NCBI GenBank assembly: GCA_032622095.1
Contig: CP136068.1
Coordinates: 160,721,465-160,785,464 of the forward strand
DNA: 64,000 nucleotides
DNA from: Siphonodentalium dalli
Taxonomy: Eukaryota > Mollusca > Scaphopoda > Gadilida > Siphonodentaliidae
Reading direction: 5' to 3'
Shown: positions 1 through 64,000 of the stretch, in pieces
How the letters are laid out: each line of letters starts with the position of its first letter
Numbering within the stretch: position 1 is the stretch's first letter
Program-made: the position numbers and the translations under genes
Notes under the pieces: generated by a model
The model's input: the letters and a program-made list of their open reading frames with translations, nothing else
What the model was told of the DNA's origin: nothing
Database searches by the model: none

Positions 1-2200
1 CTATTCTATTACGTGCTTGTATTCAGTGCAATCCATTCCCGCTGAGTTATCCGGCATGTTAATTCAGTGCAATGGTTTTCGACAGCTTGTAGCCAGTACC
101 CCGTGACCTTTATCATTAACGAATTGTCGTTTGTGGTACTTGGCGATCGTGAATTCGTGAATACTGTAAATTAATGTTTTTTGGAAAAAGCTGACTGATA
201 CAGCGGTGGACTAATATTAAGACTGTCTGACTTTAGTGTCTACATATATGTGAACCGGGCAAGGTCTAAATCTGCGAAAACCGACTGATGTGTTACATTT
301 TTCGACTTAATTGTCACAGCTGGGTTGTATAAACTTGTATTCGAGGCAGCATATTTGAGCAGTCGGCTAAGACTTGAATGGTTCGACTCGAGTGTTGATG
401 TTGAAACTGACGGTGTGTCAAAACACATATACATGTACTTATACAAGAGGATACACGCACCAGATTAATTCACAATAGCTTTGATGTCAACCACTAGTGA
501 CAATAATATCAACAACGACAACAACAACGTATATATTAGAATGTTGACTGTTGACAGTTTTTTAACTTGACCTGTTCAATTCAGTTAACAGTGTTCTGAT
601 TGTTTCAAAGCACATATATTTACACAAGAGGTTAACCACGTCAGGATAATTCACAAGAGCTTCGATAACAACAACAGCAGCAACAACAACAACAATGAAC
701 GTACTATCACAATTCCCACTTACTAGTCTATTACAATTGCACAGACCAATGCACCATGTTCATCAATTAACATCGAAACATGTGGAAATGAGAACATTGT
801 CACAATTCGCCAAGTTATTACGCCAATTTACGGAGTCCGCTATTGGTTATAATGTTCCTATCAAAGTATCTTTGACTCACTTATATTGATAGTGTTGTAA
901 TATACGGTACACATTTTGATGCATCATGGTATCAAATTTCACCGAAAAGATGTGACTATAGGAGAACGTTGTCACCAAGTCATCGCTCGGTTATTACAAG
1001 GTCTGCTACTCTCTTGGAAGGTTTCAACCCCACTAGCTGTGACTGTTACTGATAGTGTCGTGATGTACACATACCCCACTCAGACACGAACTGTGCCTAC
1101 AAGTGACGGGACAATTTCACGCCTTACATGCTACCAAAAAAGCATGCTTTATTCTCTGACCCATACACACATTACAGGATATTGAGAAAAATAGTGTATA
1201 TACAAAAGAATGATAGAAGGAGGGTAATTTTATGTACATGATATGCTCAGCGACCTCCCGCTCTGCGTCTATTCGTTCATCATCACATTATCAGAATCAA
1301 CAACATTATACCTCGTCGTCAACATCATCATCATCATCATCATCTCGTCGTCGTCATCATCATCATCATCATCATCATCACCATTATTACATTAATCATT
1401 TTCATCATTGTCAAGACTATCATTATGTCATTCAGTTGTTTTACTTCTAGATGTACATACACAAAGTATATATATACAAATGGACACCTCTTCTTTAGAG
1501 GTCTGAGTTTTAACTGAGATTTGTTCCTTTGTGTCTTAAAAGAGGATGGCCGATTTTAGTTCTTTGGTTGATTGTTTATTTTTAGTGATATAATGCAATA
1601 CTGATGTTTATAATAATTCAATACAAAAAGAGTATAACATTATATCACCAGGGAATGTCATAATCTCGAGGACTGATTTGGTGATCAATGCCTGATTATA
1701 TAATCAACGTATGTACAAAAACATGTGAGTGATTTAAAGTGGTGTCTCTGGTCCATAACTAAGCTCTTTTCTTAAATGAGCAATTGGTGATTGCAGGAGA
1801 GATGATGCTTGGATATAAAGGTGAGTCAATTATCTTAATAAATAGGATGGTCGAACAAATCGAGTGATCTTCTCCTTCACCCCTTATTATCTTAATCACA
1901 CGCTATGGGTCTTATATAGTATCATTCGTGCGAGGCATTGTTGTTTCTACAGTCAGTACATCGGAGGTTATCGCAATGTACTATCAGTTGATAATGCTAA
2001 TTAGATACTAATAATTAGTATTACTCGTAACTCACAAGCTCACAATTTAGCTTTTAAATTATATGTTGATAAGATATAATTAGAAAACTAAATGGGTGAG
2101 CTTTTCAGCTGTTATCGTTTAGTAGAGTGTGTGGTTTGGGTGGCTAGCCCGGGATTCTCGAAAGGGCCGAGAGGCACCTCTCCTTAATCCCTCATGTTTT
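1..2200. other. Gene-free flank
   Basis: No protein family is recognisable on either strand; the open frames are short and low in complexity. Two diverged copies of one segment are visible (about 422-540 and 610-700), both with the words ACAAGAGG and AATTCACAA and both running into CAA-type triplets, which suggests a local duplication. A CAT triplet array lies at 1323-1385. Confidence 0.5.
1323..1385. repeat. (CAT)n / CGT triplet microsatellite
   Basis: Nearly uninterrupted CAT triplets with a short CGT interruption near the middle. The His/Ser-rich translation across it is a by-product of the repeat and not evidence of a gene. Confidence 0.9.
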
Positions 2201-2205
2201 TGCCT

Positions 2206-3121
2206 TTATTTGGATGAATAAAAAAAAACAAACTTTTTTATGGTGATTTTCATTTCTTCTTCTTTCTTTTTTTTCTTGGGATTAGGCTTCTCTGTTGATG
2301 ATTGTGGAGATTGTTGAGATGGAGGAATTTCCTGTTGATGTTGTCGCATGAAGAGTTCGACTTTTTCATTGTGGATTTTGTGTTGTTCTTGTTGGTTTTT
2401 CAAGAAATCAATTTCCTCCGCAGACATGATGTAGGCTGTGCTGGTGTTGTTGCTAGTGGTGGTAGAGCTGGGGGACACCGGAATGTGCTGGTAATCCGGT
2501 GTCCGTGGTGGCAAGCAACCCAGTTCCACCTCGAAGCTGGCGGCAGGAACAGCAGGGGTGGTTTCCTGCTCCCTTTATCCGCTCGCCTCGACGACGACAG
2601 CAGGGACCTCCGGCAGATCCACGGAGTCCCTGTTAGCTGGTACGATGTCGCCTGTCTCCATGCAGGTCGTGTCGTCTGGGCGTCTCTCAGACAACTCCGA
2701 CCTACCGGCTGTGACACTGGACGTCGGCTGAACCACACGGGGAGGGGTGACTGGCAGATCAACAGTCACCCCCTTCTTCTTCCATTTCGCCCGTCTGGCG
2801 GCGTCCATTCTTCTCCTTGATGGCGTCTTCTTCTTGGGCGGCCCCTTCTTCTTCCCACTCAGATGACAGGAGGCAGTCTTGGAGTTGGTGTCCCGGGCTT
2901 GCGATCTCTGGATGCCAGCATCTTCAGTCCGGAACTCCAGGCAAAGGGTCAGGTATCCCCTGCTAGACTGGAGACTCCAGTTAGCAATGTTCAATACCCG
3001 ACTCCTTTGCACTGCGGCCAACACGGCCTCTGGGATTAAATCCATAAGCCTAATCCAAAACCGTCTCACTGGCGTTAAGCACGGGGGCAGCTGCACCCGG
3101 AGGCGCGGCCACACGACTCAT
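2206..3121 (-). pseudogene. Broken basic ORF1/gag-like retroelement protein
   Basis: An intronless minus-strand reading frame richer in G+C than its surroundings. An ATG at 3121 opens a short frame that stops after 23 codons. The long frame (from about 3114) encodes a hydrophobic/basic block with the words LNIANWSLQ, a lysine-rich patch (GKKKGPPKKKTPSRRR) and an acidic Pro/Thr-rich part. A TAA at 2575-2577 interrupts it, and the same frame then continues to 2206 with a Gln/Glu-rich tail ending in polylysine. One frameshift near the start and one nonsense codon make it a pseudogene. The basic patch and composition resemble ORF1/gag-like proteins of invertebrate retroelements, but I cannot name a family; a decayed host gene is possible. 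The LTR element starting at 3225 lies just upstream of its start. Confidence 0.45.
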
Positions 3122-4003
3122 CCGTGCTCAACGCTCTGACAAAAGAGGAACTAATAAGGTCGAAGCAATCACGACCGTTTCGCTCCACTCCCTGCCAGAG
3201 CTGTTATCGTTTTTTATTTACATCTGTCATATTGTGGGGTAGTGCCATATTGGGGGTGGTGTCATATTGTGATTTAACACGTTCATTTCATATCGCACAT
3301 TTTAAATATTAGGTTGAAGAAAAATTGTTTCAAAGAAATCGGGATTTTTTATATGGAGTGCATGAAAATACTGGGGGGTTAATACAAAGTTCCATTAGAG
3401 ACCACAGATGTGAGAAAAGCTCATTATTAACATTGATTCACAGCACAGGTAAAGGGGTCTGGCGAAATAATTGACCATCGTTAATTTAGCGGGGTTGAAT
3501 TATACCTGTCCGATTCCCAGCGCGTAAGTTGTATGAAGGATGTTAAATGTAACTAAGCAGGCGTATTTTGCATGGAAATAGATTACCAGGATGAAAAGGG
3601 TAGACATCTCGGCGCCAAAAGCAGAAATCTAATTTACCAATTCCAGGTGAAGGGGATTTACAGGTAATAGCCAGCAGATGGACTGTAATTAAGGTAGAAG
3701 ATAACACTGCTGGACCGTCGATGGACCCACGGTCCATAGATTAGTTTCAGACTTAATGCCAGAATTTAATTACACACATGCCATCCTGCGTGCATGAGAG
3801 TAATCTAGCATGAATCATTAATATAACGTATGTGGGTGAAATGATGGCCAGGAAAAGGGAGGTGTAAGTTATGCAAAGTAGCCTGTCCATCACATGATTT
3901 GAAAACTTCTACACGTTCCATAAAACGATTTTGTTGGATTGAGATAGAACTGAGAATTTTCATTGGTGAATACTGACCTCAAGCCACCGTTCAGAACAGG
4001 GGG

Positions 4004-4035
4004 TATAAATATGGATTGTGTTGGGAAATTCGTCA
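4004..4035 (+). promoter_or_regulatory. LTR core promoter (TATA box and inferred start)
   Basis: GGGTATAAATATGG gives a TATA box at 4004-4009. A start about 31 bp downstream would fall at 4035, exactly where the 61-bp repeated segment begins. The same arrangement occurs in the right LTR at 12712. The sequence shows the motif; the start site is inferred from normal TATA spacing. Confidence 0.55.
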
Positions 4036-4095
4036 CTTTCGAACGAATAAATTCTCAGCACAATTATTTATACTGTTCTGTTCATTACTTTAGGT
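4035..4095 (+). repeat. 61-bp leader repeat, copy 1 (with splice-donor-like end)
   Basis: This segment begins ACTTTCGAACGAATAAATTC and ends TTACTTTAGGT; it is identical to 4860-4920. Copy 1 starts at the inferred transcription start, and its end runs into AG|GTGAGT, a good splice donor. Copy 2 continues into ACCAACAGCC. The same pair recurs in the right LTR at 12743-12803 and 13568-13628. Confidence 0.8.
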
Positions 4096-4750
4096 GAGTT
4101 AAAAACTAAGATACTTTTCGTTTGCAGATTAATACATCATGAATATTTGTAATAGGCCAGATGTTTTCAATGTGAATATGTGAATCTTGTGAGTAAAGTT
4201 TTCTGTTAAATCCGGAGTTTGTTCAACGGTAACACATTTGTATTATTATTGGCGATTATGAAACATGCAAATCTTTCATCCGGGTTCCGGGTAATTTTGT
4301 ATAGCCATGTTCAGGTGTAATGTTATTATAAGCATAGATTAATATATGTCTGAATTCATCCATCCAACCAATCAATCGAAGTTGCATGCACTGGCAACTG
4401 TTAAATTCAACCATGATTCGGTCACTTAATGGAGCCAAAACATTTAACAATCAAATACGAAATTACTTTCAACCATAATATTCTACCACGGTTCAATAAA
4501 TTGAACCATCCAAACTTAGCCATTACAAGTTTCCTAGCCTAGGCTAGCTTCGAAGATATTTCCCAATTTAAAGCTGCATGGGTCCTTTTAAATAGACATA
4601 TTGATAAAAGTTTACTTAAATGCAAATGGAAATTTCGCATTCAGCTTCGAGCTTTTCACATCAAAGAATTACATTCTTATAATTAATATACACCTTTATA
4701 CATACTTTAGCTTGGGCTATGCTTGAGGACGCAACATATGCTTAAATCTA

Positions 4751-4756
4751 AATAAA
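4751..4756 (+). terminator. LTR polyadenylation signal (AATAAA)
   Basis: AATAAA followed by GATTGATTGATTGG about 715 bp after the inferred start site. Its position fits the end of the R region. Another AATAAA lies inside each 61-bp leader repeat, so the functional signal is not certain. Confidence 0.4.
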
Positions 4757-4859
4757 GATTGATTGATTGGTTGATTGACGAATGGTCGCTGAATTGTTAC
4801 CACTATTTATTCTGTTACTGCCATTCTAATTATAATGCTAAATTTGTTTATTACTTTGG

Positions 4860-4920
4860 ACTTTCGAACGAATAAATTCTCAGCACAATTATTTATACTG
4901 TTCTGTTCATTACTTTAGGT
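4860..4920 (+). repeat. 61-bp leader repeat, copy 2
   Basis: A second identical copy of 4035-4095, placed after the candidate polyadenylation site and 113 bp before the LTR end. Confidence 0.8.
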
Positions 4921-5603
4921 ACCAACAGCCTACCAAGCTAATTTCCCCAAATAATGAAAATCTAAACAAGATGGCAGCGGATTATAATTAAAGTAGGGTG
5001 TCACACACTACACCCGAATTCCGCACGGCCACACTGTTGTCAGAATCCACCGGGCAAAACAGATCCATCATACAAGGAAAAATCAATACGATGGACCAAT
5101 ACATCGAAAGACAGCTCAGGACTGTTTCGACGGCATGCATGAGGGAGCCGATCTCATCAAAAGGTCGACAAAATAGACGGCAGTATATATCATTTCAACA
5201 ATGCAATAATTATCTGTGCGGACATACCTCTTCTTCTATGGATTCAGAATAAAATTTAGGAGCTGTTGTTCGTGCACTCCAAAGGATACAGATTCAAATT
5301 CTACACGGAAAACTTGTGTGTGATTCTCAAATCTGTATAGGTATTTGATTCATATAATTAATGCAAAATATTAAGCAGAACACATAATTTATTCATTTTA
5401 ATCCGTGAAATTTTCGGTAAACTGAATAGTCTAATGGTGGAACGCACTGTGGGTGACAACAACTGGTAGAATTTTTAAACATATCCAATATATATGTTCG
5501 CATTAGTTGGTCTAAAATTATGACAAGGCAAATTCATTTTCACTGACCTAAACCCTAGGCAGTGCAAGATTCATTTCCCCATATATCGATTGCATAACAA
5601 ACG

Positions 5604-5870
5604 CTCTTTGTTAGATATCGCAACGAAAGCACATTCGCTCTTTATTAATCACATGAAGATAGCATAGACGCTCTTTGTTATTTACCGCAATTAATAATAG
5701 ACGCTCTTTATTATATACCCCAAATGAGAACACAGACGCTCTTTATTAATCACAAGCAGATAGCATAGACGCTCTTTATAATGAATAAGTGAAGGCACCA
5801 TCGACGCTCTTTATTATATACCACAGCGGGAGCACCGACGCTCTTTATTGTACTTCTCGACACATAGAAC
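5604..5870 (+). repeat. 33-34-bp tandem repeat with GACGCTCTTTATTA core
   Basis: Eight to nine copies of a unit whose constant part is GACGCTCTTTRTTA, followed by about 19 variable bases. Spacing is regular at 31-36 bp. The variable parts alternate between two types (ATATACC-like and ATCACA-like), which suggests a dimeric higher-order unit. It lies about 570 bp inside the LTR element, where a packaging or leader function would be expected. Confidence 0.75.
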
Positions 5871-8800
5871 ACATAGCTTCTTTGTTTTAATCTGGGCCAG
5901 TTGGTCAGTTGATTTTCGTGGGTCGGTGTTTCTACACGCCGTGGGACAATTTCTCGGTGAAATCAAGTCTCTGCGTGGTCATTCCTCCACCCGTAAAATT
6001 GTTAACTTCTTGTGTGGCCTAGCGGCTAAAACGACGATAAACCCTAGGAAACCAAACCAAACCAAATCTTCGTTTTTATATAAACCCAAGTATAACCTAA
6101 TTATAATTCGTATACAAGCCTACTGTAAACTAATTGTCGCAAGTTTCAATTCACGGAACAAAAGGCATATATCTATACATATGAATTCATTTAAACAGAT
6201 AATATAAGATACGAATTAATTCAAAATACACCCAGATGCGCAGTTGCAAAACATGACTAAAATACGTATAATTTGACAAACATTGGCATATACATGAAAA
6301 ATGTGGTGTCCTAACAAATTTCGTTTTCCTCTTGTTATCCTATAACGTTTGGTTCATTGGTAATAACTTATTGATTGACTAGCTTCATTGAAATTTCAAG
6401 CGGCGAAGAAAGACTGGATAATGTCAAATACAGGAATAATAGTTCCTTTGTGTTAATTCTTCATAATAAATCTAAATTTCTCCCCAAATTGCCATTGGTG
6501 AAAAATGTAAAATGGTATTCTGTTTCAATGAGTTTACATCTACACACATTACATAATCTTTCACTAACGATGAGTGGCGCTGTTTGTGTCTCCCCTTTGT
6601 TATTTGCCAATCTATGATTGCTGATTCGCAGTCTCGTAAATAGAAAACTCGCTTTATTAGAACGCGTGTAGCAAATGCATGGCTCAAATTAGTACCTTGC
6701 TTTAAACAACCTATGCGTTGTTATCAGTTTTAGATCTTCCGTTTTCAATTTTCGCACATGTTCATTTGAAATGTCAACCCCATATGTTCCATATAAGTGA
6801 CTATTCACTGCATAATGGTACAGCTAACGATGCGGTTTCCAAATATAGATAGTTCAAGTTACCGTGTAGTTAATCACACATGGTATTGTTTTGATCATAA
6901 CGCTGTGGACCTCATGCCGAGAAGAAAGGCGGGTGTTCATGGAACTGAATAAAATTAATGCGACGGGCATATAGGACTAGAAGTTATCTTTTCATGTAGT
7001 TTGTTACACAAAAGGCGCTGATTGGAATGAAACATGACATCATAATTACTCTATATTTAGATGGTTAAACAAAATACAATATGGAAATACAGCTCATTAA
7101 AGTAATATGAATCACCCAGATATGGTGATCAATTATAATTATGGAATAATCAAAAGTTTAAAATCTGTAATTTGTGTTTAAATATTATATCCGAATAGAT
7201 GACACATACAGCCCTTCTCCTATATATTAAGTTGATGTAGTTCTTGGGGCCGACATTTATTTCGTTTATTACAGATACATGCGTCCCGAATCGATTACTA
7301 AATATTTACAATTAAGCATTGTTCAAACGAAGTTTTCTATGGAGTGTTTCGTGCGATTTGCTTCATATTTTCAGCGATGTTAGTAGAAGTTTCCCTTCTT
7401 TCCGTTGGCATAGCGCTCGAATACCATCTTATCAGTTTCACGCACCCGAACAAGCGCATAGTATGTCTTTTAATATAAAATGTTCATTCAGTCATTACTC
7501 AATACTTGTATTATTATTATGTAATGGTTCAGTTTTATCTCTTGATACACAACTATGATACCTATACATAGGTCACCGACTCATATTTTGAATTGTGTAT
7601 GAGTAATGCACGATTCAGGATGTATATAATCCCAGAGGGAAAATCGAACAAAGGATTAAATAATAATTTAACAAAATTAATTGTCGGAAATAAATTGGTT
7701 TCACAACAATTTGGCGATATTCGGTTATCATTCCGTGTAGCTCTGTACACGTGATGATGAAATGATAATCATCGCCCATTTCGCATCTGCAGTAATGTGC
7801 ATAAATGTACCTGATTTATCCTATGATTTTGTCAGCCATTTAGTATATTAAAAGGGTAATTTTAGATTATCAGTTCCAAATTGAAACATAAATTTAGTTA
7901 AATAGGTTCATACATCAAGGCATAACAGTCGAGATTATGCTTGCTTCTTTGTTTTCTTAAAACTAGAGATAAAACAAGTGATAACGTACAGTGAAATTGG
8001 CTTGAGTATAATTGTGGAATGTGGTCTATATATTGTTCTGGGCTTGATAGCTAGTGAGTTCGGGGTCCCGTACACGCTATCAGACCTAGAGTATGGGCGG
8101 CGTTCTCTGGTGTACACATCACGCCTATGTCACTGTATGTTTATAATTGAGAGGACATGATAAGTATTGGCTTTATAAATCAATATAAAAGTTTTCCGCG
8201 CCGATTACCATATATACAGGCTCAATAAAGAGCGTTTTTGGGATCCATTAATATGTGCATCTATATTTCAACAAACTGTCAATATTCAATAACAAATAGG
8301 GACTTTAGACGTCTGTATATCCATTTATATATACTGAACGCATATATAAGCCGACATTGCGCGACCTTTTCTGATCATATTATATACAATTTCACACAAA
8401 ACACGACATTTCTCAGTCTACTATAAGACATATACTTATTTATGAACGGTAGTTCACACGCTTTCCGTGATACGATATCTAAATGCCAAGATTATGCAGA
8501 ATGATAAGCAACTGCAAAGCCGGGCTATAGAATAGTTTTGCAGTTAAATCCAATAAATGACCAGGATTGCATGTCCTGGTCTGTTGTTAACTGCGCCTCA
8601 TTAATATGGAAAGGATAGTCCATGGGTGCCAGACATTAATGAGGACTTTATCCCCTGGTATCTGATAGAAGTTGAACATGCACAAAGTAATACAATGCCA
8701 GCATGCTGAATGCACACCAGCGTGCATTCTTGTAAATAACTTGTTATAGGGTCACAAAGACATGAAGGTTAAAATCCGAGAATGCATATATAAATTGTAT

Positions 8801-9149
8801 AATTTTTAGTTATATACACACCGAAGTGCGACCTTGTGAATAACACAATCGTTTTGCTGTGTTGTAATGAAAATAATCTTCATGGTGATGAACATGGAAT
8901 GAAGAGAATAAGAGACGTCCTACAGTACAGTGTACGTCCTATTCCTGTTCCAGAGTGGTTCGATTTCCTAACCAATCTCTCCTTTCCGTTAACGAATCTA
9001 TCACTTCCGGTAAATAATTTTATCCCTTAAGGGAACGATTCTTGTCACTTCCGGGAACGAATCAGTTCCGAGTACGAAACTCACAACTTTTGTTATTTTA
9101 TAGCAATTTTGCGGTCAATATATTTCCAATGCGAATTATAATATCATAG

Positions 9150-9690
9150 CTACTTCCCGTGCGAGAGGCCCAAACTGACTTATGCTCATTATGCAAGCTG
9201 ATTTCTACGATTATTTATGGCTACTTCCCAGTGCGCGAAGGTCATACTTAAAGACGCATTTTTATGCTAGATTCTACAATTACTTGAAACGACTTCCCCA
9301 TGCGTGAAGTTCGTACATAACTAGGCTCATGTATACATGTATGCTGGTTGATACACTCATATTCGGGTGAGCCGGTTTCCCAGTCGCGAGAAGCTTGGAA
9401 ATCAATCATGCTACATTCTACAATTAGGCATGGCGTCAGGGCCATGGCCTGGGGGTCTCTGGTGTCGCATGTCGCAAATTCGTGATATATTATCGCTTAT
9501 TTCTAAACGTCATGACGGGGCCAGACTCCAATTTTAAACATGCTCGTTTCTACTATCCTACATGGCTCAGATGCCATTTTTCACGTGGTTTTTGTATCGG
9601 AGGTTGCATATGACTCAGCTCATATATAAACTTCCTTTCGGTGCGAAACTACATTATATATATGCTCAATTTCTATGGCGAAGAAAAGGG
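9150..9690. repeat. Decayed tandem array, unit about 75-90 bp
   Basis: Recurrent words CTTCCCNRTGCG, ATGCTNRATTTCTACNATTA and RCTCATATA recur at about 75-90 bp intervals with heavy divergence. There are five or six units inside the LARD interior. Confidence 0.45.
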
Positions 9691-11917
9691 TTTAGCAACC
9701 TTTTGTCCCCCGGATTTTCTTGTGTTGTACTTCTATACCGACATCAACGCAAGACTTCGCTTTAGAAGGGGTTCCGCTGTCTGACGGGTTCAAGTTTGGA
9801 TAGATTGGTATGCAGGCTGTGGGTCACAATTTATTGACAGGCTCCTGATATTTTGTATAGAATTGATCACTCTATATATAATATATGTCATTGGGGCTAC
9901 TTACTTATTTATTTATCTTATTATTTAGACCCACATCTCCTGAGTTTGTGCATTTCCATTGTTCTGATTGAAACAGCAGCCCAACCAAAGGAAAGCCTCA
10001 CATGCTGGTTTTCTTAGAGCATATTCTACAAACAGGTCAATATGTGACCTGATTACTGCTTTACGAGTTGCGAGAGCATAATTTACACATACTGTCACGA
10101 CGTGACGTCAGTATAACAAGTACGAGCCAAGAGTACATCTTTACATACAGTCTTACGGACTAAGGGCACATTTCTATATAATTGCCACTATATCACAGAA
10201 ATTCGGGCCTCACCACGTAATAATATAACGTATTATACACTTGTCTACATGCAATTAAAACAGCTGAAATTGCTGGCTACATCATAGCGCATATTCGACT
10301 ATAAATATGACATTACATAACACCTATTTATGATATCAACTTGTCTTTGCAAGACGTAAATACTTATACAAATTAAAACATGGAAATACTTTTCGTGAAC
10401 AGGTCATGTACGTCATATATGACTACTTCAGATATAAATGACTAATATGAAGTTAAATATAACTTAAATATAACAAGCCACACCAGTGCTGGTTCGTTTC
10501 ACACGATATCCAGTCAAGTTACTATGAAAAATGCTACTTATATACAAATCATAAACGGTCCTTCCTTTTCAAAACTTGTTTGAAAAGGTACCCGCATCCT
10601 ATAATGAAAGTATACATGCATATTCATGCATATCTATGTAAGTCATACAGTGATGCTTGGAAAATACGAAATAAAAGCATAGTTCATCGAACATTTATCT
10701 CATTTCAATAGATATAATGCTGAGCTTTAATAACAAATCTACTTGACTAAGTTCATTAATGAAACGTTGTCTGTCACTCATAATGGTTCCATCACCACCA
10801 TCACCACCATCACCACTCTACTACGCTACCACCACTACCATTACCATAATTCGAGATATGTTAAGCTTATTATACAAATATTCTTTGCAAACTAGTATAT
10901 ATCTTCAGCAAAATCTTCTCATTCTTATATCAAATTTCAGTGTTCTGCGACGTCACACTTAAATACACATATTTATTGGCATTAATTTACCAATTACCAC
11001 ATTGGAATATGCGATAGCTATTTACAAGATATGGGATTTTCAGTTCCTGCAAATAATTAATTACTTCTAACACTAACTATGTATTCAGCGATATGCATTC
11101 TACAAGGCTTACAAACTGAAAGCTCTTGCTAGTTGAAAGCTAAATAGTCTTTAAACTGATGTTATTTCAACTACTTCTTGATTCCTTATACCGATTCATA
11201 CGCCTTAGACTTTGAAGATTATTAGGCATTGTCAGGAGCAAATTTCTATATGTGTTCTGCCACTATATTTTGCCTTAATACCAGATGCAAATCACTCCAA
11301 GAGTAAACGAGGTATGTAGGTTACGTTCAAAATGAGTCAGGCCACATTTCTGTTTCATGTTATTAATTTTATTCATGTGTAACAATGCACAGCTTCTTAG
11401 CTTCTTAGCGTCAGCAATGAATTCCAGTCATATTAGATCAAATCACACCAATGTGATGACGAAGGATTAACTATTACGTTCAACAACTCCATTGAAAACT
11501 ATTGCAACATGTCTCAGTTATTTAGCACAAGAGCAATTCAATTTTATTTCAAGTGACCATATTCGGCTCACCTTGATTCTACTCCATATGATACGTCATT
11601 TTTGCGCACAACTTCTTTTCAAATCATTCACTAGCAGACCAAATTATGGTTGACAAGTTATCGATAGATGACTCGAACGGTAATACCTAAATCTCTCTAC
11701 TTAATTCTTTGGTGTTTGCGAGTATAATATTTAACTCCAAGCACTCCAAGTTCAATTCTCTTCAACGTCAGAGCCGACGGATCATGATGTCACAGAATAC
11801 AGCCATCTCACGGACATTCCGGAACGGGCATCAGCTCCACTATATCCACAAATCTGAACAAAAATTGTTGACTGTTTGGATTATTTTTTATATGGAGATG
11901 CCAGGAGACATCTCATT

Positions 11918-11929
11918 GGGACAAGGGGG
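11918..11929 (+). other. Polypurine tract of the LARD-like element
   Basis: GGGACAAGGGGG lies three bases before the TG start of the right LTR, the expected position of the plus-strand primer. Confidence 0.5.
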
Positions 11930-11932
11930 TAG

Positions 11933-13741
11933 TGTCATATTGTGGGGTAGTGCCATATTGGGGGTGGTGTCATATTGTGATTTAACACGTTCATTTCATA
12001 TCGCACATTTTAAATATTAGGTTGAAGAAAAATTGTTTCAAAGAAATCGGGATTTTTTATATGGAGTGCATGAAAATACTGGGGGGTTAATACAAAGTTC
12101 CATTAGAGACCACAGATGTGAGAAAAGCTCATTATTAACATTGATTCACAGCACAGGTAAAGGGGTCTGGCGAAATAATTGACCATCGTTAATTTAGCGG
12201 GGTTGAATTATACCTGTCCGATTCCCAGCGCGTAAGTTGTATGAAGGATGTTAAATGTAACTAAGCAGGCGTATTTTGCATGGAAATAGATTACCAGGAT
12301 GAAAAGGGTAGACATCTCGGCGCCAAAAGCAGAAATCTAATTTACCAATTCCAGGTGAAGGGGATTTACAGGTAATAGCCAGCAGATGGACTGTAATTAA
12401 GGTAGAAGATAACACTGCTGGACCGTCGATGGACCCACGGTCCATAGATTAGTTTCAGACTTAATGCCAGAATTTAATTACACACATGCCATCCTGCGTG
12501 CATGAGAGTAATCTAGCATGAATCATTAATATAACGTATGTGGGTGAAATGATGGCCAGGAAAAGGGAGGTGTAAGTTATGCAAAGTAGCCTGTCCATCA
12601 CATGATTTGAAAACTTCTACACGTTCCATAAAACGATTTTGTTGGATTGAGATAGAACTGAGAATTTTCATTGGTGAATACTGACCTCAAGCCACCGTTC
12701 AGAACAGGGGGTATAAATATGGATTGTGTTGGGAAATTCGTCACTTTCGAACGAATAAATTCTCAGCACAATTATTTATACTGTTCTGTTCATTACTTTA
12801 GGTGAGTTAAAAACTAAGATACTTTTCGTTTGCAGATTAATACATCATGAATATTTGTAATAGGCCAGATGTTTTCAATGTGAATATGTGAATCTTGTGA
12901 GTAAAGTTTTCTGTTAAATCCGGAGTTTGTTCAACGGTAACACATTTGTATTATTATTGGCGATTATGAAACATGCAAATCTTTCATCCGGGTTCCGGGT
13001 AATTTTGTATAGCCATGTTCAGGTGTAATGTTATTATAAGCATAGATTAATATATGTCTGAATTCATCCATCCAACCAATCAATCGAAGTTGCATGCACT
13101 GGCAACTGTTAAATTCAACCATGATTCGGTCACTTAATGGAGCCAAAACATTTAACAATCAAATACGAAATTACTTTCAACCATAATATTCTACCACGGT
13201 TCAATAAATTGAACCATCCAAACTTAGCCATTACAAGTTTCCTAGCCTAGGCTAGCTTCGAAGATATTTCCCAATTTAAAGCTGCATGGGTCCTTTTAAA
13301 TAGACATATTGATAAAAGTTTACTTAAATGCAAATGGAAATTTCGCATTCAGCTTCGAGCTTTTCACATCAAAGAATTACATTCTTATAATTAATATACA
13401 CCTTTATACATACTTTAGCTTGGGCTATGCTTGAGGACGCAACATATGCTTAAATCTAAATAAAGATTGATTGATTGGTTGATTGACGAATGGTCGCTGA
13501 ATTGTTACCACTATTTATTCTGTTACTGCCATTCTAATTATAATGCTAAATTTGTTTATTACTTTGGACTTTCGAACGAATAAATTCTCAGCACAATTAT
13601 TTATACTGTTCTGTTCATTACTTTAGGTACCAACAGCCTACCAAGCTAATTTCCCCAAATAATGAAAATCTAAACAAGATGGCAGCGGATTATAATTAAA
13701 GTAGGGTGTCACACACTACACCCGAATTCCGCACGGCCACA
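11933..13741 (+). repeat. 3' LTR (1809 bp)
   Basis: An apparently exact copy of 3225-5033 at a constant offset of 8708, including the TATA box, both 61-bp leader repeats and the AATAAA. It is followed directly by the target duplication CATC (13742-13745). Confidence 0.85.
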
Positions 13742-13745
13742 CATC

Positions 13746-16470
13746 CATTATTTATAGTCAGTGAAAGGGGCGCACATCACGCGTGCACAGTCTTTAATCC
13801 GGATTAAACGACACGAGGCAGATAATAAGATTGATCCTCTTCAAACTTCATCGTATTTTCTATCAATAAATGCATTGGGGATTTAAGTTTCATCAAAACT
13901 ATGATCGTAATGCCTATAGGGAAATAATTTTGTCACCACAGGAACTTAGCTAATTCTACGGTAAATTAGAAAATTAAGAGCAAATTGTTGGTGTTGACCC
14001 GTGAAAAAGCACCATTAGCCCGGTCTGACCGTTACGAGTTACAATCTTGATGTTAATTGAAGGGTGTTGAACCGTAACAACGGTCTGACAGTAACTGGTT
14101 ACAGTCTGCCAGTTACTTTAACGTGCACTTTAGCGTGATATATACCGTGGAATATGCAACATCCCGACGGTATGTTAACGGTCAGTTCTGGTTAAAACAC
14201 AGACTCCACAGCTATGCAAGTGTGTCTGGGGTAAATGGGGGGGGGGGGTTCTATTACCACCACCAGCATAATTACGTCAGTCTCACCCAATCACACCTTC
14301 ATCAGGAAAGCGATGTATCCTATCAGGCGATGGCTGGAATGCCTTTACAATGGTATATTCGTCACATTGCTAAAAATATCACTTAAACATTGTCTGTCAT
14401 ACTGTCACACTGCATGATTTCAATGCAGAAATTATTTTTAGCCACACAGATCAAATCCTTACTGGTGGTAATATATATGTTGTTGGCAGCGATGTTGCAC
14501 GATGTGACACCGTTAAACTGACCGACATATTTCTAACAGTGTAAACAAGACAAGACCTGCATTTCGTGGGGTTCATGAGCTCAATGCAAATGTTCTGCTT
14601 TGCGGGCAGGGTGAAGACTCGTCAGAAACTACGGGTAAAGTGAAGACTCGTCAGAAACCACGGGCAAAGTGAAGACTCGCCATCAGAAACTACGGACAGA
14701 GTGAAGACTCGTCAGAAACCACGGGCAAAGTGAAGACTCGTCAGAAACCACGGACAAAGTGAAGACTCGTCAGAAACTACGGACCGAGTGAAGACTCGTC
14801 ATAAACTACGGGCAAAGTGAAGACTCGTCAGAAACTACGGGCAAAGTGAAGACTCGTCAGAAACTACGGGCAAAGTGAAGACTCGTCAGAAACTACGGGC
14901 AAAGTGAAGACTCGTCAGAAACTACGGGCTGAGTGAAGACTGGTCAGAAACTACGGGCAGGGTGAAGACTCGTCAGAAACTACGGGCAGAGTGAAGACTC
15001 GTCAGAAACTAACAGTGGAAACACATTCAATCTCCTTCATCCAGTTTTCGTGGTTTGTGATGTAGTGTCCTGTATCTTATAAGTACATTTGTAGAGGTCT
15101 ACTTGAAAGGATATGTGCTTATGCATGTTTTGTTATTATAGAAGATCGTGTAATATAAATCTTGCTGATGAACCATGATGGACTAGATTCCGAATAACTG
15201 ACAAGTAGTTACTTTATTAACATTAATTCATTTGTAGAGACGCTCCACTAATAAGTTAAAGACATATTATGGACTTGTTCGGATACGTGAAACTGATAAG
15301 TTAGTACTCAGGCGTTATGCAAACCTGGGGAATAGACCCCGAAGCCACAACAAATAGTTTTCGCGGCTGGCTCAACCAATTTGTGGGTGGTTAGCAAGCT
15401 AAGCCGGCTCAATCATGGCGTTCGTGGCTGACGAAATATGACGGCTCAGCCGGCTGAGACGTTATCATTCAGCGTATTTTCGTGTCAGAAATTGTCGTAT
15501 TCCCCAGTTATAGACCCCAAGTCCTTCGTTTATATTTGCCATTATGAAAAATCCCTGCCAACACCAAAACGAATACGTGCAAGTGGTCTGGAAATATACG
15601 GGTTCACCACAAATGCTTAAAAAACTGCAAGAATGTACTATGTAGATTCCCACCTAATCGGTAGTCCTATAAGTCACATTGGGACTTCTGTCGACTTCAG
15701 ACTGCTATCATCACTGACATCTTACGATATATGCATGCATCATTGAAGGATGAATCCTTATATATTATTTCAAACTATTCTATTCTATTCTACAGGTTGT
15801 GTGCATATATTGACAAATGCCAGCAATGTCTGAGACTGAGTCGTGTCGAAATAAACAATTCATATTTTAACCCTTTCAAGTTTCAATTCTGAATGGATGC
15901 TCCAATTCAGATGAAAGCATGCATTGGAATAGTCTATTCCACATTGAGAGGCCCATGTGTTCTGATAATATAACAACCAAGCAGTGTCCATAATACATGT
16001 ATGCCGATATTATCAATGCGGTTTAGATCTTTGTGATTCACAGTACAGTTGTGCTTGATATATAACGCATGCACATGGTTCAGCCATTTTTAAATTCCGG
16101 TGGCGGAGTTTTTTTCATGTGGCTGACGTTAGGATAATATGGCTGGCGGCGGCTTGTGGCCAATATGGCTGGCGGCGGCGTGCGATGGCGGCTTCGGATT
16201 GTACTGGGGAATGTATAGCATTCTACTAAAATCCGAAAATTGGCCATACTACTCCATAGAAAACACCGTCTGAACTACGTTCATATTTACATCTCGAATC
16301 GGGACGCAACTATCGACGATAAACACACACAAATGATTTCGCCATCGAGAGTCATTGCATTTAATTAATATATCAGACTGTGGGTGTTGTCAATTTGTAT
16401 TCTTAAAAATAACTACTTTGAGCAAGATTATTCTCCATTTCTATGATCACCCCATACCGGAGGGTTTCAC
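13746..16470. other. Gene-free stretch with a 29-bp minisatellite
   Basis: No gene is recognisable. Contents are a G run near 14238, the minisatellite at 14602-15010, and CGGCGG-rich phrases near 16140-16190 (GCTGGCGGCGG twice). Confidence 0.5.
14602..15010. repeat. 29-bp minisatellite
   Basis: About 14 head-to-tail copies of a unit containing GTGAAGACTCGTCAGAAAC and TACGGGCAAA. Divergence is low and mostly in the GGGCAAA/GGACAGA/GGACCGA part. Confidence 0.9.
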
Positions 16471-16480
16471 ATCACTTTAA

Positions 16481-16960
16481 AGGTACTCAATCCGATAAAA
16501 CTCCTCTCAATTACTATTTCAATGGCTTCGGGGGTCAAAAATATTTGATTCGAGTCGAGGAAGTCACCCATCAAAGCTCAGATTTGTTAGATATCGATTT
16601 TAGAAATCTATTATTTTTCATTATCGGGAATACTTTCTGGCCCAGAACACAGTCAAAATTGCGTTATTATTACCACTTGATTTTAGAGTTATCCACCCTT
16701 GTCTGTTTGAATAGTGTTTTGGTGTACACATCTCGAGCAGACTACGAAATTGAATGCAATTATTAGTACTCATCTCGAGAAAATAACAAATTTCAAAAAT
16801 CAATATCTAATAACTCTGAGCTTTGTTTGATGGGTTCCTCGACTCGAATCAAATATTTTTTACCCCCAAAGCCAAAGAAATAGTAATATAGGACCCTCTG
16901 ATCGGATTGTTGTTGTTGGAATCTGTTGAGATGGGGACCCTCTGATCGGATTGTGTACCT
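16481..16960. mobile_element. TTAA-flanked foldback MITE
   Basis: The ends are AGGTACTCAATCCGAT and its imperfect reverse complement ATCGGATTGTGTACCT. TTAA lies on both sides (16477-16480 and 16961-16964). The arms stay complementary well inward: the stretch with TTGATTCGAGTCGAGGAA near 16550 recurs inverted near 16830. It is non-coding. A TTAA target suggests mobilisation by a piggyBac-like or similar transposase; that is inference. Confidence 0.7.
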
Positions 16961-17094
16961 TTAAATATACGCCATGTTTGTTTATATTATTAGCTAAACA
17001 TCCCCACGAAATAGTTCTTATATATGTGGTCCACTACTTATAGTATCTGAACTTCAATTCTCCCTCTTTAATCTGTAGTGATTAAAGTATATAA

Positions 17095-17283
17095 CCAGAG
17101 TCGTTATCTCGTGGGAATCTGTATTCAGATTACAGATTAGTCCCCGTACGACTTTGTTCGGTAAACGAACAGACCAGAAATTGGCAGAATCAGTAAACGA
17201 ACAGACCGTAATCTCAATCTCGTGGTAATCCAGATTCGGATTCCGATTCCGATTACGGACTCAAATGTTCGTAATGTAAACAA

Positions 17284-17318
<35 letters not shown>

Positions 17319-17828
17319 CCTAATTTTTCCTCATATGAATGACTGCACAGCTAAGCAAGTTGTACCAAAGTTCGGGGGGGGGGGGGGGGGGGGGGGGGTC
17401 GAGACACCCAACCAACTCCTGTCGTCACGTCCCTGTTCAACTGACAAGTTTCGTGTGTTCTTCACAACATCTTCGGAATTTGATTCAGGAGCCCTAAGGC
17501 TGTTAGAATTAAATGCTTGCGCTCATCAATAAACACACTTTAACTTGAAAAAAAAATGCGATTCAGTCGGATTGGCAGCAAATTATGTGCCGTGTATATA
17601 CGCATAGAAGAAAAGCATGACTTTCACAACAAACGTGAACTTTATAAATATAAGATACAAATGGTACTTGTGTCAAATACATGAGCCATGTTTGACGCTG
17701 GGAGAACATTAAACATAGTTTCGGAGACCACGTGGATTACAAAATCTGACCTAGAATCGGGAATTAGCCCCGCCCCCGTAATCGGCTTTGGATTCTGAAT
17801 CGGGATTCCAACGAGATAACGACTCTGG
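17095..17828. mobile_element. MITE with 25-bp terminal inverted repeats
   Basis: CCAGAGTCGTTATCTCGTGG at the left is matched inverted at 17803-17828 with one mismatch over 25 bp. The interior is non-coding, with phrases such as AGTAAACGAACAGACCGTAA (twice), a (GA)n run and a long G run. No clear target duplication is visible. A fragment of the same family lies near 63565-63670. Confidence 0.6.
17281..17398. repeat. (GA)n and poly-G simple repeats
   Basis: GA dinucleotides at about 17288-17315 and an uninterrupted G run of about 26 at 17372-17398, both inside the MITE at 17095-17828. Confidence 0.9.
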
Positions 17829-18024
17829 GGGTGTTCAGGAAAAAAATTCCAGACACTAGGCGCATTTTTATTTTTCCGCCCTCTGGGTACCCACCCCCCC
17901 CCCCCTAATTTTTGTTTTTTTTTCCGATTCTGGGATAGGGACCCATCCTCTTCAAACTGCTTCAAATGACTCTTTTACTTAGTTGTCCTGATCTTATCTG
18001 ATATATGATTATAGAAGCATTCCT

Positions 18025-18560
18025 AATTTGATTTACCAATGAGGATGTAAAGTTTCAAAGAAATTCTCCAATAAATGTGGGCTGTAGGTTGTTGTGCTGA
18101 TGGATTCACATTTGAAATCCAAGATGGCTGCTGGTGGCCATGTTTGCTTTGAACATATTTCGGGGAAAAAAGGGAGGCTCCCATCTTGAGGTCACCCCGA
18201 ATATCCATGTGAAGTTTGGTGACGATTGAATGACAAATGTGACATGTAAGATGTGCTAAAGGATTTAGTCATACAAAGAGTAAAATCCAAGATGGCCGCT
18301 GGCAGCCATGTTTATTTTTTTTACAGAATTCGTGAAATAATGGTAGGCACCAATTAAGAGGTCACACCGATGATTCATATGAAGTTTGTTGATCGGTTGA
18401 GGGATAATCTCTGTATGGTGTGCTAAAGGATTTAGTTGTGCAAAGAGTAAAATCCAAGATGGCTGCCGGTGGCCATGTTTTCAGCGAAAATTGTTTCAAC
18501 TTTGACAGCTCCCATCTGGAGTTGATCCTAGACCCATGTACCGAATGTTGAAATCGGTTA
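18025..18560. repeat. About 167-bp dispersed repeat, three tandem units (AAGATGGC family)
   Basis: The phrase CCAAGATGGCNGCYGGYGGCC recurs at about 18118, 18288 and 18453, each followed by CATGTTT and, further on, TGAAGTTTGKTGA and a TGTGCTAAAGGATTTAGT segment. A diverged three-unit array of the same family is at 54590-54990. Confidence 0.75.
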
Positions 18561-19036
18561 AAGTTTGTTTTAACACCTTTATGTTTTATTTGTTTATGGT
18601 TTTTTGAATAGTCTATTTTTATTTGTAGAGTTTACATTTTTTTGAAGAATCTATTGTGTTATGTTTTCATTAGTATCAGGTTGAATAAATGATTTTTAAT
18701 GGAACTATTTAAACCTGAGCCTTTCAATGTCAATGTGCATTGATAAATCTTTGATGAAAACATTTAGCAAACTGACCATTTTTATTACCCATTGGTGTCG
18801 TCCCTCATTATTAACTGATAGTGAACTCAAACCCCCCTACCAAGAGTTAAGTTCATACCTATTACATAATAGAAGCATTCTTAAACCTTTTGTCGCATTA
18901 TTTTGAAGAAAAATGAATACAGGAAAAAATTTACGGAGCCAGGAAAAATTGTGTTAGCCGGGCTGCTGAACCACCCACCCGTCCCCGCCTAGTGTTCGGA
19001 AAAAAATTGCAGACCCCCCCCCCCCCCTGATATAAC

Positions 19037-19330
19037 AATAATAAAACTGTTTCAGGGGACTCATGCATGCAGTTGTAGATGCTCGGCTATGCGAAACACC
19101 CCGACATCTTCCTAATCCCCGTCGACAGGAGCCCATTGAAAAACATCAAAGTATATATTGCGCCATCGTCATATATAAAACACATCTCAGGTTAGGCATG
19201 TCAGGGGACTAATGCATGACGTTTTATATGCTCGTTTATGCGAAACACCCCGACATTTCCAAAATCCCCGTCGACAGGAGCCCATTGTGAAAACACCAAA
19301 GTACATATTGTGCCATCGTCATATATAAAT
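19037..19330. repeat. Two-copy tandem duplication, unit about 150 bp
   Basis: The segment with GCGAAACACCCCGACAT, CCCCGTCGACAGGAGCCCAT and CCATCGTCATATATAAA occurs at about 19037-19178 and 19203-19330 with few differences. Confidence 0.8.
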
Positions 19331-20053
19331 AAATCAACATATCCACTGGAATCGATCGAAGGTATATACGGAATGAATCCTCAAACCGCGTTCAACTTGT
19401 GACATTGGAATCAGTCGCAATTATCGGGTATGCAGCACGTCAGCATCAGTGATTTCGTTTCATCAGGACTCATGGTGACATGAATATTGTCCTGCAGTAT
19501 TGGAGCCAGAAACGTTTGAAAACGTTGACCCAAGACTAGATTTTTAACGCGACGGTTGGTTTTTGGAACGGATGTAACAAAGTCTCGCTCACAATATAAA
19601 AGCTTTATTTTAAGAAAACGTTATGTTCTTGTGTATGGCATGACAGTACGGCAATGTTTGTTTGTTCATACGTCCAAATCCATAGTTTTTGGAACAGTTC
19701 TGCAGAGTGTATAATAATTTCAAATCACAGGACAACATGCTTCTTACGTTGGAGGATCTTAGCTCATGTGCGTTCTGCTCATTCAGAAAATGCGTAGTTA
19801 AAAACTAAATTCCAGTCTTCGGTCTTTAAAAATAACTGCATGATTATTGACACATTTTATATGCGTTGGACCTATAAATTTTGCTCATTCAGACTTACCT
19901 TCTTTGTTTGAGTTTACAAGTTATTGACTTCTTACGAAACATTTTATGAGCGTATGATTTGGCTCATTGCAACATACATTCTCAGTGCGAAGTTGTTTTT
20001 AGTTCTATTGCTGCAGACTGATTGCTGTAAACCATCGGAAGCATCACGTGGCC

Positions 20054-20422
20054 ATGATGGCGGACGTTCTTACTTTAATAAAGACCTTGGTTTGTACGTT
20101 CCCATTTATCGTTTTTGGAACGTTCCTATTCAGTCATATTAGATGTGGAGACACCCGAGTGCTACCGGGTGGAACTGGGCAAATCGTGTCATCACCCGTC
20201 ACAGACATCCCCAATGAACAACCGAGTGAATTTACAGGAATGGGTATAATCATGCAATCAATCGTCACAAACATTCTCCGATGTGATAAGATGTGTGAGG
20301 GCCAGCCTGATTGCTCTTCTAGAGCGTTTCGTGTGGACACAAGGGAATGTCTTCTACTTAGAGATGTAATTAGTGACGTCACACAACTCAATCGGAAGTG
20401 GCAGGTCAAAAGAGCGACACAG
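20054..20422 (+). CDS. Exon 1: signal peptide and PAN/apple domain
   Basis: Starts at ATG 20054 ([10 protein letters not shown]), followed by a hydrophobic run ([16 protein letters not shown]) typical of a secretory signal. The GTG six bases upstream is in frame but is not a normal eukaryotic start. The PAN/apple signature is [17 protein letters not shown] followed by ECLLL about 10 residues on: the C-x3-C-x5-C...C spacing of short PAN modules, which bind proteins or carbohydrates. The exon ends CACAG|GTAAGA at 20422 in phase 0. The frame remains open for 31 codons past the donor, but those residues are Asp/Asn repeats, typical of intron read-through. Confidence 0.75.
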
Positions 20423-23400
20423 GTAAGAATATATGACTGTTCTAGGTGCTCCATCTCTTCCTGCGTTTCCAACGACGACGACAACAATAATAACAACAAC
20501 AGCAACAACAAATAATAAAACAGCAACAACAAATCATAAAACAACAACAACAAATTTTACGAAACTCTTTTATGGTCCCCTCTTTCGTCATTTAATTCGA
20601 ATTACAGCGTATTCTCAGTTGTTTCTTGAATTAAAACCAAAATGGTATGTATTACCTATCGACCTGGTATTTAGTCTAGGCAACAGGCAATGTAAAAACA
20701 GGCAAAATATATTGCCTAGGTAAATAAGTTCATTGGGTTACTACATTTTCTGTATGTCAATCAGTAATACAACATGCATCTTTAATCAAAATGATTTCAT
20801 GTCGCTCTTCTTTAAATAATTATATGTGACCCGCCATATCAAATCTAGTCGTAAGTCGGGATTTTTTTACCCTGTGCCAATGCATTCTCTTATATATGCG
20901 AGTGACCATAGGTCGCCTCGCATATATAAGAGAATGCATTGGCCTAAAAAAAATTAAAATTTTAATAGTTTGTTCTTGTATTCTTTAACAATTTTATAAT
21001 TTCACCCATACAGAGCCCCAGACAAACATGAGCAGACGACACTCTTCTATATGCTTCTATATATGCGTGGGGCTTCCTGCAGGGTAATGGATGTTTTTTT
21101 ATTTTATGTCCTAAAAATTGTAAGAAACATTTATTTAAAAAACATGATAAAAATTGTTAGGCCAATGCATTCTCTTATATATGCGAGGTGACCTATAGTC
21201 GACTCGCATATATAAGAGAATGCATTGGCACAGGGTAAACAAAATCCCGACTTCCGACTGGATTTGATATGGCGGGTCACATATTGTCGTACAATATAGC
21301 ACCCATGATGAAAGATGGTGGTGAAATTATTCATCTGTATATTAAGTAAGAACAATTAATAATTTGGAGGGCAGTAACTCGAGTGAATTAGATTTAAAGG
21401 GGTACTGTACACTAAATCCGGCCATTTATGGGACCATCTCCTCAACAGAATATATGCAACAAATGAATGAATTTGAGCCACGGATTATTGCAAAAATACA
21501 CTTATGTGCTCTATGAATGATGCAAACAACATGGTAATTATAAAGAAAATGAATAAATGGCTGGAGTCATAAATTCATTTTCATTATAATTACCATGTTG
21601 TTTGCATCGTTCATAGAGCACATGGGTGTATTTTGCACTAATCCATGGCTCAAATTCATTCATTTGTTGCATTTATTCTGCTGAGTATAAAAGGAGATGG
21701 TCCCATAAAAATGGCCGGATTTAGTGTGCAGTACCCCTTTAAGCATACATTATTGTCTATATAATTTATTTGATAACTAATAATCATAAAATAGCATTAT
21801 AAGGTTATTATTGATTTAAATTATAATATTGTACCACATTTGCCTAAATTGCCTAGGTTTTTGCCCAGGCACATTTCTCACACCTACGCTAATATCTTGC
21901 CTAGACATCTTTTCCTAAATATCCAGGACTGCGACCATATGTTAATGGTGGGTCTCAGAATTGTCATATTTGGTCCCCGTGTAACATAACCCAGCGATTA
22001 GAGAGCGTTTATGCTTAAAGAGCGTTACGTTTTCAGAGATAATTCAGAATACTATATTTAATTCAAATTAAACGATGAAAAAGAGGGTTCAATATTTGGC
22101 ACCAATATTGTGGGGACATACAGGTTGGGGAGGGGTGATAATCCCATGCTCCCCCTCACGCTATGTCCATGGCTGAATCGGGGACGTGACTATAGCGTGT
22201 CTTTGGCGATATGAGGTGAAATTACCGACAGAGTGGTTTGTGGGGTTTCACTCCCAACATTGGCTGAATTTGTCACACTCACCGGTTACCCAGGTCCTCG
22301 ACATTGTGATAAGGTTGGAGAGAATTGTGATAAAGTTAACCATGCTAAGCAAATCTCACAATATGAAAGCGATTAACAATGACTGAGAGAAATACGGTTC
22401 ATGTTTGGCAAGTGACAGGCCTCATTGGATATACATTAATACATATTAGTACTGGAGGTGGTCATTTTGATTGCAACAATTAATATTTGATTACTATACA
22501 GTGTTCATGGAATTGTATTAACCTGAGTAACTTTATCACAATATTCCCCAACCTGAGTAACTTTATCACAATATTCCCCAACCCGAGTAACTTTATCACA
22601 ATTTCCCAACAATCTGGTTAACTATCACAATCTCTCCCTCAACATGGGTAACTTTATCACAATCTCCCGTCAACCTGGATAACTTTATCACAATCTCCCC
22701 TCAACCTGAGTAACTTTATCACAATTCCCCCACAACCTGGTTAACTATCACAATCTCCCCTCAACCTGGGTAACTTTATCACAATCTCCCCTCAACCTGG
22801 GTAAATTTATCACAATCTCCCCTCAAACTGAGTAACTTTATCACAATTTCCCAACAACCTGGTTAACTATCACAATCTCCCCTCAACCTGGGTAACTTTA
22901 TCACAATCTCCCCTCAACCTGGGTAACTTTATCACAATCTCCCCTCAACCTGGGTAAATTTATCACAATCTCCCCTCAAACTGAGTAACTTTATCACAAT
23001 TTCCCAACAACCTGGTTAACTATCACAATCTCCCCTCAACCTGGGTAACTTTATCACAATCTCCCCTCAACCTGGGTAACTTTATCACAATTTCCCAACA
23101 ACCTGGTTAACTATCACAATCTCCCCTCAACCTGGGTAACTTTATCACAATTCCCCACAACCTGGTAACTTTATCAGAAACCCCAACCTGGGTAACTTTA
23201 TATCACAATTTCAGCTACGTAACGTTATCACCAAAAACAAACAGATGAGAGTGACCAATTCACCCCAATCTGGGTAACTTTATCACAACTTCCCCACAAC
23301 CTGGGTAACTTTATCACAATCTCCCCTGAACCTGGGTAACTGTATCACAATCTCCCCACAACCTGGGCAACTTTATCACAATTTCATTACCAAGCTGCGT

Positions 23401-26400
23401 AACTTTATCACACAAAAAAAACGGTGATAGTGAATAATTCACCTTTTAACTTTAGCCAAACTTTCAATAGTTGGAATTTGTTCATACCTGTCACCACTTG
23501 GATATTTCAAGGCCAAATATAGGTTGAAATTGTTCTGATAGGTTGATTTCAATCTTGTACTTCATGTGAATTTTATTTTGTTAGATTAAGTAGAAAATTT
23601 TCCTACTTTTTGTCATCTGTTTGGACTGAAATGGCCAAGGGTTGGACATTTTCCGACTATATATAGATGGTATTAGATTGGAAATTTCCAACAGTTGACA
23701 TGGAAACTTCAGATACCAATTAGAAATTTTCAATGGAGCCCTTCAGTTTTCTCTAATAGCTGTGATTACTAATATAAGTGAACAGAATCCTTTATTTTGA
23801 CTCCATCAAATTTTGGGGGAAATAGGTTAACACCATGCGAATCGAAACATTTTCAACGTACATGTATTTTAATCTGAAATTGATAACTAATATGTCAGGC
23901 ACGGAAATTGACGGAATGTCCAACTGTTGAACATTTCGGCCAATGTTGGGGAGTCCCTGCACGCGTGTAATATGAAACATGGCCATGCACTTTAAATGAC
24001 ACACGGGGGAACACATGGAAGTAATAAAATATTTAGCGGAATACCATTGTAGCATTAATGAGCTGGAACCGCTTCTAAACACAGGTCGTTTCCATTACAG
24101 CTTCCTATGCATAACATAATCATATAACAAGTTATCCAATCTGTTGTCGATCGAATGGAATCATCAACCTTTGTGTCCCGCAGTGTTACATATCATTAAT
24201 ACTTGATCCGAGCTCGATCGAATGGAATTAGGAACCATTATGTCTCACCCTGTTGACAATCATTAAGGGGGAGACGCACGTTTTCCATAAATCACAGTAA
24301 ATCCAGCCAGAAATGGCAAGTGATTTTCAACAAAGAATTTCTCTGGATCTATCTGGTGAAAATTCTTGAATTTTACATATGATAATTTTCATTATATATA
24401 GAATCAGAGCAATTATAAAGAGACAATAACAATAATGGATTTTAATACATTTGAGAGGTTGAAAATATTTGTACCGAGAACTGCCAGAAAAATTTATAAT
24501 TTAAAACAACATGTCAACCATCAAATAGCTTATTGTCTTGACTCCATGAGAGGAGGCTTCATTTGTATCATAATGTTGAGTTAGCTTTTTAATTGCATAT
24601 TATAGCATCATACCCCATGTATTATAATGAAGAATAAAGCAGTCACAAATATGCCAGCCCAATGAAAACAAATGTTCAAATGTGGTGCTGTCCACTCAAG
24701 CAGGGAGCAATCAACAGAAATTAGGCCACAGAGTTAAGAGATATGGTGGTCAGATTTAACTTGGTTATGAACCCATGACCCAGAACTCAATTGAGCCCAA
24801 TTTTTCAATGACCAACAAGCATGGTATGAAAATTCTCAATAATAAAAAATTATTTATGGTAGTTGTCTTTCTGAATGAAAATAATCGTTTAATTTCATGA
24901 ATCAAGAAAAATTAAGTCTCCTCTCATGATCTTCAGGTATGATATCATGTATATATGAAATGCACTTTCGAAAAAAATCTGTTTTACAGTAGTTCTCGGT
25001 ACCTGAACACAGTGAAATTTTAAAGATTTTTCATGCCATAAAAGTAAAGTAAATGAGATTATAATAACCAAATGTCCAATGGTTCTTATGTATGGTACCA
25101 CAATAATCTCTTGTACAAAATTTCACAAAGATATTCCTGATAGATTTAGAGAAAATACATTTTGAAATACCAGGAAATTTTGGCAAAACGTGCGTCTGAC
25201 CCTTAATATAACTTGATCATGACGTTCATACTGCATTAACATGGGAACATATTTTCCGATACAGCTATAAAATTATATACACGTTTAGTACAAACACTGC
25301 ATCCACCAGGCCATATTTAAAAATATATACACGTTTGGTACAAATACTGCATCCACCAGGCCATATTCAAAAATATCATTGTTTTCCCTGACCGTACCCA
25401 AAATATCAAGAATGAGTTGGTATGTACAAAACGAAGGTAATTTATTTTGTTCTAATTATATGTAATCACTGGACAAGATGGGTTTCATCCTATATTTACC
25501 AAATACACATTGACGGCGAGTAGTTATCTGAGGAAATGTTCACATCATAAGTTCAACAACGTTTGATGAACTTATTAGCTGAACATTTCCATCCAATAAA
25601 TAAGAGCCCTGCTTATTTTTGTTTTTTTGTTTTTATGAAAACCCATCCAGATGAATAATAGACCATTCTAATGTATACTGTTATAACTGAGGAGGATAAT
25701 CAATTTAGTATAGAAAGGGTAAATAACTGTTGAGATTACATAAATATGATCTATTGACATCTATATAATAGATAGCATAAAAGAAGTCACGTTGCGTTTG
25801 AAGCTATGATTTCTGCGAGCGAAGTTATAGAGTGGCGATTCGTGGCGTGATCTGTCACCGATCCTTACGATGTTTAAATCTTTAAAATAGCTTCTTCTGG
25901 AACAAACACTCTTAAAATTGTTAACTAGCAGACGTAGATTGGATCTCCTGATTTAAAAGTTAGATCTTGTGAGCGCTGCCAGCCCTAACATTTTAAACCG
26001 GTTTACGCTGTTAGCGCATAACATAGTAAGGATCGGGTGTTAGCGCTGCCAGGGCCTAACAATTTAAACAGGTTTACGCTGGTAGCGCATATGAAATGTA
26101 AGGAGCGGATGGATATATATATGTATAGCGCCCTCCTTGATAATCCGGTTTCGAATGTAAAGTCACTTGCAGGTTTCGCGGTATTCAGAGACCCGGCAGC
26201 CATCTTAAATATAAATAATAAATAAATAACAGTTTTGTATAGCGTGAAATCCACCGAAGTGCTCTAAAACGCTTGACATGTTAAACATAAAATACAATTG
26301 CAAATATAAGACATAATTATGGACATCAACAAAAATGTAGAACTATATAAGTGAGACGTTATTAAGAAATACAAAAGCGCATAATTACAAATCGAAAAAA

Positions 26401-29400
26401 ATATTAAAAAGTTACTGGTAAATTGGGGGTGATAACATGCTAAAAAATGCTAACAGCGAAAAAAGGGGGTAAAATGGCGAACGGGTAACAAGCTAAAAAT
26501 AACATGAAAAGGGGGGTAAAATGGGGAAAGATCGGGGAAACGAGTAAAATTGAAACGAAAAATATTGATGACACTAAGGTGCTTAATTAGTGATCAAAAC
26601 AGTATAGAAGATAGAATATTATCAACAAAGAGTATTTGCATTAGTATTTTTTTTTTTGTTGTTGGTATTCACGAGTTAAGTTCATGTGGTGTTTTTCTTG
26701 GCTGATGAGCATGACGTTAGCTTTCACCTGGTATAGCCTGGAACACCCTAGCTGATCAAGTCTACTCGCTACTGTGCTTACGGGACTTCTTCTTCGGTTT
26801 TAATTCCAAGTCTTTGAATGCTTCTTGGAATAAGAATGCGCGTGACGTTAGCTTTCACCTGGTATAGCCTGGAACCCCCTAGCTGATCAAGTCTACTCGC
26901 TAATGTGCTTACGGGACTTCTTCTTCGGTTGTAATTCCAAGTATTTGAATGCTTCTTGGAATAAGAATGTTTTTTGAAGTCGTCATAGCAGCCGTTCATG
27001 CGTAAATTACGGTCTTGGATCGCGGGTTGTGTTTCGCGGTATTCAGTCGCCCCGGCAGCCATCTTGGATCGCGGGTAGTGTTTCGCGGTATTCAGACGCC
27101 CCGGCAGCCATCTTGGATCGCGGGTGGTGTTTCGCGGTATTCAGACGCCCCGGCAGCCATCTTGGATCGCGGGTGCTGTTTTGCGGTATTCAGACGCCCC
27201 GGCAGCCATCTTGGATCGCGGGTAGTGTTTCGCGGTATTCAGACAACCCGGCAGCCATCTTGGATCGCGGGTGGTGTTTCGCGGTATTCAGACAACCCGG
27301 CAGCCATCTTGGATCGCGGGTGCTGTTTCGCGGTATTCAGACAACCCGGCAGCCATCTCGGATCGCAGGTGGTGTTTCGCGGTATTATTGGTGTTGTTGT
27401 TGGAGTTGTTGTTGTTTTTTTGGTGTTGTATTAAGACTGTGTTGCTGTTAGATTTAAAGATTATGACGATGACGAAGATGATGATGGTTATTATCATATT
27501 ATGATAATGAAGATGACTCTAATGTCAAATTTAAATTGATGATAATGATGATAAAAACGATGATGAACATGCGCCATGTCTATCGGGAGATCACTGTATA
27601 TTGTGTATATAATGAATTACGTTCCTGCTCTCCATCTGTATATACTTTCCATTTCTCGATATCATTGTCATTTTGATCAAAGAATAAAGCATGTTATGAA
27701 TTGAGACGATCCGGCAGCCATCTTGGATCGCGGGTGGTGTTTCGCCGTATTCAGAGAACTAGGACATGTTTCTGATTTCACAACACCCTTTATTTGTCAA
27801 ATTAACATTTTGTTATCGAATAATTAATACATGCCAGGTGTAAACTGTAAAGAACTCCCAAATGTTGAACTGTTGGATATACTACGTTAGTTCGAGTGTT
27901 CAATGGTCCGAAGTTTCAATGGTCCGAGGGTTCAATAGTCCGATGGTTCAATAGTCCGAGGGTTCAATAGTTCGATGGTTCAATGGTCCGAGGGTTAAAT
28001 GGTCCGAGGGTTCAATGGTCTGAGGGTTCAATAGTCCGAGTGTTCAATGGTCCGAGGGTTCAATAGTCCGAGGGTTCAATGGTCCGATGGTTCAATGGTC
28101 CGAGGATGCAATGGTCCGAGGTTTCAATAGTCCGAGGGTTCAATGGTCCGAGGGTTCAATGGTCCGAGGGTTCAATAGTCCGATGGTTCAATAGTTTGAT
28201 GGTTCAATAGTCCGAGGGTGCAATAGTCCGATGGTGCAATAGTCCGAGGGTTCAATAGTCCGAGGGTTCAATGGTCAAAGGGTTCAATAGTCCGATGGTT
28301 CAATAATCCGAGGGTTCAATGGTCCGAGGGTTCAATAGTCCGATGGTTCAATAGTTTGATGGTTCAATAGTCCCAGGGTGCAATAGTCCGATGGTTCATT
28401 AGTCCGAGGGTTCAACGGTCCGATGGTTCAATAGTCCGAGGGTTCGGCTCACAATCTGGGAATAGCTCAGACCAGCGTAGCAGGGAATTGAACTTTGCAT
28501 TGCAGTGTGTGTCTATCGTTATCATTGCGGCATCATTGTCTGTTTGTTTATTACAGAAGCCTGCCAGCGAATGTAAACACAACGAATTGAAACGACCGAC
28601 GATCTCTGGAGATTCAACATGCTCGGCGATAACAAGTAAGAACACTGCACGAAAAAACAGCTATCATGTTATAACAAGAACAAAAATGCATGCATGCATG
28701 CATGCATGCATCATATCAGTATAACGGGACACGATGCAAATGCTCCGTATCTAGTTTGTCTTTAATGCAAGACATTATGTCAATGTACTACATTGTATAA
28801 TAATTATCATATGTGCCAGGGAACGGTTTATGTCAAGTACGTTTATGTTTGAGTTCTTCCTGTTTTGAATTTGGTAAAAGATAACGTGTTTCAGTCTGTA
28901 TTAAATCTACACATTCTGTGAGAACAATTACCCAAAGTCGATCCTTACTGGCTTGGTGGCGCAGATAGTGTCCAAAGTGATTGAATTTCGATACAAAGTG
29001 GTACCCAAACTTACCGTACATACAACTCACAATGTCATCAAGAGCTCCAAATCAGTGGAGTCTTACCAAAGACGAGACCGTCAATTCGTTCGTGAGCCGG
29101 CGAAGTAATTTACAGTATACCCTACTCTTGACATAAACTTTGAACCTTTTCTACTGAAGGAGCAGCCTTGCTCAAAAAGTCCAAAGCTACACCACTGCGT
29201 GGATTGATGGATGACCCTGATAATGATGAGCACCCTTGAACTGCGGAACAGAAAGTCACCCTACTCGAGTTGATGCTTGGCCAAAGCAAACTTCTGTACA
29301 TATATTGCAAGAAATACGATCATAAAGAATTCTACATCAACATAATCGCTGCGGAAAATGATCACAGCACATTACGGCTTTGCACATTTATCGATCTGGA

Positions 29401-32400
29401 TTATATTCACCTGGAATCAAATGAACGCGCACAAGATTTATACCAGAGCATCGTTGCTTTCGTCGAAGACAATCTCCTCAAGAAAGATGGAAGCATAACG
29501 CATAATGGAGAACATTTGGACGAAGATGAAAAACTAACTCCTTCACTTGAAAACTTCATCGTCTTGGCATGGCTGTGAGTAATTAACAAATATCTTCCAA
29601 GACTAGTTATAGAACGACATGCTACTGAACTTCGAACCCGCTCACTAGCGTCCATCAAACCAGAGATTTCCATAGCACGATTCACTTCTAGATGAAGTCC
29701 AATCACATGTCGATGCCAAAGTACTCAGGTCTGCTACAGACGACAAACCAACCGCTCAACTACATATCCGCCACGTCCAGATCAACTACATATCCGCCAC
29801 GTCCAGATCAACTACATATCCGCCACGTCCAGGAAAAGACTGTCTGATTCCAGTTATTCCACCCGTCAGAAACCAAACACATAAAAACATGCCATCTGTC
29901 CGCACATGCTGGCTATAACGACACTTAACACTTTCTCAGTGCATGCAAGCATCTACCAGATAGTGACCGTAGATTCATGTCAAGAGCAAGACTAGTACAT
30001 ATTGACGAAGATGACTTGAATGTACAGTTGAACTTCGTTAAGTCGAATCGCAAGGGACCGTTGGATTACTTCGAGTTATCCATGTGTTCGACTTAACCAT
30101 TTCGATTATTTGGTGACCCCAAATTTCAACTAGACCGTGACGAATTAATTTCGATCCGAAAATAATTGTTTTCAACCCTGTGCACGCTATATTCTTGCGC
30201 ACAGATCAATAGTCAGCAAGTATGCTGATCACATACGACAGGCAAGATGATATTTGTTTTGATGATTTATTGAATAATGTAATAAAAACACAGAATATGA
30301 TAACAAAAAAGCAACAAACTCGCGATAGAGATAACAAATGTACATTTGACCCGGAAGTGGTTACAATGAATAGTATTTACAAAAATTAGGATTCAGGACT
30401 GGAAATGACTGGTGATCAAGTACTGTGGTTTCTGCATCGTCGTTGAATCTTTCATCAGTTTATCGCTGATTTCCATCATTTTCATTAGGTTGTCGCCCGT
30501 GTTTGCTTGCGCCATCAAATATCGCATTACATCGCAACAGCCATGTATTGCGTCATCTTGCGTTCGTTTGCCGCCGGTCGCTTTGTGAAAACATGACTGA
30601 ATGAAATTGTTCTGTCAAGTAGTTTCCGGCCGAAGGCCGGGCAGGATGTTCGGACTGCAATGTGCAGGTCCCTTCACCCTTTCTTTAATTCTTCGATGAA
30701 AATCGATTTTGTGGCTGTCGTATTGCTGCTGCTGGAGTCAAAGCGGCGGAAGAGTGGTGGGGGGGGGGGGGTCGGGGGTCAGGTGGTGTCTGGATTATAT
30801 TGGTCTATCTGTTTCGTCTAGCTGGAGGATGGATTTCGTCTTTTTCGTGGTGAGTAGTTGGTTTCGGACTTGGAGTTCTTGTAGGAGTGGGCTGTTGTCT
30901 AGTCGGGATAATGTCATGTTTCTAAGTTCCATCAGTCTTTGCTTGATTGTGGGTATTTTTGCTGCGTCGTGGAGGGCGTTGATAGGTGTCCATGGCGGTT
31001 GGCGGAGCGCGAGGCGGAGGGCGTTGTTCTGGACTTTCTGTAGTTTTTCGATGTGTGTCTTTGGGGCTGCTGTGAGGATGGCGGCACCGTATTCCATGAC
31101 TGGGCGGACGTAGATTTGGTAGAGGTTGATGAGAGTTTGGCTGTTGGTGCCCCAGTCTGTTCCAAGGAGGGATCTTAGTAGGTTGGTTATTTTTCGAGCT
31201 TTATCTGATATCTTGTTGATGTGGGCGTTGAAGGTCATTTGCTGGTCTAAGGTTATTCCCAGTAGGATCGCTTGGTTCGATGGTTGGATTGTCTCGTTGT
31301 CTATCTTGATGTTGATGGATTGAGTTCTTTTTCTTCTCTCGAATAGGATGAGTTGGGTCTTTTTGGCGTTTAGTTTGATTCTCCTTTTGGCGCACCATGT
31401 TGATAGGTTGTCGAGTGTCTTTTGTAGTCTTTTTTGTAGGATTTGAGGGTTTGTATGTGTAGTCCAGAGTCCTAGGTCGTCGGCAAACTGTGATACTTCA
31501 ACGTTGTTTCTCTTGTCTATATGGGTAGGTCGATGGCGTAGATTAAGAAGAGGCGCGGGCTTAGTACTTATCCTTGTGGTGTTCCGGCGCGTAGGTTGAC
31601 TGGGGTTGATGTTTCGTTGTTGATGCGGACACTGAGTTGGCGGTCTTTTAGGAATAAATAGATGAGGCGTGTGTATTTTCTGGCGAGGTTTGATATGGCT
31701 GATTTTGTAGCGGAGGCCGTCGTGCCACACGGAGTCAAAGGCTTTTTCAACATCTAGGAAAACTGCGGCTGTAGTCCATTTTTTTCCTAGAGATAGTCGG
31801 GCATCTTCTGCTATTCTGATGACGTGTTCTATTTTTTTTAGATTTTCTGCGAAGGTTTCTGCTTTTTCGTTGTCTCCCGAGATAAGGCTTCCGTCTGGCC
31901 TTTTAAGGGGTTTTTCTGTGGTGTTGTTGGTTGTTCCTGTGCCGGTTAGGGTTTTGAATTTTTTTCCAGAAGTCTTTGTCTATATTCATGTTGCCGAGTT
32001 CTTTTGTTGCTCGCTCCCAGGATTCTGATTTTCTTATTTTACTGCTGCTTTGACTTGTTTGTTCATTGTGTTGTAGAGTTGTTTGTAGTGAGGATCTCCT
32101 GGGTTTTTCTGCTGCAGTCTTCGAAGCTTGCGTTTTAGTCGGATCATGTCGACTGTTTCAAGGGAGACGCGCCATGCTGTGGTGTTGACGGGTTGTTTTG
32201 GGCATGCTATGTCTAGGGCTGAGTCTAAGGTCTGTGAGAGATGCTGGCATGTGGTGTCGATGTTGGTTGTTGTCGTGATGGGTGGTGTGTCGATGTTGTC
32301 GGTGATATGTTTTCGGAAGAGATCCCATCTGGCTTTTTTGAGGTTGCGTCGCATTGATTTCTGGTGGCGGTCTACTGTGGTGTTGCTGATCTTGACGTGG

Positions 32401-35400
32401 AGGGGTAGATGATCACTTGAGACGTCGTCGCCTACTTGGCACTGGAATCCTTTCGTTGCGATGGAAGGCGTGGCGATGGCTATATCAAGGATGTCCCATT
32501 TGTTGGTCGGCGCGTGGTGATGTGTTGGTTCGTCTATGTTGTTCAGTATGAGTAGATCTAGATCTTCGATGATGTTGAACATTGGGTCACCGTTACTGTT
32601 TGTATCTTTACAGCCGTAGTAGGTGTGCTTCGCGTTGTAGTCTCCGATGAAGATGCAGTGGCGGTGGGTTGGTGTAAAGTGTTGGAAGGAGGCATTGCTG
32701 CGATCTGTGTTTGGCGGGTTGTATGTAGCGACGATGGCAGTCTTGGCATTGCGGATGGTTACTTCTACTGCTAGGGTGTCTTCGTCTAGGTCGTCGGTGT
32801 TGAGCATAGCGTGTTTTAGGTCTTTGTGGATGAGGAGAGCGACCCCCTCCACCGTGGGTGTTTCGGTCACGGCGGGCGATCTTGTAGTTGGTGAAGCTAA
32901 CCCTGCTATTGTAGTTCAGTTTGGTCTCGTCGATGGCGATAACGTCTGGTTGTTGGTCACAGATATACTCTTGAAGAATTTGGCGTTTTGCTGACAGTCC
33001 GTTTATGTTAATGTGGAGTAGGTGGAAAGAGGGTTTTTGTGTGGGGTTAGTTTTAGTGTGTTGTGATGTATCGGGCAAGTTGTGTGTGGGGCATGTTGTT
33101 TTAGTCTGTTTGGTCGTGTCAGTCATTGTGGGTGTTACAATCGGCTTGTGTGTTGGGCGTGTCTGTGGTGGCTGTGTTGTTTTAACGTCTGTATGTGAAC
33201 TGTTGGATGGTTTCTTTTGTGAGTTGAGTTTTGTATATGGTGTTGACAGCATGTTCGACGTATTGACACACGCTGTCTCTGGTATTTCGTGGATCTCTTT
33301 GTTTGTCAGATAGGGCGCTGACAATGGTCGATGTTATTACGGCTGCAAGCTTTAGGGTTTCAGTGATGTCGGCGGGTTTGCTTGTAGCTGCTGCGTATGT
33401 GAGCTTTTGTGTTTCTTTTGTTGACACTTCTGTTTTGAAAACTTGTATGCTGAGTGGTGGTCACTGTCGCAGTTCGCTCATCTTTTGATGTTACTGGTGC
33501 AGTATTGGTGCTTGTGGCTTCCCGCGCAATTTTTGCAGATTGTGTCGTTGCTTTTGCAAAATTCGGCCGTGTGGTTGAACTTTTGGCATTTATAGCACTG
33601 TGTTACGTGTGGGCGTTCTTTGTATTCGATGACTTTGTATCTGTTTAAGTTGGAGCCTAGTCTGACGCCGTTCAGTATAAGTTGCTTTGCTTCTCTGTCG
33701 TCGCAGGTTACTTTAACTTTCCATGTTGGCTGGTTATCATGGGAGCTCTTTAGTCTTTGCACTGTGTATTTGTCGCCAATGTCTTGTTTGGTGTCGTCAT
33801 CTGTGACATATGGAGGTATGCCACATATGACGGCTTTATGAGTCGTTGGTGTGTTCTGGCGACCGCTTCCGTTGGTTAGTCTGAACGTAATGTTGTTGTC
33901 CTTGAAGGCGGGGAGGTCCTTTGCTCTGGTCAGTAGGTATTGCTTTGTTTCATCATTCTGGGGATATATTAGCAGAGTGCCGGCTCTGGTTGTTGATGTC
34001 CGGATGGGGTATTTAGTCGTGATTGTTCTATGCAGGAAATGTGGACTCTGCTTCATTTCGCTGGTAAGGTTGTCGACTATTATGATGTCTCTTCGTTTGT
34101 TTGGTTTGTTGCTGGAGTGGTTGGTCGCTTGTCGTTCGGGTTCTTTTGTCGGACTAGGCTGTTTGTGCGTTCTGATCTTTTTGACTGGCGTGCTAATAGG
34201 GCTGATAGGGTCTGGAATCATCATGTTTGATTTTCGTCTTCTTTTGTTATTGAATACGGTGGCGAATAATTCGTCGGATATGTCTACTTCAGCGTCTGTC
34301 ATTTCAACTTCGATGTTTTCTTCGTGGACGGTTTCTTTTTTTTCTGACGGTACGGAGGTTGCTGGAGTCTGGAACTGGAGTCGTAGTCGATGTGGCTGGA
34401 GTCGTAGTGTTCTTTTCGGTCTCCTTTTTGTTTTTCTCGTTCTTTTTGAAGATTTCTCTGTTGTGTGCTGTTTTTCTGGTAGGCGATCGGCCATCTTTGC
34501 GAGAGAGGCTTGGCACCCAGCAAGTTGTTTTCTAGACCGGCTAACCGTTCCCTCAGGAATTTGTTGTCTTCTCTTAGAGAGTCAATAAGTTTTTTATCCG
34601 AATCGGCGCCCTGAGAAGGGCACTGCGAAGCTGATATAAGTTTATTGGCCATGTCTAACGTTTAGCAAATTGTGAGTTTACTCTTTGAGTTTTAGCAATT
34701 TTATAAAAAGTTTACTCTCGAAGTAAGCAATTTTATAAGTTTAAGATTGTCCTGAGAGTGCTGCTGACTCGGTGGTGTGGTGATGAAATTGTTCTCTATA
34801 TCAAGCGATTTAAATATGATTTTTCATTTCGTCTTTCAAACACTACTAATCCTCACATGGTGGAAATTGACCCACGCACCTCATTAATACGTTAAATAAA
34901 CAATGCATTAGGACAAACAAAGACTCTAGAAAACTTTCCAGCTTTTTATGCAATTGAATGGAAGCACACTTAGTTATAATCACGTGGCGATGCGTCGCTG
35001 ACGGCACTTCGACTTAACCATAATAATTGGTGTTATAAGCTGGCTGATGGGACCAAATTTCATTTCGACTTAAGCAGGAATCTCGACTTATCCACCTTCG
35101 ACTTAACCGTGATTAGTCTATTGGCTTTGCACATAAGCTCATCCGGGACCAGGCAATGACTTAGACTTAAGTGGGGTATTCGAGTTACCGACGTTCGACT
35201 GTATACCAACAGAACAACCACAGACCCGAAGAAGCTGGAATCGTCGCAGAATATATAAACCCATTATTTCTGATTAAAAAGCCCAAACGATTCACACAGA
35301 CTTGTTACAGCATTCGCAGACGTTGGCAGCCACAGTAAGCCCCAACATGCACTTTAAGAAACAGTGCCCACTTGAAGTTTCTGGTCAGATTTAACCAGTT

Positions 35401-38400
35401 CTACTCCTGTCGAAAGAGTCGATGATGTACTGTGGCGAAGAGTTTACGCAGGGACAGCAAGAGTTACTGAGCAGTGTAGTGGGTGTTACCATACCAGCTG
35501 ACAATCTATATTATGACGCCAACACCCCAGACAAACTTCTCAATAATTGGAAGCGTGTACTACATACCTTCGACATGCGCCTATAGCATCAAAGACCATT
35601 GTTACCCTCCTCCTCCTCCCTATTTTCCACCCTTCTGATTGGCCCATGTGCTGTCACGTGCCGGGCGACAAATCACACTGTCGCCCGCTGACCCGGGAGA
35701 CATTGTTTTTGTCGCCCGCCTGATGTTATATTGCAAGAATATCTCCAAACACACACTGCAGTAACTCATTTACTTCGCATCACTACAACGTACTAAAAAA
35801 TCATAGATCTTATATACCCCACGGATTCGCAAAACACACCAATTGTGGTGTTTGCTAATTTGCATATATTTAGTGAACACTAATATTCTTAAGTTTTAAG
35901 TTGATACTTTTATCGGACAAGCGTTATTATTTACTTTTTACATCGCAACATCTCGGTGATTCAATGTGTTCATGTCGACATTATGATGCAAGATTGAAAG
36001 AGAGGATCCCTTTAGTTGGTTGGTTATACATGTTCGCTGATAGACAACGTAATACATACGTTTGTCGCGAATGAATGGTACTGTACGCTTATCTTCCGCG
36101 ATGTCTGCAATGTGATCATAGAAGTATTTTATGTGAGGATCGCCATGAGCACTGACACATATGAATGTACATTAATGAAATTGACAACTTCCCAATAGCT
36201 TTCGGGGAAGACCGTTATGAAATTAACATCGCGAGTAAATTGCGCGCACAAGACGAGATTGAATATGCCTTGCAGAAGACGAGAACACACCTATATGGCT
36301 TATTGCTTTACATTGCATGGACCGATATTGACGATTTGACCACCAAAATGATCGTAAATAAACGCGGATTATCAAACGCTTAAAAGCTTGACTATCGTTT
36401 ATGGAACATAAATCATATGGGACGATAAGTAGTTACTGAAAATATACATAATCGGGAAAGAAAGCACTCATGACTCAGTGCAACATCTCGCGTGTGGATG
36501 GCAAGGATATTTTGTGTGGTATAATCGGATAACAAAACAGTTGTTGCCCTTCTTCTCGGGAGACATTGAGATTTGTCACCCGCTCGAGAACGGAATGTCT
36601 CCCTCGGAGCTTCGCTCCTCGGGAGACATTCTGTTCTCGAGCGGGTGACAAATCTCAATGTCTCCCTCGACAACGGGCGACAACTGTATACTGTTGCTAC
36701 ACAATCAACATGCGTGCTAGGATGGATCTGGGAAGAGGGAACAGTCACAACGAGTCCCAACAGAGTAGCTGCCCTATCGTCATGTGAGCAACCGACAGCA
36801 GTAAAAAAATCTGCACTCATTCATCGGAGCAATCAAAGTTCTGTCTCATGTACTCAAGGAAACGGCTCAGTTTCTTACATCACTCGAAGACCTCGGTGGC
36901 GGGACGTGATTCACATGATAAACTTTCCTGGACTGATGATCTTCGCTCGGTGTTTGTTATTGCACAGAAACACTTCCGCATGACAGTGATACTGTGGGGA
37001 TTGTGACAGACCATGCCGTTAATGATCGCGGCGCGATGTATGTCGTGCGCGATCAGAAACTACAACCCGCGGGATGTTTAGTGCTAAGTTTAAAAAAACA
37101 AGTAACATGGCTTCCGTGCGAGATTGAAGCCCTCGGCATAGCCGCGAGCTTGAAACACTTCAGTCCACACATTATTCAATCACATCACAATGCATCTGTA
37201 CTCACTGACACTAAACCGTGCCTTTCAAACAGCCCCCGGTGGTGACATTTCTCTCAATCGTTAGCCGCTATCAAGTCTCCGTTATACATCAGATTCTTGC
37301 GGGAAATTACGATATTCCGTCTGACTTCTCTAGCCGGAATCCACCGAAATGCAACCAACCAGAGTGTCGGGTGTACTTGTTGATTTGATTAATCCGTTGT
37401 TCGCCAGTTATCCGTGCAAGACATTCTTTCAGGAAAAATTAATGTGCCGTTTACTAGCCGCAATGCGTGGAAGTAAACTCAGTTCGCTTATATCTCGCTT
37501 ATATATGTATTTAATATAGGTACCATATTAATAACACGTTATTGAAAAGAAGTGGAAAGAAGTGAAGAGAAATATGTTGTACGCCTTTGCGACACGACGT
37601 ATTATTCTGCATCTTTGAATAAAAAAACACAGGGAAGAGATACACCATCATTATCTATACACATTTGTTATTTAGTTCCTATACACAATTACACAATGCC
37701 ATTACCTGACGAACATATACCCACCCCACCTCACGAGAGTAATAATCGGCTACACGAAACGACAGTAACATCTGGATTAAGGATAGTATATAGTATGACA
37801 TAATATTATATAAATCAGACAGTCGCTCTCTCGCTGGGTGGGATGGATAAAACTGATTCCCGGAAACGACTCACATAAGCACACACGCTTTATGTCGAAT
37901 CCGGTCCATGATGTCATATTCTGATATGTTGTAATTTATGTTGTATTGTTCATGGAATAAATACTGTTTAAACCAAACTCAGTTCGAATGTCATGATCAT
38001 CGCAGAGTTGACAGTCATCGTACACAGGGAACCCGCCCGTCCAAACGCACGTGGTACGTTCGAGACTTGAAATGTTACCTGAACACAGATGGCCTTCTCA
38101 TAGTAAAGCGCACAGAAAAGTTCGCGACGGATCGTGAAGCAATAGTTGTACTTCGCGTAGTCCAAGTCTTCTTGTACTAAAACCAGCTAAGATATTGGGA
38201 TGGCGATTTTCTGTTTTTAGTCCAAGCCCGCTTGCATACCAATTCTATCACACGAGTTACGCCCACGATCTGTGGCGGGAATCTGTGGTGTATTTTACTC
38301 GATTTACCTAATGAATCAATACATGATGCTACATACATCGGAAAGAGAGACATCTTATGGTCATAATGGTGTATAATAATCTAACTTTCATGTTAAATTA

Positions 38401-41400
38401 CGCATAGAATATTCCGGTTGATTGTCACCAACATCGCTGTTTTTTCTGTTTGTTTACTTAACTGAAAGCCGAACTCAGGTTCCGAAGAACTTCGGCATTG
38501 CCCGGTGTTTGTTCTGAGTATTCTAGTTTCCGTTTCTATATATAGCGCGGGGTTTTCCGAACAAAATAGCGAAACCCGATCGCCGCAAATTCCAGTTTCC
38601 AATGTGCTTTGAGAACAATTCCCGCACTAAAAACTTAATGACATAATGGAGGATCAGAAAGGTAGTTTTGTTGACAATTTTCGCAAGCAACTTGTCAAAA
38701 TTGGAGCAAATTAGAACTCTTGTGTCTGACTTGCCATGCGTGTGATTTTCATCCATGTGCATTTTGACTTTTGTGTTGATAAAATAATCGGAGAACCGAA
38801 TCACACAGTTTCGAAATATAGTTCTTCCGTTTTAGTGGGACTTTTCAAACTTAAGGTTAAAAATTTATACAAATTTTGTTTGATTTTTTGTGTGCTTAAC
38901 AAGAGCAGTATATTGCTCTGTTCGCTTAGTATATATCTTAATTTCGCTGAAGTCCACCAAATGTGGGGAATGTAGCACCATATTATTTATTCTAATGGTC
39001 GTTGTGTTTACACTGTTTTAAACTTTGAGAGGGTTGTAATTCCCCGTAATTTATTTAATGTATTACATTTATATCTTCAATGTTTAATTAATCTATTTAT
39101 TTTTTATTTATTGACACACATAATTACGATTACAATGGAGAATTCATCGTAATTTGCGTGGTCAGTCGAAAATCTACGGAATATTTTCAACGGAAAATGC
39201 CGAACACAGTTCGCGAGGTCAACCGAGTTCGCATACTTTTAAAAATTTGTAAACATTGCGGTAAATGTCTCTTTTCGCATTAAATTACCGCTTTCAATTC
39301 ACAACTGATGTGGGTTTCAGATCAAATAGCATGTCTTCTGCGGAAAATATCCGTTTATTGTCGCAATTGTGATATTTTATTTCATATAATTGTGGTTTTA
39401 TTTGAGCGGGTCACACACGCTTAAGTCGTGTCATAAGAATGCATGGGCCTGGAACTCGGACTAAAGACCGGCACCTCCATCCCAATATCTTAGCCGGTTT
39501 TAGTACGAGAAGACTTGGACTATACTTCGCGGTGTACGTTTGATAACCGCGCTTCATCACAAGTTGGACCATCCCAACACTAACCAGCTTAAAATTGTCG
39601 TACAACGATACTTAGACTTAGATAGTGTCATCGAACAAATCTCAAATTGCGTTACACGAGCGATAACATCACAAGCAACAAATGATGCGCCATGTATTAT
39701 CGGACATTCACTTGCGGCAGATGTGTTAAAACGCACTCGACAGATGATTTTAATTGTTCGTGAAACCGTAACTTCGTAAACTGTGGCTACAATAATATCC
39801 GATGAAACGAGTGAGACTTTGAGATCTGGACTGATACTATTGTGTTTATAATTGCGACCATTAGATGGACCGTTTCTATTATTAGATGGACTGCTTTCTG
39901 TTATTAGATGGACCGCTTTCTGTTACTAGATGGACTGCTTTCTGTTATTTCTGTTATTAGATGGACCGCTTTCTGTTATTTTATGAACCGCTTTCTGTTA
40001 TTAGATGGACCGCTTTCTATTATTAGATGGACCGCTTTCTGTTATTAGATGGACCGCTTTCTGTTATTAGATGGACCACTTTCTGTTATTAGATGGACTG
40101 CTTTCTGTTATTAGATGGACCGATTTCTGTTATTAGATGGACCGCTTTCTGTTATTTCTGTTATTAGATGGACCGCTTTCTGTTATTAGATGGACCGCTT
40201 TCTGTTATTAGATGGACCGCTTTCTGTTATTAGATGGACCACTTTCTGTTATTAGATGGACCACTTTCTGTTATTAGATGGATTGCTTTCTGTTATTAGA
40301 TGGACTGCTTTCTGTTATTAGATGGACCGCTTTCTGTTACTAGATGGACCGCTTTCTGTTATTAGATGGACCACTTTCTGTTATTAGATGGACCGCTTTC
40401 TGTTATTAGATGGACCGCTTTCTGTTATTAGATGGACCGCTTTCTGTTATTAGATGGAACGCTTTCTGTTATCAGATGGACCACTTTCTGTTATTAGATG
40501 GATCACATTAGATGGACCGCTTTCTGTTATTAGATTGCCGCTTTCTGTTATTAGATGGACCGCCTTCTGTTATTAGATGGACCGCTTTCTGTTATTAAAT
40601 GGACCGCTTTCTGTTATTAGATGGAGCACTTTCTGTTATTAGATGGACCACTTTCTGTTATTAGATGGATTGCTTTCTGTTATTAGATGGACCGCTTTCT
40701 GTTATTAGATGGACCGCTTTCTGTTACTAGATGGACCGCTTTCTGTTATTAGATGGACCGCTTTCTGTTATTAGATGGACCGCTTTCTGTTATTAGATGG
40801 ACCGCTTTCTGTTATTAGATGGACCGCTTTCTGTTATTAGATGGAAAGCTTTCTGTTATTAGATGGACCACTTTCTGTTATTAGATGGACCATATTAGAT
40901 GGACCGCTTTCTGTTATTAGATGGCCGCTTTCTGTTATTAGATGGCCGCTTTCTGTTATTAGATGGACCGCTTTCTGTTATTAGATGGACGGCTTTCTGT
41001 TATTAGATGGACCGCTTTCTGTTATTAGATGGACCGCTTTCTGTTATTAGATGGACTGCTTTCTGTTATGAGCACCGTCCCCGAACAATGGTTCAAATCT
41101 TTGGTTAATGATTCAGCATTACTTGAGCATAGACTGAGTATCGAACTAGGACAGGCAGCGAAAAATTACAACAAAAACCCGGTTTTAGAACGTGCTGTTC
41201 AAGAACTGGAAAATGAACTTTTACTTCAAAGCCCAGATGTCCCAAAGGTTACTCCACTCCCACTAGCATTGGATTTAGCACGGTTGAACATTATAATTCG
41301 GTCTAATGGGTAATTGTCACGTGAACGGTGGCTCCAGCGTGACCAGTTCACAACCTCTCATATTCAGATAGATGACCATGATCGCATGAAAGGCACCTTT

Positions 41401-44400
41401 GCAGTGAAAAATCAAAATCCTTTCACAAGTCCCAACCTACATATCACATTGACATTGGCGACTTGTATTTCTTCAGAGCGATGGTGATAAAAACACTGGA
41501 CGACATCGTTACCTTGTTGTTTCCACATATGACAATTGGTGTAACATCCGCAAGTTTGTCGGCTCACATCGCCGTGCCCAGCAGAGATTTATCTGGCCAT
41601 CGGAGATCAACTCGTCAAAGGCACATACCGAAGTATCTTTCTGACTATTCTCCATAAAGACCCGTGTACCCACGAGGGCGAATAATACATATATATATAT
41701 GACTCGCTACGTCATGGTATGTGTCACTAATCACTTTGTGTGCAATTTAGCAGTTTTATACTCAATAACTCGTGAATTATGTAGTCCATTACCAAAAAAG
41801 GAAGAAAATAAACTGCGCCAATGTGTTAGGATATCAGTATAACGGGAAACGATGCTCCGTATCTAGTTTGTCTTTAATGCAAGACACTATGTCAATGTAC
41901 TACTGTGGCAGAACCTACGTTGGTCCTCCGGGCTTCACATTGTGTACTTTTTTGTTTAGTCACGGCAACTCATGGAACCATAGATTGTTGATTTCTTTAT
42001 TTGAACACAGCTTCGCCAGACATTACTAGATAGCCGGTGCTGGCTTCTCATGCGTTCTTTCTTTGGGATCAGTTAATTAGAATATATCGAAATTGTATTG
42101 GAACTTAGACGACTGAACGATGAGAGAAAATCGCTCAACGCTTATATTAGAAAATGGTGACCTGCTTTTCCAAAATCATGTGACGATGTTTTTTGCCAAG
42201 TTGTCAACGGCTCGTCACTAAGGGTAGTTTTCATATATCATGACCAGTGCAGTGTACCAAAAATATAAACTGTATACAACTGCACTGGTTTGACTGCATG
42301 TTTCCGTGAGAACCAGCATCGAATTATCTCGTCGGCATGCTAAGTACGACTGTCCGACTAACAAATCATGCCTGTTTTTCGTGCATCGTATGATGAATTA
42401 ATTTCTCTTGCAATGGCACAGCCAGGGATGTGGCAAAGGCATGGGCGCACATCGTTCTGTTACACTTATCATATGTGCCAATGCACGGTTTATGCTAAGT
42501 AAGTTTATGTCTGAATACTTCGTGGTTTGAATTTGGTAACAGATAAACGCTTTTCAATCTGTATTCAATCTACGCATTCTGTGAGAACAATTATCCAAAG
42601 TCGATCCTTACTGGCGCATGAATTATTTTACAAAGAATTAATCACGTACTATAGTTGGGAAAATAGTATACCTTTATCAATCGAATTGTATAAGTGTACA
42701 TCTTCTACTTTAAGAATTATCTTGTAGTAACGTACTCTCATATTTTAGATTACTATAAATCAAATTAACCAAATTGAGATTTTGCAATTTGTTATTATAG
42801 TTATTAAAATTATGTATATACTGGGGAGCTACTGGTTAAGCTCCTCAGTATATTTTGGCAAATATATATATAACCTATCACTTTAAAAGAGTTCTCCATT
42901 GGGACAATTATACCAGGTTTGTTGTTCGGCAACTTACAATTTACGCTTATAATTGCAACAAAATACGTTGATTGCTTATAATTACTCTCCGGCACATTAA
43001 TTTTAACTTATTAGAAATAATTATCGCGAAGAAAATGCTTGATAAAAGAAGTTCAAGGTCGCTCAATTCAAGAGCGACTCGGATTTAAATAGAATGAACT
43101 GAGGCAGAGGAACAACTAACAATAATTATATCATTAAAAATCACTTTTCGATTTGGAAAATACAAATTTGATAATAATCATATCATATGAGTTTGACGTG
43201 AATCCGCCTATAAATGCCTTGCCATTCTGAAATATTATGAAGAAGTCTCGAATTTTACATTGAAGCCATAGAAAATTGAATCTGAAGTTTGCCGATACTC
43301 AGTAGAAGGTTACCCACCTAAATGTTACACGTGACGCCAGTTATCACCACAGCCATGCTATTTGGCAACCATTTGGAGATAAATTATTGGTTGTCATCTT
43401 TGAACACCTTGATCACTTCACGAGAAAGAATTGATAACCAAGGACACACCACACACACTCCAGGTAAATTGTCCCCGCGAATGTTAACCCTTCCCGCATT
43501 CCTAAGCCGGTGACTCGACCACATAGTTATCGAGAAATACAACAAGCAACACGTAACTTAGGCGTCGTTAGGTCTCGTTCAATCAGAATCGATGTAACTA
43601 AGGCGTCGTTAGGTCTCGTTCAATCCGAATCGAGGTAACTAAGGCGTCGTTAGGTCTCGTTCAATCATAATCGAGGTAACTATGGCGTCGTTATGTCTCG
43701 TTCAATCAGAATTGAGGAAACTGAAAGAGAAAAATGGAGGTGTAATGGAGTGTTGTGCGTCCCAGTGAATACATTATCTAGACACACATCATATATGTAT
43801 ATTCTGAGAGAAGATACCATTTTTGTTTATTTTTGGAATTATTATATATGGCTCTCGGTTTATACATCTCGGTATATACATCGCTATAATATCGCGATAT
43901 CTATATTTTAGATGAAGATACGACCAAAACGAACACCGACCCCACCAGTATAGCTGTCGACACCAGCACTACAACGACAACAACAACAACAACAGCAACA
44001 CCACCACCACCACCACCACCACCACCAACAGCAGCAACAACAATTACAACATCAACACCACCGCCACCACCAACAACAACAGCAGCAACAACGACGACGA
44101 CAACAACAACAACAACAATTACAACACCATCACCACCACCACCAGCAACAACAACAGCAACAACGACAACAACCACAATTGCAAAACCACCACCGACAAC
44201 GACAGCAGCAACGACAGCAACAACACCACCACCACCGACAACAGCAACAACAACAACAATTACAACACCACCACCACCACCACCACCACCAACAACAACA
44301 GCAACAACAACAACAGCAGCAGCAACAACAACAACAGCAACACCACCACCACCAGCGCCAGCAACAACAACAGCAACAATTACAACACAACCACTACCAC

Positions 44401-44562
44401 CATCAGCAACAACAACAGCAACAATTACAACACCACCACTACCACCATCAGCAACAACAGCAGCATCAATAACAACAACAATAATTACAACAACACCACC
44501 ACCAACAACAGCAGCAGCAGCAACAACGACAAAAACAACAATTACAATACCACCACCAACAC

Positions 44563-44594
<32 letters not shown>

Positions 44595-47500
44595 TCAACA
44601 ACAGCCATCTCCAATACCAGCAGCACAACAACAGCAACAGCAGCAACAACAACAACGACTACAACAACAACAGCAGCCACCATCTCTGCGACAGAAACAA
44701 CACAAGTACCGAGTGTTTCAGGTAGGTGTACAGATTTACATGTACATGGTTCTAGACTGTATATGTGTTCATATATATTTAAATATTGTCTGAAACATGC
44801 TCCCATATGGAGCCTTTATTCGGTGGTGTACTGGTGTAGCGGCCTGCGGCCACTACAAAAAATGGCCAGCGGACCATATGTGCGTTTCGCGCGCATGTTG
44901 ATCTTTTAAACAATTTTATTACAAATGAAAAAACAAAAATTATTATTTATTTGTTTTTAAATAATAATTTTAACAAAATTACGACGTTATGTCGCCGAGG
45001 TACCCCGAGTCACCGCACCAAATTTGGTTGAAATTGATTCAGGGGTCTGGGAGAACAATTGTCCAATATAGATCGATTGGCATATTCAGATTTTTTTGCA
45101 TACAGCGTGAGATGTGGGTGAATCGCGCGATTCGTGGTAGTGCAGGCCTGGCCGTTTGAAAACTGCATGAGAGCTACAAAAATAGATCTCCTTAAATCAT
45201 CACAGGGAGCCATACCTCCAGGAACGATAGCAAACAACTTATATAAATTGATATGTAAATTGATGAATAGTTTCCCTTATGATCACATATAAAATGGCGG
45301 CAATAATTTTACTTACTTCTTGAAATGTTAATTGAGAGGAGAAAAATAGCCGCCCTCCTTATTTTGATTTTAGGAGGCGATTTGGAGAAATTGCCCTCCT
45401 TAAATGGGCATACTTCTGAAGTCGAATATGTTTATTTACTCATTTGGCCACCGACAGTGCGAACTATGCTGCGGAATATCTTTATTTACTCATTCCAGTT
45501 TTGGTCCGATTTATCCTCGTCACGTGTAAATCATATAATGGCGCGTGATTTATACAATAATAATGAGTGTTCTAGCTCCGGTTGATAACCCTGCAAGTCC
45601 GCATGATTGTGTTTATAATGCGTCTGATCCAAGGGTGGCGGGGAGTGTATTCAGTTAAATATTTAGACGGCGTGCGACGCGGTTGAATTGCGCGACAATA
45701 AGGGTCAATCCACACCTGGCGCGACCTCGCGATTTTTACGGCCGTTTTCTGTCGTCCGTAGCGGTTCAAAGCGCGCGATTTTTATATTCACACCGACCGC
45801 GACTGGATCGCTTCGTCGCGCGCGATGGTTTGGGTGCATCATTTACAGGAAGGTCACAACAATAAGCGAGATCACTGGGTCGCGGCCGTATTGGATTCAT
45901 CCAGCTCCGTTCCGTGGTTTAAGAGATTCTTGCAGCCCCGGATCCGTGGTTTTAGTGCTACTGGTCACATTTTTGGAGTAGCATTTCCATATATGGAGCT
46001 TTTGAATTATTCATGACTTCCATATATGGAATGCTACTCCATAACTTGACCTGTAGCACTAACACCACGTAACCTGACCTGGTTGATCCAATATGGCCGC
46101 GAGTTAGTGACGGGGCGCATGGTGTCTAAAGCTGCTTTCACAGACCTGCGACTGACGCATGCGGGCAACGCTCTTTAAAAACACTTCTTCGAATATTTCC
46201 GTTATTTCGTCAACAACTCTTCTTCAAATATCTCCGTTATTTCGTCAAAAACACTTCTTCTCATACAAATCACCGTTATTTAGAAAATTATTATTATTTA
46301 TAGAGTTATTGCCCTTCATATTAAATATGAAGCTGACATGCAGGATTAGCAAAACATGTCTTCGTTTAGTGGACAATCCCGAGCTCGCGTGCCACGCGTG
46401 GTTGGATTGTCCATTTATTAATGACCATTTTAGGTACCGATTGTCCATTTATAAGTCCTTGAAGAATTGCCTGACATGTAAACACATGTCCCAATACAGG
46501 GCTGGTTTGTTGAACTTAAGAACACATACATGTAATATTCATTGCTACTTGTTTTTGCTTGTTTTACGCCATTTCAGGTTACAATACACCAAATACAAAT
46601 TAGTAGAGTGATTTCCCCTGGGACCCCCAAGCTAGGATCAGCATAAAAAAAATTATGGCAGCTGAATGGTCAATGATACATGGATGAAAAGTTAACGAAA
46701 AAATGCACAAATGTGTTTCCCGTCGAGAAACATCAAATATAACCACATGGTAAATGGTTATGGCTGTGCAAGTGGCGACTAATTTATGGGAGGTGTTTGT
46801 GTTTTTTTCGATGTCATTTTTTTTCTCAATTTTAAGGGTAGTGTGACGTTTGTCAAGCTCCCGTGTGATCTACCATGTTAACAAGTACTTTTGTGCACAT
46901 TTCTGTGTGTCTAAAAGGACGTTCTTTAATATCAAATACTCGTGCAGGGTGAAAGCTTTGCAGCGAATATAGGCCAGCGGGATATGATAACACTGAGGCC
47001 TATGTAAATCATTTGGTGTATTGTAACCTTCAAAGAGAGAGACATCTCTCGATCAGTCGCATCGGGGCCGCGCGAATGTCTTCGCCGAATTTCAGAAATG
47101 AAGTAATTCGGTAAGCGCCATTGCGCCCTTGTGTTATCGTCTTGTGATTGCACGCGATACGCTCCAGCCGCGCGCGGTACGATATGCGTATGGTGTATGC
47201 TGTAACACACATTGACGTCGTGCATATGGTGGATTGACAGGAACTGAAGATATTTTTCTCCAAAATATGTATACAGATATATTTTTATCTATTGTCAATA
47301 TTGAATGACAAGGATATATTCGTGTGATCATGTGAGTTTTCAGTATAATATAACTGTAGTCTATGTATATGTATTCGTTGTATTAATTATGTTAATAAGA
47401 AGTGTGCAGTGAATTGGACTAGTAAATAGTAAACCCTAACCATAATCCTAACCATAACACTAACCATAACCCTAACCGTAACTCTTACTCTAACCCTGAC

Positions 47501-49877
47501 TCTAACACAAACCCTAACCCTTACCAAGCCCTAGCTTAAACCCTATTAGTATCCATAACCCGAACACAATCACGCTTACCCAAACCCTAGCCCTAACCCT
47601 GATCATAATCATAACCATAACATTAACCTTGATCCTAACTCTCACCCTTTATATATCCAAACCCTATAATAACCCTTCAACTAGCTTTAGCACTAAACCC
47701 TGACCTAACCGCAATCCCAAACCCTAGCTAATCATAATTGTAACTCTATCCCTAACCCTGAACATAATTATAATCCTAGCTTAGCTTCAAACCTAAAAAC
47801 AAACCCTATCATCTCTAAACCTAACCTAACTCTAACTCAAGACCTCAACCTAATTATAATCCTAACCCTAATCCTAATCCTAATCATAACCTAACCTAAC
47901 CTAACCCCTACCTAACACACACCAACCTAACCTAACATAGCATAACCTTAACCCTAACCAAAAACTAACCCTGACGACAACCCTAACCATAACGATAATC
48001 ATAACCTAACCATAACGATAACCATAAGCACAACGATAACCCTAACCCTAACAATAACCCCAACCCTAACCCAAACCAAACCCTACCATACCCAACACTT
48101 ACCATAACGATAACTATAACCTTAACCATACCCTAACCCTGAACACAACTTAACCCCAGCCATAACGTAACCCTAACCATAACCCTAACATTAAACCTAA
48201 CGTAACCCTAACGTAACCATAGCTAACTTAACACTCACCATAACCTAACCCTGACCCTAGCCATACCGTAACCCTAATATAACCTAACCCTAACGTAACT
48301 CTAACCCTAACCAACCCTAGGTTCCTAACCCATACCATAACCATAACCTAAACCTAACCAAACGCTAACCCTAACCTAACCATGACGTAAACCTAACCAT
48401 AACCCTAATGTAAACATAACCATAACGATAACACTAACGTAAACCTAACCATAACGATAACACTAACCCTAACCATAACCCTAACCTAACCATAACGTAA
48501 ACCTAACCCTAACCCTAACGTAAACATAACCCTAACCCTAACGTAAACATAAACCTAACCATAACCATAACGTAAACCTAACCCTAACCATAACGTAAAC
48601 ATAACCATAACGATAACACTAACCCTAACCATAACCCTAACCTAACCTTAACCATAACCAAACTCTAACCCTTACCATAACCTAACCCTAACGTAAACAT
48701 AACCATAACGATAACACTAACCCTAACCATAACCCTAACCTAACCTTAACCATAACCAAACTCTAACCCTTACCATAACCTAACCCTAACGTAAACATAA
48801 CCATAACGATAACACTAACCCTAATCATAACCCTAACCTAACCTTAACCATAACCAAACTCTAACCCTTACCATAACCTAACTCTAACGTAAAGTTGTAA
48901 ACCTAACCATAACACTAGCCATAACCTAAGCATAATCCTAACCATAACGATAACACTAACCATAACCCTAACCGAACCCCTAACCCTAACCAAACGCTAA
49001 CCATAACCCTAGCCATAACCATAGCATAACCCTGACCCTAATCCTAAGTAACTCTAACCATAATCCTAACCTAACCCCAACCCTAACCAAACGCTAACCC
49101 TAACCATAACCATAACCGTAACCCTAACCGTAACCAGAACCATAACCCTAACCATAACCCTAAATCTTACCCCAATCTTACCCTCATTATTACGCATCGT
49201 ATTATTGATTCACTACTGTGTCCATTGCAGACTGTCTAACGTGGTTCAAAGCAGGTAATACGACCGATGGCGTATACAGAATCAGTCCCTATTACGGTTC
49301 ACCTGAAATGAATGTTGTCTGTGACATGACGACAAACGGTGGAGGTTGGACGGTGTTTCAACAGAGAAGAGATGAATCGGTCGATTTCTATCGGAACTGG
49401 AGCGAATACGTCAGCGGATTCGGAAATGTAACTCTAAGTGGAAACTACTGGCTAGGTTTGAGAAATATACGCAGATTAGGTCGCACCTCAGATCTCTATG
49501 TTAAAATGCGAGAGCCGAACGGGAAGAGTACGTATGCAAAGTATTCAAGCTTCCACATAGCAAACAGTACGAACATGTACACTCTCAATGTGGCCGGGTA
49601 TACTGGTACCGCTGGAGATTCAATGAGTTACAGCAATGGGAAGAAATTTAGCACTCCCGATAGAGACTTTACCCCACGAGGGTGTACAACATCAGACAAG
49701 TGTACAGAATATCGCCATGGCAGCTGGTGGTATGACTGCTGCTCCCTTTCGAATTTGAACGGACGGTACCTCAATACGGCCGATGATATATATAGGCAGT
49801 CGGGGATGTTATGGCATCAAACCAGAGGTTACACTTCCATGACGTTCACACGTATGATGCTCCGACGACGTGTGTGA
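20054..49877 (+). CDS. PAN/apple - Thr-rich - fibrinogen-domain secreted lectin (four exons)
   Basis: Model: exons 20054-20422, 28557-28635, 43912-44721 and 49231-49877. Phases agree at each junction (0, then 1, then 1). The total is 1905 nt, giving 634 residues plus stop. Order of parts: a hydrophobic signal peptide (residues about 8-30), PAN/apple-like cysteines (about 75-110), a 26-residue linker with two cysteines, about 265 residues of Thr/Pro/Ala mucin-like stalk, then a fibrinogen-related domain of about 215 residues. Such proteins (FREPs, ficolin-like lectins) bind microbial or acetylated surface sugars outside the cell. The stalk should be O-glycosylated. Introns of 8.1, 15.3 and 4.5 kb are packed with transposons. 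I saw no reliable promoter; a TATAAAAG near 19594 is too far upstream to call. Exon 2 and the joining of exons 1 and 3 are inferred from splice sites and phase, not from transcripts. Confidence 0.72.
20825..21281. mobile_element. TA-flanked MITE with a hairpin at each end, copy 1
   Basis: 457 bp. Terminal inverted repeat TGTGACCCGCCATATCAAAT, flanked by TA on both sides (20823-20824, 21282-21283), as in Tc1/mariner-type elements. Each end also carries its own hairpin: CATTCTCTTATATATGCGAG, a short loop containing GACC, then the exact inverse. The 25-bp arm therefore appears four times. Non-coding. A second copy is at 59022-59481. It lies in intron 1 of the lectin gene. Confidence 0.85.
21398..21738. 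mobile_element. TTAA-flanked foldback MITE
   Basis: 341 bp and nearly a complete palindrome. The left end AGGGGTACTGTACACTAAAT has its inverse at the right, with TTAA on both sides (21394-21397 and 21739-21742). The arms remain complementary to the centre near 21560 (for example CATGGTAATTATAA against its inverse). It could fold into one long hairpin if transcribed; it lies in intron 1. Confidence 0.8.
22278..22345 (-). repeat. Inverted stub of the 31-bp minisatellite
   Basis: Contains the reverse complements of two repeat units (GATAAAGTTAACC and GGTTACCCAGG) in orientation opposite to the array beginning at 22521. It is separated from the array by about 175 bp of unique sequence. Confidence 0.6.
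22521..23415. repeat. 31-bp minisatellite
   Basis: About 28 units of AACCTGGGTAACTTTATCAC followed by AATCTCCCCTC. Variant units lacking bases (GGTTAACTATCACAATCTCC) recur at regular intervals, showing a higher-order repeat of several units. The last units are looser and include AAAACAAAC interruptions. Located in intron 1. Confidence 0.92.
24267..25202. mobile_element. TTAA-flanked non-autonomous DNA element, 0.94 kb
   Basis: The left end GGGGGAGACGCACGTTTT pairs with the right end AAAACGTGCGTCTGACCC (two mismatches). TTAA stands outside both ends (24263-24266, 25203-25206). The interior is AT-rich with no coding frame. Located in intron 1. Confidence 0.7.
25260..25375. repeat. 53-bp tandem duplication
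   Basis: TATATACACGTTTRGTACAA followed by AYACTGCATCCACCAGGCC occurs twice head to tail with few differences. Confidence 0.8.
25971..26090. repeat. Two-copy tandem duplication, unit about 68 bp
   Basis: AGCGCTGCCAG, CCTAACA, TTTAAAC, GGTTTACGCTG and TAGCGCAT recur in the same order in both copies. Confidence 0.7.
26709..26970. repeat. Two-copy tandem duplication, unit about 130 bp
   Basis: TGACGTTAGCTTTCACCTGG through GGAATAAGAATG is present twice, starting near 26710 and 26840, with only a few base changes. Confidence 0.85.
27020..27390. repeat. 49-bp minisatellite (CGGCAGCCATCTTGGATCGC)
   Basis: About seven and a half copies of a 49-bp unit with TTTCGCGGTATTCAG and CGGCAGCCATCTTGGATCGC. 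Because 49 is one more than a multiple of three, all three forward frames stay open with rotated versions of one peptide, so these frames are not genes. Single diverged units lie at about 26168-26210 and 27708-27755. Confidence 0.92.
27890..28446. repeat. 16-bp minisatellite (GGTTCAATAGTCCGAG)
   Basis: About 35 copies of a 16-bp unit with AGTCCGAG/GGTCCGAG/AGTCCGAT variants. It ends 110 bp before exon 2 of the lectin gene, so it borders that exon's splice acceptor region. Confidence 0.92.
28557..28635 (+). CDS. Exon 2: 26-residue linker of the lectin gene
   Basis: A 79-nt exon bounded by a strong acceptor (TGTCTGTTTGTTTATTACAG) and a good donor (A|GTAAGA). It begins in phase 0 and ends in phase 1, exactly what is needed to bridge exon 1 (ending phase 0) and exon 3 (starting phase 1). 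The peptide starts [14 protein letters not shown] and carries two cysteines that could pair with each other or with the PAN cysteines. It has no recognised domain. The inference rests on splice sites and phase, and chance agreement cannot be excluded. Confidence 0.6.
28713..28952 (+). repeat. 5' LTR, internally deleted
   Basis: Matches 41831-41905 and then 42465-42615 of the right LTR; the roughly 560 bp between these parts is missing here. A (GCAT)n run abuts its start, so the exact 5' edge is uncertain. Confidence 0.75.
28954..28964 (+). other. Primer-binding site of the LTR retrotransposon
   Basis: TGGTGGCGCAG begins one to two bases after the last LTR-homologous base. TGG is the complement of the tRNA CCA end; the tRNA is not identified. 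Confidence 0.65.
29032..30022 (+). pseudogene. Decayed gag of the LTR retrotransposon
   Basis: ATG at 29032 opens a frame with [12 protein letters not shown] and NLQYT, which stops after 34 codons. The same protein continues through shifted frames: LMLGQ near 29270, a good 102-codon stretch at 29270-29578 ([33 protein letters not shown]), [14 protein letters not shown] near 29640, and a Cys/His-containing part ending [14 protein letters not shown] near 29960-29990 that looks like the remains of a nucleic-acid-binding knuckle. A 27-bp triplication (ACATATCCGCCACGTCCAG) expands it at 29756-29835. Gag would package the element RNA. The pogo-like element at 30025 interrupts it, and its tail resumes at 35204. 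Confidence 0.75.
30795..33252 (-). pseudogene. LINE ORF2: endonuclease and truncated reverse transcriptase
   Basis: Starts at ATG 33252. Endonuclease motifs in order: HININGL (N of motif I), DETKL (catalytic E), YNPP, GDYNAKH, LDIAIAT and SSDHLPL (catalytic D-H). A frameshift at the GGGG stretch near 32870 moves the frame from the first motifs to the rest. After KQVKAAVK (32034) the linker leads abruptly to RT motif A ([13 protein letters not shown], about 31750), so the RT fingers are deleted. Motif B (LRAGTPQG, about 31570) is in another frame and is followed by a stop. Motif C (QFADDLGLW) and the thumb ([12 protein letters not shown]) are intact in the frame ending at 30795. It nicks target DNA and copies the element RNA when functional; here it is dead. 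Confidence 0.88.
33478..34652 (-). pseudogene. LINE ORF1: coiled coil, zinc-knuckle RNA-binding protein
   Basis: ATG at 34652. The first part ([20 protein letters not shown]) has heptad-like Leu/Ile spacing suited to a coiled coil. A frameshift before about 34490 leads into a 338-codon frame with a basic, Ser/Thr-rich region, an RRM/PRE-like part ([15 protein letters not shown]), and two knuckles at the end: C-x2-C-x4-H-x4-C ([14 protein letters not shown]) and C-x2-C-x3-H-x4-C ([13 protein letters not shown]). It would coat the element RNA. A further frame (33427-33182) with ordinary coding composition probably holds its C-terminus after another shift. Confidence 0.85.
35605..36693. mobile_element. 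Hairpin-bearing insert in the RT region, about 1.1 kb
   Basis: Breaks the RT sequence between KTIV and STCVLGW. The flanking hexamers TTGTTA (35599-35604) and TTGCTA (36694-36699) look like a target duplication with one change. The left part has GTCGCCCGCTGACCCGGGAG followed by ACATTG, and related phrases recur inverted at the right end. No terminal inverted repeats at the exact ends and no coding capacity; the class is unknown. Confidence 0.5.
36537..36687. repeat. 151-bp near-perfect palindrome
   Basis: From ACAGTTGTTGCCC to GGGCGACAACTGT, with arms containing GGGAGACATTGAGATTTGTC and CACCCGCTCGAGAAC and a 3-base centre (TTC) near 36612. Only a few mismatches. Confidence 0.85.
37487..37974. 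mobile_element. 488-bp insert with 12-bp direct repeats
   Basis: AAACTCAGTTCG occurs at 37475-37486 and again at 37975-37986. Removing the insert and one copy rejoins the pol reading frame (AWK, a stop, then TQFECHD). No inverted termini; the right end is AT-rich with an AATAAA. A 12-bp duplication suggests target-primed retrotransposition (SINE-like or truncated LINE), but no RNA polymerase III promoter box was recognised. Confidence 0.55.
38158..39522. mobile_element. 1.37-kb inverted-repeat element with 9-bp target duplication
   Basis: The termini TAGTCCAAGTCTTCTTGTAC and onward pair over about 46 bp with the right end (39477-39522) with three mismatches. TACTTCGCG stands immediately outside both ends (38149-38157, 39523-39531). 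Removing the element and one copy restores the pol frame from VVLR to GVRL. Nine-base duplications are usual for Mutator-like elements; no transposase is visible inside. Confidence 0.75.
39872..41076. repeat. 22-bp minisatellite inside the integrase sequence
   Basis: About 53 units of TTAGATGGACCGCTTTCTGT followed by TA, with YGC/CAC variants and a few short or hybrid units. The first unit (CCATTAGATGGACCGTTTCT) reads as the conserved integrase words RPLDGPF, and integrase sequence resumes right after the array, so the array grew from the coding sequence itself. Confidence 0.92.
41794..41808 (+). other. Polypurine tract of the LTR retrotransposon
   Basis: AAAAAAGGAAGAAAA lies just upstream of the right LTR start (about 41822-41831). 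Confidence 0.55.
41822..42615 (+). repeat. 3' LTR (about 0.79 kb)
   Basis: Begins TGTGTTAGGATATCAG and ends CCTTACTGGC. The ends match the left LTR; the middle 560 bp are absent there. A 4-6-bp target duplication could not be confirmed because the left edge is obscured by (GCAT)n. Confidence 0.75.
42616..43911. other. Remainder of intron 2
   Basis: AT-rich, no gene seen. Contains the 41-bp tandem repeat at 43551-43720 and ends at the exon 3 acceptor (CTATATTTTAG). Confidence 0.55.
43551..43720. repeat. 41-bp tandem repeat, four units
   Basis: GTAACTAAGGCGTCGTTAGG followed by TCTCGTTCAATCAGAATCGAG, four times with few substitutions, ending about 190 bp before exon 3. Confidence 0.9.
43912..44721 (+). 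CDS. Exon 3: Thr/Pro/Ala-rich mucin-like stalk
   Basis: An 810-nt exon, phase 1 at both ends, so it could be skipped or lengthened by triplets without breaking the frame. It starts (after AG at 43910-43911) with [19 protein letters not shown] and then becomes runs of Thr, Pro and Ala, ending VPSVS before G|GTAGGT. The DNA is CAA/CCA/GCA triplets, so the forward Gln/His frame and the reverse Val/Cys frames are open too. Only the Thr frame joins the fibrinogen exon correctly: its last base plus AC makes the Asp of DCLTW. Such stalks are extended and O-glycosylated. The array is likely to vary in length between alleles. Confidence 0.78.
45881..46101. repeat. 221-bp foldback
   Basis: CGCGGCCGTATTGGAT at the left is matched inverted (ATCCAATATGGCCGCG) at the right. 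The inner arms GTGGTTTTAGTGCTAC and TGGAGTAGCATTCCATATATGG pair with their inverses around a centre near 46008. It is probably the core of a MITE whose outer ends are degraded. Confidence 0.7.
46165..46270. repeat. About 42-bp tandem repeat, two to three units
   Basis: CACTTCTTC, AATATYTCCGTTATTTCGTC and AACA recur head to tail. Confidence 0.7.
47428..49180 (+). repeat. Telomere-like degenerate CCCTAA block in intron 3
   Basis: 1.75 kb of CCCTAACC, CCATAACC, CCTAACGTAA and CGATAACACTAACC variants. Exact CCCTAA hexamers are mixed with CATAAC and CGTAAC variants. Longer units of roughly 120-130 bp repeat between about 48420 and 48880. The C-rich strand is the sense strand of the lectin gene. 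The block ends about 50 bp before the exon 4 acceptor. Confidence 0.9.
49231..49877 (+). CDS. Exon 4: fibrinogen-related C-terminal domain (FReD)
   Basis: Acceptor TGTCCATTGCAG at 49230; the exon starts in phase 1 and ends TGA at 49877. Hallmarks in order: [38 protein letters not shown], the [11 protein letters not shown] loop, [38 protein letters not shown] and the C-terminal TRMMLRR. This is a full-length domain of about 215 residues. It recognises acetylated or other sugars in ficolins, tachylectins and FREPs. Odd points: the calcium loop keeps DRD but then reads FTPRGC instead of the usual Asp/Asn run. Two extra cysteines (RGCTTSDKC) and a doubled Cys (YDCC) suggest an altered disulfide layout. 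Confidence 0.92.
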
Positions 49878-50166
49878 ATGGGTGATTCCACCGAAAGCCA
49901 CACGGGGTGGGGCATAACTTGAAACAATCGTCTGCTCAAATACATTGATTGATTTTATTGTCTGTTTTACTCACATATCAAGAGCATACCTTGTTCTCGT
50001 CTTTAACTGTGAACATTACAATGAGCGTCATGTAAAAAGAAAGAAACTGTTATAACCAGGGTTCGCGCTGCCACTTGCCAAATTTGCCAATGGCAAAAAT
50101 AATTCACATTTGGCAAAAAATATTTTCATTTGGCAAAAGTTTTGGCAAGTCACTTTTTAATTGCTC

Positions 50167-50172
50167 AATAAA
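50167..50172 (+). terminator. First AATAAA after the lectin stop codon
   Basis: No AATAAA or ATTAAA occurs between the stop (49877) and the hAT element (50057). This one, 290 bp after the stop, lies inside the element, so the transposon may provide the polyadenylation signal. Confidence 0.45.
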
Positions 50173-51129
50173 GTTGAAAATTATCGGTCAATCAATACCA
50201 TTCATTATAGGAAACTATTACAATAGCATTATATAGGTGGTGTTTTATATGGTTTCAGAAAAGTTATCACCTCCAATAAGATGCAGTTAATCTGGTAACA
50301 TTATTATCAATGGGTGGAGGCACTGGAGGGATTACCAATATTTATTGTGATGGTAGTGTTTACATAGCTAATCCTCTTGTGATGTTCCCTTCTGGTGAAG
50401 CAACTCTTCTACCATTTTATTGTTCGGTAACTGGTTTATTGTTGTATAGTAAACCACAATAGAAATGCATTCGAGCAGAACTATTAACTAACTGCTTTCC
50501 TATCGATATCAAACATCGTTCAAACCACGAGTGTCGAAACATAATACTCAATAAAGGTTGCAGAAAATGATACTATCAGCAGGGGGGGGGGGGGGGTCGC
50601 GGAAAAAATTTACATATATAGGGCGAAAAAAATGTTTTTGCCCCACTCGGGGACCCGCCACCCCTCTACCTGCAATTTTTTTCCGCCCAATTTTTGGGAC
50701 CCACCCCCAAAATCTTACAAAAAACATAAAATATAAACCAAATCATAGCCTAGCAAAGAATTGTTACGTTTCTTATTATTTAATACTATTCCCAGCATTT
50801 TAATAAACCTCTAAACTGCTCTAAAGGGAGATAATTCTATTAGTATAAAAAGTGGAAATGCTGAATGCATGCACTTAAAAACATTGGGCATTATGCCATA
50901 AAACATAATAATTATGAGGTAATACATGTCCTGATATCCTCAATAACTCCATATTCTTTTATATAACAATAGTATAAGATGTTTTAGAGCCAATGCCCAA
51001 TAGTAATACTGTAGTAATAGGGGTAGAACAAATTTCATCTCCCCTATTTCTGTAATATATATCTGCACATGGGTATGATGGGACCCAAGGAAGGTCACAC
51101 TCACAGCAGCTCACAGTCTAAATACATGT

Positions 51130-51417
51130 ATGTATGTCATGTTGGTGTGCAGATTGACATTTACCAATATTAGTGAAGAATTGGTAGTATTATTAACTTA
51201 TTATCAGAGTATAAAGTCACTTAGTTTAAAGCCAGCAGAGATATCCAAGCCACGGTCACCTTGTACAAACCGTCCGTATACATGTGGGTGCCCCCTGTGC
51301 AACGTGGTTTACTGGACGTATCACATGGAAACCCATTATAAGAACAGGCATCCTGGATCAGACTGTCCAGTTGAGATATGTGACTCTGGGAAAGTTCGCA
51401 TGAAGAGAGTTGCATAG
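51130..51417 (+). pseudogene. BED/C2H2-like zinc-finger remnant in the hAT-like element
   Basis: An open frame of 95 codons without a convincing start. Its second half reads RPYTCGCPLCNVVYWTYHME then THYKNRHPG: C-x2-C-x11-H-x4-H, close to the BED/C2H2 fingers that hAT transposases use to bind their ends. It ends at a stop after KVRMKRVA, with no catalytic domain following. It could be a captured host finger exon, but its position inside matched hAT ends favours a transposase fragment. Confidence 0.5.
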
Positions 51418-52601
51418 ATTACCTGTGCAGTTTGATCCAGGTTAGTATGATTTATAATTAGTTTCAAGAACAAAGTTCATATTAGTCATGTTTATATTCT
51501 AGCTTTATGTTGCATATGGAATAAGTTGAGACTTTAATTCCAAAAGCTACTTTTATAGTTACATTGCTCTATCCTGCTATATCCTAAATTGAATATCAAA
51601 GCAACCAATAATGAACAAGCAACTAATAATTACAATACCATATGTATTGGCAGTCAAATAACTGATATACTACCTTACTACATGTATCTGTACAGTACGT
51701 AACTTCTTAGACTTGTGAATAATAACTGTGGTTGAATTAATATCACAAAAGGCTAAGCTTTCATATTGTTATCCAAATAGTATGAACTTTTTGTATGAGT
51801 TATTTTGTTTTATAGTTTTAAACCAGTGGAATATAGTGGAATTGCTATTTTTGTTTGAATCATCAAGTTTATCTTGATAACAAATAATATCCATTATGTG
51901 GATTAAGAACAGAAGATGGTAATCATTTCATAATTATGCTTATATGCAAGCATTGTCGACTGATCGTGTCTGAGCATATCATTATGTTATAACAGTAAAC
52001 AAATTTGTCAAAAGTAATTGCAAAATTCATCACAGAATTCATCAATATAAACTCAGCTTTATATTTTGTTCAAACCCTTAAAGGGATACACATGTGTATA
52101 TATAGCTATAACATGCACTTTGACATCCAATTGAAAGGCTATCTTGGATATGCATATTATAAATGTTTGTTCTTGTGTTTTAATGTTTGTTATATGATTT
52201 GTTTATATATATATAATATATCTTTCATCCGTCGAAATCTGGTACATTAATTTTGACATACATCAGCATACATACACCCCTAAATGGTAGTTAGTTCTGG
52301 TTAGTATTTTTTAACTAGCCTAGTGTGTCATATGGTTGATATTAACAGATTACATGAGCACAAAAACAGTGATTTTAAGTGGAGGAAAAAATTAGCATTT
52401 TTTGTCATTTACGCATTTTTTCTGGGTCCAAATGACCCACACACCCCCGCCCTATATATGGAATTTTTGTGCGCGACCCCCCCCCCTGCTATCAGGGATA
52501 ACATTTGGCAAATTCTAATAGAATTTTGCAAAAAAATATTTTCATTTGGCAAATTATCTGGCAAAAGTAAATTTCGGTCCAGCGCGAACCCTGGTTATAA
52601 C

Positions 52602-54589
52602 CATGGATACCTATCCAACATCGGATGAAACATTGCAAGATCAGTAAAATATTTGACAAAACGAACGTTGTTTAAAGCAGTCAAATTAACACTGAGTGTA
52701 TGTGCAGATATCCGAATTAATGTGAATAAAGATGGCATCAGAATTTTCAATGCAGTGCAATGCGATTTATCACATCTCAGTTTATCTCGTTGTTCCCATG
52801 TTTGGAATGTTAACGGTGCTCAATCTCTTCTCAGCACCACTCCCAACACCACTTCCAATAACACCACTTCCAACAACAACAACAACAACAACTTTTCTAA
52901 GAAATGTGTTGTGAATGCATGTTTTCATTATTATTCCCAAAATCAGAAGACAAACATTAGGGCTCGTGTTCACCGACACGATTTATATATAGTCCGGGTA
53001 GTTTATATCGACGAGGCTCAACGCGAAGTTATATGTGGTCGTCGTATGGGCAGACATCACCGCTGAAAGTATGTAATGGCTGTAATAATAATCATGGGTT
53101 GGTGGGAATGCCACGAGAAGTGAGTGTCTTCCTTAAACCATTGGTGCGCACACAAAGCAATGCATTTTCGTGGGTACACATTGTGGAGTATGCCATAAGG
53201 GCGATATCAAGTTACAAGTCAACAGAATAGAAAGAAGTATAATAAAGTGACATAGCAGATAAACAACAAGCACAGATGAATAGTTTATTGCATACAAATA
53301 TAAGTACAGATATTCTGATATGTGAATGTTGCTAGGCAGTGTGAGAGTGCATGCACGATGAAATATTTTAGAGAAAATTTTAATAATTACTACGACCAGG
53401 TCTAAATATGTCACAATTACAAAGTTGGGTGTACCGGAAAATAACAGTGGACTGCGGAGGTCATCAGAAGCGCACATGGATTCTGTAATGGTCAGAATGT
53501 GTCTATAAGATTATTCAATCAAGGGCATTAATTTTGACTATTGTGGATCACCGGTTACATAAAACATGCAAATATCATATATGTAAAATAAAACATGTGC
53601 ATATCACTTATCACATGTTTGGTTCATTTCAACCATGAGCAACCGTGAGAAAGGTCGAGAAAAATACATCACGTGACGAAATGAATTATTTCTTCAGCAC
53701 TCCACAGAAAAATGATTCAGTTTGGGTCTCTGCACCTCTATACAAGAAAACTAAGATGCATGCATCAGGTCACCCATGAACTATTAATCATAGAATTCTT
53801 GTAGCTATCTATTATACATTTTGGAATATCTGTCTGTAAGTATGTGTGTATGAATGTATGTATGTATGTGTGTTATAGAGTCGAACATTTCTCGACCGAT
53901 CCGACTCGGATTTGGTATTTAACTTGTCAACTTGACCTCGCTCATAGGCATGTTTCTGGACCTTGACCGATCCGACTAAAATTTTGTGTGCAGGACTACT
54001 TTGATCCCGGGAGCAATATGGACGGGTCCAATTTCACGTGGGACCATGTCCTCGACCGTGCTGATATATGCATGTTTCTGGACCAATTGAACAATAGTTT
54101 GTCCAGACGCTGTATATACCGGGTACTGCCCAGATGGAGGCGATCACAAAGAAATCCCTAAATAGCCTGAGTACATCAGCTAGTATTATATATTTCTAGA
54201 TTTAGTTACAAACTATTAGCTGTATATTGTACAAAGAAATGTTTGACAAATGTATCTATATCAATATTACCAGAGGTGTCATTAAAAATTGATACGACGA
54301 AACAAAATTTTGAAGGGTGCATGTGAATAATAGGATCATATGTAAAACAAATTTATGGACGCTTATTAATTTTCATTGGACTACATGTATCAGGTAAATT
54401 TTTATATTTCAAATGACAGGAATGTGGAATGCTACATCTTATTACAGATTATTTCCACATATAATCAGTGACTACAGGCAGTCTGACAAAATAAAGTTTC
54501 AGCGACACTCTATCTGAAGAGGGTGATAATTTCATCTGTTACAGTGAATGGAGCGATTATGAATCTGGAAAGCTGAAATTTCTAAGTAA
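52602..54589. other. Gene-free stretch
   Basis: No recognisable gene. CAA/CCA-type triplets near 52840-52900 make a Thr/Asn-rich frame (52653-53066) without domain motifs. A short duplicated phrase with GACCGATCCGACT and CATGTTTCTGGACC recurs between 53890 and 54080. Confidence 0.45.
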
Positions 54590-54990
54590 TACTAGATATC
54601 GACATGAAGCGATAACATATAACGTAAATTCAATATGGCCGCTGGCGACCATTTTTTCCTATGAAATTAAAAAAATATTTGATAGCTCTCATCTAATAGA
54701 TAAATATCAAGATAAAATGAAGTTTGGTGATGATCGGATGAGTGAAGTGGACTGTAGGCTGTGCTAAAGGGTTTAGTAATGCTAATAGTAACATCCAAAA
54801 TCGCTGTCAGTGGCATGTTTTTAAACAAAATTCGGAAAAAACACACTATACTCCCATCTTGTTGTTATCCCGAAGATCCATATGAAGTTTATTAACGATT
54901 GGACAAGTAGGGTATACCAAATTATTGAGTCATGGAAAGAATAAAATCGAAGATGGTCATTGGCGGCCATGTCTTTCATCAAAACTCGGA
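54590..54990. repeat. Diverged array of the AAGATGGC repeat family
   Basis: Three units about 160 bp apart with ATGGCCGCTGGCGACCAT, ATCGCTGTCAGTGGCATG and AGATGGTCATTGGCGGCC, each followed by TCCCATCT or similar and TGAAGTTT. It is the same family as 18025-18560. Confidence 0.7.
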
Positions 54991-55699
54991 AAACGTTGAT
55001 GGCTATATAAGATTATAAAGTGATTCAGTTATTTCTCCATGTAATTACTCTTTGATTACCACATGTGTAACACCTGCCATGCATATCAAGAGCTCAACTG
55101 ACCATCCGCAGTGACCTACATGTAGTTTATCTCAAAAGCTGCTGACAACTATGTGTCATAATAATAATGATATACTGTCGGTACCTATTTGTTGCAAAAC
55201 CAATCCTTCTCAAGTTCAATCGATCTTTTTCAAGTAGTTCACTGTTGTTACACAAGGCATAATATTATATGGTTGCTGACTAGTGTTGAAACAATTATTT
55301 GACTAATCGACGTCGACTCGATTATTAAACAAGTCGACGCTGAAATCCGCCAGTTGATTAATCTAAGCAAATCGGCAATATGGCCTACCGAATTAATAGA
55401 ATTTACAGTTTCATGTTCGGTGCTGGGTGGCACCACTCAGAATGGGTTCGATTCTTCTCTTATACCGGACAATTCCGATATTCTGATTTTTGTTCTCAGG
55501 CTGGTAGAGGTGTATGATCGTGTATAAGGTGTATACTGTTTATACTGTGTTATATTGTGTTATTTTCTGGAACATGCTATCATGTGACTTATTTCTACTA
55601 AAACAAGATATAAAATGTCGTATTTTGGATAAATTCTAGCACATTGTAAAATATAGTTAATATATAGTTTAAAAATATAAAAGACTACCATTGACAAAA

Positions 55700-55729
55700 G
55701 AGTGTGGGGGGGGGGGGGGGGGGGGGGGT
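55700..55729. repeat. Poly-G run
   Basis: GTGTGGGGG followed by an uninterrupted G run of more than 20. Confidence 0.9.
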
Positions 55730-56010
55730 CATGGTTACTTATGATAGCTAAAGTGCAAGTTAAGATAACAAACAAGGGGAAATGTCAAACATTTGGACAT
55801 TCAAGGACTATTTGTATGATGATCTAATGCAGCTCATATATTGACTGTGACATTTGGCCATTTTAATAAATATTTGTTAGCACAAGTACCAATATTGGCT
55901 GTGGAAATATAAAAATGTAAAAGGGTGTAATCGAAAGCCTAATTTGTGCATACCAGTCGCAACTAGTTATATTGCGCTTTAATTGTTAAAATAACACCTC
56001 TCCTTGTTCA

Positions 56011-56370
56011 ACCGATTTAGGTTGTCTTTTGTCTATAAAATGATGGGATTGAAAAAATTGCTGTTAAGGGCATTTCCGCCCCGATAACGTTGAGACATGT
56101 ATATTCGATCAATATATAGTTTCATCATTGTGTGGTCTTTTTTCAATCCCGAAATTTGTACTCAATTTCGATCTATACACCAGATTTCTCGATGTTTTAA
56201 TGACATTTGGCCAGTTATCTCCTTTTTGGCTGCATCCTATACATAAAAAAATGCAAAACCAGAAAAGTTGATTTTTGTAAGACTGCTGTGGATGTTTCGA
56301 CCGCACAATGATGAAACTATATATCGACAGAATATTTTATTTTTATAGACAAAAGACAACCTAAATCGGT
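56011..56370. mobile_element. 360-bp foldback element
   Basis: ACCGATTTAGGTTGTCTTTT plus GTCTATAAAA at the left is the inverse of 56341-56370. Inner arms (ATATAGTTTCATCATTGTG at about 56114 and its inverse at 56300) are also complementary. Non-coding; no clear target duplication. Confidence 0.75.
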
Positions 56371-56825
56371 GACAACAATATATATCAATAATAAAGTTTA
56401 TATTTAAAAAAAGTAAATTAATAATTAATTAAAAAAATTGACATAATAATTTCAATAATATTTTTATATTTAAAACAGTAAATTAATAATTCCGACTTTT
56501 AAATTTAAATTTAATTAAAATTTAATTTTATCGGCTTCCTTAAAAAGATTCTTACCTTAATATTTTTATGTGCAATTTATAAACTTCATTGAGTCATCTT
56601 TGTCATGTATTGAGTTTGATATCTTTTGTTAACAGTTTATAAATCATGTATGTCTCATGTTTGTTATTATATTGTATGTGTTTATTATGATTAAATAAAG
56701 TTATCATTTAAAATAAATGTATTCACTTTCTAAATTATTATTTCTCAACAAAACCTCAAATATCCCAAAACACAATAGTCGAGTGTCGCCAATTAGTTAA
56801 TCCGATTACCTATAACACTAAGCAC

Positions 56826-57310
56826 ATAAGCCGCTTACACCTTTTAATTGGAGCCGACCGCTTACTCTTTTATAGAACGAAAGAACGAGAAGTTGAATAA
56901 AAGTTGAATAAAATCAACAAATTTGTGAATTTACAAACAATTCAAACGTTAATGTTTTCCATGTCATAACCCGGACATATGTACTAAATTTCAGTCATAT
57001 CCATTTATAAACAAAGAGGATAATGTGACATCAAGACCGCTTACACCTTTTATTTTGGAGCCGGCCGCATACATGTACACTTTATCGTGTGTTTCAGAAT
57101 GAAAATGTTGAATAAAATAAACAAATTTGTGAATTTAAAAACATTCAAACGTTATTGTATTCCATGTGTCCCAGGCCGGACATATATACCAAATTCAATA
57201 ATATTCATTGAGAAACAACGGACCAAACGCCATATAACACACCGTATACACCTTTTATTTCGAGCCGGCCTCGGCCTCGGCATACACTTTATAGTGTGTC
57301 CCCATAATGG
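56826..57310. repeat. About 203-bp tandem repeat, two and a half units
   Basis: CGCTTACACCTTTTA, GGAGCCGRCCGC, TTGAATAAAAT, AACAAATTTGTGAATTTA and ATTCAAACGTTA recur in order at about 56832, 57036 and 57238. Confidence 0.8.
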
Positions 57311-58334
57311 TACCTTCTATAGGTGGCGCCATAATCGTGAGCAAACTTTCTTAATTTGCAGCAGGTATCCATTTGTCATAACAACTGTGTAGTTTAATTT
57401 GGTAAGTTCCCTAATTAATAGCATAAATAGAGCGACTGTATTTGACAGAGAAGGCCTCTATTATTGCTATACACTAAAAAACGACAAATGCACACGCCCG
57501 TTAGATCGTAATAGTCTATTCTCCCCATGTTAAACGACATCCGCAAATACCAAATAACGCTAACCTACTGCAAATGTTTTACATGACAACTGTTAATATA
57601 TTTGGGCTGAATTCATCTGATGTGGTATGATTCCTCAAAATAAACAACAAAACCATCGTTTCTTGGAAATGTAGTTTGGGCTAACATTTACACAAATCCT
57701 CCACCTCATTTATTTCGACACACACGTCAGTTGGAAATCCATATAAACACCCAAATTGGATGAAATAAGAAACACACGAATTGTATCCGTCGTGAGGCGG
57801 TGTGGATAAGATCGATTGGATCAATCATATCGCCGTGTGTGTTCGCTACCAAATAAACAGGGATATGACTAGATGGTCTCCGTTGGGTGGGGTGGGGTGG
57901 TGGTGAACGTTAGGGGTGTATGTACCTAGGAATTTCTAGCCGCATCCCCTTTGACCCAGACTAACTCAAAGTGTTCACCTCCGTTAGACCTTGAATTTTC
58001 TCAACTGTAATCTATATTGTGAACGGCTTAGTAGTATTGTGGCCACTATTCACGGAGAACAACATGATCCACTGGACCGACCGTGCCCAAAATGAGTACG
58101 TTTGGAGATCTGAACCTGAAAATTGCTAAAATCCTAAGATATAGTGGTCTGACTTCAGACAAATTCAAACCCCGATTTGTTCTGTTTTTTTGCCCGGTGT
58201 GAGAACATTGTATTAGTAATATATGGTTTGTAGCTTCCCTATTTGATTGAGATAGCTCGGGGCTGAGTCATACTCTAGCTCGGGGGCCATACCCGTCGAT
58301 GTTATGAGGGGTCGCTTTTACTGCCTCATCGCTG

Positions 58335-58560
58335 TTGTTATGATGGAATGTAAATTAGTTATTAGTTTCCTTGTCACCCGTTCGGAAATGTTGCGAAACC
58401 AGGTTCTGAACGGTGGTCGACGCGTCATCGCTATATTGTTATGATGGAATGTAAATTAGTCATTAGTATCCTTGGAACCCGTTCGGAAATGTTGCGAAAC
58501 ACGGTTCTGGTCGGTGGTCGACGAGTCATCGCTACGGTATGATGGAATGTGGTCTGATGC
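58335..58560. repeat. About 100-bp tandem repeat, two to three units
   Basis: TTATGATGGAATGTAAATTA through ACGGTGGTCGACGCGTCATC repeats at about 58338, 58439 and (partly) 58538. Confidence 0.8.
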
Positions 58561-59021
58561 AGGAGGAAGGTAAATTATTAGTCTCCTTGGCTCCCCAGTG
58601 TGGTTGATATATACATAATTCCCCAGCGTTGGATATGGTACGAACCAGTTGAAACCGGGAGATATAGGTATTCACGGCCGGGACTGGGTTATTTCGTCGG
58701 TATTGCCACACCCGTTCCTGTTGTCGGGTAATTAATTTGGCTCTGTTTACATCGCTTTGCAGTTTCACTTGTATTGACGCGAGCCGGTCAATATGCGCCT
58801 GCTCCGGGCGATTCGTCATCATTATCGCTAATATCAAAGTAGTGAGCAGATCAATCCACCTAGATTATGTACAGGTCCCTCCTCAGTAACTCCTCTCCCA
58901 TTCTATATATGAAATAACTTCTCCGTGATTCGAGAATGTCCTATAAACTGGAGGAGCGAATTATATAAGCTCGCGCCACGTACTCGCCGTGATCCCCAGG
59001 CGCGCCGCGCAAAATGACATA

Positions 59022-59481
59022 TGTGACACGCCATATCAAATCCAGTCGTAAGTCTGGATTTTTTTTACCCTGTGCCAATGCATTCTCTTATATATGCGAG
59101 TCGACCATATGTCGCCTCGCATATATAAGAGAATGCATTGGCCTAACAATTATTTACAATTTTAATAATTTTTTCTTGTATTCTTTAACAATTTTATAAT
59201 TTCACCCATACAGAGCCCCAGACAAACATGAGCAGACGACACTCTTATATATGCTTCTATATATGTGTGGGGCTCCCTGCATGGTAATGGATGTTTTTTA
59301 TTTTATGTCCTAAAAATTGTATGAAACATTTATTTAAAAAAAATGATAAAAAATTGTTAGGCCAATGCATTCTCTTATATATGCGAGGCGACCTATGATC
59401 GACTCGCATATATAAGAGAATGCATTGGCACAGTGTAAAAAAAATCCCGACTTACGACTGGATTTGATATGGCGGGTCACA
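59022..59481. mobile_element. TA-flanked MITE with a hairpin at each end, copy 2
   Basis: Same structure as 20825-21281, 460 bp, flanked by TA (59020-59021 and 59482-59483). It is closely similar along its whole length, including the central AGCAGACGACACTCTT and the four hairpin arms. Differences are single bases and small indels. Confidence 0.85.
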
Positions 59482-59840
59482 TATAAAACAACAACGAACC
59501 CAGTGGCAAAAATACACATACACATGATATGGGATAAATAAATATAGACGTGTATGCGGAGGGGGGTGACAGCGATGAGGTCGGGGAGGAGTGGACTGGG
59601 AGGGGACGGTGAGTAAATTGAGAGACCGAGGAGTCGCTTCCTTCATATATATATACATTGGTGTGTCTCGTGAGAAATACAGCGGACATAGAGGCAGACT
59701 CATAGATCAGAGTTGCTTCCCATATAAATACTGGTCAATATCACTCCGGGTACATCTGGGCCGGGGGTCCTACGTGGCATCTCATCCCGCCCGCCAAAAA
59801 ATACTGTGATGTGTCTGTCTGTATCCAGTGAAACACACGT

Positions 59841-59880
59841 ATGGTCGACTCGCATATATAAGAGAGTGCATTGGCACAGG
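59841..59880. repeat. Fragment of the same MITE family
   Basis: GTCGACTCGCATATATAAGA followed by GAGTGCATTGGCACAGG is one hairpin half-arm of the element, with one substitution. Confidence 0.7.
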
Positions 59881-60299
59881 AATGCCTATTTAATTTTACA
59901 TAGAGTTATCCCACATACATAAATGCCCCAACTCCACAAACTAATTTTCATATAGAGTTATCCCTCTTCCATGGTCTACTCTGTATTGCGCCATTTCTGA
60001 AGGGTGCAGACCCGCCTATAATGTAAAGTACATCCCATCGGGGCGGGGAGGGGTTAACGCCGACGAAGAAAACACCGTCTCTGCAGTGAATGTAACGCGT
60101 TGAACGAGTTCCGCTATCTAGTCGGGATACCGTGCAATATAGCTTTGATCTTGCTTATCTCAAACTCACGTTCCGCTGATCTGCTCACTACTTTTAGCGA
60201 TGATGATGACGAATCGCCATATTGACCGGCTCACGTCAATACAAGTGAAATTACAAAGCGATTGAAACAGAGCCAAATTAATTACCGGACTATATAGCA

Positions 60300-60535
60300 G
60301 CTGTAAATCAAGTGTCTCATTACTCAACAGGACACTATATGATTCACGGGTGTCTCCGGAGTATGGCCATGGTAACTATATAAAGTAAATCAAGTGCCTC
60401 ATTACTCAACAGGACGTTATATGATTCAAGGTTTTCTCCGGGGTATAGCCATGGTAAATATTTAAAGTAAATCAAGTGCCTCATTACTCAACAGGACGGT
60501 GTATGATCCACGGGTGTCTCCGGGGTACTGGGGTT
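60300..60535. repeat. About 88-bp tandem repeat, three units
   Basis: GTAAATCAAGTGYCTCATTA, CTCAACAGGAC, TATGATTCA and TCTCCGG recur at about 60304, 60385 and 60465. Confidence 0.88.
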
Positions 60536-61596
60536 AAAAAATAAGGTAGGAGGGGTATGGCGAAAAAACCCTGTCCCGGCTGTGAATATAGCGTCCCGGG
60601 CGCCTACCTCCCGGTTGCAACTAGTTCGCACTATATCCAGTGCTGGGGTATTCTGTATATATCAACCACCCTGGGGTGCTAAAGAGACTCATAATTTACC
60701 TTCCTCCATTAGAGCACATTCCATCATACCATAGCGATGATGCGTCGATCGCCGGCCAGAACCGGGTTTCGCAACATTTCTGAACCGCGGTTCCAAGAAT
60801 ACTAATAACTAATTTACATTCTATCATAACAATAGGGATGACGCAACAATAGCGACTCCTCATAACATCGACGTGTATCGTGGCCGAGCCCACACTGTTC
60901 TAAAATTAACCACATTGTCTGTCCATATTCGTGAAAAAAACATTCTGGAAACAAAATCCAATAAATTTTCCATTCTTCGAATATCGAGTTTAAAGAACGC
61001 GGTATAAACTTTACACGACGCGCGTTCGGCACAGTAGTGTTAGATTAAAGATGGTCTATATTTTCCTATATAACACGTGTGATATAGTTTTCTGGGTATA
61101 AAATGATAAATATGAGTCAAAGACCCCAGGCTATCCGGAAACGCTTCTACCAATAAATATGGATTTTATATCGACATTTTCGCAAATAATGCGATAATCA
61201 ATTGTGATATTTTTTCATTATTATGTGCAGACCGTCGTGATATCGAAACATTCAGGCGATCTCAGATAGAGACCTAGTTCTACAGCGTGCTACGCTCCGA
61301 ACGTTTCCTCGAGCCGTGAAATGTCCTAAATTGATCATAAATATTATACCAGAAAATTCTATATAAAATAAATATTAATTTCCGGACAGGGGTCTTAGAT
61401 TTGTATATTTTATTTTATACTCATAAAACTATACAAAACGTATTATAGGAAGATATACCATTTAAAAAAAGATATGAGCTGAACTGCATGAAGTAGATAA
61501 ATCAGAAAAAAATATCGCCCATGAACATTTCATCACAAATGTATTAGACTTGGTTCAGAATGCACGTGTATCAACATAGAGGCAAATAAAAATAAA

Positions 61597-62010
61597 ATGC
61601 TTGATTCCCCCTTATATTTCCTTATATAACAATTTTGATTCCCCCTTATATTTCCTTATATAAAATTTGATTCCCCCTTATATTTCCTTATATAACATTT
61701 GATTCCCCCTTATATTTCCTTATATAACATTTGATTCCCCCTTATATTTCCTTATATAACATTTGATTCCCCCTTATATTTCCTTATATAACATTTGATT
61801 CCCCCTTATATTTCATTATATAACATTTGATTCACCCTTATATTTCCTTATATAACATTTTTGATTCACCCTTATATTTTCTTATATAACATTTGATTCA
61901 CCCTGATTCACCCTTATATTTCCTTATATAACATTTGATTCCCTATTATATTTCCTTATATAACATTTGATTCCCCCTTATATTTCCTTATATAACATTT
62001 TGTATTACCA
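61597..62010. repeat. 31-bp minisatellite (TTGATTCCCCCTTATATTTC)
   Basis: About 13 copies of TTGATTCCCCCTTATATTTC plus CTTATATAACA with few variants (TTCACCC, TTTTCTT) and one partial internal duplication. Confidence 0.92.
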
Positions 62011-64000
62011 CATATTTCACCTCACCCAGAAATGACGCCTTCTGATTGGCGGAGAGCTGTGTTATACAATGTGTATAGTGTTGTGCTAAATTAACACACC
62101 ACTATAATTGTATATTTTTATCTCACGTGACTATCTAAGCCTAATCCACGCTCGTGATTGGTTGCTTGACATTCACTATTGCCTATGGTTTCGCACACAA
62201 CCCAATAGTGGCCTTCCTAATTTTAACACATGAACTATCACTTGGGAAATCAAGAAATCTATTTCAGCATGCTCACTATTCCGGGGAGGTAATTTGAAAG
62301 CGATCTCTGCCTCGCTACAAAAGTTTATTTGTTTGGTCCGTTTTATGGTTTATGCCAGCATGGCAAACGGGTTGTCAGACCTAATAAATTCAAACAAGTT
62401 ACATAACACCACACCGACCCTCCGGACTAGCAGGAAAATACTAGTATGAGGGATCGACTGGTAACCGAGAGTGACCCCGTGGCTATCTAGAAGTCAGCAA
62501 AGGATACAGGATAGTAAAATGGCTGATCATTCTGCCGTTATTCATGCATTTTTTCACGCGATATGTGTATAATACAGGTATATGCATATGATGATGGAAA
62601 AGGAACGTAGCTGTAAGACATATTAAAGATATGGGGATATGTTATGGTTCTGTTGCCCAATTTGTACAGGTACAGGTTTCCTCGTCCACCATCACATACA
62701 ATTTGTGAGACATGATCCAGGAAATGATTAAGTCATCGCTCTTCATTTAGCATCACATTGCGTGTAGTTGTGCAGATTATAAATTACAATTTCTTATCTG
62801 ATCATTTAAAATATATAAATTTATAGTGTACATAAGATTTCACGTAAATGAGCTCCTCTGTTTGTTTTCGGTAACAAAAAGTATTGTATTGACCTGAAGT
62901 CATTGCTTAACAACGACACCTGCTTTCCATTGCTTTTGAAATAAGTCAAAATGGCAACAATAACTCATGAGAAGCAAAAACAAAAACAAAACCAAATAAG
63001 TTCGATAACATATAATAAATATTGCACGACTTGTCGATGACTATGCCAAACTAGTTGTCCTCCAGAGTGTGTACGATAAGCCTTGTCCTATGTGTTTTGA
63101 TGTTGCGTTTTTGACGATCGCTTGCCCGTATCAGTTATCGCCTATTTACCGCGTGGTCGATAAGTATTTGACTATGGGGTTTGCGTTGGGGGAGGAAGGG
63201 GTCTCAGCCTTGGAATTTCCAACTGCACCCTCACCCCTTGAACCACACCAAACCCACAAGTTTGCGCACTTCAATTTTGGTTTTCCCGCAACTGTACCAC
63301 CACAGACTACAGTATGGTTGCCTAATCTAAAAGGAGCAGTAGGGATGAAAAGTATGGTTCGGCCGCATAACCACCCGTGCTTGGCACCCCATGCCAAGAA
63401 CGCGATTTTGCATTCATGCAATGATTAATAGAACTCGTCATTATTAGATTTTGCTGGAAAACATTGGTGGCACTTCGAGAGGGGTCATGGATGGGGAGAC
63501 ATGCAATGTAAGCTCGGTAGTTATAGCCCCATTTCGGGGAATCGTATAGCCCCTGTGTCTGGGATATCAATAAACGAACAGGGTCAGTAAACGAACAGAC
63601 CGTAATCGTTATTTCGTCGTAATCTGGATTCCGATTCTGATTCCTAATCGGAATTTGTGTATCCAGTGTAAACAGGGATACTTTTACTGCTATTGATAGT
63701 AACGCTGGTGGAGCACTTTGATTGATGGCGAAATTGAAGCAAATCCTTGTCAATTTCATCACGTTCATTTCATGATCCATCCATAAAGTACCGCCGGAAC
63801 GCATGTCGATTTCAAATTCGCGGATACGTCACCAGTGACCGAATTGACATGAACCTGCATGGATAAGTCTTCTGCTTTATTCGTTATTATATGTTCCTTC
63901 TTATTCAAGAAATAGTAGGATTATATGATATCGGTGGGTTATCAGATACACGTATGTACTATCTAGTCTTATTAACAATTTCATATTTAAAATGTTTTGT
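62011..64000. other. Gene-free right flank
   Basis: Open frames on both strands around 63070-63800 overlap each other and have no recognisable motif or splice context. A fragment related to the 17095-17828 MITE lies at about 63565-63670 (AGTAAACGAACAGACCGTAA and GGATTCCGATTCTGATTCC). Confidence 0.45.

What the first reader, a model, noticed from the sequence alone, without database searches (positions are those of the whole stretch)
20054..49877. A four-exon PAN - mucin stalk - fibrinogen-domain lectin gene across 30 kb
The exons were found separately (PAN exon, 79-nt linker, Thr-rich exon, FReD exon). Phases 0/0, 1/1, 1/1 all match and the coding total is exactly 635 codons. A PAN/apple module on a Thr-rich stalk with a fibrinogen domain is an unusual FREP-like architecture and a candidate innate-immune or adhesive lectin.
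Basis: partly seen in the sequence, partly recalled or inferred. Interest (0 to 1): 0.78.

Follow-up and report, generated by a model that had tools for sequence, protein, structure and literature searches.

The report
PAN–mucin stalk–fibrinogen-domain lectin gene
An unidentified animal carries a likely four-exon gene for a secreted or membrane-anchored lectin (PAN module, threonine-rich stalk, fibrinogen head), perhaps made by putting a new sugar-binding head on a PAN module whose relatives are mostly followed by a different lectin-like domain.

Summary
All four exons are at the stated coordinates with GT/AG borders, phases 0/0, 1/1, 1/1, 634 aa plus stop. Pfam gives PAN_1 just above cut-off (24.7 vs 21.4 bits) and Fibrinogen_C strongly (182.6 bits). 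Paralogues test the joins. PAN to linker is strong: 12 of 12 linker hits (query and window included) lie within 80 kb downstream of a same-strand PAN exon. The join to stalk and FReD is likely but unproven. For it: a separate compact gene at C9:71.20 Mb has PAN, Thr-rich exon and FReD within about 5 kb in the same phases, and a C3 array repeats PAN–FReD seven times. Against it: of the 11 other linkers, 6 are followed within 8 kb by a C-type-lectin-like exon and none within 80 kb by a listed FReD. Best reading: one gene, made by module exchange at a phase-1 intron. PAN plus FReD is already reported in snails (PMC7588048, passages read), so this is a new variant of a known kind. No transcript was available.

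The parts
20054..20422 (+). Exon 1: hydrophobic leader (signal peptide or signal anchor) and PAN domain; donor phase 0
   Evidence: PAN_1 24.7 bits vs cut-off 21.4; GT donor; paralogous PAN exons align up to the exon end and show phase-0 donors
28557..28635 (+). Exon 2: 26-aa two-Cys linker, phase 0 in, phase 1 out
   Evidence: linker family, 6 aligned, invariant S4 C6 K7 E10 P14 T15 C22; 12 of 12 genome hits within 80 kb downstream of a same-strand PAN hit
43912..44721 (+). Exon 3: 270-codon Thr/Pro/Ala-rich mucin-like stalk, phase 1 in, phase 1 out
   Evidence: open frame with AG/GT borders; Thr/Ser-rich frames with splice-like borders upstream of FReD at C9:71.20, C3:257.94 and C7:33.89
49231..49877 (+). 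Exon 4: fibrinogen C-terminal domain (FReD) and stop codon
   Evidence: Fibrinogen_C 182.6 bits; up to 59% identity to other FReD exons of the genome
30795..34581 (-). Retroelement-like open frames (LINE-type, named by eye from the translation) inside intron 2; not part of the gene product
   Evidence: minus-strand frames of 394, 293 and 367 aa

Best explanation
One gene encodes a secreted or type II membrane-anchored lectin: leader – PAN – two-Cys linker – Thr/Pro-rich stalk – FReD. It most likely arose when a phase-1 stalk+FReD module came to stand behind a PAN–linker front end of the kind that elsewhere in this genome is often followed by C-type-lectin-like exons. Inferred working: PAN and linker mediate protein or glycan contact or oligomerisation; the O-glycosylated stalk holds the head away from the surface or multimer core; the FReD binds acetylated or other glycans of microbes or self, with calcium, in innate recognition or adhesion. 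Shown: exons, phases, domains and the PAN–linker family. Supported but not shown: the linker–stalk–FReD joins. Inferred: glycosylation, ligand and immune role.
For: Exons, borders and phases; domains. PAN-to-linker order in 12 of 12 linker hits within 80 kb. The linker ends at phase 1 in 5 of 5 paralogues read, and all 8 C-type-lectin-like exons read begin at phase 1, as the window's stalk does. No such exon was found in the window (tblastn; profile, 0 hits in 2195 frames); the nearest genome hit listed is 313 kb downstream of the FReD. A separate compact gene at C9:71.20 has PAN (phase 0) – Cys-rich plus Thr-rich exon (0 to 1) – FReD (1) on one strand. In the C3 array each of 7 PAN exons is followed by 2 same-strand FReD exons before the next PAN; 1 of 3 units looked at shows a Ser/Thr-rich frame with phase-1 borders before its FReD. 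A scan that recovers 22 of 25 PAN first exons finds 2 phase-1 signal-exon candidates between linker and stalk and 0 between stalk and FReD.
Against: No RNA, protein or orthologue evidence. Of the 11 other linkers 0 have a listed FReD within 80 kb downstream, 6 have a C-type-lectin-like exon within 8 kb, 5 have neither; absence of such an exon in the window is therefore weak evidence by itself. Outside the C3 array 2 of 164 FReD hits have a PAN within 40 kb upstream, the window's being one. PAN exons, some with C-type-lectin-like exons after them, lie on the same strand around the window (C8:159.4-161.5 Mb), so a FReD gene could have landed there. No stalk was recognised in the 4-11 kb read upstream of 10 other FReD exons. 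The stalk lies in a triplet repeat. Intron 2 is 15.3 kb with a retroelement.
Confidence: 0.68

Rival explanations
1. Two genes: a PAN–linker gene that has lost its C-type-lectin-like exons or has exons not recognised here, and a separate stalk–FReD gene with its own first exon.
For: In the linker family 6 of 11 others are followed by a C-type-lectin-like exon and 0 of 11 by a listed FReD. 166 of 179 listed FReD hits have no listed same-strand PAN within 40 kb upstream. PAN exons are common around the window.
Against: No C-type-lectin-like exon found in the window. Only two phase-1 signal-exon candidates: one antisense to the retroelement (donor 8.9 bits) and one with a 6.6-bit donor. Matching phases. 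Separate PAN–stalk–FReD order at C9 and in one C3 unit.
Confidence: 0.22
2. The stalk is not an exon (simple repeat), and linker and FReD are joined directly or through another exon; both ends are phase 1, so the frame would hold.
For: The stalk is a triplet array. Linker end and FReD start are both phase 1. Stalks were recognised before 3 FReD exons besides the window's, not before 10 others looked at.
Against: Thr/Ser-rich frames with splice borders precede FReD at C9, C3 and C7. The middle base of the stalk codons is C in 233 of 269 and the first base varies most, as a Thr/Pro/Ala/Ser tract would show.
Confidence: 0.06
3. Decaying locus: exons are intact, but introns filled with repeats no longer permit a proper transcript.
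For: A retroelement and large tandem arrays lie in the introns.
Against: All four exons are open with intact splice sites. PAN and linker lie 5-78 kb apart in paralogues too.
Confidence: 0.04

Closest known systems
PAN/Apple-containing FREP Bg179 of Biomphalaria glabrata and PAN-bearing FReDs of Lottia gigantea (PMC7588048, passages read)
   Same: PAN/Apple and fibrinogen domains in one predicted protein
   Different: Bg179 also has an IgSF domain and an interceding region; no Thr-rich stalk is mentioned in the passages read. Details of the Lottia proteins were not seen.
FREPs (IgSF + FBG) and FReMs (EGF-like + FBG) of snails (as defined in PMC7588048, passage)
   Same: N-terminal module followed by a C-terminal FBG
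   Different: No IgSF domain found; PAN and a Thr-rich stalk stand in that place
Tenascins, FIBCD1, ficolins, tachylectin-5A (head domain)
   Same: Head homologous by sequence: tenascin-R 8fn9 E 5.1e-42, FIBCD1 4m7f 6.7e-42, ficolin-3 2j5z 1.6e-38, TL5A 1jc9 3.9e-31
   Different: PAN and stalk instead of their N-terminal parts (recalled). The window has Ser where tenascin-R has His after the second Cys of the loop (the role of this His is recalled).
PAN–linker genes followed by C-type-lectin-like exons, same genome (three at C8:48, C5:45.5, C5:228.4, C5:229.4)
   Same: Homologous leader–PAN exon and two-Cys linker exon
   Different: A C-type-lectin-like exon follows the linker within 8 kb instead of stalk and FReD

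Membership tests
Fibrinogen-related domain (PF00147) proteins | Fibrinogen_C domain above the curated cut-off | tested here: met
   182.6 bits vs 22
PAN/Apple domain proteins | PAN_1 (PF00024) above the curated cut-off | tested here: met
   24.7 vs 21.4 bits, marginal; five paralogous exons score 21.8-29.1
FREP (sensu stricto) | one or two N-terminal IgSF domains | tested here: not met
   No IgSF match in the PAN, stalk or FReD exons at E up to 1; the 26-aa linker is too short
Ficolin | N-terminal collagen-like region | tested here: not met
   By inspection, the predicted protein has PAN, linker and a Thr/Pro/Ala stalk in that place
Mucin-like stalk | Ser/Thr/Pro-rich tract that is O-glycosylated | tested here: inconclusive
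   197 of 270 residues are Thr, Pro or Ser; glycosylation is not testable here
Calcium-binding FReD lectin | Asp-x-Asp calcium site and sugar binding | tested here: inconclusive
   DRD is present in FSTPDRDF; its role is recalled; binding not testable
PAN–linker–C-type-lectin-like family of this genome | C-type-lectin-like exon after the linker | tested here: not met
   none found in the window; none listed within 80 kb after the window's linker
Single transcribed gene with four exons | spliced transcript across three junctions | not testable with these tools
   no RNA data

The most novel reading that the evidence does not exclude
In this animal a leader–PAN–linker front end ending in a phase-1 donor serves as an exchangeable chassis: C-type-lectin-like heads in one set of genes, stalk plus FReD head in the window gene. 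PAN–FReD lectins were thus assembled at least twice independently within one genome, giving a combinatorial recognition repertoire built by exon shuffling.
Probability: 0.45. Interest if true: 0.55.

Novelty: new variant of a known kind. Interest (0 to 1): 0.42.

Why it matters
If the joins are real, two large lectin families (C-type-lectin-like and fibrinogen-domain) share one interchangeable PAN front end in one genome. That would make exon shuffling as a source of invertebrate recognition diversity directly testable with long-read RNA. It also adds a stalked PAN form to the fibrinogen-domain lectins.

Tried and rejected
Structure prediction of the FReD from one sequence failed (mean pLDDT 30), so no fold search was made. 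PDB search with the PAN exon gave nothing significant (best E 0.87). Species: not identified; molluscan haemocyanin PF14830 gave no match, which the tool says does not show absence; paper searches did not settle it (one search returned 0 papers, a listing). A C7 pair (PAN 131.009, FReD 130.959, same strand, 50 kb) was considered as a further PAN–FReD case; no linker or stalk was recognised in the parts read, so it is left out; its PAN falls on the window's side of the tree. Paper searches for the architecture; two searches returned 0 papers. Of all papers listed only PMC7588048 was opened (passages). I claim no absence from print.

Limits and rows: genome lists show at most 150 scored candidates, so 'no listed hit' is not absence. 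For the co-location test the PAN rows (132 + 149) merged to 195 places; FReD rows were the 150 plus 29 that I picked by eye as new, 179 places, typed into. In one search the 20 hits, 80 and 140 were not all typed: 22 rows were chosen by me, those near linkers and the window among them. The PAN tree used 25 rows and the FReD tree 31, chosen by me; one near-duplicate C3 PAN exon (L041) and the cut copy in L007 were left out of the PAN tree. Names such as C7_33.89_mucin and PANup are my labels. In the stalk survey 'no stalk' is my judgement: a few frames at 33-35% Ser/Thr/Pro in L013, L014, L016, L020 and L076 were not counted as stalks.

Odds changed on re-check: the best explanation went from 0.75 to 0.68 and the novel case from 0.5 to 0.45, because one search shows that 0 of 11 other linkers have a listed FReD and 5 of 11 have no listed C-type-lectin-like exon either, and because only 1 of 3 C3 units looked at showed a stalk. 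The rivals were rescaled so that the four add to 1: two genes 0.18 to 0.22, stalk not an exon 0.15 to 0.06, decaying locus 0.05 to 0.04.

Full report
WHAT WAS CHECKED. The window lies in an unnamed 2.23-Gb genome held as 9 contigs, at C8:160721465-160785464. The four exons are exactly as reported: 369 + 79 + 810 + 647 nt, GT/AG borders, phases 0/0, 1/1, 1/1, 634 aa plus stop. Exon 1 carries a hydrophobic leader and a marginal but over-threshold PAN_1 match; exon 4 is a near-complete Fibrinogen_C; exon 3 is 128 Thr, 55 Pro, 41 Ala and 14 Ser of 270. The protein has five N-glycosylation sequons, four of them in the FReD.

PAN TO LINKER. There is no RNA, so I asked whether the same order recurs in the genome. 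The 26-aa linker exon finds 6 places, and a paralogous linker finds 12, the query and the window included; 8 of the 12 have E above 0.05. All 12 lie downstream, on the same strand, of a PAN hit or 23: 11 within 40 kb, 12 within 80 kb; random positions within 1 Mb of a PAN hit do so in 4.3% and 7.8% of draws. Six aligned linkers share both cysteines and a PT motif. The linker ends at phase 1 in 5 of 5 paralogues read. This join is close to certain.

WHAT FOLLOWS THE LINKER ELSEWHERE. In the two paralogues whose downstream DNA I read, exons follow that I took by eye for C-type-lectin halves. The label is only weakly backed by search: Pfam Lectin_C reaches 13.5 bits (cut-off 22.6, E 0.13) on one N-half and nothing on the others; the C-half's 15 PDB matches at E up to 10 are all C-type lectins, but the best E is 0.12; the other N-half finds no significant match. 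Genome searches with two N-half exons place one within 8 kb downstream, same strand, of 6 of the 11 other linkers (two of these are the queries' own loci); 5 have none within 80 kb among the rows typed, and none of the 11 has a listed FReD within 80 kb. The window is the reverse: no C-type-lectin-like exon found and a FReD 20.7 kb after the linker. The profile finds its control exon on C5, which was in its training set, so its power for divergent exons is unknown.

OTHER PAN–STALK–FReD ORDERS. At C9:71.20 Mb (minus strand) a PAN exon (PAN_1 24.1 bits), a Cys-rich plus Thr-rich exon and a FReD exon sit within about 5 kb, with phases 0/0 and 1/1. On C3:257.88-258.55 Mb seven PAN exons alternate with pairs of same-strand FReD exons, 25-78 kb from PAN to FReD, plus one FReD on the other strand. 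In the one C3 unit read from PAN to FReD, a Ser/Thr-rich frame (L012 3717-4247, phase-1 borders) lies about 4 kb before the FReD, but the exon that should link it to the phase-0 PAN donor was not found; in two other C3 units the last 7-8 kb before the FReD showed no stalk. At C7:33.89 Mb a Thr-rich frame with splice-like borders also precedes a FReD by about 4 kb. In all, stalks were recognised before 3 FReD exons besides the window's and not before 10: L013, L014, L015, L016, L017, L018, L020, L022, L023 and C7:130.96 (L024 with L076).

TREES. On 25 PAN exons a branch with 96/90 support parts the window PAN and the four PANs paired with C-type-lectin-like exons from the C3 and C9 PANs that precede FReD; the C3+C9 group itself has 87/80 and the C9 row is a very long branch. 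The window's closest place inside its side is not firmly resolved. On 31 FReD exons, eight C3 FReDs form a group (98/95) without the window's; the window FReD's own place is unresolved, its nearest by path being C4:218.927, 59% identical. I read this as independent assembly, not descent from the C3 or C9 genes; a shared origin is not excluded, since the PAN tree rests on 78 columns.

TWO-GENE RIVAL. A scan for ATG + hydrophobic leader + donor recovers 22 of 25 PAN first exons at phase 0. At phase 1 it finds two candidates between linker and stalk, one antisense to the retroelement (8.9 bits) and one at 6.6 bits, and none between stalk and FReD; the reverse-strand controls give 0 and 3, and the whole window 2 on the plus and 8 on the minus strand. 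The scan misses short or odd leaders, and its donor weights come from donors of the same families, so it lowers the rival without excluding it. The local setting favours the rival somewhat: more distant PAN exons, and C-type-lectin-like exons at C8:161.08-161.44 Mb, lie on the same strand downstream.

STALK. It lies in an ACA-type triplet array, so its open frame is weak evidence. The middle codon base is C in 233 of 269 while the first varies most, as a Thr/Pro/Ala/Ser tract would give; a neutral triplet array could do the same. Because linker end and FReD start are both phase 1, transcripts that skip the stalk would stay in frame.

MECHANISM (inferred). The leader could be a signal peptide or a signal anchor; no predictor was run. 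The FReD head is homologous to those of tenascin-R, FIBCD1, ficolins and tachylectin-5A and keeps an Asp-x-Asp motif at the place of the calcium site (role recalled). A stalk of 270 mostly Thr/Pro/Ala residues would be extended and probably O-glycosylated. The likely role is innate recognition or adhesion; nothing here tests it.

COMPARISON WITH WHAT IS KNOWN. PMC7588048 (passages read) reports a PAN/Apple domain in one B. glabrata FREP (Bg179) and says PAN/Apple is known from some Lottia gigantea FReDs. PAN plus FReD is thus known. The stalked form and the shared PAN–linker front end did not show in the listings of my narrow searches, which is no proof that they are unpublished. Verdict: a real and well-read gene model, a new variant of a known kind, with an interesting module-exchange reading that RNA can settle.

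Noticed in passing
window 49231-49877 (FReD residues 152 and 170) and 30 other FReD exons of G000: Two extra cysteines in the loop around the presumed calcium site are each present in 26 of 31 aligned rows; by eye the same 5 rows lack both, which suggests an extra disulfide next to the presumed sugar pocket.
   Followed up: partly
G000 C3:257.88-258.55 Mb: Seven PAN exons alternate with pairs of FReD exons; PAN exons about 514-516 kb apart are 99% identical or score equally, so a recent segmental duplication or an assembly duplicate. Why two FReD exons follow each PAN is unexplained.
   Followed up: partly
window 47432-49163: A degenerate TAACCC-like (telomere-like) array ends 68 bp before the FReD exon.
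   Followed up: no
window 22520-23412, 27888-28445, 39860-41069: Large tandem arrays (31-bp, 16-bp and 22-bp units) in the introns of the gene.
   Followed up: no
G000, whole genome: The FReD family is very large: 150 of 150 scored PF00147 candidates are over the cut-off, from 677 first-look candidates.
   Followed up: no
G000 C8:159.4-161.5 Mb, around the window: A same-strand series of further, more distant PAN exons flanks the window, with C-type-lectin-like exons among them at C8:161.08, 161.32 and 161.43 Mb.
   Followed up: partly
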